This document shows positions 1 through 64,000 of a DNA stretch of 64,000 nucleotides, one piece after another. The stretch covers positions 4,057,001 to 4,121,000 of the forward strand of contig NZ_CP034783.1 in assembly GCF_006094435.1 (NCBI RefSeq), in the 5' to 3' direction. The DNA comes from Pseudomonas sp. MPC6. GTDB taxonomy: Bacteria > Pseudomonadota > Gammaproteobacteria > Pseudomonadales > Pseudomonadaceae. Within the stretch, counting starts at the first letter, position 1; every line of letters starts with the position of its first letter. The position numbers and the translations under genes were made by a program. The notes under the pieces are model-generated. The model was not told the origin of the DNA. It did no database searches and was given only the letters and a program-made list of their open reading frames with translations.

Positions 1-843
1 GGAAGCCGGACCAATCGGCGTGTTCAGCATGTCTTCGGCATAGGACGGCGACTTGAACGCCAGGTGTTCGCCAAACCCGGTAATGAAGGCCGGACGCTTG
101 CGGGACCGTGCCGCCACTTCCTTGTTGGTAATGATCATCGCGGCGCCACCGGCCACCGGCATGACGATTTCCAGGATGTGCAACGGGTCGGCGACCATTT
201 TGCTGGCCAGGACCTGTTCGATGGTCAACGGCTGGCCGTAGAACATCGCCTGCGGATTGGCCAGGGCGTTGGTGCGCTGGTCGACGGCGATCTTGGCCAT
301 CGCCCGCTGGTCGTAGTCGTACTGTGCGGCATAACGCTGGGCGATCATCGCGTAGCCGGTGTTCTGGCCCATGTGCCCGTAAGGCAGGTCGAACTCGGCT
401 TCGGGCGCGCCAAATGCCGTGCTGTGTCCACCAAAACGCATGGACCGGGCCATCCAGCCGGCATCCTCGTCGGGGCCCAAGGGCGCCATGCGTGCCGGAA
501 TGACGCACAGTACGGCCTGGCACAGCCCCAGTTCGATGGCCGCGGCGGCGCGCCAGACCATGCCCACCGACGTGCAGCCGCCCAGGTCGACCACTTCGGC
601 GAAGTTCAGGCGCAGGCCCAGGTACTCGGCGGCCATCGCCGGCACGAACACCGAGGCTTCATGAAAATGCGGGCCGTTGATTACCAGCCCATCGAGGTCC
701 GAAGCCTTGAGCCCGGCATCGCGCAAGGCCTGGGCCGCCAGGTCGGCGACTTGCTCAAGGTGAAACATCTTGGGCGCGGTCGCGTATTTTTCCGGTTTGT
801 ATTGTGCGGTGCCAACAATGGCCGCATGCCCTTTGAGCCCCAT
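1..843 (-). CDS. thiolase-fold protein, SCP-x/Ltp2-like (C-terminus cut by window edge)
   Basis: An open frame runs from ATG at 843 to the left edge without a stop, giving 281 visible residues. It begins MGLKGHAAIVGTAQYKPEK, the typical N-terminus of SCP-x/lipid-transfer thiolases. The nucleophile-loop region reads VDLGGCTSVGM, so a Cys is present. It resembles the thiolase-fold aldolase encoded at 19502-20680 and is a paralogue of it. Family members either cleave 3-ketoacyl-CoA or retro-aldol-cleave steroid side-chain hydroxyacyl-CoA. It is the last visible gene of the minus-strand series downstream of the DUF1302, metallo-hydrolase, acyl-CoA synthetase and OYE genes. A hairpin lies between it and the DUF1302 gene. 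The conserved C-terminal His/Cys motifs are outside the window, so thiolase and aldolase cannot be separated here. Confidence 0.85.
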   Translation of the reverse strand, partial: MGLKGHAAIVGTAQYKPEKYATAPKMFHLEQVADLAAQALRDAGLKASDLDGLVINGPHFHEASVFVPAMAAEYLGLRLNFAEVVDLGGCTSVGMVWRAAAAIELGLCQAVLCVIPARMAPLGPDEDAGWMARSMRFGGHSTAFGAPEAEFDLPYGHMGQNTGYAMIAQRYAAQYDYDQRAMAKIAVDQRTNALANPQAMFYGQPLTIEQVLASKMVADPLHILEIVMPVAGGAAMIITNKEVAARSRKRPAFITGFGEHLAFKSPSYAEDMLNTPIGPAS

Positions 844-893
844 AGTGCCTCCATGCCGAAGCGTTACGCTACGGCGATTTCCAGGTGTAATTG

Positions 894-925
894 AAGGTCC
901 GGGCACGTCAGGCGACCCGGACCTT
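894..925 (-). terminator. stable hairpin between DUF1302 and thiolase genes
   Basis: AAGGTCCGGG (894-903) and CCCGGACCTT (916-925) are perfect 10-bp arms around a 12-nt loop, directly after the DUF1302 stop on the minus strand. There is no long U-tract, so it may be a weak terminator or an mRNA-stabilising stem rather than a full stop before the thiolase gene. Confidence 0.5.
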
Positions 926-935
926 GCGAAGTCGA

Positions 936-2603
936 TCAGAAGGTGTATTTCGCCGAGAACGTGGCGTAGTCGCGGTCAGCGAACGGACGGTTGACCGGGT
1001 CCGCTTCGCCCAGGTAGCTGATGTACTTCAAGCCGAGTTCAAGATTGCCCAGGTACTTGAAGGTGGTGCCGGCGCTCAGGCGTCGGTCGCCTCGCACCCC
1101 GGAGATGCTGCCGGACATGGGGGTAGAGCCGCTGAACACGTTGGAGAAACTGAAGGGCACTTCCAGATCCCAGCCTTGGAAAACCCCCGGATAACTGAAC
1201 GATGCGCCCACGGTGTAGGCACTGGACGACTTGGTGCGGAAACTGCTGCCGGTGTTGTAAGTATAGTCATCGGAAGGTGCCACTAGAGGTGCCAGGGAAG
1301 GCAACAGGTTCACGCCTTGCAGGTTGGGCGCCGCCGAAGTGGATTCAACGCTGTCGACCTGCACACGGATGATTTCGGCAGTCAGGGTGGTCTGGCTGGC
1401 CCAGGGGCGGTTCCCCAGGATCCGGAGCGCCGATAGCTGCATTTGCTGGCCCTTGCCCTTGGACGGCACCGCGCCAAGGCCGGTATTGACCATCACTGGC
1501 GCACCGTCGCGGTACGACCATTCGGCGCCGACCTGGGTGTCGCCGATCTTGGTCGAGGCGGCGATGCCGGTCAGCTTGATGTCTTCAAAGTACTTGATCC
1601 GGTAACCATTGCTGACGAAGGCGTTGAGGCCACCGCCCACCGGCAGCGGGTCGTAGCCGACCAGAGCGGTGGCCGGGTTTTTGTCGTGGTAGTTGACGTG
1701 GAACAATGACAGCTCGATGGCCGGTACCGGGCGGTAGCGCACCTGCACGCCCCACTGGCCGCTATCGCGCGGTTCGTCGGTGCCGCGGTAAGCGATCTTC
1801 TGGCCGTTGGCGTAGATGAACTCGCGACCGGGGCCAACCACGTCACTGCTCGACAGGTAGCTACCCACCGGCGGCAGTTCGGTGCCCTTCCATTCGTATT
1901 GCACGTATGCACCGAACGTCAGCTGGGGGTTCAGTCGGAACGAGCCGGAGAACTGGCCCACCGGCAGGAGTATTTCCTTGACCTCGACACCCGGCTGGGA
2001 CGCTTTTACCGCGTCAGACGGGTTTTGTACGCCATTCACACCCGGGTAGAACAAACTTTCGCCCCAGGATTCGATATGCCGCCCGGCCTTGACGTCCAGC
2101 ATGGTGTCGTTGTCAAAGCGCCAGCCGCTGAACACATAGGCATCCAGCAGTTTGCTACGCCCGCCGCTGTAGTAACGGGTATCACTGGTGAACTCGTCAT
2201 TGCTGCCGGTTTTGTTCACGGTGGCGGGCGAGTCGTTATCGTTCCCGCTGTGGTAGACGTCGTCGTAGAAGGTACTGCCGCGCACCACGGCGCCATAGTT
2301 GTCCTTGCGCAGGATTATTTCGCCCAGCGCGCCCACACGGTTGGTGGTCAGGCTGCCACTGTCGAAGTTGCGGTTGGCATCGTCGGCGTTGACCGTCAGC
2401 AAGCGATCGCTCTGGCTGCCGGTGCGCACACCGATGCCATAGCTGGTGGTCACCGACCAGTCCATGGTCAAACCGTTGTCGAATTCGATCGTATCGCCGG
2501 CCCATACCGGCGTGGTCACCAGCGCAATCGCCGCCGCCAGGCTGCTGACCTGAAATGCGCTCGAAACCATGACCTTAGCGTTATTTTTGTTGTTGTTGAT
2601 CAC
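936..2603 (-). CDS. DUF1302 family outer-membrane protein
   Basis: 555-aa secreted protein. The start is taken as GTG at 2603 because AGGAG lies 7 nt upstream; a TTG seven codons further up has no ribosome site. Residues about 10-35 are a hydrophobic signal peptide ending TTPVWA-GD. The mature part has alternating aromatic/hydrophilic strands (for example YVQYEWKG, VQVRYRPVPAIELSLF) and ends in a terminal Phe (TFSAKYTF), as in outer-membrane beta-barrels. DUF1302 proteins usually occur with DUF1329 proteins in hydrophobic-substrate catabolic clusters; here the DUF1329 partner is at 12509-13891. Likely role: outer-membrane passage or binding of the lipid-like substrate. This is inference from context, as the family has no firm biochemical function. 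Confidence 0.85.
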   Translation of the reverse strand: MINNNKNNAKVMVSSAFQVSSLAAAIALVTTPVWAGDTIEFDNGLTMDWSVTTSYGIGVRTGSQSDRLLTVNADDANRNFDSGSLTTNRVGALGEIILRKDNYGAVVRGSTFYDDVYHSGNDNDSPATVNKTGSNDEFTSDTRYYSGGRSKLLDAYVFSGWRFDNDTMLDVKAGRHIESWGESLFYPGVNGVQNPSDAVKASQPGVEVKEILLPVGQFSGSFRLNPQLTFGAYVQYEWKGTELPPVGSYLSSSDVVGPGREFIYANGQKIAYRGTDEPRDSGQWGVQVRYRPVPAIELSLFHVNYHDKNPATALVGYDPLPVGGGLNAFVSNGYRIKYFEDIKLTGIAASTKIGDTQVGAEWSYRDGAPVMVNTGLGAVPSKGKGQQMQLSALRILGNRPWASQTTLTAEIIRVQVDSVESTSAAPNLQGVNLLPSLAPLVAPSDDYTYNTGSSFRTKSSSAYTVGASFSYPGVFQGWDLEVPFSFSNVFSGSTPMSGSISGVRGDRRLSAGTTFKYLGNLELGLKYISYLGEADPVNRPFADRDYATFSAKYTF

Positions 2604-2670
2604 ACTGATTCTCCTCAAGGGCAACCGGTTGGCTGCCTGGAATGTTCAACACTGCTGTCGTGCCATCCGC

Positions 2671-3756
2671 TCAAAACACGTTGAGCGGTGTAACCGGGCA
2701 CGCTCCCCTTACAGCACGCCGGTAGCGAAAACACCCCCGGTCCTCTTCCCGCGCAAGCGACCCTTCGGCCACCAGATAGTTGGCATGGGCCAACGTTTCG
2801 CCCAGCGCCATCAGTTCGTCGAAACGACCCGACAACCTGGGAAACAACACGGCCATCAGTTCGAGCACGGTGCGCGGCTCGTCACAGTTGGCCAGCATCT
2901 GCGCCAGGTGCCCGCGGTGATGGGCGTCCAGCTGATCCAGGCGTTCATGCAAATTGAAAAACGGCCGCTCGTGCGCCGGCAGCACCAGCACGCTGTCGGG
3001 CACGCTGCGCAAATGCTCGATGGAATCGAGCCAGTCGCCCAGCGGGTTGGCCAACGGCTCCGTGGCATGTACGCCGACGGTGGAGGTGATGCGTGGCAAC
3101 ACCTGGTCGCCGGAGATCAGCAAGCCGTCATCGGCGGCATACAGACAGGCATGCTCCGGCGAGTGACCGCGGCCGATGACCACCTGCCAGGTGCGGCCAC
3201 CGATATTCAGGAGGCTGCCCTCGCGCAAACGGCGGTAATGGTTCAGCGGCGCAGGCAGAAAATGGGCATTGCTCATCACCGCGAACATCTCGGTGCTTTG
3301 CTCGTCAGCCACGCCGGCCTTGCGGTAGAAGTCGAGGAAGTCCCAGCCCGGTGGTTGACCGGCGGGAAACTTGAGGTGCAGCGCCTGGAACTCGCTGGCG
3401 GTCATGTACACCGGGCATTGAAAACGCTCCGAAAGCCAGGCGGCCACCCCGGCGTGGTCGGAGTGAAAATGGGTGCAGACCACTGCCAGCACCGGCAGGC
3501 CAGCACACACATCCTTCAGCACCCGGTCCCAGACTTCGCGGGTCTGCTCGGTGTTCATGCCGGTGTCTACCACCACCCAACCGTCGGTGTGACGCAGCAG
3601 GTAGAGGTTGATGTGGTCCAGGCGAAACGGCAGCGGCATACGCAACCACCAGACGCCTGGCGCCACTTCGCGCACCTGCCCGGAATCAGGCGCCTGAGGC
3701 CATGGATACCGCAGGCCGCCGCGCAGTTCGTGACCGTTGTCGTCGAGATCAGCCAT
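2671..3756 (-). CDS. metallo-beta-lactamase-fold hydrolase
   Basis: 361-aa cytoplasmic protein without signal peptide. The metal motif THFHSDHAG (HxHxDH) is near residue 115. It is followed by GHSPEHA (third His region), SGDQVLP (bridging Asp) and a C-terminal LPAHERPF (last metal His), giving a complete glyoxalase-II-like site. A C-terminal helical extension after about residue 250 is shared by MBL proteins found in acyl-CoA catabolic clusters, which often hydrolyse acyl-CoA or other thioesters. Its start overlaps the end of the acyl-CoA synthetase gene by 8 bp, so the two are translationally coupled. A CoA-thioesterase or lactonase role in the same pathway is plausible; the substrate is unknown. 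Confidence 0.85.
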   Translation of the reverse strand: MADLDDNGHELRGGLRYPWPQAPDSGQVREVAPGVWWLRMPLPFRLDHINLYLLRHTDGWVVVDTGMNTEQTREVWDRVLKDVCAGLPVLAVVCTHFHSDHAGVAAWLSERFQCPVYMTASEFQALHLKFPAGQPPGWDFLDFYRKAGVADEQSTEMFAVMSNAHFLPAPLNHYRRLREGSLLNIGGRTWQVVIGRGHSPEHACLYAADDGLLISGDQVLPRITSTVGVHATEPLANPLGDWLDSIEHLRSVPDSVLVLPAHERPFFNLHERLDQLDAHHRGHLAQMLANCDEPRTVLELMAVLFPRLSGRFDELMALGETLAHANYLVAEGSLAREEDRGCFRYRRAVRGACPVTPLNVF

Positions 3757-5602
3757 GGTCGGCCACCGCGAAAGGCGTCAGGCCGGCCCGCGTCAGGGCC
3801 TCTACCGAATAGGGCACATAGGTGCGGGCTTGCTCGTCGCGGATGAACAGCGGATCGTTGCAACGGGTCGGGCAGTAGCCCTGGCGCTGCAGATCGACCT
3901 TGCGCAGCTTGAAGCTGGCCGTCAGGTCCGCCGACTGGGTGACTCGCACGAACAGCGGGGCTGCATAGCGCGGCAAGCGCGTTTCGGTCAGGCGGTACAG
4001 GGCGTCCGGATCGAACGCCTGGCCCTCCTGCATCAGCACTGCGGCCATGCCGGCGCGGCCTTCATGGCCAGGCACCTGGACGCCATAGACGTTGATCAGC
4101 TCCAGGCCCGACAGATCGCTCAGGGCGTCCGCCACTTCCAGGGTCGACACGTTCTCGCTCTTCCAGCGATAGGTATCGCCGATGCGGTCGACGAAGTAGC
4201 AGTAACCGTCGGCGTCCTCGCGCAGCAAGTCGCCGGAGCTCCAGTAGGCATCGCCCTCGCGAAACACATTGCGGCGAATCTTGCTTTCGGTAGCCTCGCT
4301 TGAGGTGTAGCCCTCGAAACGTCCGCCACCGATCTCCGGGTGATCGACGATAAAGCCCATGGCCTCGCCAATCTCACCCACTTTGCAAACTTGATAGAAA
4401 CCGTTTTCGTCCCGTGGATGGCAGTCGTTTTCGATGTCGTAACGCACCAGCCGCAGGTTGGTTTTGCTCCAGTCGGGTACCCGGCCGCAGGAACCGAAAT
4501 AGTTGTCGACGTTGATCACCGTGGTATTGGCCTCGGTGGCGCCCCAACCCTCGAACACCTGGATCGGACCGAAGCGCTCCAGCCAGCGCTGCCAGGAGTC
4601 CGGCGACAGACCGGCACCGAGCATGCAACGCAGACTGTGCTCGCGCTCACCCGTTTGCACCGGCTGATTGAGCAGGTAGCGGCAGATCTCACCGATATAC
4701 TGGAAGATGCTGATCTGATGACGCGCGACGTCCTTCCAGAACTCTCGCACGCTGAACTTGCGGCGCACCACAATGGCAGCACCCACCCGCAGCGCGGTGG
4801 AGGTCACCGACGTGGCAGCAGCACCGTGGTACAGCGGCAGACAGCAATAGAACACATCCTCGCAAGTGGCTTGCAGAGTGGTTTCCATCACATCGCCCGA
4901 GGACATCCAGCGCATGTGGCTGTAGCGCGCCGCCTTGGGCAAGCCCGTAGTGCCCGAGGTGAAGATCAGCAGGGTCGGGGCTTGCGCTTCGATGTGCGCG
5001 CGGATATCGCGGGGAAACGGCGTGCACGGGGCTTTCTCCAGGCGCGCATCGAAATGCCCGTCGACGCTCTTGGGCAGCGGTCCGGTCCAGGGATTTTCCG
5101 GGTCGCGTATCAGCCAGCACGGCAGGTCCGGAAACCCTTCGGTGGCCTGCACATTGGCCAGGCATTCTTCGCCTGTCACCAACGCCTTGGCTTCGGTGGT
5201 TTGCAACGCATGCAGCAGCGCGCGACCGCTGACCTGAGTGTTGATGAATGCCACCACCACCCCGAGCTTGACCAGGCCGAACCAGGTGCAGAAAAACGCC
5301 GGGCGGTTCTCCATGGCCAGGGCGCAGACATCGCCGGCGCGCAGACCATTGGCATAGAACGTGTGAGCCATCTGATTGGCCCGCGCATCGACCTCGAAGT
5401 AGCTCAGGGTCTGCTCGCCATAGATCAGAAACGTGCGCTCGCCCTGCTCAGCCACCCGTTGCTCCAGACGGTCAGCCAAGGTGTAGAGGTCTTTCGGCTT
5501 GATCTGCCCGGCGGCGATCGAACGCTGATCGAGCAGCGCCTGTGTCTGCTCCCGTGGTACCGGGTGGGCCGGCAGGACGTTGGGCAAGTCGTTCAGGTTC
5601 AT
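3749..5602 (-). CDS. long/very-long-chain acyl-CoA synthetase (FATP/FadD-type)
   Basis: 617-aa ANL-superfamily ligase that would activate a carboxylate to its CoA thioester through an acyl-adenylate. The P-loop FTSGTTGLPKAARYSH is near residue 205, GWGATE (A5) near 340, and the SSGDLL and DRIGDTYRWKSENVST (A7/A8) motifs near 460-490. The A8 wording DTYRWKGEN-like is characteristic of the FATP/very-long-chain branch used for sterol and bile-acid side chains. It sits in an operon with the upstream OYE gene (ATGA overlap at 5599-5602) and the downstream MBL gene. It probably activates the side-chain acid of the island's substrate; the exact substrate is inferred. Confidence 0.9.
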   Translation of the reverse strand: MNLNDLPNVLPAHPVPREQTQALLDQRSIAAGQIKPKDLYTLADRLEQRVAEQGERTFLIYGEQTLSYFEVDARANQMAHTFYANGLRAGDVCALAMENRPAFFCTWFGLVKLGVVVAFINTQVSGRALLHALQTTEAKALVTGEECLANVQATEGFPDLPCWLIRDPENPWTGPLPKSVDGHFDARLEKAPCTPFPRDIRAHIEAQAPTLLIFTSGTTGLPKAARYSHMRWMSSGDVMETTLQATCEDVFYCCLPLYHGAAATSVTSTALRVGAAIVVRRKFSVREFWKDVARHQISIFQYIGEICRYLLNQPVQTGEREHSLRCMLGAGLSPDSWQRWLERFGPIQVFEGWGATEANTTVINVDNYFGSCGRVPDWSKTNLRLVRYDIENDCHPRDENGFYQVCKVGEIGEAMGFIVDHPEIGGGRFEGYTSSEATESKIRRNVFREGDAYWSSGDLLREDADGYCYFVDRIGDTYRWKSENVSTLEVADALSDLSGLELINVYGVQVPGHEGRAGMAAVLMQEGQAFDPDALYRLTETRLPRYAAPLFVRVTQSADLTASFKLRKVDLQRQGYCPTRCNDPLFIRDEQARTYVPYSVEALTRAGLTPFAVADHG

Positions 5603-6684
5603 TGCGCCACCTCCTGGGCATCGGCTTGATAGGCGGGGTAATCCGAGTAACCAGCCGAGCCCGGCGTATAAAGCGTCTTGCGGTCGAAGCGAGTCAGCGG
5701 CAGGCCACGCTTCAAGCGTTCCACCAGATCGGGGTTGGCAATAAAGTGACGAGCGAACGACACGGCAGCCCCCTCGCCCGACGCGAGAGCGGCACTGGCC
5801 GAAGGACCGTCGAAACCATCGTTGAGAATCAACGCATGAGGGCTGTGTTGACGCGCCAGGGCGAAGGCGTTGAGGTCTGCCAGTGGCGAGCGCATGATGT
5901 GCAGGTAAGCCAGGCCCAACGGCGCCACGGCCTCACACAAGGCGGCCGCGGTGGCAGCCGGATCCTGGTCGTCGATGTCGTTGTAGGGATTACCGGGGCA
6001 CAGGCGAAAGCCGACGCGTCCGGCGCCAATCGCGCTGGCCATGGCCTCGATCACTTCCTTGGCAAAACGCACCCGCCCGGTCACATCGCCGCCGTAGGCA
6101 TCGTTGCGTTGATTGCTGCCGGAGGCCATGAATTGCATTGGCAGGTAACCGCTGGTGCAGTGCAGCTCGACACCGTCGAAGCCTGCCAGGCGCGCATTCA
6201 ATGCGGCCTGGCGATAGTCTTCGATGACCTCGTCAATACCCTGCAGGGTCAGCGCCTGTGGTTCGTCGGTATCGACCAGGCCCGCGGCGTCACTGAACAC
6301 CTGGGTCCGCGCACGCAGCGCCGAAGGTGCCACCGTCGCGGCGCCTGCCGGTTTGTTGTGCTGGGTGGCGGCGCGGCCGACGTGCATCAGTTGCAGGACG
6401 ATGCATCCGCCCTCGGCATGCACGGCCTCGGTGACCCGCTGCCAGCCGGTGATCTGCTCGCTGCTGTAGATCGCCGGGGTGCGGCAATAGCCCAGGCCGC
6501 TGGCGGACGGCGCGGTGCCCTCGGCCACGATCAACCCGGCACTGGCACGCTGACGGTAGTACTCGACCATCTCGCTACCGGGTACTGCATCGGCAAGGGC
6601 GCGGCTGCGGGTCATGGGCGCCATGACAATGCGGTTGGCCAGTTGCAGCTCGCCCAGGGTGACCGGCTCGAACAAGACGCTCAT
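5599..6684 (-). CDS. Old Yellow Enzyme family NADH:flavin oxidoreductase with altered active site
   Basis: 361-aa TIM-barrel FMN oxidoreductase, normally reducing activated C=C bonds of enones or enoates. It starts MSVLFEPVTLGELQLANRI, typical of NemA/PETNR/morphinone-reductase relatives, and has MAPMTRSRA, a QLMHVGR (FMN contact) segment and YGG near residue 200. The substrate-binding pair, normally H-x-x-[HN] before GY (as in ELHSAHGY), reads ELHCTSGY here: the first His is kept but the second position is Ser. The following NxRTDxYGG reads NQRNDAYGG. It is the first gene of the operon 6684-1. A dyad operator lies about 115 bp upstream. The altered pair suggests a changed substrate or mechanism, for example a steroid enone or dienoyl-CoA. 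Confidence 0.9.
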   Translation of the reverse strand: MSVLFEPVTLGELQLANRIVMAPMTRSRALADAVPGSEMVEYYRQRASAGLIVAEGTAPSASGLGYCRTPAIYSSEQITGWQRVTEAVHAEGGCIVLQLMHVGRAATQHNKPAGAATVAPSALRARTQVFSDAAGLVDTDEPQALTLQGIDEVIEDYRQAALNARLAGFDGVELHCTSGYLPMQFMASGSNQRNDAYGGDVTGRVRFAKEVIEAMASAIGAGRVGFRLCPGNPYNDIDDQDPAATAAALCEAVAPLGLAYLHIMRSPLADLNAFALARQHSPHALILNDGFDGPSASAALASGEGAAVSFARHFIANPDLVERLKRGLPLTRFDRKTLYTPGSAGYSDYPAYQADAQEVAQ

Positions 6685-6799
6685 TTCAATTCCTCAGCTT
6701 TTTTGTTTTCAGGCTGTCGGATCGCTTGCCGCAGCTTGGGCAAGCACTGACACGCCAGCGAATATGGGCTGAATGATTGACGTTGGACGCGAGCGAAAC

Positions 6800-6816
6800 A
6801 TCGTCCGACAAGACTA
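6800..6816 (-). promoter_or_regulatory. putative operator A, TAGTC-N6-GACGAT
   Basis: Reads TAGTCTTGTCGGACGAT towards the OYE operon, in the OYE/MFS divergent intergenic region. One of eight similar sites between 6.8 and 33.4 kb; the half-sites GTC and GAC with exact 6-nt spacing are invariant. Confidence 0.6.
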
Positions 6817-6892
6817 GGTTCGCTATCGACAAGGCGATCCCGATACCGCATCGTTTGTACGCACGTAGGAGACCAGCCGGGGACGACAAAGA

Positions 6893-6909
6893 TGGTCTGA
6901 ACGGACGAT
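6893..6909 (+). promoter_or_regulatory. putative operator B upstream of MFS gene
   Basis: TGGTCTGAACGGACGAT. The last AT begins an ATG at 6908 that opens the longest MFS frame, but this ATG lacks a ribosome site. The GTG at 6971, exactly 62 nt past the operator, has GGGAG 8 nt before it. Sites at 24103 and 33428 have the same arrangement. Confidence 0.6.
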
Positions 6910-6970
6910 GAAAAAAAACCGTGACGAGCCGAACATCGCGGCAACTAGAACAAAACCGGGAGCACCCGCA

Positions 6971-8296
6971 GTGAACCAATCCCCCGTGACATGGCGAACG
7001 CATTACGCGCTGTTCGTGCTCGCCAGCATCTATGTGTTCAACTACATCGACCGCCAGTTGATGGCGATCCTGATCGAGCCGGTGAAGCTCGAATTCGGCA
7101 TTTCCGATACCGGCATCGGCTTGCTGTCGGGGGTGACCTTCGCCGTGTTCTACACCGTGTTCGGCTTCCCGCTGGGGCGCCTGTCGGACCGCATCGGGCG
7201 CAAGCCAGTGATTGCCTTCAGCTGCATCGCCTGGAGCCTGATGACCATGCTCTGCGGCATGGCCGGCAACTTTTTGACCCTGGTGCTGGCGCGAGTCGGC
7301 GTGGCGGTTGGCGAGGCCGGCGGCACGGCGCCGTCGGTGGCCATGGTCTCGGATTTGTACCCGGCGAACCGCCGTTCCACTGCCCTGTCGGTGCTGATGC
7401 TCGGTTCCAGCCTGGGGGCGATAGTTGGCCTGGGCCTGGGCGGCTGGATTGCCCAGCACCACGGCTGGCGCTACGCCTTCTTGCTGATAGGCGCACCCGG
7501 CATCTTCCTTGGCCTGCTACTGCTGCTGACCGTGCGGACGCCCAAGCGCGCAGTGCCGCTGGGCAACGTCGCGGCGCCACAGGATGGCTGGCTCAAGACT
7601 CTGGTCGAGCTGTTTCGCATGCCCTCGTTCCTGTGCCTGGTACTCACCGGCGGTTCGGCGGCGATTGCCGGCTACGCCATCGGCACCTGGAGCCCGAGCT
7701 TCCTGATCCGTTCCCACGGCCTCAACCTGCAAGAGGCCGGATTTCTGGTGGGCGTAGTGGGCGGCATCGGGTCGACTATCGGCACCCTGGTATGCGGCAT
7801 GCTCACCGACCGCATGGCGCGGCGTGATGTCGGCTGGCAAATCGGTGTGCCGTTGCTGGGTACGCTGATCAGCATTCCCTTCGCCCTGGCGTACTTCCTC
7901 TGGCCCCAGGGCACGGCGTTCCATATCGGCAGCATCGCCGTGCCGCAAGCGTTCCTGTTCTACAGCGCCTTCGGTTTCTTCGGGGTGTGGTGGGCAACGC
8001 CGTGCCTGAGCGCCATTACCCACCTGTTCCCATCCACGCGACTGGCCCAGGCCACGGCGATTTTCGTCATGTCCATGACCCTGCTGGGTGTCGGTGTCGG
8101 GCCGCTGTTCGTAGGCATGCTCAGTGACTTCTTCGTGCCGACCCTGGGCAGTGAATCCCTGCGCTATGCCCTGGCTTCGTCGGTGTCAATGCTGGTGCTG
8201 GCCAGCGTATTCCTGACCCTGGCGCTGCCGCGTTACCGCCAACACATGAAGAGCCCCGCCCCGCGGTCCTCACCGAACCAGGCCGTGACTGCCTGA
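6971..8296 (+). CDS. MFS transporter (spinster-like/aromatic-acid-type)
   Basis: 441-aa inner-membrane protein with about 12 hydrophobic segments. Early motifs are NYIDRQLMAILIEPVK (TM1) and a cytoplasmic loop 2-3 signature GFPLGRLSDRIGRKP, the MFS A-motif. I prefer the GTG at 6971 (GGGAG, 8-nt spacing) over the in-frame ATG at 6908, which lies inside an operator dyad and would add a polar 21-residue tail. It resembles the second MFS protein at 34486-35820, including the NYIDRQ/DNFVGRQ TM1 and the DxGIGL[IL]SGxxFA segment. It diverges from the OYE operon under neighbouring operators, so it probably imports the island substrate or exports an intermediate. Substrate not determinable. Confidence 0.9.
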   Translation: MNQSPVTWRTHYALFVLASIYVFNYIDRQLMAILIEPVKLEFGISDTGIGLLSGVTFAVFYTVFGFPLGRLSDRIGRKPVIAFSCIAWSLMTMLCGMAGNFLTLVLARVGVAVGEAGGTAPSVAMVSDLYPANRRSTALSVLMLGSSLGAIVGLGLGGWIAQHHGWRYAFLLIGAPGIFLGLLLLLTVRTPKRAVPLGNVAAPQDGWLKTLVELFRMPSFLCLVLTGGSAAIAGYAIGTWSPSFLIRSHGLNLQEAGFLVGVVGGIGSTIGTLVCGMLTDRMARRDVGWQIGVPLLGTLISIPFALAYFLWPQGTAFHIGSIAVPQAFLFYSAFGFFGVWWATPCLSAITHLFPSTRLAQATAIFVMSMTLLGVGVGPLFVGMLSDFFVPTLGSESLRYALASSVSMLVLASVFLTLALPRYRQHMKSPAPRSSPNQAVTA

Positions 8297-8317
8297 CCCT
8301 CCTCCCCATACCACCGC

Positions 8318-8353
8318 GCCGCTGGAAACCTGTCAGGTTCCAGCGGCTTTTTT
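8318..8353 (+). terminator. intrinsic terminator after MFS gene
   Basis: GCCGCTGGAA and TTCCAGCGGC form the outer stem, with CCTG/CAGG continuing it inward, followed by a T-run at 8348-8353. It lies 22 bp after the MFS stop. The next gene begins at 8366, so that gene is read only by read-through or its own promoter. Confidence 0.85.
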
Positions 8354-8365
8354 ATGAGGATCACC

Positions 8366-8800
8366 ATGAGTACCAGCGCCGTACAGATCAGCAACCTGCT
8401 CTACCGTTACGCCGAATGCCTGGACAGCGGCCAACTGGTCGAGGCCGCCGAGCTGTTTCGTCATGCCCGCATCAAGGTGCAAAGCCAGGGCGACTTCCTT
8501 GATCACACCGCCCTGCTGGACATCTGGCAACGACGAATCAAGCTCTACCCCTGCGGCACGCCCCGCACCCGACACGTCATCAGCAACCCCATCATCGACA
8601 TCGACGAAGCCGCAGGAACCGCGACGGTTCGCTCCTGCTACACCGTGCTTCAGGCCACCGACACCCTGCCCCTGCAACCCATCGCCGCCGGGCGTTACCT
8701 CGACGAGTTCGAGCATGCCGACGGGGTGTGGCGGTTCAGCTTTCGTGATTATTCGCAGCTGGAAATGATGGGGGACCTGACGGGGCATTTGTTGATGTAG
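8366..8800 (+). CDS. SnoaL-like (NTF2-fold) small protein
   Basis: 144 aa. Start at ATG 8366, chosen because GAGGA lies 5-6 nt upstream; an in-frame ATG at 8354 would add four residues. The pattern is that of SnoaL_4/aromatic-dioxygenase-beta-like cone-fold proteins: an N-terminal helix QISNLLYRYAECLDSG, then AAELFRHARI, a conserved RHVISNPIIDID strand, and a C-terminal DGVWRFSFRDYSQLEM strand. In steroid clusters such proteins act as isomerases, hydratases or accessory subunits. No catalytic residue assignment can be made from the sequence. It follows the MFS gene after a terminator, within the catabolic island, on the plus strand. Confidence 0.75.
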   Translation: MSTSAVQISNLLYRYAECLDSGQLVEAAELFRHARIKVQSQGDFLDHTALLDIWQRRIKLYPCGTPRTRHVISNPIIDIDEAAGTATVRSCYTVLQATDTLPLQPIAAGRYLDEFEHADGVWRFSFRDYSQLEMMGDLTGHLLM

Positions 8801-9010
8801 GCGCAATGGTATCGCCTGGATCGTGATGCTCAGGAAGGCAGGGCCCAGACGCTGGCCCGATTGTTCCAGACTCCGTCCTTCGTATGGCGGGTGCTCACTG
8901 GCAGTACAGATTCAACGATTGTTCTTTGCAGGAGAGGGCCAGGTTGGCCCACTCCCTTTGAGTCACAATAAATAAATCGTTTTGAAATCAGCTCGTCCGA
9001 ACTGTCAGGC

Positions 9011-10594
9011 CTAACGCTGCGCTGACTTGAGTTGGCTGCGCACCTGGACCAGGCCGCGGGTGGTCCCTACATAGAGCGAGCCGTCAGGGCCGATCGACAT
9101 CGAGGCCCAGTTATTGTCAAAGACCTTGCCTCGTCCTGTAGGGATCTTGATGACCTGTTTGCCCGTACGGAAATCGAGGCCGACGACCGACCAGTCCTGG
9201 GTGCCTTGGGGGCCTTGGTCAAAACTGTAGTAATAGGCGATGCCGTTACTTGCGGACAGCTTGGCAACCGACGAAGGCGCCTTGAGCGGCGATGTCCAGA
9301 CCGTGTCGCAGCCGCTTTCGTCTGCACGGATGTCGACCCTGACCACGCCACCGGTAATCGCGTCCCAATCCTTTTGCGTATGAGCGCTTTTGTATCCCGA
9401 ATTGTTTTCGAGCAGGATCGAATGCCCCCAACCGATCATCGAGTTGTCGGTGGCGCTGTTGCCGGCGGTGAACACGGGAACCCGGCAGATTTCGCGCTGC
9501 TCACCGGGCTTCAGATCACCACGGCGTAATACGACGATGTTGATGCGCGGATTGGCGTTGTCGGCGAAAGTGATGTAGCGCTCACCGAGCAGCGTCGGGG
9601 TGGTCCCGCTACCCTGGTTGATCGTGCCGACCTTGCGCTCGTCACCCCGGTCATAGGTGTGCCGCCACAGTTGCCGCGGCATACCGTCCTGGTCTGCGGC
9701 AAAGGCATATTGCGCATGGTCGGAGAGTACATAGACGGCGCGGCTATCCATCGCGACGGCGTTCTGGATTTCTTCGTCCGGCAGGCGCAGTTGCTGGACC
9801 TGCCCAGTCTCGGGATTGAGCGTCCCCACGCGACCAAAGCGCGTGAGCCACCAGTAATGCCCCTTGGTGTCGGGCATGACGGTGGTGATCATGTCGCAGG
9901 CGCCGGACGGGAACCAGTTGTCGTAGTTCTGGCAGTCGTGTGGGACATGAGGTCGCATGTCCCATTCCTTCTCGACGACGAAGCGCCACTGGCCACCTTC
10001 CTCATGCAGGGCAATGCGCTGGATCATCTGACGGCTGTCGCCGAGAACAATACGATCCTGATTATCGAGGAACAGGTAGGCGCCGCCCGAGGAGTCATTC
10101 ATCATCAGGCTCATGTCGCGATGGATCAGCGCCTGGAATGAACTTGGGCGCAGAGGCAAATCGTAATAAGCCAGGGCCTTGAGCGTGGTCGGATCAATCA
10201 GGACGATGCGAAAGCCGGTGAGCCCGCCGCACATCGAGATGATCTTGCCGTCGCTGCGGTACACATAAGTCGCGCACTGGCGCGGCAGCCAATTACCTCC
10301 CTGTCGCGTACGGACTTCGAGGGCCGTACCCATCGGCCCACTGGCTGGATGGGTATCTGACTGAAAGCCGTCGCCATGCATCGTGCCTTGCCCGAGCGGC
10401 GCAAGATAAGGGTGAGCTTCTACCGCACCCGGAACCGACGCTGGCTTGAAGCTGTTATCCCATTGGATGGCAGCGGAGGATTGGCCCTCGATAGGGACTG
10501 CTTCCATTCGCTCGCGGCTGGCGATTGGCAAGAGTGCAAAGGGCAATGCAAGGATGGCCGCCGCAGCCGGGGTTATGATCCAGCGTTTTTTCAT
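9011..10594 (-). CDS. secreted beta-propeller-like protein of unknown function
   Basis: 527 aa. The N-terminus MKKRWIITPAAAAILALPFALLPIAS is a signal peptide or membrane anchor. The body has repeated strand units resembling PQQ/YVTN-type propellers, such as GRVGTLNPETGQVQQLRL, GVVRVDI and GLDFRTGKQVIKIPTGRGKVFDN, ending SIGPDGSLYVGTTRGLVQV. Several Cys residues (CATY, SMCGG, HDCQNYDNWFPSGACD, EICR, SGCDTVW) suggest periplasmic disulfides. I do not recognise a named family. It is downstream of the secreted MBL protein at 10719-12200 on the same strand, with a long hairpin between them, so both may depend on the operator at 12332. A periplasmic binding or dehydrogenase-like role in substrate capture is only a guess. 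Confidence 0.7.
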   Translation of the reverse strand: MKKRWIITPAAAAILALPFALLPIASRERMEAVPIEGQSSAAIQWDNSFKPASVPGAVEAHPYLAPLGQGTMHGDGFQSDTHPASGPMGTALEVRTRQGGNWLPRQCATYVYRSDGKIISMCGGLTGFRIVLIDPTTLKALAYYDLPLRPSSFQALIHRDMSLMMNDSSGGAYLFLDNQDRIVLGDSRQMIQRIALHEEGGQWRFVVEKEWDMRPHVPHDCQNYDNWFPSGACDMITTVMPDTKGHYWWLTRFGRVGTLNPETGQVQQLRLPDEEIQNAVAMDSRAVYVLSDHAQYAFAADQDGMPRQLWRHTYDRGDERKVGTINQGSGTTPTLLGERYITFADNANPRINIVVLRRGDLKPGEQREICRVPVFTAGNSATDNSMIGWGHSILLENNSGYKSAHTQKDWDAITGGVVRVDIRADESGCDTVWTSPLKAPSSVAKLSASNGIAYYYSFDQGPQGTQDWSVVGLDFRTGKQVIKIPTGRGKVFDNNWASMSIGPDGSLYVGTTRGLVQVRSQLKSAQR

Positions 10595-10623
10595 TATTAT
10601 TTTCGCTCACGTAACAATTGGAG

Positions 10624-10685
10624 GGGCTGCCAAAAAAAGAGCCAGCACCGACTGGCAATTCTGTCAGGTGGTTTTTGGCCAGCCC
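10624..10685. repeat. long interrupted hairpin between secreted MBL and propeller genes
   Basis: GGGCTGCCAAAAA (10624-10636) pairs with TTTTTGG-C-CAGCCC (10672-10685). An inner GCCAG/CTGGC stem lies inside. It is in the 124-bp gap between two co-directional genes and could attenuate transcription or stabilise the upstream message. Confidence 0.5.
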
Positions 10686-10718
10686 TACGTGGTGTATCAG
10701 TGTTTAAACCGAAGTGTG

Positions 10719-12200
10719 TTAGTGGGAGGCGGTGTCAAGGCTTGGTTGTTTATCCAGATGCTTAAGGCGTTGTTTAAGGTTGAGCATGTGTTCCAGATAA
10801 ACAGTCAACTCTTGAGTGGGGATGCCGGGTGCAATGCGTTTGGAGTATGCATCCAGGGACACCTGCAGGACGTCTTTATTGTCCGGGGCCGCAAAGTAAG
10901 CCATGTCTGCGAGCTTGCACGCCAAGGCCGGATTAGTCTCCTGCAGTGCTCGAATGCGTGTGGTCACCTTATCGATCCCGCCGCTCAGTTCGACCATTTC
11001 ACTGCCAAAGGCCGATAGTGGGGCTGGGGCCCAATCCGAAGGCACGCCATTCCACCAGCCGCCGTCTTCTTTCAAGACCATTTTTGCAACGTCTTGAAAA
11101 CGGTTGTAGGTTTCCGCCATGTCCGTGCGCCCTTGCAGCTTTTCAGGCAGCTTGACGGAAGCCACGATTTCATCGGGACGTTTATCTGCATTCAGTCCGT
11201 CGGCCACTTGGGTGACAGCCGAATCCAACATGTCGGCAGCGGCCAGTAACTTGTCTTGAGCTTCAGCGGCAGAGATCATTGCCGCGCCGTGCATCGGTAA
11301 TACCCATTCCGGCCTGGCGGCGGCCATATCGCGTAATGCCTGTGCCCACTCGGCCACATGGCGCTGACGGCGCTTGCCATTGCCGGCATTGAGCAGGAAG
11401 GGTTGCCAATAGTCGGCGCTGACCACCACTTTGCGTGAAGGCACGCTCACCCATAGTTGATCGGCAGACTCCCCGCGGGCCTGGGTCAATATGAAGTCTT
11501 CACCGCCAATGCTCAGGGTTTTGGTTCCGTGGAATGTTTCAGTGGGCAGGATGGTGTCTTCCATGCGCCGTGGAACATCCCGCGGGTCCTGGTTGTTAAG
11601 GCGGACGATGGAAAAATTGACCAGTTTGGTGTCAATCGCCAATTCGGAAAGATAAGTGTCAGTGGAAATGATGCGCGGCTTTTCCCCGGCCGCGAGTAGC
11701 GCCCAGGCACCAAACGCATGGTCGGCATGGTGATGGGTAATAATAATGGTGTTAACGGGTTTATTGCTGATCTTGCGCAGTGCTTCAACCAGGGCCGGGC
11801 CAGCCGGTGCATAACCGGTATCGACCAGAACCAGCCCCTCGGTTGTTTCGAATACCGCGACATTGACAAAGGGAAAACGCAATAACCAGGTCCCCTTGCC
11901 CTGTTGCTCAATAGTCAGCATCGAGCGCGCATCGTCGATCGCGGCCTGGTTGGTTCTACTGTACATATGATTGGCAATAGCCGCGGACACAGGGCCGCCA
12001 AACCCGGCATTTGGATTGGATCGCAGGGTGTTCAATACGTTGGGATATTGCTTCATGAGTTCGGTGCGCAACTCAAACCGTTCAACGGCTTTAGGATCTG
12101 GCGTTGCGGCGGAGGTCGGCACTTGAGTCGCGGCGTTCAGCCCCCCCACGACAAAAGTCAGTCCCATTGAAAGTAGTGCTTTTTTATAATTGTTATGCAT
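10719..12200 (-). CDS. secreted metallo-beta-lactamase-fold hydrolase, alkylsulfatase-like
   Basis: 493 aa. Start set at ATG 12200, which gives a clean signal peptide (NNYKKALLSMGLTFVVGGLNAA). The MBL metal motif THHHADHAFG is near residue 160, followed by a long insertion and LPMHGAAM. The later segment WWNGVPSDWAPAPLSAFGSEMV matches the alkyl-sulfatase dimerisation region of SdsA1/BDS1-like enzymes. Such enzymes cleave sulfate esters in the periplasm. Sulfated steroids or bile acids would be logical substrates here but this is inference. The canonical alkylsulfatase THxHxDHxGG motif is altered (A-F-G). The gene is the head of a two-gene minus-strand unit, with an operator dyad about 130 bp upstream. 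Confidence 0.8.
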   Translation of the reverse strand: MHNNYKKALLSMGLTFVVGGLNAATQVPTSAATPDPKAVERFELRTELMKQYPNVLNTLRSNPNAGFGGPVSAAIANHMYSRTNQAAIDDARSMLTIEQQGKGTWLLRFPFVNVAVFETTEGLVLVDTGYAPAGPALVEALRKISNKPVNTIIITHHHADHAFGAWALLAAGEKPRIISTDTYLSELAIDTKLVNFSIVRLNNQDPRDVPRRMEDTILPTETFHGTKTLSIGGEDFILTQARGESADQLWVSVPSRKVVVSADYWQPFLLNAGNGKRRQRHVAEWAQALRDMAAARPEWVLPMHGAAMISAAEAQDKLLAAADMLDSAVTQVADGLNADKRPDEIVASVKLPEKLQGRTDMAETYNRFQDVAKMVLKEDGGWWNGVPSDWAPAPLSAFGSEMVELSGGIDKVTTRIRALQETNPALACKLADMAYFAAPDNKDVLQVSLDAYSKRIAPGIPTQELTVYLEHMLNLKQRLKHLDKQPSLDTASH

Positions 12201-12331
12201 GTTTATAAATAACCTTTGGTTGGTGAAGGCAATCAAAAACGGCTGGAGCTCATGGCTTGCAGATACAGACGTTGCACTGGCGATACGACAGTGGGTTTGG
12301 GCTTTAATATAGTCAGTTGAGGGTGGTCAGC

Positions 12332-12348
12332 ATCGTCTATTGGGACTA
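12332..12348 (-). promoter_or_regulatory. putative operator C upstream of secreted MBL gene
   Basis: Reads TAGTCCCAATAGACGAT on the minus strand: TAGTC and GACGAT kept exactly, with a different 6-nt centre from the other sites. The rest of the gap 12201-12508 holds only the terminator at 12449. Confidence 0.6.
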
Positions 12349-12448
12349 AGTGTTTTGCGCGCAAAGTTTCATCGCCCGCCAGGATCTGATGCATGGCAAA
12401 AGCCACCTGGACCGTTCTTGTTTCTGTATTTCCAGGAATTACGTGAAC

Positions 12449-12482
12449 AAAAAAGGCCTCGCCGTTATCCGGCGAGGCCTTT
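12449..12482 (-). terminator. intrinsic terminator of the DUF1329 gene
   Basis: AAAGGCCTCGCCG and CGGCGAGGCCTTT form a perfect 13-bp stem with a 4-nt loop. On the minus strand it is followed by a T-run (complement of the A-tract at 12449-12454), 27 bp after the DUF1329 stop. It insulates the MBL/propeller unit from DUF1329 transcription. Confidence 0.9.
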
Positions 12483-12508
12483 ACTTGTAGCGGGGTGTTG
12501 CTAAGGCA

Positions 12509-13891
12509 TTAGCGCCCTATCGCACGTGCCGCATCCGCGGTGTACTGGTCCTTGGTGAACTTGCCTTCGTTGAGGATCGGGCCCTTCTTCGACTCGTTGG
12601 TCATGCCGTAGCCTGTGTACTGGCCGGAGTTCAGGTCCATGAAGAACTGAGAACCGGCCTGCCAGCTGCTCATGTCAGGGTGGTAGTAGTAGTTGACCAT
12701 GGCGTGTTTCCACAGCTGCCCACGGGCATCGTAGTTGTCGGCCATGACCGAATGCCAGGTGTCTTCGTCAATGAACAACACCCGCTTGCCATAGACATGG
12801 CGATAGCCTTCCTTCAAGTCGGCCTCCAGCACCCACACGCGACGCAACTCATAACGCATAAAGTCAGGGTTGGGATGGTTGGGCGTCAGGATGTCGGCGT
12901 ATTTGACGGTCGCAGCGTTGGGTTTGAACGCGTTGGCCGGGATGTAGATCTCGCGCTTGCCGATCAGTTTCCAGTTGTAGCGCTCTGGTGAACCGTTGAA
13001 CAAGCGGTCTTCGTCAATGGTCATGGTGCCGTTGGTGCCGATCATCGGCTGATCGAAACCGTAACCCGGCAGTTGCCGTACGCGTCGGGTCGACGGGCTG
13101 TAGCTCCAGGCCTGACGCCCCTCGGTGGCGAAGTTGTAGGGTTCATGGGAAATGCTGATGGTGCCGTTGTCGCGGGCCGGTTTGAGGGTCATGTTGTTGC
13201 TCATGGCCGAAATCTTGTCTTCGGTCCTGACGTCTTCTGTCGGTGAGTTGCCAATTCCCATGTTACGTGCGTAGGCACGCCCCCAGCCAATACTGCCGTT
13301 GGGCAGGACCGAGGCCAGGTCGGTGGTTTTTTCCTCGGTGTAGGCACGTGCCGGCACTAGCTGATTCCACAACACTTCCATGCCGTTTTTGGGGATTGGG
13401 AACGGCAACTGGCCGATCCCGGTGAAACCTCCACCGTCGTTCACCAGCTTGGCATGCTGGGCATTATCCACCGCGCGGCGGCAGACATAATCGGGGTAGC
13501 GGAAATCCCGGTGACCTGGATAGATGTTCATCTTGTAGGTGGTTGGATATTTCTTCAGCAGGGCCTTCTGCCCTTCGGTCAGGTGCGACTCATACTGGCT
13601 CATGTTCTGCGCGGTAATCACCAGGGTTGGCTTTTCGGCAGCGTAAGGGTCAACCGGGTGGTCGCCAGAGAACTTCACATGATTCCAGCCTGGCACTTCA
13701 CCCAGGTATTTGCCGGTGTACGGCGGAATGGTGCCCTCGGCGTTGCCGGCTTGCTCGGCGCCGACACAGGTCAGCTCCTTGCCCAGTTTGGCGGCTTCCT
13801 GAGGTGACACCGCGGCGTGCGCAGCACCCATCAGCCCGCTATTGGCTGTGACTGCGACCGCGAGCATGAGACCTGTTCTTGTTATTTTCAT
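12509..13891 (-). CDS. DUF1329 family periplasmic/outer-membrane-associated protein
   Basis: 460 aa with signal peptide MKITRTGLMLAVAVTANSGL ending AHAA. It has the family's usual length. Recognisable DUF1329 (LolB-like fold) stretches include the N-terminal SPQEAAKLGKELTCVGAE, AWSYSPSTRRVRQLPGYGFD, and the C-terminal LPNxxDL-equivalent ending TKDQYTADAARAIGR. DUF1329 genes co-occur with DUF1302 and hydrophobic-compound catabolism; the partner here is at 936-2603. A role in carrying the hydrophobic substrate between the membranes is suggested by the fold and context. It has its own operator (13960) 68 nt before the start and its own terminator, so it is monocistronic and probably strongly expressed. 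Confidence 0.88.
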   Translation of the reverse strand: MKITRTGLMLAVAVTANSGLMGAAHAAVSPQEAAKLGKELTCVGAEQAGNAEGTIPPYTGKYLGEVPGWNHVKFSGDHPVDPYAAEKPTLVITAQNMSQYESHLTEGQKALLKKYPTTYKMNIYPGHRDFRYPDYVCRRAVDNAQHAKLVNDGGGFTGIGQLPFPIPKNGMEVLWNQLVPARAYTEEKTTDLASVLPNGSIGWGRAYARNMGIGNSPTEDVRTEDKISAMSNNMTLKPARDNGTISISHEPYNFATEGRQAWSYSPSTRRVRQLPGYGFDQPMIGTNGTMTIDEDRLFNGSPERYNWKLIGKREIYIPANAFKPNAATVKYADILTPNHPNPDFMRYELRRVWVLEADLKEGYRHVYGKRVLFIDEDTWHSVMADNYDARGQLWKHAMVNYYYHPDMSSWQAGSQFFMDLNSGQYTGYGMTNESKKGPILNEGKFTKDQYTADAARAIGR

Positions 13892-13959
13892 GTAATGCCT
13901 CCTACGCTGATAAGGCTTTGTTGGTATGGACCCATTGTTCGTGTTCTGCCGGCAGCAAC

Positions 13960-13976
13960 ATCGTCCGGAAAGACTA
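13960..13976 (-). promoter_or_regulatory. putative operator D upstream of DUF1329
   Basis: Reads TAGTCTTTCCGGACGAT towards the DUF1329 gene, 68 nt before its start. It lies in the 93-bp gap after the acyl-CoA synthetase stop, so DUF1329 likely has its own promoter. Confidence 0.6.
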
Positions 13977-13984
13977 AGCAGGCG

Positions 13985-15667
13985 TTATGCGCCCAATTTT
14001 TCTTGCAGTTGTGCCTTGAGCACCTTGCCGGTGGCATTGCGTGGCAAGGGCTCGAGTGCCCGATAGACCTGCGTCGGCACCTTGTAGGCGGCCAGGCGCT
14101 CGGCGATGAATGCGCAGACTTGCGCCTCCTGGGGCAGCGTCGATGCCTGGCCATGCACGGCCAGCCCCACCGTCTCACCCAGCAACGGGTCGGCGATGGC
14201 GAATGCCGCTGCCTCCAGAACGCCGGGCATATCGAGGATGCAGGTTTCGATTTCAGCCGCGGAAATCTTCTCGCCACCGCGGTTGATCAACTCCTTGACC
14301 CGCCCGGTGATGCTGAGGAAGCCCTCGTCGTCGAGATAGCCGATATCGCCGGTGTCGAGCCAACCGTCGCGCAGGCTTTGCGCAGTGGCCTCGGGCAGAT
14401 TCCAGTAGGCGCTCATCAGGGTCGGCGAGCGCAGCCAGATCACCCCGCGGGTGTTCGCCAACTGCGGCTGGTCAGGGCTGTCACCGATGCGAATATCGAC
14501 GATCGGCAGCGCCCAGCCCGCCGTTGCCGGCTTGTACACAAACTGATCGCCACCAATCGCCGCGCCAATGCCGTTGCTTTCGGTCAGGCCGTAGCCGGCG
14601 CCGCCAATGGCGTCAGGCTTGAGCTTGAGCATGTTGTCGAGCACCATGGCGGACGAAGCGCCACCGCCCAACCCCAAGCCAAACAGACTGGCGGTGTGCT
14701 CACTGCCAAAGCGCGGCGAAGCGAGCAGTTGCTGCATCATCACCGGTGCCCCGTTGAACTGGGTGCAGCGCTCATCGCGGATCAGGTCGATGGCGTGTTC
14801 GACATCCCACTTGTACATCAGCATCAAGCGCCGACCGCCGCGCAATGCCGACAGGAACTGCGCATGCAAGCCGCTGACATGGAACAGCGGAACCGCCGCC
14901 AGCGTAGTTGGCGCAAAGCCGCTGTTGATCACCACGCCGATGCGTTCCGGCGAACTCATGGCGCAAAACGCGCCCTGGAAATCCAGTGCGAACAGCGCCT
15001 GGCAGATGGCCCGGTGAGTGGACACTGCGCCCTTGGCGCGACTGGTGGTGCCGGAGGTGTAGAGGATCATTGCCGGCGCGTCGGGATCGATTTCCAGCGC
15101 AGGCAACGGTGATGCCGGGGCGCTGATCAAGTCTTCGAAACGCAGGCAATACTCGGGCAACGTTCCTTCCTGGCTCCCGACGACAATCGTGGCGTGCTGC
15201 TCACGGGCCAGATCTGCGCGCAGGGTATCGAGGCGCGCTTCGTCGCACAGCAACAGGCGCGAACCGCTGTCCTGCAACGCGTACTGCAACTCGTCGCGCA
15301 GCCCCCAGCTGTTGAGCGGTACACACACCGCGCCACAGCGCAGGATCGCGGCGAAGGCCACCAGCCACGCCGGCTGGTTGCGCATGGCAATCGCCACCCG
15401 TTCGCCCGGTTGCAGGCCAAAACGAGCGACCATCTGCTCGGCGAGGCGGTCAACCTGGTCATAGTACTGATTGAAGGTCAGGCGCTGCGCCTGCCAGACC
15501 AGGAACTCACGGTCGCCGTGCACACGACCGGCGTCGAGCACCTGCAGCAGGTCGTGCGCAGCGTGACGGAAATAGCGTGGCGCGCCGTCATCGGGCGTCA
15601 CCACTTCAAACGGCGCACCGGGGGCGATCAATTGTCGCCACGCGGTTTGCCAGCGTTCAATGCTCAT
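13985..15667 (-). CDS. acyl-CoA synthetase (medium-chain/FadD3-like ANL ligase)
   Basis: 560 aa. Start at ATG 15667 with GGAGA 8 nt upstream; the longer frame to 15778 runs into a REP element. P-loop LYTSGTTSRAKGAVSTH near residue 180, GYGLTESNG (A5) near 330, DGWLDTGDIGYLDDEGFLSITGR (A7) near 420, RGGEKISAAEIE (A8) and the catalytic Lys in PRNATGKVLK at the C-terminus. All ANL catalytic motifs are intact. Compared with the FATP-type ligase at 3749-5602 it is a classical soluble FadD3/FadK-type enzyme. It could activate a later carboxylate, such as the acid made from the cleaved aldehyde, or ring-derived propanoates. It lies downstream of the acyl-CoA dehydrogenase operon, separated by a REP pair. 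Confidence 0.88.
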   Translation of the reverse strand: MSIERWQTAWRQLIAPGAPFEVVTPDDGAPRYFRHAAHDLLQVLDAGRVHGDREFLVWQAQRLTFNQYYDQVDRLAEQMVARFGLQPGERVAIAMRNQPAWLVAFAAILRCGAVCVPLNSWGLRDELQYALQDSGSRLLLCDEARLDTLRADLAREQHATIVVGSQEGTLPEYCLRFEDLISAPASPLPALEIDPDAPAMILYTSGTTSRAKGAVSTHRAICQALFALDFQGAFCAMSSPERIGVVINSGFAPTTLAAVPLFHVSGLHAQFLSALRGGRRLMLMYKWDVEHAIDLIRDERCTQFNGAPVMMQQLLASPRFGSEHTASLFGLGLGGGASSAMVLDNMLKLKPDAIGGAGYGLTESNGIGAAIGGDQFVYKPATAGWALPIVDIRIGDSPDQPQLANTRGVIWLRSPTLMSAYWNLPEATAQSLRDGWLDTGDIGYLDDEGFLSITGRVKELINRGGEKISAAEIETCILDMPGVLEAAAFAIADPLLGETVGLAVHGQASTLPQEAQVCAFIAERLAAYKVPTQVYRALEPLPRNATGKVLKAQLQEKLGA

Positions 15668-15741
15668 CTGTGTTTTCTCCAGAACAGCGAAAAGCCTGTG
15701 GGAGCGTGTCGCACGCACATGTTGAATACCCCGCCGCTCCT

Positions 15742-15846
15742 TGTGGGAGCGGGCTTGCCCGCGAAGGGGTCGGCACATTCAACATCTGCGTCGCTTAACA
15801 CTCCGTCTTCGTCGGAACGCCGCCCGGGGCAAGCCCGCTCCCACAG
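15742..15846. repeat. REP doublet (REPIN), GGGAGCGGGC type
   Basis: TGTGGGAGCGGGCTTGCCCG at 15742 and its inverted partner GGGGCAAGCCCGCTCCCACA ending at 15846. A degenerate further half (TGTGGGAGCGTGTCGCACGC) is at 15698. This is the common Pseudomonas extragenic palindrome, here in the gap between two same-strand genes, where it may trim or stabilise the mRNA. Confidence 0.85.
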
Positions 15847-15896
15847 AGGTCGGGTTACACCAGGGGACCTTGCGAGGGTTCAATCCCGCTGTTCGG

Positions 15897-17039
15897 TTAT
15901 GCGTGGGCCAAATAGCGTTCGCAATGGAAATCCCGGTCACCCAGGCAGCCCTGTGCAACGCGAACACGCTTGAGGTACAGGCCGACATCCAGCTCGTCGG
16001 TGACGCCAATGCCGCCGTGCATCTGCACCGCCTCGTTGGCAACCTTGATTGCCGTATCGCCGGCCTTCCATTTCGCCAGGCTGACCAGGCGAGCGCGTAC
16101 CCTGGCGTCGTGACTGGCGTCATCCAGGGTCGCCAGCGCGGCCATCAGGGCGCTGCGGCTCAGCGCCAGGTCGATGTACATCTGTGCGGCGCGATGTTGC
16201 AGGACCTGGAAGGTGCCAATCGGCGTGTCGAACTGCTGGCGGGTCTTGAGGTACTCCAGGGTGGTCTCGAACAGTTGCTCGGCCATCCCCAACAGCTCCG
16301 CGGCCAGGCAGGCGCGGCCCCGGTCCAGCGCGGTTTCCAGCGCCGTCCAGCCCTCGCCCGGGGTGCCCAGCAGCGCGTCGCTGCCCAATTGCACCTGATC
16401 CAGTTGCAGGCGTGCGCTGTTGCGCGAATCGATCAGCGCCAAGGCACTGACAGTCAAACCCCGGGTATCGGCGGGTACCAGGAACAGGCTGATGCCTTGC
16501 GTGTCGCCCGGCTGCCCGCAGGTGCGCGCCGCCACCACATAGGCATCGGCGCCGAGGCCGTCGACCACCCAGAATTTGTCGCCATGCAAGCGATAGCCCT
16601 GCCCTTCGGCTTTCGCCTCAAGGGCAATGCGGCTCGGGTCGTGGCGCGAGCGTTCGTCCACGGCCAGGGCCAGGCGCTGTTCGCCGCCGATCACCGCTTG
16701 CAACCAGTGCGTCTGTTGCGCCGAATTGCCCGCCAGATGCAACAGCGAACCGCCGAGCACTACACTGGATAACAGCGGCGAGGCCGACAGGTTGCGGCCC
16801 ATGGATTCAAAGATCGGCCCCAGGCCCTTGCAGCCGAAATCCAGGCCGCCGAAGTCTTCCGGGAACGGAATCGCACTCCAGCCCAGCTCGACCGCGTCGC
16901 GCCACAACGGCGCATCGAAGCCCAGGTCCACCGCGTCATCGCGCAGTCGACGCTGGGCGCTGACCGGGCTGCGGGCGGCGAGAAAGTCCCGCGCGCTGTC
17001 GGCCAGCAAACGCTGTTCATCGCTATAACGCAGGCTCAT
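15897..17039 (-). CDS. acyl-CoA dehydrogenase subunit, steroid-type (beta-like)
   Basis: 380 aa. N-terminal helical domain (SLRYSDEQRLLADSARDFLA), a middle beta-domain with GDKFWVVDGLGADAYVVAART and NSARLQLDQVQLG, and a C-terminal helical domain with TRQQFDTPIGTFQVLQHRAAQMYIDL and QMHGGIGVTDELDVGLYLKR. The usual C-terminal G-[TS]-x-E-I-Q FAD segment is absent and the protein stops soon after the HGGIG motif. This is typical of one partner of the alpha2beta2 acyl-CoA dehydrogenases of steroid side-chain degradation (ChsE/Scd type). It overlaps the next upstream gene by ATGA, and that gene has the missing tail, so the two probably form one heteromeric enzyme. Substrate inferred. Confidence 0.87.
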   Translation of the reverse strand: MSLRYSDEQRLLADSARDFLAARSPVSAQRRLRDDAVDLGFDAPLWRDAVELGWSAIPFPEDFGGLDFGCKGLGPIFESMGRNLSASPLLSSVVLGGSLLHLAGNSAQQTHWLQAVIGGEQRLALAVDERSRHDPSRIALEAKAEGQGYRLHGDKFWVVDGLGADAYVVAARTCGQPGDTQGISLFLVPADTRGLTVSALALIDSRNSARLQLDQVQLGSDALLGTPGEGWTALETALDRGRACLAAELLGMAEQLFETTLEYLKTRQQFDTPIGTFQVLQHRAAQMYIDLALSRSALMAALATLDDASHDARVRARLVSLAKWKAGDTAIKVANEAVQMHGGIGVTDELDVGLYLKRVRVAQGCLGDRDFHCERYLAHA

Positions 17040-18256
17040 GGCTGTACTCCTGTTTTCACGGCAACCTTCTTCACTTCAGGCAAACCAAGCACGCGCTTGG
17101 CGATGACATTGAGCTGGATCTCCGAAGCCCCACCCGAAATGGTCAGCGCATAGCTGCTGAGCCAGGCACGGGTGATCGCCAGTTGCTGCTCGCTGAATGC
17201 CGTGCTCTCCCAGCCGAAAGCGTGCCCGGCCATGGCGTCGAGCAGTACTTCGAACTTGTCGCGCTCCTGTTCGGTGTGCACCAGTTTCATGATCGACATC
17301 AGGCCGCCGATGTCATCACCGGCCCGCGCCTCTTCACCCATGCGCTGCACGGTCAGGTTGTAGGCATGCTCGTTCATCGCACAGGCCGTGGCCCGCGCCT
17401 GCAATGCGTGTTCACTCATGGTCTGTGGCGCCGGCACGTATTCACGCATCAAGGCCAGAAGATCGAAGTGCGACGGCAGGCTGAACTCGCCGAATTTCGA
17501 CATCGCCTTGCGTTCGTGCTGCAACAGGTACTTGGCCAGGTTCCAGCCACCATTCAACGGGCCGATCAACTGGCTCTTGGGCACCTTCACACCATCGAAG
17601 AACACCTGGCAGAACGCCGATTTGCCGCTGATCAAATCAATCGGCTGTGGCGTGACGCCGGGGCTGCGCATGTCCAGCACGATCAGGCTGATGCCTTCGT
17701 GTTTAGGCGCGCTGAAGTCGGTGCGCACCAGGGCATACATCCAGTCGGATTTGTCGCCGTAGGAGGTCCAGATCTTGCTGCCGTCCACCACGAAGTGATC
17801 GCCGGCATCACGCGCGGCCATCTTCAGGCTGGCCAGGTCCGAACCGGCGTTCGGCTCGGAAAAGCCCTGGCACCAGCGCACTTCACCGCGGGCGATCGGC
17901 GGCAACAGATCGCGTTTCTGCTCATCGCTGCCGAACGCCAGCAACACCGGCCCGAGCATCCAGATGCCCAGGTTGATTTGCGGTGGGCGGCACTTGATGC
18001 GACGCATCTCGCTTTCCAGCACCGACAGTTGCTCGTCACTCAGGCCCGCGCCGCCATATTCCTCAGGCCACTCGGGACAGAACCAGCGCTTGTCGCGCAT
18101 GCGTTCGAACCACAGGCGTGCGTCTTCACAGGGAAATTGCGGGTTCTGACTGCCCCACACCACATCGCCTTCTGCCATGCCGGTACGCATCGACAGCGGG
18201 CAATTGGCCTCCAGCCAGGCACGGGTGTCCTGCCGAAATTGCTCGATAGTGCTCAT
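17036..18256 (-). CDS. acyl-CoA dehydrogenase subunit, steroid-type (alpha-like)
   Basis: 406 aa; start ATG 18256 with AAGGGG at good spacing. Features: WCQGFSEPNAGSDLASLKMAARDAGDHFVVDGSKIWTSYGDKSDWMYALVRT (the family's beta-domain FAD/substrate stretch, residues about 130-180 in pieces), VPKSQLIGPLNGGWNLAKYLL, and the C-terminal ISGGASEIQLNVIAKRVLGLP, the FAD-binding tail missing in its neighbour. It is coupled to the 15897-17039 gene by ATGA overlap. Together they fit a heteromeric FAD dehydrogenase that makes an alpha,beta-unsaturated side-chain CoA ester, by analogy with FadE28/FadE29 or Scd1AB. It lies in the eight-gene minus-strand operon headed by the SDR at 24048. Confidence 0.88.
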   Translation of the reverse strand: MSTIEQFRQDTRAWLEANCPLSMRTGMAEGDVVWGSQNPQFPCEDARLWFERMRDKRWFCPEWPEEYGGAGLSDEQLSVLESEMRRIKCRPPQINLGIWMLGPVLLAFGSDEQKRDLLPPIARGEVRWCQGFSEPNAGSDLASLKMAARDAGDHFVVDGSKIWTSYGDKSDWMYALVRTDFSAPKHEGISLIVLDMRSPGVTPQPIDLISGKSAFCQVFFDGVKVPKSQLIGPLNGGWNLAKYLLQHERKAMSKFGEFSLPSHFDLLALMREYVPAPQTMSEHALQARATACAMNEHAYNLTVQRMGEEARAGDDIGGLMSIMKLVHTEQERDKFEVLLDAMAGHAFGWESTAFSEQQLAITRAWLSSYALTISGGASEIQLNVIAKRVLGLPEVKKVAVKTGVQP

Positions 18257-18321
18257 GAAAGTCCCCTTCGACTCGCCCCGGATCGGGGGCGAGTACGGTT
18301 TTTGTTTTTGATGGACGAGCT

Positions 18322-19491
18322 TCAGCGTTGGGTACGCGGCATGCCGAGGCCAAACTGGGCGATCAGCTCACGCTGGATTTCATTGGTGCCGCCGCCAAAG
18401 GTCAGGGTCGGGGCAGAGCGCAATTCAAATTCCAGTTCACCCTGCAACAGGGTGGCCGCCGAGCCGCTGCGCATCGAACCATTGGCGCCGACGATCGCCG
18501 CCAGCTTGCGCAGGATCTCGATCGCCGACTCCGAGCCGAACACCTTGGTGGTCGAACTCAGCGCGACGTTCATGCGTTCGAGCTCAAGGTCGGCGGCGAT
18601 GCGCATGTTGATCAGGCGCATCGCTTCCAGGCGCGCATAACACTCGGCCAGCGAGCTGCGCACCCAGGCCTTGTCCATCGCCCGACGGCCCTGCTCGTCG
18701 CGGGCTCGCGCCCACAGGTAGACCCGGCGAAACAGCGCCACCACCTTGTCCGACCAGGTGCCCAGGCCGAGGCGTTCGTGGTTCAGTTGCGAGGTGATCA
18801 GCTTCCAGCCGCCGTTCAACTGACCCACCAGCATCTCGCTGGGCACCCGCACGTTGTCGTAGTAGGTGGCCGTGGTCGGAATGCTGGTAGTAGGAATCAG
18901 GGTGTGGGAGAAGCCCGGCGTCGTGGTATCGACGATCAACAGCGAAATGCCCTTATGCCGCGCCTCGGTCGGATCGGTGCGGGCCGCCAGCCAGACGAAA
19001 TCGGCCGATTCGGCACCCGACGTCCACAGCTTGTTGCCATTGACCACGAAGCCTTCATCGTCCTGGCGGGCACTGGTTTTCAGCACCGCCAGATCGCTGC
19101 CGGCGCCGGGTTCGGAGTAACCGATGGCGAACATGATTTCGCCCGCGGCGATCCCCGGCAGAAAACGCTCTTTCTGCAGCTCGCTGCCATGGGTCATCAA
19201 GGCCGGGCCGACAGTGCTGATGGTCACGAACGGCAGCGGCGCCCCGGCAATGTTGGCTTCTTCAAAGAAGATCAACTGTTCGGTGGCGGCGTAGCCCTGA
19301 CCGCCATGGGCCTTGGGCCAGCCGACCGCCAGCCAGCCGTCGCGCCCCATCTGGCGGATGGTCTGGCGAAACAGATCGCCGCCTTCCTTGCCGCGCAACT
19401 GGTCGCGCAGGTCCGGGGTCATCAGGGCCTGGAAATAGTCCCGCACCTTGTGGCGCAGGGCATGTTGTTCGGGAGTGAGGTCGACGAACAT
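18322..19491 (-). CDS. acyl-CoA dehydrogenase subunit, steroid-type (alpha-like, second pair)
   Basis: 389 aa; AAGGAG 6 nt before ATG 19491. It carries FAIGYSEPGAGSDLAVLKTSARQ, GFVVNGNKLWTSGAESADFVWLAART, LNGGWKLITSQLNHERLGLG and a C-terminal FGGGTNEIQRELIAQFGLGMPR with the E-I-Q tail. It is a second full-motif subunit. The nearest subunit lacking this tail, apart from the 15897 gene, is at 21089-22222. I therefore infer two heteromeric dehydrogenases in the operon: 17036/15897 and 18322/21089. Two successive rounds of side-chain desaturation are expected when a C5 bile-acid side chain is removed, matching two dehydrogenase pairs. Pairing is not proven. Confidence 0.88.
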   Translation of the reverse strand: MFVDLTPEQHALRHKVRDYFQALMTPDLRDQLRGKEGGDLFRQTIRQMGRDGWLAVGWPKAHGGQGYAATEQLIFFEEANIAGAPLPFVTISTVGPALMTHGSELQKERFLPGIAAGEIMFAIGYSEPGAGSDLAVLKTSARQDDEGFVVNGNKLWTSGAESADFVWLAARTDPTEARHKGISLLIVDTTTPGFSHTLIPTTSIPTTATYYDNVRVPSEMLVGQLNGGWKLITSQLNHERLGLGTWSDKVVALFRRVYLWARARDEQGRRAMDKAWVRSSLAECYARLEAMRLINMRIAADLELERMNVALSSTTKVFGSESAIEILRKLAAIVGANGSMRSGSAATLLQGELEFELRSAPTLTFGGGTNEIQRELIAQFGLGMPRTQR

Positions 19492-19501
19492 ATGCTGCTC
19501 C

Positions 19502-20680
19502 TTAGGCTGCGCCGAGAATCAGGCCGCTGGTGGGTACGCCGGTGCCGGCGGTGACCAGCACGTTCTGCACATCCGCCACCTGGTTGACCGCCGTGCCACG
19601 CACCTGGCGAACCGCTTCGGCGATGCCGTTCATGCCGTGGATGTAGGCTTCGCCCAATTGCCCGCCATGGGTGTTGATCGGCAGTTTGCCGCCACGGGCG
19701 TGGTGCCCGGCGCGGATGAATTCCTTGGCTTCACCGCGCTTGGCGAAACCGAACTCTTCCAGCTGCGGCAATACGAACGGGGTGAAATGGTCGTAGATCA
19801 CGGCGGTCTGGAAAGACTCCGGGCCCAGGCCTGACTGGCGATACAGCTCGCGGGCGACCACGCCCATTTCCGGCAGCCCGGTAATGTCGTCGCGGTAGAA
19901 CGAGGTCATGCTCTGCTGGCCGTGGCTGATACCCTGGGAACCGGCCTTGATGGTCACCGGTTTCTGCCGAAGGTCACGGGCGCGCTCGGCCGAGGTGATG
20001 ACCATCGCCACGGCGCCATCGGATTCCTGGCAGCAATCGAGCAGGTGCAGCGGTTCGCAGATCCAGCGCGAGGCCTGGTGTTCTTCCAGGGTGATCGGCT
20101 TGCCGTGGAAAAACGCCTGGGGGTTGGTGGCGGCAAAATCCCGCGCCGCCACTGCGATCCGGCCGAAGTCTTCGCTGGTGGCGCCATAGGTGTGCATGTA
20201 GCGCTGGGCAAACATGCCGACCCAGGCTGCCGGCGTATGGAAGCCGTGGGGCATGTACCAGCCGTAGTTGACGTTGTCGAAGGTTGGCGCAGAAGCGAAG
20301 CCGTAGTTACCGGTACCGAAGCGATACCAGGAGCGTTCGTTCATGGCGCGATACACCACCACCACTTTCGCCATCCCGGTCGCCACTGCCATGGCCGCGT
20401 GCATCACCGGCCCGCAAGCCGCGCCGCCACCGTGGGGTACTTGCGAGAAAAACTTCACGTCCTTGCAACCGAGCAAACGGGCAATTTCGTATTCCGGGAC
20501 CTTGTCCACGGAATAGGAACTGAAACCCTCGACCTCGCTCGGGTCGATGCCGGCGTCCTTGAGAGCACTCAAGGTGGCCTCCAGGGCCAGGCGCAATTCG
20601 GTGCGTCCGGAGTTCTTGGAAAATTCGGTTGCGCCTAGACCAACGATCGCGGCACGCCCGGAAATCGATGAATCAGTCAT
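19502..20680 (-). CDS. Ltp2/Sal-like steroid side-chain aldolase (thiolase fold)
   Basis: 392 aa; start ATG 20680 with GGAGA 7 nt upstream. N-terminus ISGRAAIVGLGATEFSKNSGRTELRLALEA is typical of Ltp2/SCP-x thiolases. FSQVPHGGGAACGPVMHAAMAV occupies the nucleophile-loop region. The C-terminal LPINTHGGQLGEAYIHGMNGIAEAVRQVRG contains the conserved HGG and HGM-type motif. Ltp2 enzymes bind the DUF35 domain of ChsH2 and retro-aldol-cleave a 17-hydroxy-C22-CoA steroid to the 17-ketone and propionyl-CoA, or yield an aldehyde in the first round (Sal1). Adjacent genes encode ChsH1-like and ChsH2-like proteins, strongly supporting this role over ordinary thiolysis. Active-site Tyr residues described for Ltp2 were not mapped residue by residue. 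Confidence 0.87.
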   Translation of the reverse strand: MTDSSISGRAAIVGLGATEFSKNSGRTELRLALEATLSALKDAGIDPSEVEGFSSYSVDKVPEYEIARLLGCKDVKFFSQVPHGGGAACGPVMHAAMAVATGMAKVVVVYRAMNERSWYRFGTGNYGFASAPTFDNVNYGWYMPHGFHTPAAWVGMFAQRYMHTYGATSEDFGRIAVAARDFAATNPQAFFHGKPITLEEHQASRWICEPLHLLDCCQESDGAVAMVITSAERARDLRQKPVTIKAGSQGISHGQQSMTSFYRDDITGLPEMGVVARELYRQSGLGPESFQTAVIYDHFTPFVLPQLEEFGFAKRGEAKEFIRAGHHARGGKLPINTHGGQLGEAYIHGMNGIAEAVRQVRGTAVNQVADVQNVLVTAGTGVPTSGLILGAA

Positions 20681-20697
20681 CTGTGTCTCTCCGGCTG

Positions 20698-21117
20698 TCA
20701 GGGCAGGACCAGCGCGACCGTGCCGGTCACGTGGTTGCCCATGGAATTTTTGCCGCTCAAGGTGATGTCCACCGAGCGGGTGTGCGCATCGACGCCGGTG
20801 ACGCTGCCGCTGAAGGTCATGCAGTCGCCGGGGTAGTTCGGTGCGCCGAGCTTGATTTTCAGCGCGGTGAATTGCGCCAGCGGTCCGGCCCACTGCTCGA
20901 TGAACCGCTGCACCAACCCGTTGGTGGTGAGGATGTTCATGAACACGTGGGGCGAACCCAAGGCACGGGCCGCTTCTGCGTCGTGGTGGCCGGGGAAGTA
21001 ATCACGGGTGGCAATCGCGCCGCCGTTGATCAGGGTCACCGTGATTGGGACGGCAAGCTCCGGCAGTACTTCGCCGGGGCGCACGTCTTCAAAGCGCTTG
21101 GTGTTCTTCGAGGTCAT
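20698..21117 (-). CDS. MaoC-like hydratase, ChsH1-type
   Basis: 139 aa; start at ATG 21117, overlapping the end of the upstream acyl-CoA dehydrogenase gene by 29 bp. A single hot-dog domain: RFEDVRPGEVLPELAVPITVTLINGGAIATRDYFPGHHDAEAARA, then HVFMNILTTNGLVQRFIEQWAG and the closing NHVTGTVALVLP. The catalytic D/H-containing motif of MaoC hydratases appears as ATRDYFPGHHD. Small size and position next to a MaoC-DUF35 fusion match ChsH1, which pairs with the MaoC domain of ChsH2 to hydrate the 17(20)-enoyl-CoA. The product would then pass to the aldolase encoded immediately downstream (18-bp gap). Confidence 0.87.
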   Translation of the reverse strand: MTSKNTKRFEDVRPGEVLPELAVPITVTLINGGAIATRDYFPGHHDAEAARALGSPHVFMNILTTNGLVQRFIEQWAGPLAQFTALKIKLGAPNYPGDCMTFSGSVTGVDAHTRSVDITLSGKNSMGNHVTGTVALVLP

Positions 21118-22222
21118 ATTTCCATCCCAGCTTGTCGTTATCGTTGAGCCAGTCGCCCAGGCGCTCCAGGTTTGCTGCCGAACCCCCCAGGGCAAGACAC
21201 AGGCCACGGCTCCAGTAGAGAAAACGGTGGATCGGGTACGTCAGGTCGACGCCGATGCCGCCATGCACGTGTTGCGCGACATGGCCAATGCGGTGCCCCG
21301 CTTCACAGGCCATCCACGCGGTGGCCAGGGCTTCGGAAGGCGCCAGCAAGCCGGCATCGATGCGGTAGGCCAGTTGCCACAGCACCGTGCGCAAGGCTTC
21401 GACGGCGATATGGGTGTCGGCCATGCTCATCTGCACGGCCTGAAAGCTGCCGATGCTGCGCTCGAACTGCCGGCGCTCGCTGACATAGGCCACGGTGCGG
21501 CGGATCTGCTCTTCGCTGACCCCCAGTTGCAGGGCAGCCAGCGCCGCCACGCTGCGCAGTTCCAGCCAGGCAACGGCCTCGGCCGGCAGCAGCGCTGCGC
21601 CGCTCACGGTCAAGCCCTCGATATGCAGGTCGGCCACCGCTTCGCCGTGGGTCAATACCGCCGACACCCGTTGGATTTCGGGCGCTGCCAGGTCCAACAG
21701 CAGCAAGCGCGGTTGGCCGTCGACCTGCGCCAATACCAGTGCAGCCTGGGCTTGATCACCCAGGGACAGGGCCGCGACCCGGCCATTGACCGACCAGCCC
21801 CCCTCAGTCGCCTGCGCCTGCAACTCAATGCCCAGCGCACTGCTCAACGCATCGACGGACAGGCTCAACAGCGCCTCGCCGGACGCCGCCTTGGCGACCC
21901 ATCCCGCACTGTCGCTGGCGTCAAAACGAGCCAGGGTCGCGGCCGCCAGTTGATGGCGCCACAACGGCACCTGGGCCAGGGCCTTGCCTTGAGCCTGCAA
22001 CACCAGCATCAGCTCGGTCATGCCCAAACCGCTGCCACCGTGTTCTTCGGGGATGGCCAGGGCCTGCAGCCCGGTCTCGATGCAGAGCTTCCACAGCGGC
22101 GCCATCATCGGTTCGCCGCTGGTGTCCCATTGGCGCATGTAGTCGTCATGGCAATGGTCGACAAACAGGCTGTCGGCCATTTGCGCAATGGCGCGCTGGT
22201 CTTCACTTAATTCGAAATCCAT
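21089..22222 (-). CDS. acyl-CoA dehydrogenase subunit, steroid-type (beta-like, second pair)
   Basis: 377 aa; MDFELSEDQRAIAQMADSLFVDHC at the N-terminus. The middle domain is shorter and less conserved (ELQAQATEGGWSVNGRVAAL), and the C-terminal part has RRQFERSIGSFQAVQMSMADTHIAVEA and GHVAQHVHGGIGVDLTYPIHRFLYW with no EIQ tail. It matches the non-FAD-tail partner of steroid heteromeric acyl-CoA dehydrogenases (FadE29/28-type partner). Downstream the ChsH1-like start lies inside its 3' end; upstream there is a 12-bp gap to the ChsH2-like gene. Likely partner: the 18322-19491 product. Confidence 0.85.
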   Translation of the reverse strand: MDFELSEDQRAIAQMADSLFVDHCHDDYMRQWDTSGEPMMAPLWKLCIETGLQALAIPEEHGGSGLGMTELMLVLQAQGKALAQVPLWRHQLAAATLARFDASDSAGWVAKAASGEALLSLSVDALSSALGIELQAQATEGGWSVNGRVAALSLGDQAQAALVLAQVDGQPRLLLLDLAAPEIQRVSAVLTHGEAVADLHIEGLTVSGAALLPAEAVAWLELRSVAALAALQLGVSEEQIRRTVAYVSERRQFERSIGSFQAVQMSMADTHIAVEALRTVLWQLAYRIDAGLLAPSEALATAWMACEAGHRIGHVAQHVHGGIGVDLTYPIHRFLYWSRGLCLALGGSAANLERLGDWLNDNDKLGWKYDLEEHQAL

Positions 22223-22234
22223 GGTGAATGGCTC

Positions 22235-23203
22235 CTAGGCGTCTACCGGCCGGAACAAAGGCAGCGTCAACTGGTCATCGAAGGTCTGGAACTCGACCTG
22301 CAAGCGCTGGCCGATCTGCAGTTGCTCGCGCTCGATACCGACCAGGCCGGCAATCAGGCGCACGCCCTCCTCCAGCTCGATCAGGCCGATCGGGTTGGGG
22401 TAATCGAACGGCGGCACTTCGGGGTAGTGCATCACCACGAACGAGTACAGGCTGGCGCGGCCGCTGGCCTGCAAGGTGTCCCAGTCGAAGCTGTGGCACT
22501 GGATGCATACCGGCGCCGGTGGATGGCGCAGGGTCTGGCACGCGGTGCAGCGCTGGATCAGCAATTGGCCCTTCTCGCAGCCTTCCCAGAAGAACCGGGT
22601 GTCGTCGCTGATGCCCGGCAGCGGGCGCTTGGCCTTGACCGGTGCCGCCTCGACCTTGGCAGGTGCCTGGGCATTCGCCGCGCGGAACTTGAAGACGCGA
22701 AACAGCAATTGGCCGACCGGCTCGTCTCCGCCGGCTTTTTCGACAAAGTGGCTCATGACCAGGGTGACGAAGAAACCAGTGCCCAGGGCGGTGGTTTTTT
22801 CATCGCCAACCGAGTCCAGGCGCGTGGTGTAGTAGAGCTTTTCGCCCAGGCGCACCGGGCGGGTGAAACTCAGCTCGGAGTTCACCGCCACGGTGGAGGC
22901 ATAGCCGTAGGCTTCCATTTCCTTGAGCACCTCGTAAGGGTTCTCGTCGGTGGAGCCAGGTGGATAGTTGTTGGCGTGCAGGCCTTCCATGGTCCACACC
23001 TGCAACATCGCAGGCGGAGCGATCAGGCCCTCATGGACGGTGCCCAAGGCAAAACCCGCGTCGGTGTATAGCGGGTTGTCCACGCCCATGACTTCGCACC
23101 ACTGGCGAATCATCGGGGCATTGACCTCGTCCCAGGCATACACGCGGCCGTACTCGCGCCCCACCAGGGCGCGCACATTGGATAGCAATTGTGGATCAGC
23201 CAA
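22235..23203 (-). CDS. MaoC-DUF35 fusion protein, ChsH2-type
   Basis: 322 aa. I choose TTG at 23203 because AAGGAG stands 6 nt before it; a GTG at 23218 and a TTG at 23251 lack such a site. Residues about 1-150 form a MaoC/hot-dog domain (VGREYGRVYAWDEVNAPMIRQWCEVMG, then LSFTRPVRLGEKLYYTTRLDSVG). A basic linker (VKAKRPLPGI) leads to a DUF35 domain with zinc-ribbon cysteines C-T-A-C and C-I-Q-C and an OB fold (GRASLYSFVVMHYPEVPPFDYPNPIGLIELEEGVR). This exact two-domain order is that of ChsH2, whose OB domain docks the Ltp2 aldolase. It is therefore the scaffold linking hydration to side-chain cleavage. Confidence 0.9.
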   Translation of the reverse strand: MADPQLLSNVRALVGREYGRVYAWDEVNAPMIRQWCEVMGVDNPLYTDAGFALGTVHEGLIAPPAMLQVWTMEGLHANNYPPGSTDENPYEVLKEMEAYGYASTVAVNSELSFTRPVRLGEKLYYTTRLDSVGDEKTTALGTGFFVTLVMSHFVEKAGGDEPVGQLLFRVFKFRAANAQAPAKVEAAPVKAKRPLPGISDDTRFFWEGCEKGQLLIQRCTACQTLRHPPAPVCIQCHSFDWDTLQASGRASLYSFVVMHYPEVPPFDYPNPIGLIELEEGVRLIAGLVGIEREQLQIGQRLQVEFQTFDDQLTLPLFRPVDA

Positions 23204-23259
23204 AGTCGTCTCCTTCACATTGAAGGCGGCCACCGAACCCGGTCGCCGCAATAGGTCGA

Positions 23260-24048
23260 TCAGGTGGGCAGAACCTGCGCGGCATCGAGAAATGCCGGGC
23301 GTTCACCACCGCCATGCAGCAACAGGTTGCAACCGCTGGCGTAACTGGCCAGCGGCGATGCGATGTAGAGACAGGCGTTGGCGATGTCTTCGGCCACCGC
23401 CATGCGCGCGGCCGGAATGCCGGCCGCGACGGCGGCGATACCGGCCTCGGAGCCGTAGTGCAGGTGCGACTGCTCGGTCTGTACCAGCCCCGGGCTGACC
23501 GTGACCACCCGCACCTTGGGCCCCCACTCCACCGCCAGCGATTGCACCAGCGCCAGCACCCCGGCCTTGGCCGCGCCGTAAGCGGCGGTGCCTGGCGAGG
23601 AACGCAGCGCACTGATGCTGCCGATAAAGACGATGCAACCGCCCTGCACCTGGGCCTGCATCAGCCGGTTGGCGTGCTGGGCGACGTTGAGCGGCGCGAT
23701 CAGGTTCAGACCGATGATGCTTTCATGAAACCTGGGCGACGCCGTGGCTGCGTCGGCGGAAGGGCTGCCGCCGGCGTTGTTGACCACCACGTCGAGGCGC
23801 CCGAAGTCGCGCTCGATGGTGGCGAACAGGCGTTGCAGGGAATCGTGGTCCCGCACATCCGCGGCGATGAAGGTCGCGCGCTTGCCACCCTGCGCCGGCA
23901 CCTGTTCAGGTTCGCGCCGGGCACAGACGATCACCCGTGCGTTCGCGGCCAGGAACCCCAGCGCAATACCGGCGCCGATGCCCTTGGTGCCACCGGTGAC
24001 CAGCACCACCTTGCCGCTGTAATCAAGACCCGAATGCAGCTCCATCAT
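23260..24048 (-). CDS. short-chain dehydrogenase/reductase
   Basis: 262 aa; AAGGAG precedes two adjacent ATGs at 24048 and 24045, and either may start the protein. Classical SDR motifs: GGTKGIGAGIA (TGxxxGxG) near residue 17, NNAGG near 90, and a catalytic Y-x-x-x-K as YGAAKAG near 155, with SLAVEWGPKVRVVTVSPGLVQTE after it. It heads the long minus-strand operon with acyl-CoA dehydrogenase, ChsH-like and aldolase genes, so it may oxidise a side-chain hydroxyl or beta-hydroxyacyl-CoA, or act as a hydroxysteroid dehydrogenase. The operator at 24103 is 54 bp upstream and is shared with the divergent enoyl-CoA hydratase gene. Confidence 0.87.
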   Translation of the reverse strand: MMELHSGLDYSGKVVLVTGGTKGIGAGIALGFLAANARVIVCARREPEQVPAQGGKRATFIAADVRDHDSLQRLFATIERDFGRLDVVVNNAGGSPSADAATASPRFHESIIGLNLIAPLNVAQHANRLMQAQVQGGCIVFIGSISALRSSPGTAAYGAAKAGVLALVQSLAVEWGPKVRVVTVSPGLVQTEQSHLHYGSEAGIAAVAAGIPAARMAVAEDIANACLYIASPLASYASGCNLLLHGGGERPAFLDAAQVLPT

Positions 24049-24102
24049 GTGCTCCTTTTCTACTGACAAGGGTCACTCTAGGGACGAACCGCAGGCCAAA
24101 CT

Positions 24103-24119
24103 ACGTCTGAACGGACGAT
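24103..24119 (+). promoter_or_regulatory. putative operator E in SDR/enoyl-CoA hydratase divergent region
   Basis: ACGTCTGAACGGACGAT. Fifteen consecutive bases, GTCTGAACGGACGAT plus the following GAAAA, match operator B at 6893. It ends 62 nt before ATG 24181. As a near-palindrome it may control both divergent operons. Confidence 0.6.
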
Positions 24120-24180
24120 GAAAATTCAACCGCCTGAACAGGACACTGGTGGCCATTTACACGTTGTCAGGTCTTCGAGA

Positions 24181-24972
24181 ATGCTCATGTCCGACTCATC
24201 CGCTGCACCGGTTCTGCTCGAACGCCCACTGCCCGGCGTGGCCCTGCTGCGGCTCAACCGCCCGCAGGCGACCAACGCCTTGAGCCTGGAATTGCAGGCG
24301 CTGCTGTCGCGTTATTTCAGTGAACTTGCGATCGACCCCGAGGTGCGTTGCATCGTGCTGACCGGCGGTGACAAGGTGTTCGCCGCCGGTGGCGACATCA
24401 ACAGCATGGCCGGGGTCGGCGCCATCGATATCTACAAGCGCCACACCGAACGGGTCTGGGGGCCGATCCAGCACTGCCCGAAACCGGTGATTGCGGCAAT
24501 TTGCGGTTATGCCTATGGCGGCGGCTGTGAGCTGGCAATGCATGCCGACCTGATTGTCGCCGGCCGCAGCGCGCGCTTCTGCCAACCGGAAATCCGCATC
24601 GGCATCATGCCCGGCATCGGTGGCACCCAGCGGCTGGTGCGCGCGGTGGGCAAGGTCAAGGCAATGCGCATGGCGCTCACCGGCCAGCCGATCAGCGCCG
24701 AGGAAGCCTGGGTCGCCGGACTGATCAGTGACCTGGTCGACGATGACCAGGTACAAGCCCACGCCCTGGAGCTGGCGCGTGTCATCGCCGCCATGCCGGC
24801 CCTGGCCGCCGAGCAGATCAAGGAAGTGATCCTGGCGGGCATGGACGCGCCACTGGAAGCAGGCCTGGCGCTGGAGCGCAAGGCCAATGCATTGTTGTTC
24901 GCCTCACGGGATCAGAAGGAAGGCATGCAGGCGTTTATCGAGAAACGCCCGGCGCAGTTTGAGGGGTATTAA
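24181..24972 (+). CDS. enoyl-CoA hydratase/isomerase (crotonase family)
   Basis: 263 aa. The longest frame opens at ATG 24118 inside operator E. I prefer ATG 24181 (or 24187), where the crotonase fold begins (VLLERPLPGVALLRLNRPQATNAL). Oxyanion-hole segments FAAGGDINSM near residue 60 and GYAYGGGCELAMHADL near 110. Both Glu positions used by true hydratases appear: CELAM, and PEIRIGIMPGIGGTQRLVRAVG. A hydratase acting on a side-chain or ring-derived enoyl-CoA is likely. It stands alone on the plus strand, divergent from the side-chain operon and converging on the DUF6124 gene. Confidence 0.88.
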   Translation: MLMSDSSAAPVLLERPLPGVALLRLNRPQATNALSLELQALLSRYFSELAIDPEVRCIVLTGGDKVFAAGGDINSMAGVGAIDIYKRHTERVWGPIQHCPKPVIAAICGYAYGGGCELAMHADLIVAGRSARFCQPEIRIGIMPGIGGTQRLVRAVGKVKAMRMALTGQPISAEEAWVAGLISDLVDDDQVQAHALELARVIAAMPALAAEQIKEVILAGMDAPLEAGLALERKANALLFASRDQKEGMQAFIEKRPAQFEGY

Positions 24973-24999
24973 CATCTCCCGAACGAAAACGTTGATCTC

Positions 25000-25347
25000 C
25001 TATTCAACCCGATCAATCCGATCCAACGCCCGGTTCACCGCCAGTTCGCCCAGCATAATGACCTGGGCAATCCCCAACAGGGCGTTGCGACTCGTCCCTT
25101 CCATATGATCCGCCAGATCCAGCGCCATGACATTGGCCGAAGCCAGCGACTCACAGGCGTGGGCCAGCAGGGTTTCGGTATCGAGTTCCGGGTTGACGAT
25201 GAACATGGTGCAAAGCTTGCGCGGAGTGGACCGGATGTCGGCGGCAGAGGGAATGCGTTCGGAGGGTGGGTGGGAATTGTTGGAGTCGATGGTTTCTGAG
25301 GGCGTTGCCGGATCGGTGTCCGGCGGGTTTGGTGTCTGCTTGATCAT
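25000..25347 (-). CDS. DUF6124 family protein
   Basis: 115 aa small acidic protein. The N-terminal 45 residues are Pro/Ser/Thr-rich and low complexity. The conserved part, CTMFIVNPELDTETLLAHACESLASANVMALDLADHMEG followed by RNALLGIAQVIMLGELAVNRALD, is the helical pattern of the Pseudomonas-restricted DUF6124/DUF3077 proteins, of unknown function. The start codon follows AAGGGAAG at normal spacing. Upstream lies an unusually structured leader with a 15-bp perfect inverted repeat (25401-25481). It breaks the catabolic island between the side-chain operon and the flavoprotein operon and is probably not part of the pathway. Confidence 0.75.
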   Translation of the reverse strand: MIKQTPNPPDTDPATPSETIDSNNSHPPSERIPSAADIRSTPRKLCTMFIVNPELDTETLLAHACESLASANVMALDLADHMEGTSRNALLGIAQVIMLGELAVNRALDRIDRVE

Positions 25348-25400
25348 GAATACTTCCCTTAATTAGCTGGGCCGCACCATCTCGCTACTACACGAAAGGG

Positions 25401-25481
25401 TGGCAGCTGTGCGCAAGTTAGTAGACCGGCAAGGGAAAGCAAAAACCGGCGCGCCCGAGGACGCCATGCGCACAGCTGCCA
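25401..25481 (-). promoter_or_regulatory. structured leader of DUF6124 gene: 15-bp inverted repeat
   Basis: TGGCAGCTGTGCGCA (25401-25415) and TGCGCACAGCTGCCA (25467-25481) are perfect inverted copies separated by 51 nt. An inner CCGG pair and flanking CTACTA/TAGTAG words lie around them. It is 54 bp upstream of the DUF6124 start and could be a cis-acting RNA or a protein-binding dyad. Confidence 0.5.
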
Positions 25482-25867
25482 TCAAGTGCAGGCGGATACC
25501 TGACTGATGATGCTCATGCGACCGCTTTAACCTTGGCCGGGCTACTAAACCCGATCACTGACCATCAGTGACGCGAATCAAGTTACCGAGCAGCCCCTGG
25601 GCGCACAAGCCGGCGGATTCTGGCTTAACCGTAGGCAACGACGCAAGGTGCTGTGGCCTTCGGGAAGTGACGTGAAGGCTTTCTTACAAACACTCGGAAG
25701 CGTCCTACACATCCATCAGAAACGCCCTATTTCCACCTCGACCGACTTCGTAAAAGCTTGCGAGCGTTTGCACGCTGCGGTCTGTCTTTGTGACCGCGTT
25801 ATCGTTCTTCGCCGGCAAGCCTGGCTCCTACAGGGCGGGGCGCGGTGGAATGGGGTGGCAACGGCCG
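25482..25867. other. non-coding gap with short dyad and single REP half-site
   Basis: No convincing gene. It holds a small dyad TCACTG-ACCAT-CAGTGA (25555-25571) and a lone REP-like half (CTTCGCCGGCAAGCCTGGCT, 25807 onward) shortly after the SDR stop on the minus strand. Confidence 0.55.
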
Positions 25868-26650
25868 CTAGATACTCATCACCATCTGCCCGCTATCAAT
25901 GCGCAACTCGACACCATTGATCGCCCGGGCTTCATCGCTCGCCAGGAACAGCACGCTGGCCGCCACGTCCTCGGGCCGGCACATGCGGTTCATCGGGTCG
26001 CTGTCGATGGTCATGCGGTCGGGGTCGACGCCTGCGGGGAGGCTGCCACGGGTCATGTCGGTGAGCACGCCATCCGGGTGCAGCGTGTTGCAGCGGATGC
26101 GGTATCTGCGCCGCCGGCAAAGCGCCGCCACCGAACGCGACAATGCCGCCACCGCGCCCTTGGAGGCGCTGTAAGCCAGGTAATCGTCACGCCCGGCCAG
26201 GGCCGCGACGGACGATAGGTTGATGATCGAACCACCGCTGCCCTTCATCAACGCGATGCCTTCGCGACAGCCCAGAAACACACTGTCGGCATTCACCCGC
26301 ATCACCTGTTGCCACGCCTGCAGACTGGTCTCTTCAATCGAGCCGGCGATCAGGATGCCGGCATTGTTGACCAGGATATCCAGACGCCCGTAGCGCTCGC
26401 GCACATGGTCGATGACCTGGCGCCACGCGTCTTCACTGCTGACGTCGTGGCGGATAAAGGCTGCAGCCGGCCCGATTTCAGCCGCCAGGGCCTGGCCTGC
26501 CTCGACGTCCAGGTCGCTGATCAGCACCTGGGCCCCTTCGGCCGCCAGCACCCGCACGCTGGCAGCGCCGATCCCCTTGGCGCCGCCGGTGACCAGCGCG
26601 ACTTTGCCGTGAACCCGGCCGTTCTTGTTGTTTTGATTGAGCGTCATCAT
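25868..26650 (-). CDS. short-chain dehydrogenase, hydroxysteroid-dehydrogenase-like
   Basis: 260 aa. Rossmann motif GGAKGIGAASV near residue 22, DLDVEAG after beta-2 (Asp favours NAD), NNAGIL near 92, catalytic Ser in NLSSVAAL and Y-x-x-x-K as YLAYSASKGAV. The layout matches 3-alpha/20-beta- or 3-beta/17-beta-HSD-like SDRs. It overlaps the upstream flavoprotein gene at ATGATGA. Coupling to a KstD-family flavoprotein suggests it oxidises a ring hydroxyl (for example 3-OH) to the ketone that the flavoprotein then desaturates. Specificity is inferred. Confidence 0.87.
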   Translation of the reverse strand: MMTLNQNNKNGRVHGKVALVTGGAKGIGAASVRVLAAEGAQVLISDLDVEAGQALAAEIGPAAAFIRHDVSSEDAWRQVIDHVRERYGRLDILVNNAGILIAGSIEETSLQAWQQVMRVNADSVFLGCREGIALMKGSGGSIINLSSVAALAGRDDYLAYSASKGAVAALSRSVAALCRRRRYRIRCNTLHPDGVLTDMTRGSLPAGVDPDRMTIDSDPMNRMCRPEDVAASVLFLASDEARAINGVELRIDSGQMVMSI

Positions 26651-28344
26651 GTCATCTCATGTGCGTGGGTCGTTTCGAATTGCTGGCCGTGCGGGCGCGC
26701 GACGGCGGCACCGGCACGACGACCGGAGAACACGCAGTCGGCCAGGGACAGGCCGCTGATGTACAAATGCGAAGGTATGCCCAGGGCGCTGCGTCCGGCT
26801 GCGTACAAACCCGCTATGGCTTGCCCCTGCTGGTCCAGCACTGCGCCGCTGCGTTCATCCACGCGCAAGCCGCCCAGGGTCAGGGCGCCCAGGGGGAATA
26901 CCGGATTGGTCACCGAGATATCGCAGGCATAAAAAGGCCCCTGTTCCAGCACCTGGCGTCCGCCCTCGGACTTGCCGAACGGCTCCGGCGCCTCGCCACG
27001 GGCGGCTGCGTTGGCAGCCAGCACCGAGGCACGCAGTACGGCAGGGTCCATGGCCGTCGCATTGGCCAATTCGCTCAGGCTCTTGCCCTTGCGCACCTTG
27101 AACAGCATCAGCACCAGGGCGGGCAAGCTTTGAAACCACCAATAGCCGCCAAACAGTGCCTCACGGATGGCTTTCTTGCGCAACGGCGCATCCAGCACCA
27201 GCCAGGCTTTGCCGCCCTGCTCTTCCATCAAGGGTTGGCCCAGGGTGGCGCCATAGACTTCTTCGTTGCAGAAACGCCGGCCTTCGCGATTGACGACGAT
27301 GCCCTTGTGCCAACTGTACGGCGGGTTGATAAAGCGCCAGGCCGAAACACGCTCCAGTGCAGCGCCTTGACCACCGACGCTGGTCCCCAGGCGCAGGCCG
27401 CTGCCGTCACAGCCTGTGGCACCGACTTTGAAGTTACGCTCGAATTTCGGCGCGTGCCGTTTGATCAGTTCGCGATTGAAAATGAAACCGCCGGTACTGA
27501 GGATGACGCCGTTGCGGGCGTGCACCAGCCGTGGCCGGGCGAAGTCCCGTTCGAGCTGGCCGATGCGCTGGCGCAGCTTCTTGCAGTAACCCGCGGCGAA
27601 GTTCTGTAAACGTTCGGCGCGAGCGGCCAGGCGCGCATGCAACTGCGCTTGCGGGGTGCCGGGCGTCATGCACCACATCTCGGCACCCACCACCCGCCCC
27701 TGCGCATCAACCACCAGGCGTTTGGCTGCCGCTTGCAGCAATGGCCGGGCCCCGGCGCGCAGGCACGCGTCCTTGAGATGTGCATACAGCACCGCGCCGC
27801 ACTGGCCTTTGCCCACGGTGCGATGACCCCGTGGTGCCGGTGGCAGCGGTCCGCCATGCTGCGGGACCAGTTCGTTGCCGGAGTAATAGAGAAAGTAGCC
27901 GTCAGGCGGGTACGAAGTCTTGCCGCCCGGCGGCATCTGGTGGCCATAGGGCGCACCGTGGCTTTCCAGCCAGTCGAGGTTGCTGACGCTGTCGGCGCAG
28001 AAGCGCCGCAGGGTGTCGTCGCTGACCACGTTTTGGGTTTCATGCTTGAGGTAGTCAAACATGGCTTCGGGCGTGTCGCTGAACCCTGCCGCCTGCTGAT
28101 GGCGGGTACCGCCACCGGCGTAGACCACCCCGCCACTCTTGGCACTGGCACCGCCACCGGTGAATCGGTCGGCAATCAGGACATCGGCACCCTGGGCGCG
28201 GGCCTCCAGCGCCGAGCAGGCCCCGGCCGCGCCCCACCCGATAATCAATACATCGCAGTGCTCGTCCCACAGCAACGCGCTGCTGTCGGCGACCTGCAAA
28301 GGTGTCTGGATCGGCGTGCAGAAACTGTCATCGAACGTCGCCAT
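26647..28344 (-). CDS. FAD-dependent KstD/Kst4D-family dehydrogenase
   Basis: 565 aa flavoprotein of the fumarate-reductase/3-ketosteroid-dehydrogenase family. N-terminal dinucleotide motif DVLIIGWGAAGACSALEA near residue 30, RFTGGGASAKSGGVVYAGGG (FAD), ARNGVILSTGGFIFNRELI in the middle, and a C-terminal AGLYAAGRSALGIPSHLYISGLSLADCVFSGRRAG. The S-G-L-S-L-A-D-C-V ending differs from the Y-P-G-A-G ending of true KstD in the neighbouring gene. It is closer to what I recall of 3-ketosteroid delta-4(5-alpha)-dehydrogenases, though this sub-call is uncertain. It is 8 bp downstream of the other flavoprotein gene and translationally coupled to the SDR. Confidence 0.85.
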   Translation of the reverse strand: MATFDDSFCTPIQTPLQVADSSALLWDEHCDVLIIGWGAAGACSALEARAQGADVLIADRFTGGGASAKSGGVVYAGGGTRHQQAAGFSDTPEAMFDYLKHETQNVVSDDTLRRFCADSVSNLDWLESHGAPYGHQMPPGGKTSYPPDGYFLYYSGNELVPQHGGPLPPAPRGHRTVGKGQCGAVLYAHLKDACLRAGARPLLQAAAKRLVVDAQGRVVGAEMWCMTPGTPQAQLHARLAARAERLQNFAAGYCKKLRQRIGQLERDFARPRLVHARNGVILSTGGFIFNRELIKRHAPKFERNFKVGATGCDGSGLRLGTSVGGQGAALERVSAWRFINPPYSWHKGIVVNREGRRFCNEEVYGATLGQPLMEEQGGKAWLVLDAPLRKKAIREALFGGYWWFQSLPALVLMLFKVRKGKSLSELANATAMDPAVLRASVLAANAAARGEAPEPFGKSEGGRQVLEQGPFYACDISVTNPVFPLGALTLGGLRVDERSGAVLDQQGQAIAGLYAAGRSALGIPSHLYISGLSLADCVFSGRRAGAAVARPHGQQFETTHAHEMT

Positions 28345-28352
28345 ACACCCTC

Positions 28353-30062
28353 CTATCGCTGGCTGGCCAAGTGGTTGGCGGCGACATAAGCAAAGGTCAT
28401 CGCCGGCCCCAGTGTGCCGCCCGCGCCTGGATAGCTGGTGCCCATCACCGACGCCGAGCAGTTGCCGATCGCGTACAGGCCAGCGATGGCGGCGCCGTCT
28501 TCGCGGACCACTTGCGCATGTTCGTTGGTCAGCAGGCCGCCCTTGGTGCCGATGTCCCCGGCATCAAGACGCATGGCGTAGTACGCGCCTTTGCGCAATG
28601 GCGCCAGGCACGGGTTGGGCTTGATATTGCTGTCGCCGTAATAACGGTCGAATACGTTGCCGCCGCGCCCGAAGTCCGGATCCGTGCCCGTGCGCGCATA
28701 CTCGTTGACCTTGACCACGGTGGCTTCGAGACCGGCGGCATCGACGCCGATCTGCTTGGCCAGCCCGGCCAGGGTGTCGTCCTTCCAGTACAGGGTGTTC
28801 AGCCATTCCTTGCGCAAGCGGCTGTCGGGCATGATCTGGCCTGGCATCAACGGCCCCATCGCGTAGTTGAAACGGAAATGGCCATCGAAAATCACCCAGG
28901 CCGGCACCGACTTGCCACCCGTGAGCCCGTTGTCGCGGTACATCGCATCGACGAACTCCAGATACGGCGCGGCCTCGTTGACGAAGCGCCGGCCCAGGCT
29001 GTTGACCACGATGGCGCCGGGGAACGCGCGCTCGGCGAAGATCCCCCGGGGTTTTTCCTCGCCCGGTACGGCGATCGTCGGCGCCCACCAGGCCCAATCC
29101 ATCAATGCGGTGGCCGCCCCCTGAGCCAGCCCGGCCTCCAGCGCGGCACCGGTGTTGTTGCCCGGCGGTGTCGCACTCCAGGCCATGCGGGTCGGTTGCG
29201 GCAAGTATTTTTCACGCAGGGCCTGGTTCTGTTCAAAACCACCGGACGCCAGGATCACCCCGTGACGCGCGTGCAGTTGCACCTCGGCACCGTTGCGCCG
29301 CACGCTGACGCCGCTGACCCGGCCGTCCTTGGTGAGCAAGCCGGCAAAATCGGTGTTGAGCCAGAGCGGCACGTTGCGGTCCATCAGCGAGCGCCGCAGC
29401 GACGCCACCAGCGAGCTGCCCAGGGACGCCCGGCGGTCGATCTTGCTTTTGCGGCGCCATTTGAAATCGAGTTTGTAACGCAGCATCAGGCCCATGATCA
29501 GCAGGCGCCAGCCAAAACCACGCGCCATGACCTTGTGCGCATCCCGGGCGGTCCAGGCGATGCAGCCCATGAGCAAGGTCGACGGCGAAGGTTTACGCAG
29601 GTTGTCCAGTTCGTCGCCCAACAGGCTGGTATCGAAGAACTCCGGATCCAGGGTTCTGCCGCCGGGCAGCGCGCCCGGCAGGTGCGGGTAATAGTCGGGG
29701 TATTTGGCGGCCACCGCGTAGCGGACCCGACTGGTCTGGGCAAGCTCTTCGATCATCTTCGGCGCATTGTCCAGGTAGGTGCGCAGCCGGGTTTCATCGA
29801 CATGTTCGCCCGCCGCGGCTTGCAGATAACGCAAGGCTGTTGCGTAAGTGTCATTGCCGTTCAGCTTGGCGAAATAGTGGTTGTTGGGGATCCAGATACC
29901 GCCGCCGGAGATCGCCGAGGTGCCGCCGTACTTGTCGCTTTTTTCCACGATCAGCACACTGAAGCCGTGATCGGCGAGGAACACCGCCGACGTCATTGCA
30001 CCTGCACCCGAACCAACGACAATCACATCGTAGTGGGTCTGAGACTGAACTTGAGCCGTCAT
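28353..30062 (-). CDS. 3-ketosteroid delta-1-dehydrogenase-like flavoprotein
   Basis: 569 aa. I start at ATG 30062 (MTAQVQSQTHYDVIVVGSG); the longer frame begins at a TTG inside operator F. FAD motif VIVVGSGAGAMTSA near residue 12, KYGGTSAISGGGIWIPNN near 45, GVILASGGFEQN in the middle. The C-terminus NCSASVMGTSYPGAGGTLGPAMTFAYVAAN carries the Y-P-G-A-G sequence, where KstD has its Tyr and Gly that hold the 3-keto group. KstD inserts the 1(2) double bond in ring A before ring opening. This supports a steroid-type substrate. It heads the 30062-25868 operon. Confidence 0.87.
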   Translation of the reverse strand: MTAQVQSQTHYDVIVVGSGAGAMTSAVFLADHGFSVLIVEKSDKYGGTSAISGGGIWIPNNHYFAKLNGNDTYATALRYLQAAAGEHVDETRLRTYLDNAPKMIEELAQTSRVRYAVAAKYPDYYPHLPGALPGGRTLDPEFFDTSLLGDELDNLRKPSPSTLLMGCIAWTARDAHKVMARGFGWRLLIMGLMLRYKLDFKWRRKSKIDRRASLGSSLVASLRRSLMDRNVPLWLNTDFAGLLTKDGRVSGVSVRRNGAEVQLHARHGVILASGGFEQNQALREKYLPQPTRMAWSATPPGNNTGAALEAGLAQGAATALMDWAWWAPTIAVPGEEKPRGIFAERAFPGAIVVNSLGRRFVNEAAPYLEFVDAMYRDNGLTGGKSVPAWVIFDGHFRFNYAMGPLMPGQIMPDSRLRKEWLNTLYWKDDTLAGLAKQIGVDAAGLEATVVKVNEYARTGTDPDFGRGGNVFDRYYGDSNIKPNPCLAPLRKGAYYAMRLDAGDIGTKGGLLTNEHAQVVREDGAAIAGLYAIGNCSASVMGTSYPGAGGTLGPAMTFAYVAANHLASQR

Positions 30063-30162
30063 TGTTGTTATGCCATTAGCTGAGGTCAGAGATAACCGCC
30101 GACGACGCTGTGGGAGCGCTGGCGGAGTGCATCCCATGATCGGGGCTGCACTGGCCGGGCTC

Positions 30163-30179
30163 ATCGTCAAAGCGGACTA
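30163..30179 (-). promoter_or_regulatory. putative operator F upstream of KstD-like operon
   Basis: Reads TAGTCCGCTTTGACGAT towards the flavoprotein operon, 100 nt before ATG 30062, in the short gap after the amidase gene. Confidence 0.6.
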
Positions 30180-30249
30180 GGAAGCCGGCCCGATGCCGGT
30201 TGCTCATGAAAGCGGCGAACAACCGGCCGAAAGGGCCAGGCAAGCGCTG

Positions 30250-31845
30250 TCAGAGGACGGCGCGTCTGGCGGCCCAGGGACGATCCTGCTCCAGTTGACT
30301 GGCCAGGCGCAGCAGACCGTCTTCACCTCCCAGGCGGGCGGTGAACATCATGCCCACCGGCAGGCCGCTATCACTCTGGCCCAACGGCAGCGAGATGGCC
30401 GGTTGGCCGCTGACGTTGGCCAGCACGGTGAAGCCGGCGCTGCCCATGGCGTGATGGGCATAGCTGTCCCAGGATTGATCCAGCGTCAGCAGGCCCAGTT
30501 GCGGTGTCAGGTTGGCGGTGACCGGCGACAGGATCACGTCGAAGCGTTCGAACGGCTGCTCCATGGTTGCGCCAATACTTTCGAACGACTGACGGGCGCG
30601 ATACAGGGCTTCACCCGTGGTGGCCTGGGCGCGTTCCAGGTTGACCAGGGTGATTTTCTCCAGGTCCTGCGCCGTGGCGGCCCGCCCCAGCACTTGTTCG
30701 CGGTCGTGAATCGCGGTGCGCAATGCGGTGCCGATCACCGCGCCATGCGCACCGAACAGCTGACGTGGATCGATGTTCAGCGTCAGCTCTTCGACTTCAT
30801 GTCCCAGTCCCAGCAATTGCTTGATGGTCTGCTCCAGCGTGGCGGCAATCGCCGGCTCCAACGCCGCGCCGGTCAATGACTGGCGAACCACGGCGACCCG
30901 CAACTTGCCCGGCTCGCGCTGCAACTCTTCTACATAGGGCCGTACCAGCGGCGGGATCCAGTAGGCACTGCCCGCTTCATGGCCCTGGCCGGCATCGAGA
31001 AACAGCGCGGTATCGCGCACCGTGCGCGAGACCACATTGCCGACGCTGGCGCCAAACCAGCCCTCGAAATGCGCCGGCCCACTCGGCGTGCGATAACGGC
31101 TGGGCTTGAGCCCCACCAGGCCGCAATACGAGGCAGGAATGCGGATCGAGCCGCCGCCGTCGGTGGCATGGGCCACAGGCACGATCCCGGCGGCCACGGC
31201 CGCTGCCGCGCCGCCGGAGGAACCACCCGCGCTCATGGCCAGGTTCCACGGGTTGCACGTCTGCCCCCACAGCTTCGATTCAGTGGTGGTGGTCAAGCCG
31301 AACTCGGGACAGGTCGTCTTGCCGAAGGGCACGGCGCCAGCTTGCTCGTAACGGCTGATCAGGGTGCTGGTCCGGGCCGCTGGCGGGGCGTCCTTGAACA
31401 ACCGGCAACCATTGCTGGTCGAGGTGCCTTCCAGGTAGGTATTGAGGTCTTTGATCAACACCGGCACGCCGGCCAGCCCCCCTTGGGTTTGAGTACCGGC
31501 GGCACGGCGTTGGGCTAACAGTGTGCGGGCGTAGGCTTCGTGCAGCATGTTCACGGCCTTGACCCTGGGATTCACCGCCTGGCAGCGAGCCAGCGCCGCC
31601 GCCAGCAGGTCTTCGGGCTGCAGCTCGCCGCTGCGAATGGCCTGACCCATGGCCCAGGCGTCCAGCCCCTGGTAGTCACTGGCCGACAGACCCGCCGCAC
31701 GGGCATCGGCAAAACGTCCCAGCAAGCCGATCCCCGCGACCAGGGCGCCCGCCTTGAGCACACTGCGCCGCGGCCAGCCGGTCGGCGGCTCGTTGGACAA
31801 GGTGGTTGTCGAGGCAGTCATCGGTTGGTGTTCGTTGGTTTTCAT
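30250..31845 (-). CDS. Tat-exported amidase-signature hydrolase
   Basis: 531 aa. The N-terminal region has [21 protein letters not shown], a twin-arginine signal (R-R-x-x-L-K) ending ADARA, so the enzyme is probably periplasmic. An in-frame ATG at residue 9 is an alternative start. Amidase signature: Lys in [25 protein letters not shown], and the cis-Ser region [23 protein letters not shown], so the Ser-cisSer-Lys triad is complete. Exported amidase-signature enzymes hydrolyse conjugated bile salts in some steroid-degrading Proteobacteria (the Bsa amidase of Sphingobium). Given the neighbours, deconjugation of glycine/taurine amides is a reasonable hypothesis, but any amide is possible. It is 28 bp downstream of the aldehyde dehydrogenase gene. 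Confidence 0.87.
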
Positions 31846-31873
31846 AGCGATTGTCGCGCCCTGTCGATTATTG

Positions 31874-33307
31874 TTATGCGGTCACGTTGGCCAGCATGGC
31901 CGCCAGAAAGTGTTCGCCATACGGCGGCAAGAGCCCCCACTCGCGACGCGGGTCATGCTCCGGCGCCTTGAACACCGTGCGCTGGTGGCTGAACTCGAGA
32001 AATCCTTCGTGACCATGGTAATGGCCCATGCCCGAGGCGCCGACTCCGCCAAACGGCGCATCGTGCATCGCCGCGTGCATCATCACATCGTTGACGGTCA
32101 CCCCGCCGGACACGGTGCGCTCCAGCACATAGCGCTGCTGCTCGGGGTCTTTGCCGAAGTAATACAGCGCCAGCGGGCGGGGACGACCATTGATGTCGTC
32201 AATGACCTGATCGAGGTGTTCATAGGTGAGCACGACCATGGCGGGACCGAAAATTTCTTCACCCATGATCACGCTGTCCGGCGCCGGGTCGACCACCACG
32301 CGCAGGGGCCGGCGCCGGTCCTCGGCATTCGGCGCCAGGGGTTCGGGCAGGCACTCGACACGTGCGCCGCGGGCCTGGGCGTCCAGCACGTAACCTTCGA
32401 CCCGGTCCAGGTGCCGCTGGTTGACCACCGCCACCACGTCCGGGTTGCCGGCCACCGCAGGATTGAGTTCGCTGTAAGTGGCGCGCAGGGCTTCAAGGAA
32501 GGGTTCCAGCAGCGCCTTGGGCACGTACACCAGATCCGGACTGATGCAGATTTGCCCGCCATTGCAGGCTTTCCCTACGGCGATGCTGAAGGCGGCTTTT
32601 TTCAGGTCGGCGCTGGCGGAGACGATGACCGGCGACTTGCCGCCCAGCTCCAGCGTCACCGGCACCAGGTTCAGTGCGGCGTTGCGCATGACCAGCCGCC
32701 CCGTCGCGGTACTGCCGGTGTACACCAGGTGGTCAAACGGTTGGGCGCTGAAGGCTTCGGCCAGCTCCACGTCGCCGGTGACGACGCCGATCTCCAGCGG
32801 GTCGAGGTGTTCCGCGAACAGCTGCGCCACCAACTCGGCCGTCCGTGGAACCACGTCCGACGGCTTGAGGATGGCCCGGTTGCCCGCGGCCAGCACCGAG
32901 GCCAAGGGGCTGAACAGGGTAAACAAAGGCGCGTTCCAGGTACCGAGAATGCCCACCGTGCCCTTGGGCTGGTGCATCACCCACGCCTTGGCGCCGAGCT
33001 GATCGTAGGGCGCAAAAGGCGCACGTGGATCATCCTGCATCCAGTCCTGCAGATGGTCGCGCGCATATTTGAGCGAGGCCAGGGCGCCCAGCACGTCATT
33101 CATCAACGAGAAACCGGCAGGCCGACCGCCGAAATCCAGGTCGATCGCCTCGGTCAACACGCCATGGTGGCGCACCAACAGATCGATGACTTGCTGGAGT
33201 CGGCGTCGGCGGGTGTCGGCGCTCACCGCACCGGCGCTGGCGAATGCGCTTTTTTGCCGGGATAACAGACTGGTGAGTCCTTGGACGGATGATATGACTG
33301 AACTCAT
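31874..33307 (-). CDS. aldehyde dehydrogenase (coniferyl-aldehyde-dehydrogenase-like)
   Basis: 477 aa; start at ATG 33307 with AAGGGG just upstream, rejecting the longer frame that runs through operator G. Motifs: LGTWNAPLFTLFSPLASVLAAGN, VYTGSTATGRLVM, ELGGKSPVIVSASADLKKAA (general base Glu), and the catalytic Cys in CNGGQICISPDLVYVP. Sequence style is that of CalB-type class-3 ALDHs, which take bulky or membrane-associated aldehydes. In aldolytic bile-acid side-chain degradation the first aldolase yields a C22 aldehyde that an ALDH (Sad) oxidises, a fitting role here. It is in an operon with the amidase gene. Confidence 0.88.
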   Translation of the reverse strand: MSSVISSVQGLTSLLSRQKSAFASAGAVSADTRRRRLQQVIDLLVRHHGVLTEAIDLDFGGRPAGFSLMNDVLGALASLKYARDHLQDWMQDDPRAPFAPYDQLGAKAWVMHQPKGTVGILGTWNAPLFTLFSPLASVLAAGNRAILKPSDVVPRTAELVAQLFAEHLDPLEIGVVTGDVELAEAFSAQPFDHLVYTGSTATGRLVMRNAALNLVPVTLELGGKSPVIVSASADLKKAAFSIAVGKACNGGQICISPDLVYVPKALLEPFLEALRATYSELNPAVAGNPDVVAVVNQRHLDRVEGYVLDAQARGARVECLPEPLAPNAEDRRRPLRVVVDPAPDSVIMGEEIFGPAMVVLTYEHLDQVIDDINGRPRPLALYYFGKDPEQQRYVLERTVSGGVTVNDVMMHAAMHDAPFGGVGASGMGHYHGHEGFLEFSHQRTVFKAPEHDPRREWGLLPPYGEHFLAAMLANVTA

Positions 33308-33393
33308 TCGTGTCCCCTTGCTGGTACTGGCCCAATGGCCGGGAAGCGCCCGATGCGCTTGCCGCCACCCTAGCCGTACACCCCGCGCGACGC

Positions 33394-33411
33394 CTCGTCC
33401 GATCGGACGAG
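33394..33411. promoter_or_regulatory. putative operator G, perfect 18-bp palindrome
   Basis: CTCGTCCGATCGGACGAG, fully palindromic, in the ALDH/flavin-reductase divergent region and 86 nt upstream of the ALDH start. It has the same GTC-N6-GAC frame as the other seven sites and is their most symmetric member. Confidence 0.62.
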
Positions 33412-33427
33412 TAGCGAGCAAATCTGT

Positions 33428-33444
33428 TAGTCCGTTGAGACGAT
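33428..33444 (+). promoter_or_regulatory. putative operator H upstream of flavin reductase
   Basis: TAGTCCGTTGAGACGAT, followed by G, so that ATG 33443 overlaps it as in operators B and E. The preferred start at 33506 is 62 nt beyond its end, the same distance as the other two. Confidence 0.6.
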
Positions 33445-33505
33445 GTTGAACCCCGTGATGCGACCAATACTGGCCCTACGAAAATCCCACCCCATGAGGC
33501 CAGTC

Positions 33506-34489
33506 ATGGCAATGCAAAACGTCAGTTTCGATCCCCAGGCTTTTCGTGCCGCACTCGGCACCTTTACCACCGGGGTCACCATCATCACCACCCAGACCGA
33601 AGACGGCTCACCCGTGGGTATCACGGCCAACAGTTTCAACTCGGTGTCGCTCAATCCGCCGATGGTGCTCTGGAGCCTGTCCAAGCAGGCCCGCAGCTTG
33701 CCAGTCTTCACCAGCGGCAAACACTGGAACGTCCACGTGTTGTCCACCGAACAGGAAGCTCTGTCGGGACGTTTCGCCACCCAGGGCGAGGACAAGTTTT
33801 CTGAGATCAAGCTGGACCATGGCGTCAGCGGGGCGCCGCTGCTGCAAGACTGCACGGCACGTTTTCAATGCCGCACCGCCTTCCAGTATGAAGGCGGCGA
33901 CCACGTGATTTTTGTCGGTGAAGTCCTCGCCTTCGATCACAGCGACCGCGCGCCGCTGGCGTTCCAGAGTGGCCAATATGCATTGGCGACCCGCAAGCCA
34001 CGCAGCGAACTGCGCCTGGCCACCACGCCGCCGCCCCCCGAATGCAGTTACACCGAGGACCTGCTCGGTTACCTGTTGGGGCGCGGACACTACCAGGTCC
34101 TCAATGCCCTGCGGCAGATGCTGAGTAATCAGCACCTGGACGAACAGGCGTTTTTTATCTTGTCGATCTTGTGCATCCGCGACAACCTGAACCTCGAGGA
34201 AATCAATACCTTCGTCAACTACACCGGGCGTGAAGTCACGCTGGCCAGCATGCGTTTTCTCGAAAACCAGCGCCTGGTGGCGTTCGAGGGCTCGGCAGAG
34301 TCACTGCGTTTCGTCCTCACCGCCCAGGGCCGCGAGGTTTCGTTGCATCAGTTGGCGCTGGCCAAGGCAGTGGAAGAGGACCTCTCGGCCAAGCTCGGCG
34401 CCGCCGATGCACAAGCCTTGAAGGTCTTGCTCAAGCGCCTGATTGTCGTGAGTGATCCCGGCTTGCCGGATCTCTGGGCACCGCGATGA
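33506..34489 (+). CDS. flavin reductase with C-terminal MarR-like domain (two-component monooxygenase reductase)
   Basis: 327 aa; start ATG 33506 with GAGG 6 nt upstream. Residues 1-165 are a flavin-reductase/FMN-binding split barrel: FRAALGTFTTGVTIITTQTEDGSPVGITANSFNSVSLNPPMVLWSLS, then DHVIFVGEVLAFDHSDRAPLAFQSGQY. Residues about 190-325 look like a winged-helix MarR-type domain (LNLEEINTFVNYTGREVTLASMRFLENQRLV). The same two-domain layout occurs in the 4-hydroxyphenylacetate hydroxylase reductase C1, where the extra domain senses the aromatic substrate. It would supply reduced flavin to a monooxygenase such as an HsaA-like enzyme, which is not in this window. It overlaps the next MFS gene by ATGA. 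Confidence 0.87.
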   Translation: MAMQNVSFDPQAFRAALGTFTTGVTIITTQTEDGSPVGITANSFNSVSLNPPMVLWSLSKQARSLPVFTSGKHWNVHVLSTEQEALSGRFATQGEDKFSEIKLDHGVSGAPLLQDCTARFQCRTAFQYEGGDHVIFVGEVLAFDHSDRAPLAFQSGQYALATRKPRSELRLATTPPPPECSYTEDLLGYLLGRGHYQVLNALRQMLSNQHLDEQAFFILSILCIRDNLNLEEINTFVNYTGREVTLASMRFLENQRLVAFEGSAESLRFVLTAQGREVSLHQLALAKAVEEDLSAKLGAADAQALKVLLKRLIVVSDPGLPDLWAPR

Positions 34490-35820
34490 ACGTGGCCTCG
34501 GGCATGCTGCCCCCGGCCAGGGTTGGTTGGGGGAGCCACGGTTTGCTGATGCTGCTGGCCATGGTGTTTGCCGACAACTTCGTCGGACGACAGATACTCG
34601 CGGTGATGATCGAACCGATCAAAGCCGAATTCGGGGTCAGCGATACCGCCATCGGGTTGATCTCCGGCCTGGCGTTCGCGGCGGTGTACGCCCTCCTCGG
34701 CCTCCCGGCGGGAAGGCTGGTGGACCGCATGCCGCGCACCCGCCTGCTGGCCATGTCGTGCCTGCTCTGGGCCGTGGCGACAATGGCCTGCGGACTGGCC
34801 GGCAGCTTCCTTGCGCTGGCCGTCGCGCGCATGCTGGTGGCGGTCAGTGAATCGCCGACGACCTCGGCCTCGCTGTCGTTGATCGCGGACCTGTATCCCC
34901 CGCAACGACGCTCGTTCGCAATCAGTTGTTTTACCGCGGCACCGACGTTTTCCTCGATCATCGGCTTGAGTCTCGGGGCCTGGGTGGTGGAACACTATGG
35001 CTGGCGCACCGGGTTTATCGCCATTGGCATGCCGGCCCTGGTATCTTGCGCGGTCCTGACCTTTTTCGTGCGCGAACCGCAGCGTGGCCGTTGGGACCTC
35101 GCGCCCCACGCCCACTCGCCCTCGCCACTGCTCGGCATGGGTGCCGAAGCCCGCAAACTGTGGGCGTTGCCGGCCTACCGGTGCCTGATCCTCGCGGGCG
35201 GCCTGGTCACGCTCAGCTCCTACGCCATCGGCATGTGGAACACCAGTTTCCTGGTGCGCTCCCACGGCCTGTCACTGCAACACGCCGGGCTGCTGGTCGG
35301 GGTGATCTGCGGTATCTCGGCCGGGATCGGTGGCCTCTTCAGTGGCTGGTTGAGTGACCGCCTGTGCCGCCGCCACCCCCACTGGCAGATTTCCATTCCC
35401 GTGTTGGGCCATGTGGCGGCCCTCGCCGCGCTGACCCCTTATCTGCTCTGGTCCGATGCCCTGCTGGTGCGCTTGGGCGATGTACCTGTTCCAACCGCCA
35501 TGCTCTGGGCCGCGCTCTATTCCTTCTTTGCCGTCTGGTGGATCGCCCCGTCCTACAACCTCGTCACCCAACTGGTGCCGGCCAATCGGCGCGGCACCGC
35601 CATGGCCCTGCAGACCATCGTCAGTACCCTGCTCGGGGTCGGCATCGGGCCACTGATCACCGGGTTGTTCAGCGACATGCTGTTGCCGCTGTTTGGCCAG
35701 GAATCGTTGCGTTATGCACTGATGCTGGTGAGCCTGCCGGTGATTGGCGCTGTGCTGTTGCTGGTACGCACCGCGCACCATGCGTCCAGGACGGCCTATC
35801 GTCACGCCGCGACCGCCTAG
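34486..35820 (+). CDS. MFS transporter (second of the island)
   Basis: 444 aa, about 12 hydrophobic segments, coupled to the flavin reductase gene by ATGA. FADNFVGRQILAVMIEPIKAEFGVSDTAIGLISGLAFAAVYALLGLPAGRLVDRMPRTR contains TM1-TM2 and the A-motif, here with DRMPRTR instead of the usual DRxGRK. The second half repeats the architecture of the 6971-8296 transporter (YAIGMWNTSFLVRSHGLSLQHAGLLVGV versus YAIGTWSPSFLIRSHGLNLQEAGFLVGV), so the two are clear paralogues. Likely import or export of the island's substrate or an intermediate. Confidence 0.9.
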   Translation: MNVASGMLPPARVGWGSHGLLMLLAMVFADNFVGRQILAVMIEPIKAEFGVSDTAIGLISGLAFAAVYALLGLPAGRLVDRMPRTRLLAMSCLLWAVATMACGLAGSFLALAVARMLVAVSESPTTSASLSLIADLYPPQRRSFAISCFTAAPTFSSIIGLSLGAWVVEHYGWRTGFIAIGMPALVSCAVLTFFVREPQRGRWDLAPHAHSPSPLLGMGAEARKLWALPAYRCLILAGGLVTLSSYAIGMWNTSFLVRSHGLSLQHAGLLVGVICGISAGIGGLFSGWLSDRLCRRHPHWQISIPVLGHVAALAALTPYLLWSDALLVRLGDVPVPTAMLWAALYSFFAVWWIAPSYNLVTQLVPANRRGTAMALQTIVSTLLGVGIGPLITGLFSDMLLPLFGQESLRYALMLVSLPVIGAVLLLVRTAHHASRTAYRHAATA

Positions 35821-35997
35821 TAGCCCCTGCGAGGACACGAAGTCGACCGTGCAATCGAGACTCCATTAGGCACGAATCATGCGTACCTCAATCGCCATGA
35901 GTCGGTCATGACTACGCGGATGACACTTTTGAAGTGAGCCGTTCCAGTCGATGCCCCGATAATCGAAAGCCTACTAATGGAATGTCGAGGGTTCAGC

Positions 35998-37335
35998 ATG
36001 ACAAGCGCAGCTCAGGTCAGCCCGCAAACGCTGAGAAAAGTCATTGTCGCGGCCGCCATCGGCAATTTCGTCGAGTGGTTCGACTTCGCCGTCTACGGTT
36101 TTCTGGCGACCACCATCGCCCAGCAATTTTTCCCCAGCGGCGATGCCAGCGTCGCCTTGCTGAAAACCTTCGCGGTGTTCGCCGTGGCCTTTGCCTTCCG
36201 GCCCCTGGGCGGGATTTTCTTCGGCATGCTCGGTGACCGGATTGGCCGCAAGCGCACCCTGGCCATGACCATCCTGCTGATGGCGGGTGCGACGACCTTG
36301 ATCGGGTTGTTGCCCGCTTATGCCGCTATCGGGGTCATGGCGCCGATCCTGCTGACCGTCATCCGTTGCGCCCAGGGCTTTTCCGCCGGGGGCGAATACG
36401 CTGGTGCGTGTGCCTACCTGATGGAGCATGCACCCAACGATAAAAGGGCCTGGTATGGCAGCTTCATTCCGGTTTCGACCTTTTCCGCCTTCGCCGCGGC
36501 CGCCGTGGTGGCCTACGCGCTCGAGGCGTCATTATCGGCCGAAGCGATGGGCAGCTGGGGCTGGCGCCTGCCGTTCCTGATTGCCGCGCCGCTGGGGTTG
36601 GTGGGTCTGTACCTGCGCTGGAAGCTGGATGAAACCCCGGCGTTCCAGGCGGTGACCGAGGAGCATGCGGTGGCGCATTCCCCGCTCAAGGAGACCTTGC
36701 GCAACCATGGCGCCGCGATCTGCTGCCTGGGTGCCTTCGTGTCGCTGACGGCACTGTCGTTCTATATGTTCACCACCTACTTTGCGACCTACCTGCAAGT
36801 CGCGGGCGGGCTGAGTCGCGCCACGGCGTTGCTGGTGTCGCTGATCGCCTTGATCTTCGCCGCGGCGATCTGCCCGCTGGCCGGGCTGTATTCGGACCGG
36901 GTCGGGCGGCGGGTCACGGTGATGAGCGCTTGCGCGCTGTTGATCGTGGCGGTGTACCCCTCGTTCCTGATGGCCAGTTCCGGCTCGTTCGCCGCCTCCA
37001 TCGTCGGCGTCATGCTGTTGGCGATCGGCGCGGTGTTGTGTGGCGTGGTCACCGCGGCCCTGCTCTCGGAAACCTTCCCCACCCGTACTCGCTATACCGC
37101 GTCGGCGATCACCTACAACATGGCCTACACCCTGTTCGGCGGCACCGCGCCGCTGGTGGCGACGTGGCTGATCAGCACCACCGGCAGCAACCTGTCGCCG
37201 GCATTTTATCTGATGGCAGTCGCGTTGCTCGCGCTGGCCGGTGGTTTGGCGTTGCCCGAGACTTCACGGATTTCCCTGCATGACGTGCCGCCTGATCGTC
37301 GCGCCTCGAAGTCTCTGGCCGCTGGGCTACGCTGA
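35998..37335 (+). CDS. MHS-family MFS transporter (ProP/KgtP/ShiA-like)
   Basis: 445 aa; start ATG 35998 with GAGGG 6 nt upstream (an ATG at 35977 lacks one). IGNFVEWFDFAVYGFLATTIAQQFFP and FFGMLGDRIGRKRTLAMT are diagnostic of the metabolite:H+ symporter branch; RCAQGFSAGGEYAGACAYLMEHAP is the loop-4 motif. Twelve membrane segments. Family substrates include dicarboxylates, shikimate, betaine and aromatic acids; no finer call is possible. No island-type operator lies in its 177-bp upstream gap, so it probably marks the island's right border. SRAP follows 22 bp downstream. Confidence 0.9.
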   Translation: MTSAAQVSPQTLRKVIVAAAIGNFVEWFDFAVYGFLATTIAQQFFPSGDASVALLKTFAVFAVAFAFRPLGGIFFGMLGDRIGRKRTLAMTILLMAGATTLIGLLPAYAAIGVMAPILLTVIRCAQGFSAGGEYAGACAYLMEHAPNDKRAWYGSFIPVSTFSAFAAAAVVAYALEASLSAEAMGSWGWRLPFLIAAPLGLVGLYLRWKLDETPAFQAVTEEHAVAHSPLKETLRNHGAAICCLGAFVSLTALSFYMFTTYFATYLQVAGGLSRATALLVSLIALIFAAAICPLAGLYSDRVGRRVTVMSACALLIVAVYPSFLMASSGSFAASIVGVMLLAIGAVLCGVVTAALLSETFPTRTRYTASAITYNMAYTLFGGTAPLVATWLISTTGSNLSPAFYLMAVALLALAGGLALPETSRISLHDVPPDRRASKSLAAGLR

Positions 37336-37357
37336 AGACACAGCCGGAGAACCCACC

Positions 37358-38050
37358 ATGTGCGGACGCCTATCCCAGTATCGGGGCATTCACGATTTCG
37401 TCGCGGCGCTCGCCATTCCCAACGCCCTGATCAACTACGCCGGCGACCAGCCGTTGGCGCGCTATAACGCCGCGCCGACCACGCAGCTCGCGCTGTTTCA
37501 TCAGGAAGGCCAGTTTTTACGCGCCGACCTGGTGCGCTGGGGCTGGCGCCCGCACTGGGCCAAGGACCGCGCCGCGCCGATCAACGCCCGGGTCGAGAAA
37601 GTCGCCCATGGTCCGTTCTTCAAAGCGATCTGGCCGCGCCGGGCGATCATCGCCATCGACAACTGGTTTGAATGGGTCGACGAAGGCGGACCGAAGAAGC
37701 AGCCCTACCTGATCCGTCACCGAGACCGAGCGCCGATCCTCTGCGCCGCGATCGGCCAGTACCCCAGCGCCGAGCACGGGCCGGGCGAACACGACGGCTT
37801 CGTCATCATCACCGCCGACAGCGCCGGCGGCATGGTGGACATCCATGACCGGCGGCCAGTGACCTTATCGCCGCAATTGGCCCGGGAATGGCTGGAACCC
37901 GCCACGCCCACGGAACGCGCCGAGCAAATGGCGCTGTTTCAGGGCGAGCCGGCCGCGGCCTTCGAGTGGTTCAAGGTCGACCGCGCGATCGGCAACGTGC
38001 GCAACCAGAGCGCCCAGGTGATCGAACCTGCGGCCGGAATCGAGGGGTGA
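37358..38050 (+). CDS. yedK: SRAP (SOS response-associated peptidase/HMCES) family protein
   Basis: 230 aa; ATG 37358 with GGAGA 7 nt upstream. Cys2 follows the initiator Met (MCGRLSQY) and becomes the N-terminal residue that forms the thiazolidine crosslink with abasic sites in single-stranded DNA. Also present: YNAAPTTQLALF, INARVEKVAHGPFFKAIWPRRAIIAIDNWFEW (conserved Glu) and DIHDRRPVTL (conserved His; usual form HDRMP). It shields abasic DNA during replication. Neighbouring transporters and the converging solute-binding gene are unrelated. Confidence 0.9.
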   Translation: MCGRLSQYRGIHDFVAALAIPNALINYAGDQPLARYNAAPTTQLALFHQEGQFLRADLVRWGWRPHWAKDRAAPINARVEKVAHGPFFKAIWPRRAIIAIDNWFEWVDEGGPKKQPYLIRHRDRAPILCAAIGQYPSAEHGPGEHDGFVIITADSAGGMVDIHDRRPVTLSPQLAREWLEPATPTERAEQMALFQGEPAAAFEWFKVDRAIGNVRNQSAQVIEPAAGIEG

Positions 38051-38117
38051 GGCCTGCACGCAAGCCACCCCTCAAAAGCACCTGCTCAAGCCTGCTTACC
38101 GGAAGAATCCCCGCTGC

Positions 38118-38900
38118 TTACTCGCCGTAGATATCGAAGTCGAAATACTTCTGGCGAATGGTGTCGTAGGTGCCATTGGCCCGAATGGTCGCCAGCGCCT
38201 GGTTGAACCGCCCTGCCAGCGGATCGTTCTTGCGCACGGCAATGCCGATGCCGGTACCGAAGAACTGCTCTTCGGTGAAATTCGGGCCGACGAATTCGAA
38301 GTCTTGCCCTTCCGGCCGCTTCAACAGGCTTTCATCGATCACCACCGAACTGGCCATGGTCGCATCGAGTCGTCCGCCGAGCAGGTCGAGGAAGATTTCA
38401 TTCTGCGAGCCGTAGCGCACCACTTCGGCACCGGCCGGGGCAAATTTTTCGGTGACGTAGCGATCGAAGTTGGTCGCGCGCTGCACCCCGATCCGCTTGC
38501 CTTTGAGCTGGGCCGGAATCTCGCTGATGCCGCTGCCCTTCTTGAACACCAGGCGCGCCGGGATGCGGTAATAGCGATTGCTGAAGTCGACCGATTTCAG
38601 CCGTTCAGGGGTCATGGACATCGACGAAATCACCGCATCGACTTTCTTCACCTTGAGCGCGGGAATCAGCCCGTCGAACTCCTGTTCCTGCCACACGCAC
38701 TGGACTTTCATCTCGGCGCACAGTGCCTGGCCGATGTCGTAGTCGAAGCCGACGATGGTGTTATCCGGGGTTTTCGAAGCGAACGGCGGGTAAGCCGCTT
38801 CGATGCCCAGGCGCAGCGGTTGCTCCGCCGCGTGCAGGTGGGCGCCGAACGCCAGCAGCGAGATCAGGCCAACCTTCAATAGCGTGTTTTTTACGTTCAT
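38118..38900 (-). CDS. periplasmic amino-acid/opine-binding protein (ABC SBP family 3)
   Basis: 260 aa. Signal peptide MNVKNTLLKVGLISLLAFGAHLHA, then LRLGIEAAYPPFASKTPDNTIVGFDYDIGQALCAEM, the canonical opening of HisJ/ArgT/LAO/OccT-type binding proteins, followed by FDGLIPALKVKKVDAVISSMSMTPERLKSVDFSNRYY and a C-terminal GTYDTIRQKYFDFDIYG. It binds basic amino acids or derivatives. No permease or ATPase genes adjoin it; it is the last gene of the oxidase-type operon (42246 to 38118), which suggests the bound ligand is the oxidase substrate and that the transporter core is elsewhere. Confidence 0.9.
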   Translation of the reverse strand: MNVKNTLLKVGLISLLAFGAHLHAAEQPLRLGIEAAYPPFASKTPDNTIVGFDYDIGQALCAEMKVQCVWQEQEFDGLIPALKVKKVDAVISSMSMTPERLKSVDFSNRYYRIPARLVFKKGSGISEIPAQLKGKRIGVQRATNFDRYVTEKFAPAGAEVVRYGSQNEIFLDLLGGRLDATMASSVVIDESLLKRPEGQDFEFVGPNFTEEQFFGTGIGIAVRKNDPLAGRFNQALATIRANGTYDTIRQKYFDFDIYGE

Positions 38901-39050
38901 TCATGGCTCCAGGTGCGATGTTGTTTATGTCGGGCGCTCCGCAAAGGAAGGCGACCGTTATGGCAGCGGCAATGTGAACAGGGAGATGACGGCTCTGTCG
39001 GCGGTCTGCTCCGTCGTAGCGCCAGGCATCCACCCGGCGCTACGGGGACC

Positions 39051-39404
39051 TCAGGCGGCAGCGGTGACGATCAACTCCAACAGGATCTGCGGATCATCGA
39101 ACATCACTTGCGCGGTGGCCCGTGCCGGCGTCTGCCCGGCATCGACCCAGGCGCTCCAGGTTTCATTCATGCCGGCGAAATCGGCCGCCATGTCTTTCAT
39201 CCAGATCTGCACGCTGAGCAGTCGGCTTTTGTCGCTGCCGGAGATTTCCAGCAGTTCGTCGAGCCGTTGCAGCACTTGGCGCGTCTGGCCACGGATGTCC
39301 TGGCTGCAGTCGGCGGCGACGATGCCGCTGAGCCAGGCCACGCCGTTATGCACGACGCTGCGGCTCAGGCGTGGATTGCTTTCGATACGTTGAATAAGGC
39401 TCAT
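39051..39404 (-). CDS. RidA/YjgF family protein
   Basis: 117 aa; usual RidA length. SRSVVHNGVAWLSGIVAAD, DIRGQTRQVLQRLDELLEISGSDKSRLLSVQIWMKDMAADF and the ending TPARATAQVMFDDPQILLELIVTA are typical; the substrate-holding Arg lies in PARA. RidA hydrolyses reactive imines and enamines made by amino-acid-oxidising enzymes. Its ATG overlaps the flavoprotein gene (39401-39404), matching a role in hydrolysing the imine formed by the adjacent dehydrogenase. Confidence 0.9.
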   Translation of the reverse strand: MSLIQRIESNPRLSRSVVHNGVAWLSGIVAADCSQDIRGQTRQVLQRLDELLEISGSDKSRLLSVQIWMKDMAADFAGMNETWSAWVDAGQTPARATAQVMFDDPQILLELIVTAAA

Positions 39405-40801
39405 ACAGGCTCCTGGGTGAGAGGTGTCTCAGTGGATAATTGGGCAAGGGTGATGGGTTTGAGTGGCGATCGAATGCGGTAATACCCGACCTCGGCGGCC
39501 GGGACGTTGCGCTGTTCGGCAATGATTTCGGTGACGCTCAAGCCACACAGGCGCCCCTGGCAGGGCCCCATGCCGCAGCGGCCGAACGCCTTGGCCTGAT
39601 TGGGCCCCAGGCAACCGAGGGCGACGTGTTGGCGGATCGCGCCGGCGCTGACTTCTTCGCAGCGACAGACGATTACCTCGTCGGCGGGAATGCGGTTTTG
39701 CTGTTGCGGGCGGTATAACGCATCGATCAGTGGCCGCGCGGCACGCTGGCGAACCAAGGCCTTTCGGTAAGGCGCGGCGAGTCGCTGCAGCTGTAGCGCG
39801 TCAATCTTGCCCGCGCTGGCAGCAATCGCCAGCCCGGCCAGGCGGCCTTCGAGCAGCGCCACCTGCGCGCCGCCGATGGCGCCACCGTCACCGGCGATGA
39901 AAATGCCCGGCAGACTGGTTTCACCCTGGCTGTCGCGACGCGCGATCCAGCACAGTTGCTGTTCGCTCCAGTCATGTTCGAGGCGCAGCGACCAGCTGAT
40001 CTGGGTGTTGGGTACCACGCCTTGGTGCAGCAGAATCAGCGAGGCCGGCAGGGTCCGGCGCCGACCGCCACTGGCGAAACTCAGGGCGCTGGCCTGCGCC
40101 GTGCCTTCGATCTGCAGATCCCGGGCCTCGCGGAAATGCCTGACCCCGGCGCGTTTCAATTCGACCAGCAATTGCCCGCCCTTGAGCAGGTCACGCCAGC
40201 CGCGCAAGGCGCCCGGGACGTTGCGCCAGGCACGCCGCAGATCGCCCCGGCCACTGGTGTCCACCAGCGCTTCGATGGCGATGCCGGCGCGCAAGTATTG
40301 CACCGCCAGCAGGTACAACAAGGGTCCGCAGCCGGCCAGCACCAGCGGCCCTTGCGGCACCAGCGCGGCGCTTTTGAGCAGGATCTGCCCGGCGCCGGCC
40401 GTCATCACGCCCGGCAAGGTCCAGCCCGGAATGGGCATGGGCCGTTCGAACGCACCGGTGGCGATCAATACATGACGCCCGTGCAGGATCTCGGCGCGGC
40501 CATCGATCAGGTAATGCACCTGCCGCTGTGGCGTCACTTGCCAGATGGCCGCGTTGGCCAGGTAGCGGGCCCCGCACTGGAGGAATTTCGCGACCAGCGC
40601 CGCACCCGCCCCATAGTCATCGCCCAATACACGGCGGCTGCGCGCATCGGCCTGCCGGATATTGCGATAGATCTGCCCACCGGGGCTGCCCTGTTCATCC
40701 AGCACCACCACCGACAGGCCGTGGCGCGTGGCCTCAAGCGCCGCGCTCAGGCCGGCGGGGCCGGCGCCGATCACGATCAGGTCGACTGTTGGCTTATTCA
40801 T
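39401..40801 (-). CDS. oxidase alpha subunit, NAD(P)/FAD + BFD-like [2Fe-2S] (OoxA/HcnB-type)
   Basis: 466 aa; start ATG 40801 inside the end of the ferredoxin-like gene. FAD motif DLIVIGAGPAGLSAALEA at residue 6, LDEQGSPGGQIYR, a second nucleotide motif with LVLAGCGPLLYLLAVQYL near 165 and GIFIAGDGGAIGGAQVALLEGRLAG near 315. The C-terminal quarter has a BFD-like cysteine cluster (VCRCEEVS, ALGCLGPNQAKAFGRCGMGPCQGRLCG). This is the alpha subunit of heterotrimeric octopine/nopaline oxidases, D-hydroxyproline dehydrogenases and HcnABC. The other two subunits are encoded directly upstream. Confidence 0.88.
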   Translation of the reverse strand: MNKPTVDLIVIGAGPAGLSAALEATRHGLSVVVLDEQGSPGGQIYRNIRQADARSRRVLGDDYGAGAALVAKFLQCGARYLANAAIWQVTPQRQVHYLIDGRAEILHGRHVLIATGAFERPMPIPGWTLPGVMTAGAGQILLKSAALVPQGPLVLAGCGPLLYLLAVQYLRAGIAIEALVDTSGRGDLRRAWRNVPGALRGWRDLLKGGQLLVELKRAGVRHFREARDLQIEGTAQASALSFASGGRRRTLPASLILLHQGVVPNTQISWSLRLEHDWSEQQLCWIARRDSQGETSLPGIFIAGDGGAIGGAQVALLEGRLAGLAIAASAGKIDALQLQRLAAPYRKALVRQRAARPLIDALYRPQQQNRIPADEVIVCRCEEVSAGAIRQHVALGCLGPNQAKAFGRCGMGPCQGRLCGLSVTEIIAEQRNVPAAEVGYYRIRSPLKPITLAQLSTETPLTQEPV

Positions 40802-41132
40802 CGGCGCCCTCCTCGTCGTGGCCACTCTCCAGAAAATCCCGAGCCCCGCGCTGGCGCAGCACACGCATACCCGCACGAACCGGCAGCAGGCACGCCTGAC
40901 AATTGGCCTGCCCGTCCACCTCGACCAGACACTCGAAGCACACGCCCATCATGCAAAAGGGTGCGCCGGGCCTGCCGCTGACTGCACTGTCGCGGGTATG
41001 AGTGACGCCGCTGAGCAGCAAGGCGGCGGCCAGGGAAATGCCTGCGGGCACCGCTAACGACGCGCCTTCGAATTCGATCTGCACGGTGTTTTCCGCCGGG
41101 CCCAACGCCCGGAACAAACTGTCAGCCGGCAT
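40794..41132 (-). CDS. small [2Fe-2S] ferredoxin-like subunit (HcnA/OoxX-type)
   Basis: 112 aa; start ATG 41132, overlapping the beta-subunit gene's 3' end by 11 bp. The cluster ligands are arranged C-M-M-G-V-C-F-E-C followed after 11 residues by C-Q-A-C, as in HcnA-like and hydroxyproline-dehydrogenase gamma subunits. The N-terminal part VQIEFEGASLAVPAGISLAAALLLSGV is the beta-grasp strand pair. It passes electrons between the two flavoprotein subunits encoded on either side. Confidence 0.88.
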   Translation of the reverse strand: MPADSLFRALGPAENTVQIEFEGASLAVPAGISLAAALLLSGVTHTRDSAVSGRPGAPFCMMGVCFECLVEVDGQANCQACLLPVRAGMRVLRQRGARDFLESGHDEEGADE

Positions 41133-42246
41133 GGCGCACCTCGGGTTTGCGCCTGAAGCGCTGCAGACTGAAAGGCGCCACGGCCGGCTCGTCATAGTCA
41201 CCGGCAATCCACGGCGCCAGGCGCAAGGCATGGATCGCCGCCAGGGTCACGCCACTGTGGCAACTGACCACCACTGCCCCCGGGCAGGCCTGCGCAGCTT
41301 CGTAGATGGGCAAGCCGTCGGCGCTCAGCACCCGCAGCGCACCCCAGGCCCGAACCAGACGGACCTGGCCCAATCGGGGAAAGCACTGCACCGCGCGCCG
41401 GGCGATGTCGGCCATCACGTCGCTGCTGGTACCGTCGTCGAAACCCGCCGACTCATGGGAATCGCCCAGTTGCACCGTGCCTTCGTCGGTCTGGCGCACG
41501 TAGGTGGTGGGGTAATGCAGAAAGGGTTTGAGACGCTCGGTCACCAGAATCTGCCCCCGATTGGGGCGCACCGGCACGTCCATGCCCAACTGCGCGCCCA
41601 GTTCGCGATTGCCGAGCCCGGCGGCCAGCACCAACTGCCCGGCGTACCAGCGCTGTTCACCGGTATCCAGTTCGAAGCCCGAGCCGTGCTGGCCAATGGC
41701 GCGGACCCGCTGGCCATTGAGGATCCTGACCCCGCGCACCTGGCAGGCGGCGTACAGCGCACGCAGCAATTTCAACGGATTGACCTGACCGTCCATGGGC
41801 GAGTAACAGCCGCCCACCACCGACGGTCCCACGCCCGGCAAACGAGCGCGCAGTTGCGCCGGATCCAGCAGTTCGAACGGATAATCACCGTGCATGGCGT
41901 CGCGCAACCAGCGCAGTCGACGGCTTTCCTCGGCCATCTCCTGCTCACTCAAACACAGCTGGAATCCGCCGGGCTGACGCAGATGGAGGTCAATGCCGCT
42001 GTCGGCCTGCAACGCGGCGGCGAACCGAGGCCACAGCGCCACCGAATCCCGAGTCCATTGCGCATAGGGACTCATCCCGTAGCCCTTGCCCTGGACCCAC
42101 AGCAAGCCAAAGTTGCCCCGCGCCGCCCGATAGGCGTCATCGCCCTCGTCGAAGACGCTGACCTGGCGACCGAGCAGGGCCAGGCCATAGGCAATGGACA
42201 GCCCGACCAAACCACCCCCTACGATCATCACATCAGTTTTTTGCAT
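41122..42246 (-). CDS. oxidase beta subunit, DAO family (OoxB/HcnC-type)
   Basis: 374 aa. N-terminal DVMIVGGGLVGLSIAYGLALLGRQVSVFDEGD (FAD), RGNFGLLWVQGKG near 43, VPVRPNRGQILVTERLKPFL, and the C-terminal SADGLPIYEAAQACPGAVVVSCHSGVTLAAIHALRLAPWIAG. It is the substrate-dehydrogenating subunit, taking electrons from a C-N bond in amino acids, opines or glycine. First gene of the operon, divergent from the LysR regulator with a 167-bp shared intergenic region. Specific substrate not readable; the LysR relative and binding protein favour an opine or D-amino acid. Confidence 0.88.
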   Translation of the reverse strand: MQKTDVMIVGGGLVGLSIAYGLALLGRQVSVFDEGDDAYRAARGNFGLLWVQGKGYGMSPYAQWTRDSVALWPRFAAALQADSGIDLHLRQPGGFQLCLSEQEMAEESRRLRWLRDAMHGDYPFELLDPAQLRARLPGVGPSVVGGCYSPMDGQVNPLKLLRALYAACQVRGVRILNGQRVRAIGQHGSGFELDTGEQRWYAGQLVLAAGLGNRELGAQLGMDVPVRPNRGQILVTERLKPFLHYPTTYVRQTDEGTVQLGDSHESAGFDDGTSSDVMADIARRAVQCFPRLGQVRLVRAWGALRVLSADGLPIYEAAQACPGAVVVSCHSGVTLAAIHALRLAPWIAGDYDEPAVAPFSLQRFRRKPEVRHAG

Positions 42247-42413
42247 GATTGCACTGCCGCTCTTTCAACGCCGCGAAATCACCTGCAGCGCAGGCATTAC
42301 GCCTGAATGATCTTGATGCAGAAGATCCTAGAGCGCTGTCAGCGACTTGAAAAATGCTTTATTTTGCCAAGGTCATGTCTTTTTGTTATGGATATTAGCC
42401 AAGGATACCCGCC

Positions 42414-43319
42414 ATGAATCTTCGTCAGCTGGAGGCCTTTCGCGCGGTCATCCTCGGCCAGACCGTCACCCGTGCCGCCGAGATGCTGCACATCTCGCAG
42501 CCGGCCGCGACGCGACTGATTGCCAGCCTCGAGGAGGACATCGGTTTCAGTTTGTTCGACCGGATCAAGGGGCGGCTGCAACCGACCGCCGAAGCCATGA
42601 CGCTGTACCAGGAAGTCCAACGCTCGTTGCTCGGGGTCGAACGCATTGCCCGCACGGCGCAGGACATCCGCAGCCTTAAACGCGGTTCACTGCACATCGC
42701 CAGCGCCCCGGCCATGGGGCTTTCATTCCTGCCGCGCGCCATCGCCGCGTTCATGGCCGAGCATGAGCACGTGCAGATTTCGCTGGTGGTGCATTCCTCG
42801 CGCGAGGTCGTGGACCTGGTGGTCGGCCAGCGCTGCGACCTGGGCATCATCGTCCTGCCCAATACCTACCCCAGCCCGCGCGCCGAAAAACTCCTGGCCA
42901 CCCGCATGCTCTGCGCCCTGCCGGCCAACCATCGCTTGCAGGGCAAGGCCACGATCCATCCCGAGGACCTGCAAGGCGAGGCGTTCATTTCCTACCCGCA
43001 ATCCATCGGCTCGCGCCAACACATTGACTCGATATTTGCCGCGTATGGGGTCGAGCGCGAACTGCGCCTGGAAACCCAACTGTCGCTGCCCATGTGCACC
43101 TTTGTCGAACAAGGGCTGGGGGTCGCGCTGGTCGACGCCATCAGCGCGGTCGAATACCGCGGCAATGGCGTGGTGTTCAGGGCGTTCGAGCCGGCGATCG
43201 AAATGGATTTCAGCCTGCTGCTGCCGGTGCAGGGGCCGACGTCGAAACTGCAGACGCGCTTTTTCGAACACATGCAGCACTTCATCGCCCATCAGGTCCC
43301 AGCCGAGTATCGGTTCTGA
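42414..43319 (+). CDS. LysR-family regulator (OccR/NocR-like)
   Basis: 301 aa. N-terminal winged helix MNLRQLEAFRAVILGQTVTRAAEMLHISQPAATRLIASLE, then the usual linker and a two-lobed effector domain (GSLHIASAPAMGLSFLPRAIAAFM, DLGIIVLPN, EQGLGVALVDAISAVEY). The opening is strikingly like OccR/NocR, the opine-responsive activators. Divergent from the oxidase operon, so it most likely activates it with the substrate as effector. A purine-rich site precedes the ATG. The gene is followed by the REPIN array. Confidence 0.9.
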   Translation: MNLRQLEAFRAVILGQTVTRAAEMLHISQPAATRLIASLEEDIGFSLFDRIKGRLQPTAEAMTLYQEVQRSLLGVERIARTAQDIRSLKRGSLHIASAPAMGLSFLPRAIAAFMAEHEHVQISLVVHSSREVVDLVVGQRCDLGIIVLPNTYPSPRAEKLLATRMLCALPANHRLQGKATIHPEDLQGEAFISYPQSIGSRQHIDSIFAAYGVERELRLETQLSLPMCTFVEQGLGVALVDAISAVEYRGNGVVFRAFEPAIEMDFSLLLPVQGPTSKLQTRFFEHMQHFIAHQVPAEYRF

Positions 43320-43362
43320 AAAGCACCGGCCAAACACAAAATCCGTGCCCAGCGTACACCCC

Positions 43363-44731
43363 ATGCAGGAGCCGGCTTGCCAGCGAAGGCGGCCTCAAGT
43401 CTTGCATCGACCATGCAGACGCCTTCGCCAGCAAGCCGGCTCCTACAGGGGATTAGCGCCGACCACAATCAATCTATACGCAGGTGATCCCTGTAGGAGC
43501 TGGCTTGCCAGCGAAGGCGGCCTCAAGTCTTGCATCGACCATGCAGACGCCTTCGCCAGCAAGCCGGCTCCTACAGGGGATTAGCGCCGACCACAATCAA
43601 TCTATACGCAGGTGATCCCTGTAGGAGCTGGCTTGCCAGCGAAGGCGGCCTCAAGCCTTGCATCGACCATGCAGACGCCTTCGCCAGCAAGCCGGCTCCT
43701 ACAGGGGATTAGCGCCGACCACAATCAATCTATACGCAGGTGATCCCTGTAGGAGCTGGCTTGCCAGCGAAGGCGGCCTCAAGCCTTGCATCGACCATGC
43801 AGACGCCTTCGCCAGCAAGCCGGCTCCTACAGGGGATTAGCGCCGACCACAATCAATCTATACGCAGGTGATCCCTGTAGGAGCTGGCTTGCCAGCGAAG
43901 GCGGCCTCAAGCCTTGCATCGACCATGCAGACGCCTTCGCCAGCAAGCCGGCTCCTACAGGGGATTAGCGCCGACCACAATCAATCTATACGCAGGTGAT
44001 CCCTGTAGGAGCTGGCTTGCCAGCGAAGGCGGCCTCAAGCCTTGCATCGACCATGCAGACGCCTTCGCCAGCAAGCCGGCTCCTACAGGGGATTAGCGCC
44101 GACCACAATCAATCTATACGCAGGTGATCCCTGTAGGAGCTGGCTTGCCAGCGAAGGCGGCCTCAAGCCTTGCATCGACCATGCAGACGCCTTCGCCAGC
44201 AAGCCGGCTCCTACAGGGGATTAGCGCCGACCACAATCAATCTATACGCAGGTGATCCCTGTAGGAGCTGGCTTGCCAGCGAAGGCGGCCTCAAGCCTTG
44301 CATCGACCATGCAGACGCCTTCGCCAGCAAGCCGGCTCCTACAGGGGATTAGCGCCGACCACAATCAATCTATACGCAGGTGATCCCTGTAGGAGCTGGC
44401 TTGCCAGCGAAGGCGGCCTCAAGTCTTGCATCGACCATGCAGACGCCTTCGCCAGCAAGCCGGCTCCTACAGGGGATTAGCGCCGACCACAATCAATCTA
44501 TACGCAGGTGATCCCTGTAGGAGCTGGCTTGCCAGCGAAGGCGGCCTCAAGTCTTGCATCGACCATGCAGACGCCTTCGCCAGCAAGCCGGCTCCTACAG
44601 GGGATTAGCGCCGACCACAATCAATCTATACGCAGGTGATCCCTGTAGGAGCTGGCTTGCCAGCGAAGGCGGCCTCAAGCCTTGCATCGACCATGCAGAC
44701 GCCTTCGCCAGCAAGCCGGCTCCTACAGGGG
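43363..44731. repeat. tandem array of eleven 128-bp REPIN units
   Basis: Each unit is a REP (CTGTAGGAGCTGGCTTGCCA...), a 36-nt spacer, an inverted REP ending CCGGCTCCTACAG, then a 38-nt linker (ATTAGCGCCGACCACAATCA onward). Starts are at 43363 + 128n, n = 0 to 10. Units 2-11 are nearly identical; a C/T site after GGCCTCAAG reads T in units 1, 2, 9, 10 and C in units 3-8 and 11. Unit 1 has a diverged left edge and the last linker is cut. Repeating 60-codon open frames here are by-products, since 128 is not a multiple of three. Confidence 0.95.
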
Positions 44732-44925
44732 ATTAGCTTGTAACGCAAACCCACCATTCGTCGCCTATGCTATGGGCAGCGTCAATTACCCAACCCTCTC
44801 TGGCTCAAGGATTGCAAAGGCCGGTCGTAGCAGCTCCAGATCGACGTAATTCTGACGCGGCAGCACTCAAATCAATGTTCAAGGACTCCAGCGATACGCT
44901 TGGTCAGTCACCCGGGGGATGTAAC

Positions 44926-45126
44926 ATGTCAACTCTCAATGAAATCGCCGCGAATCACGCAAAAATGGCTAAAATACTGGCTGGAGAGTCGACCGAAGTG
45001 TGCGAGCGACAGCCCCAGGTGGTGGGAGGTTTTGAAGTCTCATCCATCGATGAACAGCAACACATCCCCCTGCACCTCATCGCTGGCGCGCAGGACAAAA
45101 ATCTCGGACAAGCCACCGGCTTCTGA
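44926..45126 (+). CDS. small hypothetical protein
   Basis: 66 aa. ATG 44926 has GGGGGA six nt upstream, a good ribosome site. The N-terminus STLNEIAANHAKMAKILAGE could be a short helix; the rest is not recognised and has no Cys pair, membrane segment or known motif. It lies alone between the REPIN array and the phosphatase gene. The 143 bp that follow hold nothing I can identify. It could be spurious. Confidence 0.35.
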   Translation: MSTLNEIAANHAKMAKILAGESTEVCERQPQVVGGFEVSSIDEQQHIPLHLIAGAQDKNLGQATGF

Positions 45127-45269
45127 CTTCGCTCGATCGGTGTCGGAAACGTAATGGCCTGATGTTCGCCAACCAGACCGACACCGACACCCTGGCTGTC
45201 AACCAGCACTTCCTGGCCTAAACTCAACGGACTACCAGCCCGCCAACGTGAGGTGGGCAAGGCATTGCC

Positions 45270-46010
45270 ATGTCCGAAACCCGAGAAGTGCAGCGCTTCG
45301 CCGCCAACCCTGTCGGTCGCGACCTGGCCGTGGGTGACATTCACGGCCACTTCGCCCGGTTGCAGATTGCACTGGAAGCGGCCGCATTCAACCCTGCCAT
45401 CGACCGCCTGTTCAGCGTGGGCGATCTGGTCGACCGCGGGCCGCAAACACTGGACGTCGATCAATGGCTGCTGCGCAAACCCTGGTTCCATGCAGCGCGG
45501 GGCAACCACGAGCAAATGACCATCGATTCCCACGCCGCCGGCCGCGCCAGCGCCGAACGCGGCCTGCACTTTGCCAATGGTGGCGCCTGGTTCTACAGCC
45601 TGTCGGGCGTCGAGCAAGCCTATTACGCGGCCATCCTCGCCGACTTGCCGTTGGTGATGGAGGTCGAGACCACGCAAGGCCTGATCGGCATCGTGCACGC
45701 GGATATTCCACGGGGCAGCTGGCAAGCCATGACTGAAGCGCTCTCGGCCTCAGCGATCGAGGCCGAACAGATCGCCACGACCCTGCAGTGGTCACGCCGA
45801 CGCATCACCGACAGCGACCCCGGCGGCGTGTCGGGTGCGCGCGCGGTGGTGGTGGGGCATACACCCCTGCCCGAGCCGGTCATCCTGGGCAATGTCTACC
45901 ACATCGACACCGGCGGCTGGCTGCCGGAACGCGGTCACTTCACCCTGCTGAACCTGCAAACGCTCGAATTCATCCCTGCGACACGGCCAGGCCTCAGCCG
46001 GCACTGGTAA
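45270..46010 (+). CDS. metallophosphoesterase, PrpA/PphA-like protein phosphatase
   Basis: 246 aa; complete lambda-phosphatase-type metal site: GDIHGHFARL (residues about 22-31), FSVGDLVDRGPQ near 48, ARGNHEQM near 75, HADIPRGSW and VVGHTPLPEP towards the C-terminus. These are the D-H, D, N-H, H and H ligands of the binuclear PPP-family site. PrpA/PphA enzymes dephosphorylate Ser/Thr/Tyr/His-phosphoproteins; diadenosine-tetraphosphatase ApaH is the alternative but is usually longer. Start supported by position only. No functional partner adjoins it. Confidence 0.88.
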   Translation: MSETREVQRFAANPVGRDLAVGDIHGHFARLQIALEAAAFNPAIDRLFSVGDLVDRGPQTLDVDQWLLRKPWFHAARGNHEQMTIDSHAAGRASAERGLHFANGGAWFYSLSGVEQAYYAAILADLPLVMEVETTQGLIGIVHADIPRGSWQAMTEALSASAIEAEQIATTLQWSRRRITDSDPGGVSGARAVVVGHTPLPEPVILGNVYHIDTGGWLPERGHFTLLNLQTLEFIPATRPGLSRHW

Positions 46011-46093
46011 CAAGACGGGCAAGTAATGGCAAATGCCTGCGGCACCCATCCGTTGGGCACCGCCCTGCACCCTTCCAACCCCGCAAAGAAGGC

Positions 46094-46750
46094 CTACTTC
46101 GTGACATATTGCGAGCCGTTTGGATTATCAAGCTTCGCCTGCAACAACCCCCACTCGCGCAGAACGATCGAGTAAGGCACAAAGATACTCATCCTCTCGG
46201 CGGTATTGACCCCGGGGTGCGCGCTCACATCGTTCAATGTAGTGGAATAGAAACCGATATTGATGCCGACCACACTGCCGTCGCTGGCAACGACCGGCCC
46301 ACCCGACATGCCCTTGATCAACGGGGCATCATGGATACCGTACAGATCGCCGCTGTGTTCATCGGTATTGATGAAAGGCGTTGGATACACTTTGCCCTTG
46401 CCGGTGGTGGTAATCAGATAAGGGCTGCCCCCCACGGCCGTGATGCGCTCGCCCACACGCGGCGCGCGCCAGGACGGGAAGCGGCCATTAGCCTTGTGCA
46501 GGAAGAACACCAGGTCGCAACCTGTGCTGCAGCTGTACTTCACGTTGGGGATCAATGGCGTATGGCGGGCGGTGACGGCGTAGTCCTCGTTCCATTGCAC
46601 CGCTGAAGCCATATACACATACGCCAGAGGAAAGCCGGAGAAAACCAGAAAGTATGAATCGTTGATAGGGCCCGAAAATTCGGGTTTAACGATGCCGTTG
46701 CATCCTGCAGTAAGAGCTCCCATTAGCAAGCACGCCATGATCTTGATCAT
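46094..46750 (-). CDS. trypsin-like serine protease lipoprotein
   Basis: 218 aa. Lipobox: MIKIMACLLMGALTAGCNG, with Cys at residue 17 as the lipidation site. The body matches a small S1 (trypsin-like/DegP-core) fold: ALxAxH-like motif ALVTARHTP-type (here AVTARHTPLIP), a CDLVFF strand for the Asp, and APLIKGMSGGPVVASDGSVVGINIG with the catalytic Ser in GMSGGPV. No PDZ domain. A membrane-anchored periplasmic protease or pseudo-protease is likely; substrate unknown. It converges on the phosphatase gene and is probably monocistronic. Confidence 0.75.
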   Translation of the reverse strand: MIKIMACLLMGALTAGCNGIVKPEFSGPINDSYFLVFSGFPLAYVYMASAVQWNEDYAVTARHTPLIPNVKYSCSTGCDLVFFLHKANGRFPSWRAPRVGERITAVGGSPYLITTTGKGKVYPTPFINTDEHSGDLYGIHDAPLIKGMSGGPVVASDGSVVGINIGFYSTTLNDVSAHPGVNTAERMSIFVPYSIVLREWGLLQAKLDNPNGSQYVTK

Positions 46751-47116
46751 GATGCATCACCGACTTTAAGGGGGAGGATATGACTGTTTTTTTTGTTTGT
46801 CAGTTTTCTGCCGCTTTCTTGTTCACTGGCCCACAGCGCCGCTTAGCGATTGATTTGCCTGATCTAGCTGTATTTATGGCTGACGCTTGAACGACGTGCT
46901 CAACTGTTTTGCACTAAGGCCAATCGCTTTTAGATGCAACCAGGCAGTGCAAATCCTGACGTCAACAAGCTGTCGATAATGACGAGGGAAATAGAGCGAC
47001 TATATGTTTAGTTCCGAACTTGGTTTATCCCCGCGCAAACGACAAACGCCGCTCGAATGAGCGGCGTTTTCGATTCTGCTATTTAAAACAGGTTCAATAA
47101 AGAACGCTGGTTGCCC
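46751..47116. other. intergenic region, AT-richer, one terminator
   Basis: 366 bp between the lipoprotein start and the ybdD stop. AT-rich promoter-like DNA lies near 46760-46800 (T-run at 46785) and a terminator is at 47044. No gene seen. Confidence 0.6.
47044..47070 (-). terminator. intrinsic terminator of cstA-ybdD
   Basis: AAACGCCGCTC-GAAT-GAGCGGCGTTT, an 11-bp perfect stem with tetraloop and flanking A/T runs, 47 bp after the ybdD stop on the minus strand. Confidence 0.88.
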
Positions 47117-47314
47117 TCAACAACACTTCGGACCGCTCTTGCTCCCGTAACGGGCTTCCTGACGTTCGCGGAAAAATATTTCGTAGCTCATCACCGGTTT
47201 GTCCGGGTGTTTGCTCTGCATATGCTCCACGTAGTTGTCGTAGTCGGGCATGCCGACCATCAGGCGCGCGGCCTGACCGAGGTATTTACCCAGGCGACTC
47301 AGGTCATTGAACAT
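47117..47314 (-). CDS. ybdD: YbdD/YjiX family protein (DUF466), CstA accessory
   Basis: 65 aa; ATG 47314 with GAGGAG 6 nt upstream. The sequence [53 protein letters not shown] is the typical whole-length YbdD/YjiX signature ([14 protein letters not shown], MxYEEFFRERQxARYG). The protein is required with CstA/BtsT-type transporters for pyruvate uptake in enterics. It lies 14 bp after the cstA stop. C-terminal GPKCC has two adjacent cysteines. Confidence 0.93.
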
Positions 47315-47328
47315 GCTGCACTCCTCGA

Positions 47329-49386
47329 TCAAGCATCCGGCAGGGCCTGGAACGGTGCTTCTTTATCCGTACGTTCCTTGGTGCCCCAGGCGGCAATGCC
47401 GACCTTGAGTGCAAAGAACAGGATGCTGAACACCACCAACAGGAACAGCGCCGTCAGCGTGGCGTTGGTGTAGGCGTTGTAGATCACGTGCTGCATCTGG
47501 TCGATGTTCTTGGCCGGTGCCAGCACCTGGCCGTTGGCCAGGGCATCGCTGTATTTCTTCGCCAGCGCGAGGAAACCGATCGCCGGGTTGGCGTCGAACA
47601 GCTTGATGAAACCGGCGGTGGTGGTGCAGATCAGCAGCCAGACCGCAGGCAGCATGGTGACCCAGACGTAACGTTGACGCTTCATCTTGATCAGCACCAC
47701 CGTCGCCAGCATCAGTGCGATCCCGGCCAGCATCTGGTTGGAGATACCGAACAGCGGCCACAAGGTGTTGATGCCGCCCAGCGGATCGATCACGCCCTGA
47801 TACAGCAACCAACCCCACATGGCCACGCAACCGGCGGTGGCGATCAGGTTGGCGGTCCAGGACTCGGTGCGTTTCAGCGCCGGCACGAAGGAGCCGAGCA
47901 AATCCTGGAGCATGAAGCGTCCGGCACGGGTGCCGGCGTCGACCGCGGTGAGGATGAACAGCGCTTCGAACAGGATCGCAAAGTGGTACCAGAACGCCAT
48001 GGTGTTTTCACCCGGCAGGACACTGTGCAGGATCTGCGCGATCCCGACCGCCAGGGTCGGCGCACCGCCGGCACGGGCCAGGATGGTGGTTTCACCGATG
48101 TCCTTGGCCACCGCTTGCAGCGCTTCCGGAGTAATCGCAAAACCCCAGCTGCTGACGGTCTGCGCCACCGTAACGGCATCGGAGCCAACGATCGCTGCCG
48201 GGCTGTTCATGGCGAAGTACACACCCGGCTCGATCACCGAAGCGGCCACCATCGCCATGATCGCCACAAAGGACTCCATCAGCATGCCGCCGTACCCGAT
48301 GTAACGGGCATGGCCTTCGCTGGCCAGCAACTTGGGCGTGGTGCCCGAAGCGATCAGCGCATGGAAACCCGAGACCGCGCCGCAGGCAATGGTGATGAAC
48401 AGGAACGGGAACAGACCGCCCTTCCACACCGGCCCGGTGCCGTCGATGAACTGGGTCAATGCCGGCATTTTCAGCTCGGGCATGGTGACCAGGATGCCGA
48501 TCGCCAGGGCGACGATGGTGCCGATCTTGAGGAAGGTCGACAGGTAGTCACGCGGCGCCAGGATCAGCCACACCGGCAACACCGCCGCAACGAAACCGTA
48601 GCCGATCAACATCCAGGTGATCTGCACGCCGGTGAAGCTGAACGCCTTGGCCCAGACCGGATCGGCGGCAATCTGCCCACCCAGCCAGATCGAACCGAGC
48701 AGTAGCGCCACGCCGATCACCGAAATTTCACCGATGCGGCCCGGACGGATGTAGCGCATGTAGATGCCCATGAACATCGCGATCGGGATGGTCGCCATCA
48801 CCGTGAACATGCCCCACGGGCTTTCGGCCAGGGCCTTGACCACGATCAGCGCCAGCACCGCGAGGATGATGATCATGATCAGGAAGCAGCCGAACAAAGC
48901 GATGGTGCCGGGGATGCGGCCCATTTCTTCGCGGACCATGTCGCCCAGGGAACGACCGTTGCGGCGGGTGGACAGGAACAGGACCATGAAGTCCTGCACC
49001 GCACCAGCCAGCACCACCCCGGCGATCAGCCACAGCGTACCGGGCAGGTAGCCCATCTGCGCCGCCAAAACCGGACCGACCAGAGGGCCCGCGCCGGCAA
49101 TCGCCGCGAAGTGGTGACCGAAGAGCACGTGTTTGTTGGTCGGCACGAAGTCCAGGCCGTCATTGTTGAGCACGGCGGGCGTAGCGCGATTGGGGTCGAG
49201 CTGCATCACTTTATTGGCGATGAACAGGCTGTAGTAACGGTATGCGACGAGGTAGATAGCGACTGCAGCGACGACGATCCACAGGGCGTTGATGGCTTCG
49301 CCGCGGCGCAGGGCCACGACACTCAGCGCGAACGCTCCCAGGACAGCCACGGCAAACCAGGCGAGGTGTTTAGCCAGACGGGGCAT
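47329..49386 (-). CDS. cstA: carbon-starvation/pyruvate transporter CstA
   Basis: 685 aa; ATG 49386 with AGGAG upstream (the longer frame has no site). About 16-18 membrane segments. Family hallmarks: [54 protein letters not shown] near the N-terminus, [33 protein letters not shown] and [24 protein letters not shown]. CstA proteins take up peptides and/or pyruvate when carbon is limiting. Three TACGTA boxes and a REPIN lie between it and a divergent NarL-type two-component pair that may control it. Confidence 0.95.
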
Positions 49387-49500
49387 AGCGTGTCTCCTGC
49401 CGACAGCCAGTGGACTGCGGCGGTAATTTTTATAATTGTGTCCGCTGAGCGGAGCTGGCCCAATATCCGCGCATGCCGTCCACAAATAAATCCGCGTTAC

Positions 49501-49531
49501 TACGTACGCGACCTCTACGTAGTTCTACGTA
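49501..49531 (-). promoter_or_regulatory. triple TACGTA box upstream of cstA
   Basis: TACGTA at 49501, 49516 and 49526, the last two inside CTACGTAG. They lie about 115-145 bp upstream of the cstA start. Short palindromes at 10- and 15-bp spacing suit a NarL/FixJ-type regulator such as the one encoded at 51289. Confidence 0.45.
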
Positions 49532-49564
49532 GACCGCCCCGATACGTCTGTTAAAACACAATCC

Positions 49565-49660
49565 CCTGTAGGAGCTGGCTTGCCAGCGAAAGCGGTGTGT
49601 CAGTCGCCGTTGATATCGAATGTGCCGCCGCCTTCGCTGGCAAGCCAGCTCCTACAGGGG
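49565..49660. repeat. REPIN, GTAGGAGCTGGC type
   Basis: CTGTAGGAGCTGGCTTGCCA at 49565 and its inverted copy (CTGGCAAGCCAGCTCCTACAG) ending at 49657; the arms are complementary. Same REP family as the tandem array at 43363. Confidence 0.88.
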
Positions 49661-49754
49661 GTTTGCATTCAACCGACAGATCCCGGCAGCAGGTCATTCC
49701 GTCCACCACCGCTACTGGACCCGCACTCCTTGGCATATGATGCCCGCCCAGGAA

Positions 49755-49856
49755 CTGTAGGAGCGAGCTTGCTCGCGATGGACTTCAGAACACTGCGTAT
49801 ACCCGGTAAACACGCGTTTTCGTTGACGACCATCGCGAGCAAGCTCGGTCCTACAG
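49755..49856. repeat. REPIN, GTAGGAGCGAGC type
   Basis: CTGTAGGAGCGAGCTTGCTC with its inverted copy ending at 49856 (CGAGCAAGCTCGGTCCTACAG). A different subfamily from the neighbouring REPIN, 95 bp away, in the kinase gene's upstream region. Confidence 0.88.
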
Positions 49857-49898
49857 TATTAGCGTCATCGCCCGCCTTCGGCCCGGTCAGGAGCCCAG

Positions 49899-51266
49899 AT
49901 GCAGCTCAAACACAAAATCGTCGCGCTCGGTATCCTGCCGCTGGTCCTGGCGATCGCCGTCATCTGCGCCCTGGTCATCTCCCTGAACCGCCAACTGGGC
50001 GATCAACAGGCGCAACTGATCGAAGACAGCATCCTGGCCAGCAAGCGCGCCGAACTGAAAAACTACGTCGAAATGGCGCAGAGCCTGATCGAGCCGCTGT
50101 ACGACGACGGCCACGGTGACGCGCGCGCCCAGCAGCAAGTGCTGGAAGAGCTGCGCAAGCTCAGCTTCGGCGTCAACGGCTATTTCTTCGTCTACGACCG
50201 CGAAGGTCGCAGCCTGATGCACGCGCGCCAGTCCGATCTGGTCGGCAAAGACCTGTGGGACATGAAAGACCCCCACGGCCTGCCGGTGATCCAGGCGTTG
50301 CTCAACAGTGCGCAATCGGGCGAAGGCTTCCAGCGCTACGCCTGGAACAAACCCTCCTCCGGCCAGGTCACCGACAAGCTCGCCTACGTGGTCATGCTCG
50401 ATCGCTGGGGCTGGATGCTCGGCACCGGCATCTACCTGGAAGACGTCGAACGCGCCACCCAGCAGGCCCGTGACGAAGTGGCCATGGGCATCCGCAAGAC
50501 CATGCTGGCCATTGCCGCCGTGGCCCTGGTGGCGGTGCTGTTGGTGTTCGCCAGCGGCATGACCCTCAACGTCAGCGAGCACCGACTGGCCGACAAGAAA
50601 CTGCAGCGCCTGACCCAGCGCATCGTCAGCCTGCAGGAAGAAGAGCGATCCCGGGTGTCCCGTGAACTGCACGACGGCATCAGCCAGGTCCTGGTCTCCA
50701 TCAAGTTCCAGTTCGAACTGGCCAGCCATGTGCTGGAGAATGGCCAGGATGCCGACAAGGGCGTGGGTATTTTAAGAGAAGCCACGCAACGCTTGGGGGA
50801 TGCAATTGGCGAGGTTCGCAGCCTGTCCCACGACCTGCGCTCATCCTTGCTCGACACCCTGGGCCTGCCCGCAGCCATCGGCCAACTGGCCGCCGAATTC
50901 GAGCAGCGCAGCGGCCTGGTGGTGACCTACGACGACAACGAATTCGCCTGCGACCTGGTCGACGGCGCCGCCGTCTCGCTGTTTCGCATCGTCCAGGAAG
51001 GCCTGACCAACATCGAACGCCACGCCCGGGCCCGCAACGTTTCCATTACCCTGCACGGCTCTGAAGACGGCGTGCGCCTGACGGTGGTCGATGACGGCAT
51101 CGGCTTCAACGTCGCCCAGGTCGAACGTCGCCACGCCGGCATCGGCCTGCGTAATATCCGCGAACGCGTCGAACATTTCGGCGGCCAGTTCGCCCTGACC
51201 TCGATGCCGGGAAGAAGTGAACTGGACGTCCTGCTGCCGATGAAAATGCCCGGCACCCAACGCTGA
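49899..51266 (+). CDS. NarL-type sensor histidine kinase with single-Cache domain
   Basis: 455 aa. TM1 at residues about 7-30 (LGILPLVLAIAVICALVIS), a periplasmic single Cache domain to about 190 (FGVNGYFFVYDREGRSLMHARQSDLVGKDLWDMKDPHGLPVIQ, then MLDRWGWMLGTGIYLEDV), TM2 about 205-225, then HisKA_3 with phospho-acceptor His258 in SRELHDGISQ and a HATPase domain (FRIVQEGLTNIERHA N-box; VDDGIGFNV G1; GIGLRNIRERVEHFGG G2). sCache domains of this kind sense small carboxylates. Regulator gene starts 22 bp downstream. Divergence from cstA suggests a role in pyruvate or organic-acid response. Confidence 0.92.
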   Translation: MQLKHKIVALGILPLVLAIAVICALVISLNRQLGDQQAQLIEDSILASKRAELKNYVEMAQSLIEPLYDDGHGDARAQQQVLEELRKLSFGVNGYFFVYDREGRSLMHARQSDLVGKDLWDMKDPHGLPVIQALLNSAQSGEGFQRYAWNKPSSGQVTDKLAYVVMLDRWGWMLGTGIYLEDVERATQQARDEVAMGIRKTMLAIAAVALVAVLLVFASGMTLNVSEHRLADKKLQRLTQRIVSLQEEERSRVSRELHDGISQVLVSIKFQFELASHVLENGQDADKGVGILREATQRLGDAIGEVRSLSHDLRSSLLDTLGLPAAIGQLAAEFEQRSGLVVTYDDNEFACDLVDGAAVSLFRIVQEGLTNIERHARARNVSITLHGSEDGVRLTVVDDGIGFNVAQVERRHAGIGLRNIRERVEHFGGQFALTSMPGRSELDVLLPMKMPGTQR

Positions 51267-51288
51267 GTCGTGCCCACAACAAGAGTGA

Positions 51289-51930
51289 ATGCCTGCAATG
51301 AACCTGCCCTACCCGATCCGCGTCGCCCTGGTCGACGATCACTCCCTGGTCCGCGACGGGATCAAGGCGCTGCTGGCGGTGATGGCGCCCCTGGAAGTGG
51401 TGGGCGAAGCCGAGAACGGCGCGGACGCGATCGAAATGGTCGGCCGCTGCCAGCCGGACCTGCTGCTGGTCGACATCAGCCTCAAGGACATGAACGGGCT
51501 GGAACTGACCCGGGTGCTGCGCGGCCAGTACCCGGCACTCAAAGTGCTGATGCTGAGCATGTACGACAATAACGAATACGTGAGCGAGTCCGTGCGCGCC
51601 GGGGCCAGCGGCTATGTGCTGAAGAACTCGCCGTCCCGGGAAATCATCGCGGCAATCGAAGCCATCGCCAGCGGCGGTACCTTCTACAGCGCCGAAATAG
51701 CCCAGCGGCTGATTGCCGACAAAAGCGCCGACAACGAACTGACGCCCCGTGAGAGCCAGGTGTTGTACAAAATGGTCCAAGGCCTGAACAACAAGGAAAT
51801 GGCCCGGGAACTGGACATCAGTGTGCGCACCGTGGAAACCCATCGCCTGAGCATCCGGCGCAAACTCAACATTGATAAACCGGCGGCGCTGGTGAAGTAT
51901 GCGATCGATCACGGGATCATTTCGCGCTAG
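51289..51930 (+). CDS. NarL/FixJ-family response regulator
   Basis: 213 aa from ATG 51289; a second ATG at 51298 (MNLPYPIRVALVDDH) may be the real start. Receiver domain with VALVDDHSLVRDG, phospho-acceptor Asp in LLLVDISLKDMNG (residue 62 from the first Met), LMLSMYD and GYVLKNSP (Lys). C-terminal LuxR-type HTH: LTPRESQVLYKMVQGLNNKEMARELDISVRTVETHRLSIRRKL. Cognate of the upstream kinase. Targets likely include cstA through the TACGTA boxes, as inference from proximity. Confidence 0.93.
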   Translation: MPAMNLPYPIRVALVDDHSLVRDGIKALLAVMAPLEVVGEAENGADAIEMVGRCQPDLLLVDISLKDMNGLELTRVLRGQYPALKVLMLSMYDNNEYVSESVRAGASGYVLKNSPSREIIAAIEAIASGGTFYSAEIAQRLIADKSADNELTPRESQVLYKMVQGLNNKEMARELDISVRTVETHRLSIRRKLNIDKPAALVKYAIDHGIISR

Positions 51931-51968
51931 AAGATCTCGCCGCAAAATCCGGCTCGACGCACAAAACT

Positions 51969-52289
51969 TGTAGGAGCGGGCTTGCCCGCGAAGGCGGCGG
52001 GAAGTCTAACGATGATCTCTCGGCCGCCATCGCCAGCAAGCCGGCTCTTATGGAACAAAGTTTATCTCATTGATTTTTTAGATAAATTATTTGCCGATTT
52101 AGCGGCATGTTCTCTGCGCGAAAGCGCAGCCTCTTCGCAGGCTGGGTGGTCTCCTACAGGGCAATGCGTCTGTCCACTATGTTGTGATCGACATAACTCC
52201 CTGTGGGAGCGGGCCTGCCCGCGAAGGCGGTGCACCAGTCAAAACCAATGTTGACTATAAAATTGCTTTCGCGAGCAAGCCCGCTCCGT
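51969..52289. repeat. two degenerate REPINs and AT-rich spacer
   Basis: First pair 51969-52049 (TGTAGGAGCGGGCTTGCCCG ... CAGCAAGCCGGCTCTTA), second 52201-52289 (CTGTGGGAGCGGGCCTGCCC ... GCAAGCCCGCTCCGTA). The spacer 52050-52200 is AT-rich at first and has no gene. The second REPIN abuts an rhs fragment. Confidence 0.8.
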
Positions 52290-52296
52290 ACATTCA

Positions 52297-52485
52297 CTAG
52301 CCGGGTTCTTATTCCCGGTGTGCGTCAGGACCTGGCCGAGGGCGTTGTAGGTGAAGAATTCAGCGCTGCCGTCCGGGTGCTGGATGCGCAGGACTTCGCC
52401 GTCGGGTTTGCGTTCCAGGGTGGTGGTCTGGTTCAGGGCGTCGGTGACGGCGATCAGGTGGTGGCGGTCGTTGTAGAAATAATAA
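52297..52485 (-). pseudogene. Rhs YD-repeat fragment
   Basis: On the minus strand this translates as about 60 residues of YD-repeat: YNDRHHLIAVTDALNQTTTL, then ERKPDGEVLRIQHPDGSAEF and FTYNALGQVLTHTGNKN. It has no start, and both ends are cut (a REPIN on one side, AT-rich immunity-region DNA on the other). It comes from an upstream part of an Rhs core not present in the other modules here, so it is a scrap of a full-length rhs gene marking the distal border of the array. Confidence 0.85.
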
Positions 52486-52595
52486 TTTCGAGGTAAGAAG
52501 TCTTAATATTTTTCCAGCACCGTGTTTTTTTAAAACTACAACTTCAGTCCGCCACCAAACCTAGTCAATTGTTACCGGCGGCACAACGAACAAAA

Positions 52596-53279
52596 CTAAG
52601 CATACATACTGTCGTTAGAGTCAGAATTTTCAAGAAAGATAGACATCCAAGTATCCATAACAGCCCACATATCTATATTTTTATCTGGAAACTCTGGTTT
52701 TTCATGCCACCAAATATAAGCCTCATTAGCCGATAATGTCAGCTCAAGAGCTAAATAGTCACCAGCACCGCTTGAAAAAAAGCCCACTAAGCTAGGTAAG
52801 CCAGGAATAGTCTCATCACAGAGATCCTCTATAAAGACAAAGTCTTCTGTGCGCGAAGGCCCCATTGTGCAACCGATGTAAAAACCAAAACCGTCGTGCA
52901 AATTACAATAAAACCGCTTCAAATCGCCATTCAAATAGGCAAGTTTACCACTCCAGATGCTATCTTCAATCGGAACGCCGCCGATATAAAAGTTAAGCTC
53001 ATCATCCTCACAATAAACATACAACAAATAAGGCTTATCACTAACAGCCAAAAAGGTTCCCAAAACACATTTATCTAACCAAGAGGTTACCCACGGTAAG
53101 TGATCTGCAAATAAACCCCACGCATCGGGAATACGAGAATGTTTGCCATCTACAAAGCCAAAATTTTTCCAAGCAACAGGAAAATTAATGTTTTTCGGAA
53201 CACTCTCAGGAGAAAAATATATATTGTAATCTTCAAGTTCTGCAGCGATTCTTTTTTTAAGATCATCAATATTTTTCAT
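52596..53279 (-). CDS. putative immunity protein for an Rhs HNH-type toxin
   Basis: 227 aa acidic protein from an AT-rich gene, unlike the GC-rich Rhs cores. It has FGFVDGKHSRIPDAWGLFADHLPWVTSWLDKCVLGTFLAVSDKP and many aromatic residues near the C-terminus (AYIWWHEKPEF, DMWAVMDTWMSIF). I cannot name the immunity family. Its ATG lies 13 bp after the stop of the degenerate HNH toxin remnant, the position of a cognate immunity gene. It is open and seemingly intact although its toxin is broken, so it may still protect against siblings carrying the active toxin. Confidence 0.7.
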   Translation of the reverse strand: MKNIDDLKKRIAAELEDYNIYFSPESVPKNINFPVAWKNFGFVDGKHSRIPDAWGLFADHLPWVTSWLDKCVLGTFLAVSDKPYLLYVYCEDDELNFYIGGVPIEDSIWSGKLAYLNGDLKRFYCNLHDGFGFYIGCTMGPSRTEDFVFIEDLCDETIPGLPSLVGFFSSGAGDYLALELTLSANEAYIWWHEKPEFPDKNIDMWAVMDTWMSIFLENSDSNDSMYA

Positions 53280-53292
53280 TTAATGCATCCCA

Positions 53293-53725
53293 TTAATAAC
53301 CTGACAACAAATTGGTAATATGCTGCTGGATCTCAGGTTCCAGCTTGGCAGCTTTGTCAATCATACTAGATCTAAATGCCGGATCAACATCAATCCCACC
53401 TTTTTTGTAACTCACCCACTCGCTATTGGATTTAGCCCCCTTTGATGTATTCGCCACCTCATTTAACCCTTGGAAATTTTTTCATAGTTTAGAACCTTAA
53501 CCTGGCCAGCAAAGGTTAGCTTAGAAAAACCACTCATCTCGATTATTTGCCTTCATTGGCACGATATCATCCGCGTGCGAAATTTAGTCACCTACAAACC
53601 TGGGAGGGCTGGATCCTTCATTGGAAGAACTACATCTTTATTTACTGCTTTTCGTATTGTTGCGCTGGGAGTCTTAGCTCTTAGATTTTTATAAAGCTCA
53701 GGAGATACTCGTCAGTCTTCGCAGA
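53293..53725 (-). pseudogene. degenerate HNH-type Rhs C-terminal toxin
   Basis: Read in three frames, the minus strand gives SPELYKNLRAKTPSATIRKA, then HADDIVPMKANNRDEWF, then EMSGFSKLTFAGQVKVLNYE, and after another shift GLNEVANTSKGAKSNSEWVS-YKKGGIDVDPAFRSSMIDKA ending LLSGY-stop. The order resembles HNH Rhs toxins (DHIVPMK..., ...VLN...NTSKG.KS..EW). At least two frameshifts and internal stops make it inactive. It follows the Rhs core at 53786 and precedes a probable immunity gene. Confidence 0.7.
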
Positions 53726-53785
53726 AAAAATTAGTTTTCTAACAATCTTCACAGCGTCGTCAAGTCACCAGCGTCGCATATCTAC

Positions 53786-55262
53786 TCAACTCATCACAAA
53801 CTTGTCCAAATGAACAAACCGCCCAACCTCCGGATCATAATACCGAAACATATTGTAGTGCAGCCCCGTCTCGTCGTCGAAATACTGCCCCTGAAACCGC
53901 AGGTTCTGCTCAACCTCGTTCACCGCCAGCGTTTCGATGGACCCCCACGCCTTGTACGTCGCCTGCCAGACAATCCGCCCCTCACGGTCCGTCATCTCCA
54001 GCGGCGTACCAATCTGGTCGGTATGGAAGTAGTAAAGCTTCTGCTCTTCCCCTTCGCTTTGATCAACGCGGGCCAGCGGCGCATAGCTGCCGGGCTCGTA
54101 GATGTACAGGTTGCTCTGCCCCGGCTGTTCTTCGCGCAGCATCCTCAGGCCTTGCCAGAGGAAGTTCTTGTGTTCGGTTTTGCCGCCTTTTACTGAGGTT
54201 TTACCTACCCGTCGGCCGAGGCTGTCATAGCGATACGTGCCGATACTTTCAAGCTTGCTATTGACCAGCGTCTCCGCTTTGACGAGGCGGTTTTCGCAGT
54301 CGTAGCTGAAGGTCTGTAGCGTGGTCAGACCGATGCGTTTCTCGATCAGATTGCCCCACGGGTCGTAGCTGTATTCCTGATCCCGCCACTGCTTGATCCG
54401 GTTGTCTTTGACGTGATCAAACTGACTGGTGTTGAAGTTCAGCCGGTTCGCCGCCGCGTCGTACCTGAACTCCTCACTGTCCACCAGCTTGCCCGTGTCA
54501 CGGCTATGCAGTTGGCCATTGGCTTCGTAACCGTATTTGATCTCGCCGCGCAGTTTGTCCAGCGTGCGGATCAGTTCACCTGCCGGGTCGTATTGGTAAC
54601 GGCGGTGGATCGGGTTGTAAGCGTGCTCCACCAGCAATTGTGGCGTTTCGCTGCCCAGCACGTGCGACAGCTTGTCAGCCGGAAGCGTTGAGGCAAACTG
54701 CCACGACTTGCGGCCCATGGCGTCATAGCCGAAGCAACTGGTAAGTGTGCCTTGTGTGCGATAGACCTCGCGGTGCAGGTCATCGCGTTCCATGTCGCTG
54801 ATCAGCTGGCCGTCGAGGTTGAGCTGGTGCAGGTGGCCGCTGCCGTAGTACAGGTGGTTCAGGTGCTGGCCGGTGGGCAGGGTCAGCGTGGTCAGGTTGC
54901 TCAGTGGATCGTAGTCGTAGGACAGAGTGCCTTGCGGTGTGGTCTCCTTGATCAGGCGGCCCAGCGGATCGTAGGAAAAATCGAGTTTTTCTGCGCTGAC
55001 GCCGAGTTTTTTGCCGTTGGCGGTGGGCAGGCGCTCGATGGTGAGCAAGCGGTCTGCGTCGTCGTAGGTGTAGTCCTGGCGAGCGTCGGCGTTGAGCTTG
55101 CCCAGCAGTCGGCCGATTGGGTCGCGTTCGAATTCGGTATGCCGTTGTGGTCGTTCGCCGCGCTCGCCGTAGCCGATTTCATCCACCCGCGTCAGGTGCC
55201 CGCCGAGGTTGTAGCTGAACCGGCGGGTCAGTTCGCCGGCAGGATCGTATTTACGCAAGATC
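53786..55262 (-). pseudogene. Rhs core fragment, module 1 (both ends damaged)
   Basis: YD-repeat core starting YDPAGELTRRFSYNLGG and running through LHYNMFRYYDPEVGRF. The normal ...TQDPIGLxGG junction is replaced by VHLDKFVMS-stop, so core and toxin are no longer joined. The open frame extends to 55384, but its first 40 or so residues are antisense to an IS256-type transposase remnant, and no genuine start or N-terminal PAAR/Rhs region exists. Near-identical to modules at 56332, 60125 and 62770 (for example GQHLNHLYYGSGHLHQLNLD). Normally this core forms the shell enclosing the toxin for T6SS or related delivery. Confidence 0.85.
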
Positions 55263-55430
55263 ATCAAAACCAGAGGCCACTTCCCGGCCGACGATACCGC
55301 AACGAAACTGATCTGGCTGGCACTGCAAAACATCACTGCCAACTGGGTAGCGCAGCGCACGACTGGAGGATAGCAATGAATCAATTTGCAATTCTTTATG
55401 GAGATCGATTTACAAGGTTGAACTGGCTAA
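55262..55430 (+). mobile_element. IS256-family transposase C-terminal remnant
   Basis: Plus-strand frames give KTRGHFPADDTATKLIWLAL and QNITANWV, then after a frameshift GSAAHDWRIAMNQFAILYGDRFTRL. This is the conserved C-terminus of a subgroup of IS256/Mutator transposases (KTRGHFPsDxAAxKLIWLAL...W..A.NQFAILYG.RF). Only about 165 bp remain. It is inserted exactly where the module-1 Rhs core loses homology, implying the IS broke or mobilised that module. Confidence 0.75.
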
Positions 55431-55439
55431 AGCGCTTGA

Positions 55440-55545
55440 ACACCAACCCAGTGGTTCAACCCAACTCGTCGAGTTTGTCGCATAGCCATAGAGATTAAAC
55501 CCACCTAGCAACCCAATCGGATCCAGTCGTAGGCAGCACCTGGAA
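55440..55545 (-). pseudogene. Rhs core 3'-end scrap
   Basis: Minus strand reads DPIGLLGGFNLYGYATNSTS then WVEPLGWCSSA: the conserved end of an Rhs core plus its junction (usual form WIDPLGW). It is isolated between the IS256 remnant and non-coding DNA. The next 285 bp (55546-55830) hold no recognisable gene, only possible decayed toxin/immunity DNA with many stops. Confidence 0.75.
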
Positions 55546-55830
55546 AGCCCAAGGATCAGCCCACAAGATAAAAAATAGTAGGCAGCTGAGACAAGTTTGG
55601 CAGCCGCTCTGCAGCATGAGTTATTAAAGAGCTTAAAGCATGCATAGAAATCGCTGAAATTTATGCGATAGCGCTAATAATCCCGCAAACCTTATAAAAT
55701 CACCAATCCGAGACAAGGCACTTATTACCTCACCATGACCATTTTCGGTTAACATATAGAATCATCTCGCACATTTTTAAAAACTCAATAGCCTCCCAAA
55801 AATAACGTTAGCGTCGCGACCGTCACAAAA

Positions 55831-56316
55831 CTACAGACCAGACTCATACTCCAGTCCCTCAATAAAACCTTCGAAAGATGTCGCGATTATTTTTTGTGCA
55901 GCAACTTGATTCGCAGCCATGCTTACATCGGAACGAAAAGTATCAACCGCGTAAAACATGACGGCACCACTCAACAAATCCAAACAAAAGAAATTACCTC
56001 CATCATCGACCGCAAACGGAAGTAGCGTATGAGGAATTACTTGGCGCTCACACATAAGCTTGTAGCACCCACCAATGAACTGTGTGTCATCCGGATTTCC
56101 CGCCCCATCCGAATATACATTTTTAAAGTCAGCAACCTGCATCGGATCGTAACCATCGTCCGTGATAACCCAACTGCGATTAGGAACACCACCATTACTT
56201 ACAAAGTAAAGAGCTTTAAATGAATTCGGCAAACTAAAGCCAATATCTTTTTCAAGCCGAGAAATATCTGCAGACTTCAACTGCATACCAGAATGCATCA
56301 GAGAAAAATCTTTCAT
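55831..56316 (-). CDS. SMI1/KNR4 (SUKH) family immunity protein
   Basis: 161 aa, AT-rich. SUKH pattern: SADISRLEKDIGFSLPNSFKALYFVSNGGVPNRS (residues about 16-49), then HTLLPFAVDDGGNFFCLDLLSGAVMFYAVD. SUKH proteins neutralise HNH-superfamily nuclease toxins in polymorphic-toxin loci. It begins 15 bp after the stop of the WHH-type Rhs toxin and is its evident cognate. Confidence 0.88.
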   Translation of the reverse strand: MKDFSLMHSGMQLKSADISRLEKDIGFSLPNSFKALYFVSNGGVPNRSWVITDDGYDPMQVADFKNVYSDGAGNPDDTQFIGGCYKLMCERQVIPHTLLPFAVDDGGNFFCLDLLSGAVMFYAVDTFRSDVSMAANQVAAQKIIATSFEGFIEGLEYESGL

Positions 56317-56331
56317 AGAACCACCAATTTT

Positions 56332-58172
56332 TTAACAAGTTGAACTTGATGTGCTTGGGGCACGCCCCTTTAGCCAGCCTTTAGATTGTGAAATCCCTAC
56401 TGCATCTTTGCCCCCATAAGCCCCAGATTGTAGACCAAAATGCTTTTCAAATTGAGCTACTGATCCGGTGTGAGGCAGAGAGGCCTCATGCGCAGACCTT
56501 GTGACTAGCTGCATAGTTGTTTTTCCTGTAGCTGGATCAAAATCGTCAAGGTGATGCCAAGTGAATTTCCCCTGCGCTTTCACGTCAGCCTCTTTCAACC
56601 CTGCCTGTCTATATGCTTCTGTAAAATCTCGTCCTCGAGATCCTTGCATTTGAATAGACACAATGTTTTTTTGATTTCCTGATACCGGAAATAACTCTTT
56701 TGAACCCTCAAAGTTAACGCTCTTGAAAGCTAAACCCCAAGGATCAATCCAACTGGTGGAGTTAGGAGCATATTGATATAGATTATCCCCTCCCAACAAC
56801 CCAATCGGATCCTGCGTAACAAACCGCCCCACCCCCGGATCGTAATACCGAAACGTATTGTAGTGCAGCCCCGTCTCGTCGTCGAAGTACTGCCCCTGAA
56901 ACCTCAGATTCTGCTCAACCTCGTTCACCGCCAGCGCTTCGATGGAACCCCACGCCTTGTACGTCGCCTGCCAGACAATCCGCCCCTCACGGTCCGTCAT
57001 CTCCAGCGGCGTACCAATCTGGTCGGTATGGAAGTAATAGAGCTGTTGTTCCCCACCCTCAACCTGATCCACCCGCGCCAACGGCGCATAACTGCCCGGC
57101 TCGTAGAGGTACAGACTGCTCTGCCCCGGCGTTTCCTCGCGCAAAAGGCGCAGGCCTTGCCACAAAAAGTGCTTCTGCTCGGTGACGCCGTTGACCGCTG
57201 ACACCTTGGCCACCCGCCGTCCCAGGCTGTCATAACGATAGGCACCGCTGCTTTCCAGCTTGCCATTCACCAAGGTCTCGGCCTTGACCAGCCGATTTTC
57301 GCCGTCATAACTGAACGTTTGCAGCCGGCTCAACCCGCTGCGTTTTTCAACCAGGTTACCCCACGCATCGTAGGTATATTCCTGATCTCGCCACTGCTTG
57401 ATCCGGTTGTCCTTGACGTGATCAAACTGACTGGTGTTGAAGTTCAGCCGGTTCGCCGCCGCGTCGTAGCGGAATTCTTCGCTGTCCACCAGCTTGCCGG
57501 TGTCACGGCTGCGCAGTTGACCATTGGCTTCATAGTCGTACTTGATCTCACCCCGCAGCTTGTCGAGGGTGCGGGTCAGTTCGCCGGCGGGATCGTATTG
57601 GTGACGGCGGTGGATCGGGTTATAGCCGTGTTCTACCAATAGTTCAGGCTGGATGCCCGGGTTAAGAATCTGCGAGAGTTTTTCTGCCGGCAAAGTCGAG
57701 GCGAATTGCCAGGCCTTGCGGCCCATCGCGTCATAGCCAAAACAACTGGTGAGCGTGCCTTGAGTGCGCAGCACTTCGCGGTGCAGGTCGTCGCGTTCCA
57801 TGTCGCTAATGAGCTGGCCGTCGAGGTTGAGCTGGTGCAGGTGGCCGCTGCCGTAGTACAGGTGGTTCAGGTGCTGGCCGGTGGGCAGGGTCAGCGTGGT
57901 CAGGTTGCTCAGCGGATCGTAGTCGTAGGACAGAGCACCTTGGGGTGTGGTCTCCTTAATCAGGCGGCCCAGCAGGTCGTAGGAGAAATCGAGTTTCTCC
58001 GCGCTGACGCCGAGCTTTTTGCCTTTTGCGGTGGGCAGATGCTCGATGGTCAGCAAGCGGTCTGCGTCGTCGTAGGTGTAGTCCTGCCGCGCGTCGGTGT
58101 TGAGTTTTTCGAGCAGTCGGCCAATGCCATCGCGTTCGAATTCGGTACTGCGTTGTGGGCGTTCGACGTATC
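56332..58172 (-). CDS. Rhs core with WHH-type nuclease toxin, module 2 (5'-truncated orphan)
   Basis: The Rhs reading runs from about 58172 (FRYVERPQRSTEFERD) to the stop at 56332. No real start is present; an internal ATG at 58056 opens a 574-aa frame. YD-repeats lead to LHYNTFRYYDPGVGRFVTQDPIGLLGGDNLYQYAPNSTSWIDPWGL, the core/toxin junction. The C-terminal 120 residues contain KFTWHHLDDFDPATGKTTMQLV and H-x-G-x-V (SLPHTGSVAQFEKHFG), the WHH signature of HNH-superfamily DNases. SUKH immunity follows. The toxin appears intact but lacks the Rhs N-terminus for delivery, so it would act only after recombination onto a full-length rhs. Confidence 0.85.
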
Positions 58173-58360
58173 TAAATTCCTTGGAATCGTACCAAATCCC
58201 GCAGCGATTCGCTTACAGGTTTGAGCTAGCTCCACTTGGCAGTTCAGTTTGATTGCTCAGCAGCTGCCTTCATTGAATAGAATATTGCAGTCTTGGCAAT
58301 AACAATACATTGTGAAACCCAAAACTGCAGTCACCTCCACCCTCAGAAACTGAATTATCG

Positions 58361-58708
58361 TTAATTAACCTCTAGAAAATCATCATTTTCCAGGTAATAA
58401 TTTAGCGCAGACAACACCTCTTCCAAGCTGGCACTTTTCTTCTGGCTTAAAACATTAATCACAACATCTTTAAACTGCTGCCCATAATAAACAAGCTCTA
58501 GATTATTTGACACAACGAAATCGCTAAAAACCTCTATATCGCCTGATACCGTAGGGTATTCATCCAAATAGCAAATTAGCTCCAAGCTGATGTCGTCGAC
58601 ATCTTCCTCAGCATACACACATAGGTCGTCAATATTTACACTACCCGATTGCACCGCTTCAATCACGCTAGCAATCGTTGTAGATTCTTTAGTGTTTATT
58701 TTGCTCAT
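58361..58708 (-). CDS. putative immunity protein of broken WHH module
   Basis: 115 aa, strongly acidic, AT-rich. Start ATG 58708 overlaps the ancestral stop of the toxin frame as TGATG and has GGGG 7 nt upstream; an ATG at 58714 is also in frame. Sequence TIASVIEAVQSGSVNIDDLCVYAEEDVDDISLELICYLDEYP resembles small all-helical immunity proteins, but I do not recognise a family. Cognate of the 58708-59263 toxin remnant by position. Confidence 0.7.
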   Translation of the reverse strand: MSKINTKESTTIASVIEAVQSGSVNIDDLCVYAEEDVDDISLELICYLDEYPTVSGDIEVFSDFVVSNNLELVYYGQQFKDVVINVLSQKKSASLEEVLSALNYYLENDDFLEVN

Positions 58709-59263
58709 CAACATGCCCCTTTCAGTGATTGCCCAGTTTTTCCGTCAAGTTTACCTTTGCGCCCGTCCTTTCCGCCCCCCAAATATCACGTCGCCCCTTA
58801 CCTGTTGGGTGGTACACTCCATGACTGGAAGAATGATCAGCTCTATCCACCAGCTTTAACACCCCTACATCTTCGTGGTGATGCCAAGTCAGCCCTGCTG
58901 GGCTACTTGCCATATTTGGTTTGTTCATTCAGGTATCTAGCTCTGGATGCCTACCCAACATATCCCTTCGAAACGAGGCGTCTTTGTTAATTTTTTTAAT
59001 AAAACTTTGGTTTGCTCGGTTGAATTGTGCACCGCCACTGGAATACCGAAGATCGGAGGGCACCTTAATACTATCAAAAGAATGATAAAGATTATCCAGA
59101 CGCGAGCCCATCCAACCGGCAGGATCGATCCAATTTATTGCGCTAGGCGCGTATTGATAGAGGTTGAATCCAACCTCGATCCCTATCGGATCCTGCGCAA
59201 CAAACCGCCCCACCTCGGGATCATAATACCAAAACGTATTGTAATGCAGCCCCGTCTCATCAT
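58708..59263 (-). pseudogene. Rhs core end with WHH-type toxin, module 3 (nonsense + frameshift)
   Basis: Starts abruptly at DETGLHYNTFWYYDPEVGRF, then AQDPIGIEVGFNLYQYAPSA and NWIDPAGWMGSRLDNLYH. The frame stops at TGA (58929-58931) after HPELDT, yet continues in the same frame with MNKPNMASSPAGLTWHHHED and VGVLKLVDRADHSSSHGVYH-PTGKGRRDIWG. At a G-run (about 58786) the conserved reading passes to another frame, GGKDGRKGKLDGKTGQSLKGAC-stop. TGA probably replaces TGG. WHH nuclease toxin, inactive unless the mutations are bypassed. Confidence 0.8.
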
Positions 59264-59505
59264 TGCGCGGCGGGAGCCTTTGCCTTTGGGATCGGTGCTG
59301 CGCCTGGAGCCGCTGGTGCGGGCATCGGCCGGCAAGTCGGCAACCTGATCCTGAGGGGCTGCGTTTGTCGGCCATCGCTGAGTGTTTCTACCAGGGCTTG
59401 CCGGCCTGCCTCTCCATTTTGCAGGAAGGCATCACCAACGCGTGGCAGGCCGATGACGGCGTCAAGCCTACGGGCCTGTATTGGCTCGACATTCCGAATC
59501 ACGGA
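59264..59505 (+). other. foreign fragment, possibly PAAR/Rhs N-terminal debris
   Basis: Plus-strand frame reads AGAFAFGIGAAPGAAGAGIG then RQVGNLIL, a Gly/Ala-rich membrane-hairpin-like stretch as in PAAR-Rhs N-termini. After a shift come SAIAECFYQGLPACLSILQEGITNAWQADDGVK, which faintly recalls PAAR repeats (I-x-E-G-x...NGxPA). GC-rich, opposite in strand to the Rhs modules, no start. Weak call. Confidence 0.3.
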
Positions 59506-59531
59506 AATCACCCGAATGCTGAACCACGAAC

Positions 59532-60128
59532 CTATTTACGTATGTAAATGTTTACCTCTTTACCATTCGCCACAAAGAACAGTCTAGACACCTCATTCAG
59601 ACTATTAAATTCAGCTTGAATCACTGTACCCGCCACACTGTTACTCGCAAATGAAACAATCGTATCAATTAAATTATCCTTCCATTCATAACTGTACGCC
59701 CAGTATTCAAAATCACCATCCACTCTACAGCCTCGAACAACTTTTCCACAGTCAAGATCTACAACCTTCAAAGACAGGACTTCATCGTGCTTATTTTTCC
59801 TTAGAGATATAAATCTATCATCGATTTTATTTACTATCTCAGCTTCGTCAAGAAAGCCGCCCGAGTCGTAACTTTCAATCTTGACTACAGCACCATCACT
59901 TACGTAGTGCTTGAATAGATTTTTTTTGTTTGCTGGCTCTTTGTCGATAATTTTAGACGGTGTTACACCCGACATTTCCAGCTCAAGAGGCAAGATTGTA
60001 AAGCACGGCCCTTTAGAGAAAAAAAATCGATCATGGACAGGATCACTTTCAAAAGAGTTGCAAACACTAATATCATTTAGCATTGCCACAACTTCGTTTT
60101 TCAAAGACTCCAACTCAGAAGTACTCAT
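59532..60128 (-). CDS. putative immunity protein for AHH toxin
   Basis: 198 aa, AT-rich. Overlaps the toxin stop as ATGA (60125-60128). Contains FFFSKGPCFTILPLELEMSG, RFISLRKNKHDEVLSLKVVDLDCGKVVRGCRV and DFEYWAYSYEWKDNLIDTIVSF. Family not recognised. Tight coupling with the intact AHH toxin gene makes it the likely cognate inhibitor. Confidence 0.75.
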   Translation of the reverse strand: MSTSELESLKNEVVAMLNDISVCNSFESDPVHDRFFFSKGPCFTILPLELEMSGVTPSKIIDKEPANKKNLFKHYVSDGAVVKIESYDSGGFLDEAEIVNKIDDRFISLRKNKHDEVLSLKVVDLDCGKVVRGCRVDGDFEYWAYSYEWKDNLIDTIVSFASNSVAGTVIQAEFNSLNEVSRLFFVANGKEVNIYIRK

Positions 60129-62137
60129 AACTTAAACCCCTTGAAATTTACTCCATCAGCTAGCGATTTTTTAATATCCGCAAGCCCACTTAAAAACTCA
60201 CCTTTGGTAGTTGCCCTGGACGAAGAGTCAAAAACTCTCTGTTTGTAGGCGTTACTGTGAACTCCGGCACCTTTATGCGGTGTTGCACCTGTCCCTGGAA
60301 CTCTGGCTGACTCGGTATTGGGTAACCATATGCCATTTCTCTTATCGTTTATATTTATGTCTAGATCATTCATTTTATCTCGCAGGGCGATCATTCTAAG
60401 ATCTTTAGAATTTGACATAATAATATGGTGCGCGTCGTATTGCCCTCCACCGACAGGACTAGGACCGAGGTTTTTTCTTAAAACCTTCGCATCGGTACCG
60501 CATGAAAGACCTTCGGGATCGATCCACCCAATAGGACTTGGTGCATACTTGTATAGATTGCTACCCCCCTCTAACCCGATCGGATCCTGCGTAATAAACC
60601 GCCCAACCTCGGGATCATAATACCGAAACGTATTGTAATGCAGCCCCGTCTCGTCGTCGAAATACTGCCCTTGAAACCGCAGGTTCTGTTCGACGTCATC
60701 GACCTCCAACCGCTCCAGCGCTCCCCACGCCTTGTATGTCGCCTGCCAGACAATCCGCCCCTCGCGGTCCGTCATCTCCAGCGGCGTACCGATCTGGTCG
60801 GTATGGAAGTAATAGAGCTTCTGCTCCCCACCTTCCGTCTGGTCCACCCGCGCCAAGGGCGCATAACTGCCCGGCTCGTAGAGGTACAGGCTGCTCTGCC
60901 CCGGCGTCTCCTCGCGCAACATCCGCAAGCCTTGCCACAGGAAATGCTTCTGTTCCGTGACCCCGTTGACCACTGACACCTTGGCCACGCGCCGTCCCAG
61001 GCTGTCATAACGATAGGCACCGCTGCTTTCCAGCTTGCCATTCACCAAGGTCTCGGCCTTGACCAGCCGATTTTCGCCGTCATAGCTGAACGTCTGCAGC
61101 CGGCTCAACCCGCTGCGTTTTTCAACCAGGTTACCCCACGCATCGTAGGTATATTCCTGATCTCGCCACTGCTTGATCCGGTTGTCCTTCACGTGATCAA
61201 ACTGACTGGTGTTGAAGTTCAGCCGGTTCGCCGCCGCGTCATAGCGAAACTCTTCGCTGTCCACCAACTTGCCGGTGTCGCGGCTGTGCAGTTGGCCGTT
61301 GGCTTCATACGCGTACTTGATCTCGCCGCGCAGCTTGTCGAGGGTGCGGGTCAGTTCGCCGGCCGGGTCGTACTGGTGACGGCGGTGGATCGGGTTGTAG
61401 GCGTGCTCTACCAGCAGTTGCGGCTGGATGCCGGGGTTGTGGAGTTGCGAGAGCTTTTCCGCCGGCAGGGTCGAGGCGAACTGCCAGGCCTTGCGGCCCA
61501 TGGCGTCGTAGCCGTAGCAGCTGGTGAGGTGCCCCTGGGTGCGCAGGACTTCGCGGTGCAGGTCGTCGCGTTCCATGTCGCTAATGAGCTGGCCGTCGAG
61601 GTTGAGCTGGTGCAGGTGGCCGCTGCCGTAGTACAGGTGATTCAGGTGCTGGCCGGTAGGCAGGGTCAGCGTGGTCAGGTTGCTCAGTGGATCGTAGTCG
61701 TAGGACAAGGTGCCCTGTGGCGTGGTTTCCTTGATCAGACGGCCCAGCAGGTCGTAGGAAAAATCGAGTTTCTCTTCGCCGACGCCGAGCTTTTTGCCGT
61801 TGGCGGTGGGCAGACGCTCGATGGTCAGCAAGCGGTCTGCGTCGTCGTAGGTGTAGTCCTGCCGCGCATCGGCGTTGAGCTTGGCCAGCAGTCGGCCGAT
61901 TGGGTCGCGCTCAAATTCGGTATGACGCTGTGGGCGTTCGCCGCGCTCGCCGTAGCCGATTTCATCCACCCGCGTCAGGTGCCCACCCAGGTTGTAGCTG
62001 AACCGGCGGGTCAGGTTGTCGATGCGTTGTTCTTCGATCAACCGATCCGAGGCATCGTAGGCAAAGCGGTAGGCGGCGTTGTTTTCGTTGACCAGTGCGG
62101 TCAGGCGAAAGGCCTTGTCGTACTCGTAGCTGAATAT
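60125..62137 (-). CDS. Rhs core with AHH nuclease toxin, module 4 (5'-truncated orphan)
   Basis: Rhs homology begins near 62137 (FSYEYDKAFRLTALVNENNA) with no start; a TTG at 62041 opens a 638-aa frame. YD-repeats end at LHYNTFRYYDPEVGRFITQDPIGLEGGSNLYKYAPSPIGWIDPEGL. The C-terminal 130 residues have GGQYDAHHIIMSNSKDLRMIALRDKMNDLDININDKRNGIWLPN and ATPHKGAGVHSNAYKQRVFD, the AHH-type HNH DNase signature (catalytic A-H-H and distal H-x-x-x-Y). Toxin intact. Core nearly identical to modules 1, 2 and 5. Confidence 0.87.
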   Translation of the reverse strand: MFSYEYDKAFRLTALVNENNAAYRFAYDASDRLIEEQRIDNLTRRFSYNLGGHLTRVDEIGYGERGERPQRHTEFERDPIGRLLAKLNADARQDYTYDDADRLLTIERLPTANGKKLGVGEEKLDFSYDLLGRLIKETTPQGTLSYDYDPLSNLTTLTLPTGQHLNHLYYGSGHLHQLNLDGQLISDMERDDLHREVLRTQGHLTSCYGYDAMGRKAWQFASTLPAEKLSQLHNPGIQPQLLVEHAYNPIHRRHQYDPAGELTRTLDKLRGEIKYAYEANGQLHSRDTGKLVDSEEFRYDAAANRLNFNTSQFDHVKDNRIKQWRDQEYTYDAWGNLVEKRSGLSRLQTFSYDGENRLVKAETLVNGKLESSGAYRYDSLGRRVAKVSVVNGVTEQKHFLWQGLRMLREETPGQSSLYLYEPGSYAPLARVDQTEGGEQKLYYFHTDQIGTPLEMTDREGRIVWQATYKAWGALERLEVDDVEQNLRFQGQYFDDETGLHYNTFRYYDPEVGRFITQDPIGLEGGSNLYKYAPSPIGWIDPEGLSCGTDAKVLRKNLGPSPVGGGQYDAHHIIMSNSKDLRMIALRDKMNDLDININDKRNGIWLPNTESARVPGTGATPHKGAGVHSNAYKQRVFDSSSRATTKGEFLSGLADIKKSLADGVNFKGFKL

Positions 62138-62341
62138 GGGCTACGTTGCATAGAGAACTTAGGTGATCAGGAGATGACTGAGACAATGTTGGCAGCATCT
62201 CCCTTTATTCAGGCTGTTAAAGATCAACTACTATTTAAAAAACCTCAACCCGGACCAGGAAAATTCAATAGAAACCCAACCTAAAACAACAGAAAAACAA
62301 CGAAATATTTAGATCGGTCTTATCCAGCAGAGCAGCCACAG

Positions 62342-62761
62342 CTAAAGAACTGAAGCCTGCCACTTACCAGATCTGTATGTGTCCTTTTTTTTAATTCTCC
62401 AAAGATTAGAATCCTTTACCAGCGTAAATCTAAAAACCGCCTCAAGCCCAACAGCCTGCGTTACTATGAAAGAAGCTGAGCTTTCTTTTTGTTGAAGCTC
62501 TTCAATGCTATCTCGCTCCGGGTCGTACATTGTAGGATCTCCGCAACCTGGATCATATAATCGGTCCCAACTTTTTCCGTTCTGTATAGAATATTTGCGT
62601 AAAAGCACTTCAAGTATTTTTTTATACTTCTCATTGCACTCCGACGTTGGCTGCGCGCTATCGACCAAGGACATCTTTTCTTCGAAAAAACCCTGCTCCC
62701 ACGACTTCATTTCGGCGAAAAACTCTTCAAGCAGCGCGCGAGGTGTAGTTATTCCACTCAT
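62342..62761 (-). CDS. NTF2-fold-like immunity protein
   Basis: 139 aa, AT-rich. The stop of the upstream toxin gene is built into its ribosome site (TAGGAGGGCTTATG). N-terminal TTPRALLEEFFAEMKSWEQGFF helix and the C-terminal FRFTLVKDSNLWRIKKKDTYRSGKW strands resemble NTF2-like immunity proteins of polymorphic-toxin loci. Cognate of the 62770 toxin by position. The 204 bp downstream (62138-62341) hold no clear gene. Confidence 0.78.
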   Translation of the reverse strand: MSGITTPRALLEEFFAEMKSWEQGFFEEKMSLVDSAQPTSECNEKYKKILEVLLRKYSIQNGKSWDRLYDPGCGDPTMYDPERDSIEELQQKESSASFIVTQAVGLEAVFRFTLVKDSNLWRIKKKDTYRSGKWQASVL

Positions 62762-62769
62762 AAGCCCTC

Positions 62770-64000
62770 CTAGTTAGGGAAAATATTAAACAATACACGC
62801 TTACCCATTTGGGAGACCTCGTAAACTATCTCGTCCGGCCGAGTTAAAGACGTATTATAAACAAACTTAATATCTACATCGACAGGCCCTTTCGTGCGAA
62901 CGAAATTCGCGACATCCTTTTCAAAATCTCTGAACAGCCCTCCATTAATACCTGGCAATTGTGGGAATACGCCGCCTTTCCCGCCGGAACCACCAAGAAG
63001 CTTACCTACGATATGACCCGCATCGTCATCAGCTTCACCAAGGCCGCGTGCCCACAACCTTGAGGATTTGTTGGTCGCGGTCCCAGTCCCTAAATCCTTT
63101 GCAGTGATAGTGGCGGTTGCTCGCAAAGGTTGGCCCGCGACCCCTCTCGTAACATTTGTAGTGATACACCAGCCAAGTGGATCTATCCACCCATTGGTAT
63201 TCGGAGCGTAGGCATAAAGATTTTCCCCACCCAACAACCCAATCGGATCCTGCGTAATAAACCGTCCAACCTGCGGATCGTAATACCGAAAAGTATTGTA
63301 GTGCAGCCCCGTTTCGTCGTCGAAGTACTGCCCCTGAAACCTCAGATTCTGCTCAACCTCGTTCACCGCCAGCGTTTCGATGGAGCCCCACGCCTTGTAC
63401 GTCGCTTGCCAGACAATACTTCCGTCAGCGTCGGTCATTTCCAACGGCGTGCCGATCTGGTCGGTATGAAAGTAGTAAAGCCTCTGCTCTTCCCCTTCGC
63501 TTTGATCAACGCGGGCCAACGGCGCATAACTGCCCGGCTCGTAGATGTACAGGCTGCTCTGCCCTGGCTGTTCTTCGCGCAGCATCCTCAGGCCTTGCCA
63601 GAGAAAGTTTTTGTGCTGGGTTTTGCCGTCGACTGTTGAGGTTTTACCTACCCGTCGGCCCAGGCTGTCGTAGCGATACGTGCCAACACTTTCAAGCTTG
63701 CTGTTAACCAGCGTCTCCGCTTTAACAAGGCGGTTTTCACAGTCGTAGCTGAAGGTCTGCAGCGTGGTCAGGCCGATGCGCTTCTCGATCAGATTGCCCC
63801 ACGGGTCGTAGCTGTATTCCTGATCGCGCCACTGCTTGATGCGGTTGTCTTTGACGTGATCGAACTGACTGGTGCTGAAGTTCAAACGATTGGCCGCGGC
63901 GTCGTAGCGGAATTCTTCGCTGTCGACGAGCTGGCCGGTGTCGCGGCTGTGCAACTGGCCGTTGGCTTCGTATTCGTATTTGATTTCGCCGCGCAGTTTG
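62770..64000 (-). CDS. Rhs protein with Endonuclease_NS-like toxin, module 5 (N-terminus beyond window)
   Basis: Frame stays open to the right edge (KLRGEIKYEYEANGQLHSRD), so 410 residues are seen and the gene continues outside; it may be the full-length parent rhs. Core ends LHYNTFRYYDPQVGRFITQDPIGLLGGENLYAYAPNTNGWIDPLGW. Toxin part: SRLWARGLGEADDDAGHIVGKLLGGSGGKGGVFPQLPGINGGLFRDFEKDVANF, matching the DNA/RNA non-specific endonuclease-like (Endonuclease_NS_2) pattern with D-x-x-G-H-I and a distal N. NTF2-like immunity gene follows 8 bp downstream. Confidence 0.87.
   Translation of the reverse strand, partial: KLRGEIKYEYEANGQLHSRDTGQLVDSEEFRYDAAANRLNFSTSQFDHVKDNRIKQWRDQEYSYDPWGNLIEKRIGLTTLQTFSYDCENRLVKAETLVNSKLESVGTYRYDSLGRRVGKTSTVDGKTQHKNFLWQGLRMLREEQPGQSSLYIYEPGSYAPLARVDQSEGEEQRLYYFHTDQIGTPLEMTDADGSIVWQATYKAWGSIETLAVNEVEQNLRFQGQYFDDETGLHYNTFRYYDPQVGRFITQDPIGLLGGENLYAYAPNTNGWIDPLGWCITTNVTRGVAGQPLRATATITAKDLGTGTATNKSSRLWARGLGEADDDAGHIVGKLLGGSGGKGGVFPQLPGINGGLFRDFEKDVANFVRTKGPVDVDIKFVYNTSLTRPDEIVYEVSQMGKRVLFNIFPN

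Follow-up and report, generated by a model that had tools for sequence, protein, structure and literature searches.

A directional dyad at steroid catabolic promoters of Pseudomonas as the very probable binding site of TeiR/TesR-like LuxR-type activators

Class II LuxR-type activators bind near position -42.5. The lux and tra boxes, recognized by LuxR and TraR, are dyads of about 18-20 bp located near -42.5, over the -35 element, where they are occupied by a GerE-type dimer. The GerE HTH is combined with a PAS domain in VqmA from Vibrio, and a C-terminal LuxR/GerE HTH is also characteristic of TeiR, a protein of about 400 residues. In the excerpts available to us, TeiR/TesR of Comamonas testosteroni (TeiR in ATCC 11996, TesR in TA441) is described as a positive regulator of steroid degradation (PMC6678751, PMC8399759). 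According to the same excerpts, the steroid cluster of P. stutzeri Chol1 contains two TeiR-like genes (PMC8399759), and deletion of one of them delayed cholate degradation and growth (unpublished data according to PMC8399759; PMC6678751, PMC8399759). A statement cited in the accessible part of PMC6895838 confines tesR-like genes to C. testosteroni. These partial texts give no binding site for the Comamonas TeiR/TesR, and our literature search, which covered few subscription papers, returned no published TeiR box; a published site may exist.

The window analysed here is a stretch of 64,000 nucleotides from Pseudomonas sp. MPC6. The first-pass annotation had listed eight sites in it with GTC and GACGA at an invariant 6-nt spacing, and all of them were re-found, with GTC-N6-GACGA at 6801 (-), 6895 (+), 12333 (-), 13961 (-), 24105 (+), 30164 (-), 33395/33397 and 33430 (+). 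The site at 33395/33397, matched on both strands, is indeed the perfect 18-bp palindrome that had been claimed (CTCGTCCGATCGGACGAG, 33394-33411). The window contains 15 matches to GTC-N6-GACGA (with the palindrome counted twice and six of the 15 lying outside the earlier list) versus 2.13 (sd 1.31) in shuffled sequences, and none of 100 shuffles reached 15. The eight sites precede catabolic operons, and the boxes, predicted -10 hexamers and predicted transcription start sites (TSS) are as follows:

6799..6816, minus strand: candidate activator box, TAGTCTTGTCGGACGATG, serving the operon with the Oxidored_FMN gene 5599-6684 (-) at its head
6773..6778, minus strand: predicted -10, AATCAT; predicted TSS about 6766
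6893..6910, plus strand: candidate activator box, TGGTCTGAACGGACGATG, serving the MFS transporter gene 6971-8296 (+)
6931..6936, plus strand: predicted -10, GAACAT; predicted TSS about 6943
12331..12348, minus strand: candidate activator box, TAGTCCCAATAGACGATG, serving the alkylsulfatase-like gene 10719-12200 (-)
12306..12311, minus strand: predicted -10, TATATT; predicted TSS about 12299
13959..13976, minus strand: candidate activator box, TAGTCTTTCCGGACGATG, serving the DUF1329 gene 12509-13867 (-)
13934..13939, minus strand: predicted -10, AACAAT; predicted TSS about 13927
24101..24120, both strands: candidate two-way box, ACGTCTGAACGGACGATG on plus and the weaker TCGTCCGTTCAGACGTAG on minus, fitting two divergent promoters, of the ECH gene 24181-24972 (+) and the SDR gene 23260-24048 (-)
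24142..24147, plus strand: predicted -10, GACACT; predicted TSS about 24154
24075..24080, minus strand: predicted -10 of the divergent promoter, TAGAGT; predicted TSS about 24068
30162..30179, minus strand: candidate activator box, TAGTCCGCTTTGACGATG, serving the FAD_binding_2 (3-ketosteroid-dehydrogenase-like) gene 28353-30062 (-)
30136..30141, minus strand: predicted -10, GATCAT; predicted TSS about 30129
33393..33411, minus strand: palindromic candidate box, which in this orientation (TCGTCCGATCGGACGAGG) suits the aldehyde dehydrogenase operon 31874-33307 (-)
33367..33372, minus strand: predicted -10, TAGGGT; predicted TSS about 33360
33428..33445, plus strand: candidate activator box, TAGTCCGTTGAGACGATG, serving the flavin reductase gene 33512-34489 (+) and the MFS gene that follows
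33466..33471, plus strand: predicted -10, AATACT; predicted TSS about 33478

The position of the sites ahead of operon heads was as annotated, with the refinement that the box at 24103 also fits the divergent minus-strand gene. After 35.9 kb, where the annotation had seen no site upstream of genes, no intergenic match scoring at least 9 occurs: two exact matches, at 38740 and 39307, lie inside genes, and the GTC-N6-GACGA at 46972 is intergenic and scores below 9.

The core of the TAGTC-N6-GACGAT motif originally proposed holds; the refined box, TAGTCY-N4-RGACGATG, is longer and asymmetric, with the GACGATG end pointing to the gene. A genome-wide scan, which the annotation had called for, gave 12 exact matches to TAGTC-N6-GACGATG across the 7.2-Mb genome and none for the reversed control. 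All 12 fall in a single 78-kb stretch (C4 4,017,414 to 4,095,757); 11 of them lie upstream of island genes, at promoters of the steroid/bile-acid island, and the twelfth (window 38740-38757) is within a coding sequence. GTC-N6-GACGATG has 88 matches genome-wide versus four in the control, and 17 of the 88 fit GTCY-N4-RGACGATG, 12 of these in the island (counted by eye). Across 80 loci GTCY-N5-GACGATG yielded 166 matches versus none for the reversed pattern, while the shorter core GTCY-N4-RGACGA is far less specific (158 versus 49). A division of the boxes into one-sided ones with TA and two-sided ones with TC in the distal half was unsupported (Fisher p = 0.54).

The claim that the dyad precedes nearly every operon was too strong. 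With heads defined mechanically, by a strand switch or a same-strand gap of more than 55 bp, a box scoring at least 9 is found at 18 of 34 island heads (9 of 15 in the window part). All 12 divergent heads have one (weak in two cases), as do 6 of the 22 heads at same-strand gaps (weak in one case); many of these gaps probably fall inside operons. The 16 gap-defined heads without a box include KshA. The island contains KshA_C, ChsH2-like, FAD_binding_2, BphC-like and flavin reductase genes. A Pfam scan (E up to 1e-6 or 1e-5) covered 61 of its 64 predicted genes and revealed neither TetR, MarR or CRP proteins nor a sigma factor among them; the sole regulators recognized were two paralogous LuxR/GerE-type proteins, A and B. 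The three genes outside the scan appear by eye to be MaoC-like, DUF1302-like and thiolase-like, and the scanned proteins with no match were B, window 9011-10594 and L015:8482-9279.

The two regulators are encoded just left of the window, and none was found in the island part inside it, as the first-pass annotation had stated:

C4 4017465-4018673: paralogue A, LuxR/GerE-type, 38 kb left of the window
C4 4050470-4051705: paralogue B, LuxR/GerE-type, 5.3 kb left of the window

A has a C-terminal GerE HTH (PF00196 at 327-381, E 8.5e-7); B has no Pfam match at 1e-6, yet it is 59% identical to A. Their DNA-reading domains share 60 of 65 residues over 325-389, and the sensor halves have diverged. In a search of its own genome with A (E <= 0.001) A and B were the only matches, and an alignment of 32 homologues has 33 invariant columns, 22 of them in the HTH part (329-380). 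The Pfam search of A at 1e-6 gave no PAS match and no acyl-homoserine-lactone domain, some homologues carry the database name "PAS domain-containing protein", and sequence profiles at E <= 0.001 detected no relative of solved structure. In a structure model of the regulator (mean pLDDT 70, pTM 0.49), whose Foldseek matches include VqmA (6ugl, 6ide) and EL222, the sensor appears to comprise a GAF-like fold and, probably, a PAS-like fold. Neither luxR gene has an upstream box of score 9 of its own; transcripts reading through from box-driven operons may account for the expression of both. A and B have in common with TeiR/TesR, which were set beside them by description only, the C-terminal GerE HTH and the location in a steroid catabolic cluster; no Comamonas name occurs among 120 listed of the 1221 homologues, many of those being without a name.

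The spacing between box and -10 is fixed. Among 83 non-redundant, GATG-ended sites drawn from 117 loci, a sigma70-type -10 hexamer follows the box at a distance of 20-21 nt in 62, at offset 36 in 40 sites and at offset 37 in 22. At every one of 42 further offsets, such a hexamer occurs in only 0-5 sites. This spacing places the centre of the dyad near -42.5. In the columns left free by the search pattern, 74 sites remaining after removal of pairs at >=62% identity show T at -2 in 69, A at 37 in 46, T at 41 in 44 and A at 48 in 37; the second conserved element is a sigma70-like TANNNT. At the place of the -35 element, columns 16-18 exhibit no TTGACA-like conservation, the search pattern itself prescribing ATG in columns 13-15. 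In all nine window promoters a -10-like hexamer is present at one of the offsets 35-37, and the dyad centre is 41.5-43.5 from the predicted start (the best of three offsets being taken in each case); with these predicted starts the dyads fall at the class II position (centre near -41 to -43, over the -35 position). TAGTC as the -10 of an ECF promoter was rejected, since conservation resides in the TANNNT hexamer that follows the box by 20-21 nt. Because an ATG closes most boxes, a start-codon-linked signal was considered and judged unlikely: called gene starts are about 50-140 bp downstream, predicted transcription starts fall after the box ATG, an ATG is missing from one of the eight window boxes, and in three of the other seven it is out of frame or followed by a stop. 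In the remaining four of the seven (6908, 24118, 30164, 33443) it is in an open frame with the downstream gene and may, though improbably, have a role in translation.

The box accompanies the regulators well beyond this genome, in keeping with the expectation that related clusters would carry it. A TeiR-like homologue (E <= 1e-60) is present in 67 of 398 Pseudomonas genomes, which are not phylogenetically independent, and each of the 67 has 3-12 strict boxes (502 in total); the 331 genomes without the regulator have 114, at most three each and 0.34 on average (counted by eye), about twice the level of the reversed control (67 matches in the 398 genomes, about 0.17 each, by eye). At least four strict boxes occur in 66 of the 67 versus 0 of the 331. 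In Thauera, Zoogloea, Aromatoleum, Cupriavidus and Burkholderia the box precedes homologues of island genes near TeiR-like regulators, and on a plasmid of Vibrio alfacsensis boxes stand before catabolic genes near a 48%-identical homologue. Among 31 loci of other genomes, 72 listed sites are spread over 26 loci (none is listed in L090, L145, L149, L150 and L153); 70 are intergenic, 68 of these at most 250 bp upstream of a same-strand gene, and for 58 the next gene has an island homologue. The 4-kb loci around the distant homologues L133, L140, L141, L128, L135 and L136 contain no box scoring >=15. In a search for distant regulators, 321 genomes drawn class-wide yielded a single one besides the source genome, and seven of 300 drawn order-wide had a match, three of them weak.

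Taken from the sequence comparisons, TAGTCY-N4-RGACGATG is very probably the binding site of TeiR/TesR-like LuxR-type activators, a family known but poorly understood, whose docking site the box most likely represents. We infer that the regulator binds the box, activates transcription and senses a ligand. A dimer would occupy the dyad, whose centre is about 42.5 bp upstream of the predicted transcription start and whose GACGATG half extends over the place of the -35 element. It would recruit sigma70 RNA polymerase to promoters with a modest -10 and, in the columns left free, no recognizable -35, i.e. by lux-box-like class II activation. Binding would depend on a steroid or catabolite sensed by the GAF-like and PAS-like parts, and the box-bearing operons of the island would be switched on together, as TeiR/TesR is expected to do with its steroid cluster. 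Like the lux and tra boxes, the dyad has a centre near -42.5, the corresponding size and an overlap with the -35 position; unlike them, it has a GTC/GAC half-site core, and the sensor of A, unlike those of LuxR and TraR, has no Pfam acyl-homoserine-lactone domain and in the model is GAF-like and probably PAS-like. VqmA resembles A in its GerE HTH and is among the Foldseek matches. The occurrence of two TeiR-like genes in one steroid cluster parallels P. stutzeri Chol1 as described in the excerpted text (PMC8399759). The operators of KstR/KstR2 and EdcR are likewise palindromic and govern steroid catabolic clusters, but these proteins are TetR-family repressors, and sequence, position and logic all differ from the box, in agreement with the annotation, which had not recognized the motif as a named steroid operator; the EdcR site, TnnCnnTACnAnTnGTAnnGnnA, overlaps the -10 (PMC8700777, in the part available).

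The first-pass annotation had postulated a single regulator, probably TetR- or MarR-like. A single regulatory system is strongly supported, with two LuxR/GerE-type activator candidates in this genome; since LuxR/GerE proteins accompany the box across genomes and the box is at the class II position, the TetR/MarR repressor guess is unsupported, and no TetR or MarR gene with its own copy of the site was found close by, among the 61 scanned genes. It is unlikely that a gene elsewhere in the genome encodes a different regulator (TetR, MarR, CRP/FNR or similar) for which the box serves as operator, and that the coincidence with TeiR-like genes only reflects steroid clusters. The size of the dyad alone is compatible with several families, and KshA is present in 66 of the 67 regulator-positive genomes, so that co-occurrence alone cannot tell the regulator from its neighbour genes. 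Against this, six KshA_C-positive genomes without the regulator have 0, 0, 0, 0, 0 and 1 boxes, a thin sample with a strong KshA match only in G225; G277 harbours two distinct regions, both of which contain a TeiR-like homologue and boxes of their own; the 61 scanned island genes include no TetR, MarR or CRP gene; and a repressor operator would usually overlap the -10/+1 region, while here the -10 follows the box by 20-21 nt in 62 of 83 sites.

That TeiR-like proteins act from the box as repressors, with steroids lifting the repression, is very improbable, although repressors of one steroid gene, LuxR-type and others, are described in Comamonas (PMC6678751, excerpt): a site at -42.5 beside promoters that seem to lack a recognizable -35 is typical of activators, TeiR/TesR is reported as a positive regulator (PMC6678751, PMC8399759, excerpts), and the TeiR-like deletion in P. 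stutzeri Chol1 slowed cholate use (PMC8399759, excerpt). Constant orientation and constant spacing to the probable start would also suit a promoter recognized by an ECF-type or similar alternative sigma factor, a reading for which we see hardly any chance, as the second conserved element is sigma70-like, the upstream part is an 18-bp dyad, a single box fits two divergent genes (window 24101-24120) and the 61 scanned genes include no sigma factor. Chance, or a repeat spread by duplication, is the least credible origin: two pairs of island boxes are identical over 18 bp, but the flanks of the sites differ, with 74 remaining after pairs at >=62% identity are dropped, position and orientation relative to genes are fixed, the 80 loci gave 166 matches against none reversed, and conservation across genera contradicts it.

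Returning to TeiR/TesR-like activation, we give slightly less than even chances to a broader reading, in which a single conserved box would turn on aerobic steroid catabolism throughout much of the Proteobacteria. In many Pseudomonas it would be recognized by two activators, nearly identical in the DNA-reading domain and divergent in the sensor half, acting as homo- or heterodimers; two different steroid signals would in this way meet at one set of promoters. Side-chain and ring intermediates are examples of candidate signals. If this holds, the box would mark steroid regulon genes genome by genome, unknown ones included. A defined box with fixed promoter geometry can be tested directly using short oligonucleotides, allows regulon members to be predicted in further genomes and offers a ready sensor element for steroid biosensors. 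Box count alone nearly separates Pseudomonas with the regulator from those without it, and the presence of TeiR-like proteins in 67 of 398 Pseudomonas genomes, if they are tesR-like, bears on the C. testosteroni-only statement quoted in the accessible part of PMC6895838.

The dyad singled out in the first-pass annotation, here termed the box (TAGTCY-N4-RGACGATG, with the GACGATG end towards the gene), is a putative site for a TeiR/TesR-like activator, and all eight GTC-N6-GACGA-type sites listed there were recovered where it had placed them. The window (positions 4,057,001-4,121,000) holds 15 matches to GTC-N6-GACGA, with 2.13 expected. In the whole 7.2-Mb genome the exact TAGTC-N6-GACGATG occurs 12 times (the reversed pattern, our control, never), always within 4,017,414-4,095,757 of contig NZ_CP034783.1 (C4); 11 of the 12 are upstream of genes of the catabolic island, the exception lying inside a gene (window 38740-38757). 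The looser GTC-N6-GACGATG gives 88 matches genome-wide versus 4 for the control, of which 17 (list read by eye) combine a pyrimidine after GTC with a purine before GAC, 12 of them in the island. The island spans approximately C4 4,014,700-4,092,800 and comprises 64 genes, called with our own codon-usage caller. Judged by the Pfam content of the 61 genes scanned, it is a steroid/bile-acid cluster, with KshA, ChsH2-type, acyl-CoA dehydrogenase, FAD_binding_2 (KstD-like) and flavin reductase genes, a BphC-like dioxygenase, DUF1302/DUF1329 pairs and MFS transporters; a 79-kb steroid cluster of P. stutzeri Chol1 is described in PMC6678751. The features needed below are:

C4 4017465-4018673: A, a LuxR/GerE-type protein of the island
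C4 4050470-4051705: B, a paralog of A
window 24101-24120, both strands: two-sided box, fitting both divergent genes
window 33394-33411, minus strand: perfect palindrome box, fitting the aldehyde dehydrogenase operon, with predicted -10 TAGGGT

The anatomy of the box was derived from 188 sites in 119 loci, reduced to 74 by dropping pairs with at least 62% identity over 77 nt. In the columns left free by the search pattern, T is found at -2 in 69 of 74 sites, with A (54) or C (15) at -1; the next conserved element is the -10 hexamer at offsets 36-41 (A 46/74, T 44/74), with little in between, and offset 48 carries A in 37/74. Among 83 non-redundant sites from 117 loci, the -10-like hexamer sits at offset 36 in 40 cases and at 37 in a further 22 (together 62/83), as opposed to 0-5 sites at each of the other 42 offsets tested and at most 10 in three-offset windows elsewhere, so that the dyad center would lie ~42.5 bp before the predicted start. 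Within the window a hexamer of this kind is present at offset 35-37 in all nine promoters, those served by the palindrome and by the two-sided box included. This position, together with the symmetry of the box, the absence of a recognizable -35 element and the constant HTH of the partner protein, argues that TeiR-like LuxR proteins act here as class II activators; we infer regulator binding to the box, activation, and ligand. In Comamonas, TeiR/TesR is known to regulate positively, and P. stutzeri Chol1 degrades cholate with a delay when one of its two TeiR-like genes is deleted (PMC6678751, PMC8399759). No printed TeiR binding site was found in the literature searched. The GerE and PAS domains of TeiR, as reported in a 2004 study, roughly match in position the GerE and putative PAS domains of A.

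The proposal that the box precedes nearly every operon holds for divergent heads but not for the island as a whole: at a score (match to the box matrix) of at least 9, it is found at 12/12 heads of the six divergent regions (weak at 4031193, 9.6, and 4081101, 11.9), yet at just 18 of the 34 heads listed by a mechanical rule, same-strand gaps >55 bp contributing 6/22 (weak at 4055427, 12.3). At this threshold neither KshA nor either luxR gene has its own box. The matrix, built from 62 sites outside this genome with close relatives among the sources, gives 22 hits of score at least 11 in the island (15 of at least 20; two inside genes), 4 in the remainder of the 160-kb stretch, and 6, with a top score of 17.6, in twelve 20-kb control stretches (240 kb). 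One of the 4, a strong box TAATCCGAACAGACGATG (score 21.6) at C4 4012806 (window -44194), is oriented to the minus strand, where no gene was called close behind it; it perhaps belongs to an uncalled gene or is left over at the island's border. Two box pairs, window 30162-30179 with 33428-33445 and C4 4045534 with 4045685, show no difference in their 18 bp, the N4 spacer included. Since both sequences, TAGTCCGCTTTGACGATG and TAGTCCGTTGAGACGATG, are also present in other Pseudomonas genomes, either selection may act on the spacer or these promoters may have arisen by duplication.

The genome is assigned to Pseudomonas by named proteins nearly identical to its regulator. Across 398 Pseudomonas genomes, 67 encode a homolog of A (E <= 1e-60), and TAGTCY-N5-GACGATG is present in all 67, with 3-12 matches each (502 in total; fewest 3 in G223, which is 73% complete, then 4 in G278). 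The 331 regulator-negative genomes have 114 boxes, or 0.34 per genome (none in 238, one in 76, two in 13, three in 4), and the reversed pattern 67 matches over all 398, or 0.17 per genome (both counted by eye). Four or more boxes occur in 66/67 versus 0/331 (Fisher p 2.8e-75, the genomes not being independent of each other). KshA_C is found in 72 genomes, including 66 of the 67; the six with KshA and no regulator have 0, 0, 0, 0, 0 and 1 boxes, a strong KshA match being confined to G225. Some regulators among the 67 are just ~39% identical to A; in the three such genomes examined (G371, G204, G277) the boxes cluster round the regulator, in G371 and G204 together with a KshA gene.

Beyond Pseudomonas, 79 of 80 named loci around homologs (the best 80 of 96) contain GTCY-N5-GACGATG, with 166 matches versus 0 reversed, close relatives being counted repeatedly; the shorter GTCY-N4-RGACGA gives 158 versus 49. 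Whole-genome scans of nine homolog-bearing genomes yielded 143 matches to GTCY-N4-RGACGATG (reversed, 5), in most genomes gathered on one or two contigs (Aromatoleum anaerobium 16/18, G725 9/10; lower in Stutzerimonas, 6/14, and Serpens, 5/9). A Vibrio alfacsensis plasmid (48% identity homolog) has two hits ahead of electron-transfer-flavoprotein and acyl-CoA dehydrogenase genes and a symmetric site from which an enoyl-CoA hydratase gene and an SDR gene diverge. A survey of 31 loci, leaving out sites without a further same-strand gene, listed 72 sites from 26 loci (none in L090, L145, L149, L150 and L153): 70 are intergenic, 68 of which have a same-strand gene no more than 250 bp away, and 58 precede a homolog of an island gene, e.g. 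acyl-CoA dehydrogenase-like monooxygenase, BphC-like dioxygenase, KstD-like or KshA. Several 4-kb loci of distant homologs showed no box of score 15 in the matrix scan. On a Sphingobium sp. TomTYG64 plasmid (L145, position 14491) an TAGTCTCTTCGGACGAAG site of score 19.9 lies just ahead of a gene annotated as 3-ketosteroid 9-alpha-monooxygenase, near a LuxR homolog (39% over 74% of the query); from this site, the box may reach Alphaproteobacteria.

Three other features of the island were observed. A lone DUF6124 gene (window 25000-25347, minus strand, within 24970-25870) has a 520-bp upstream gap with no box, and a 527-aa protein encoded mid-island (window 9011-10594) has no Pfam match at 1e-6. 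Outside the window, genes for an acyl-CoA dehydrogenase and a SnoaL-like protein flank a tandem array (L015:13681-15059, C4 4,033,681-4,035,059) with a period of 134 bp, 10.3 copies and 97% matches, whose unit holds a short repeat of the GTAGGAGC...GCCGGCAAGC type.
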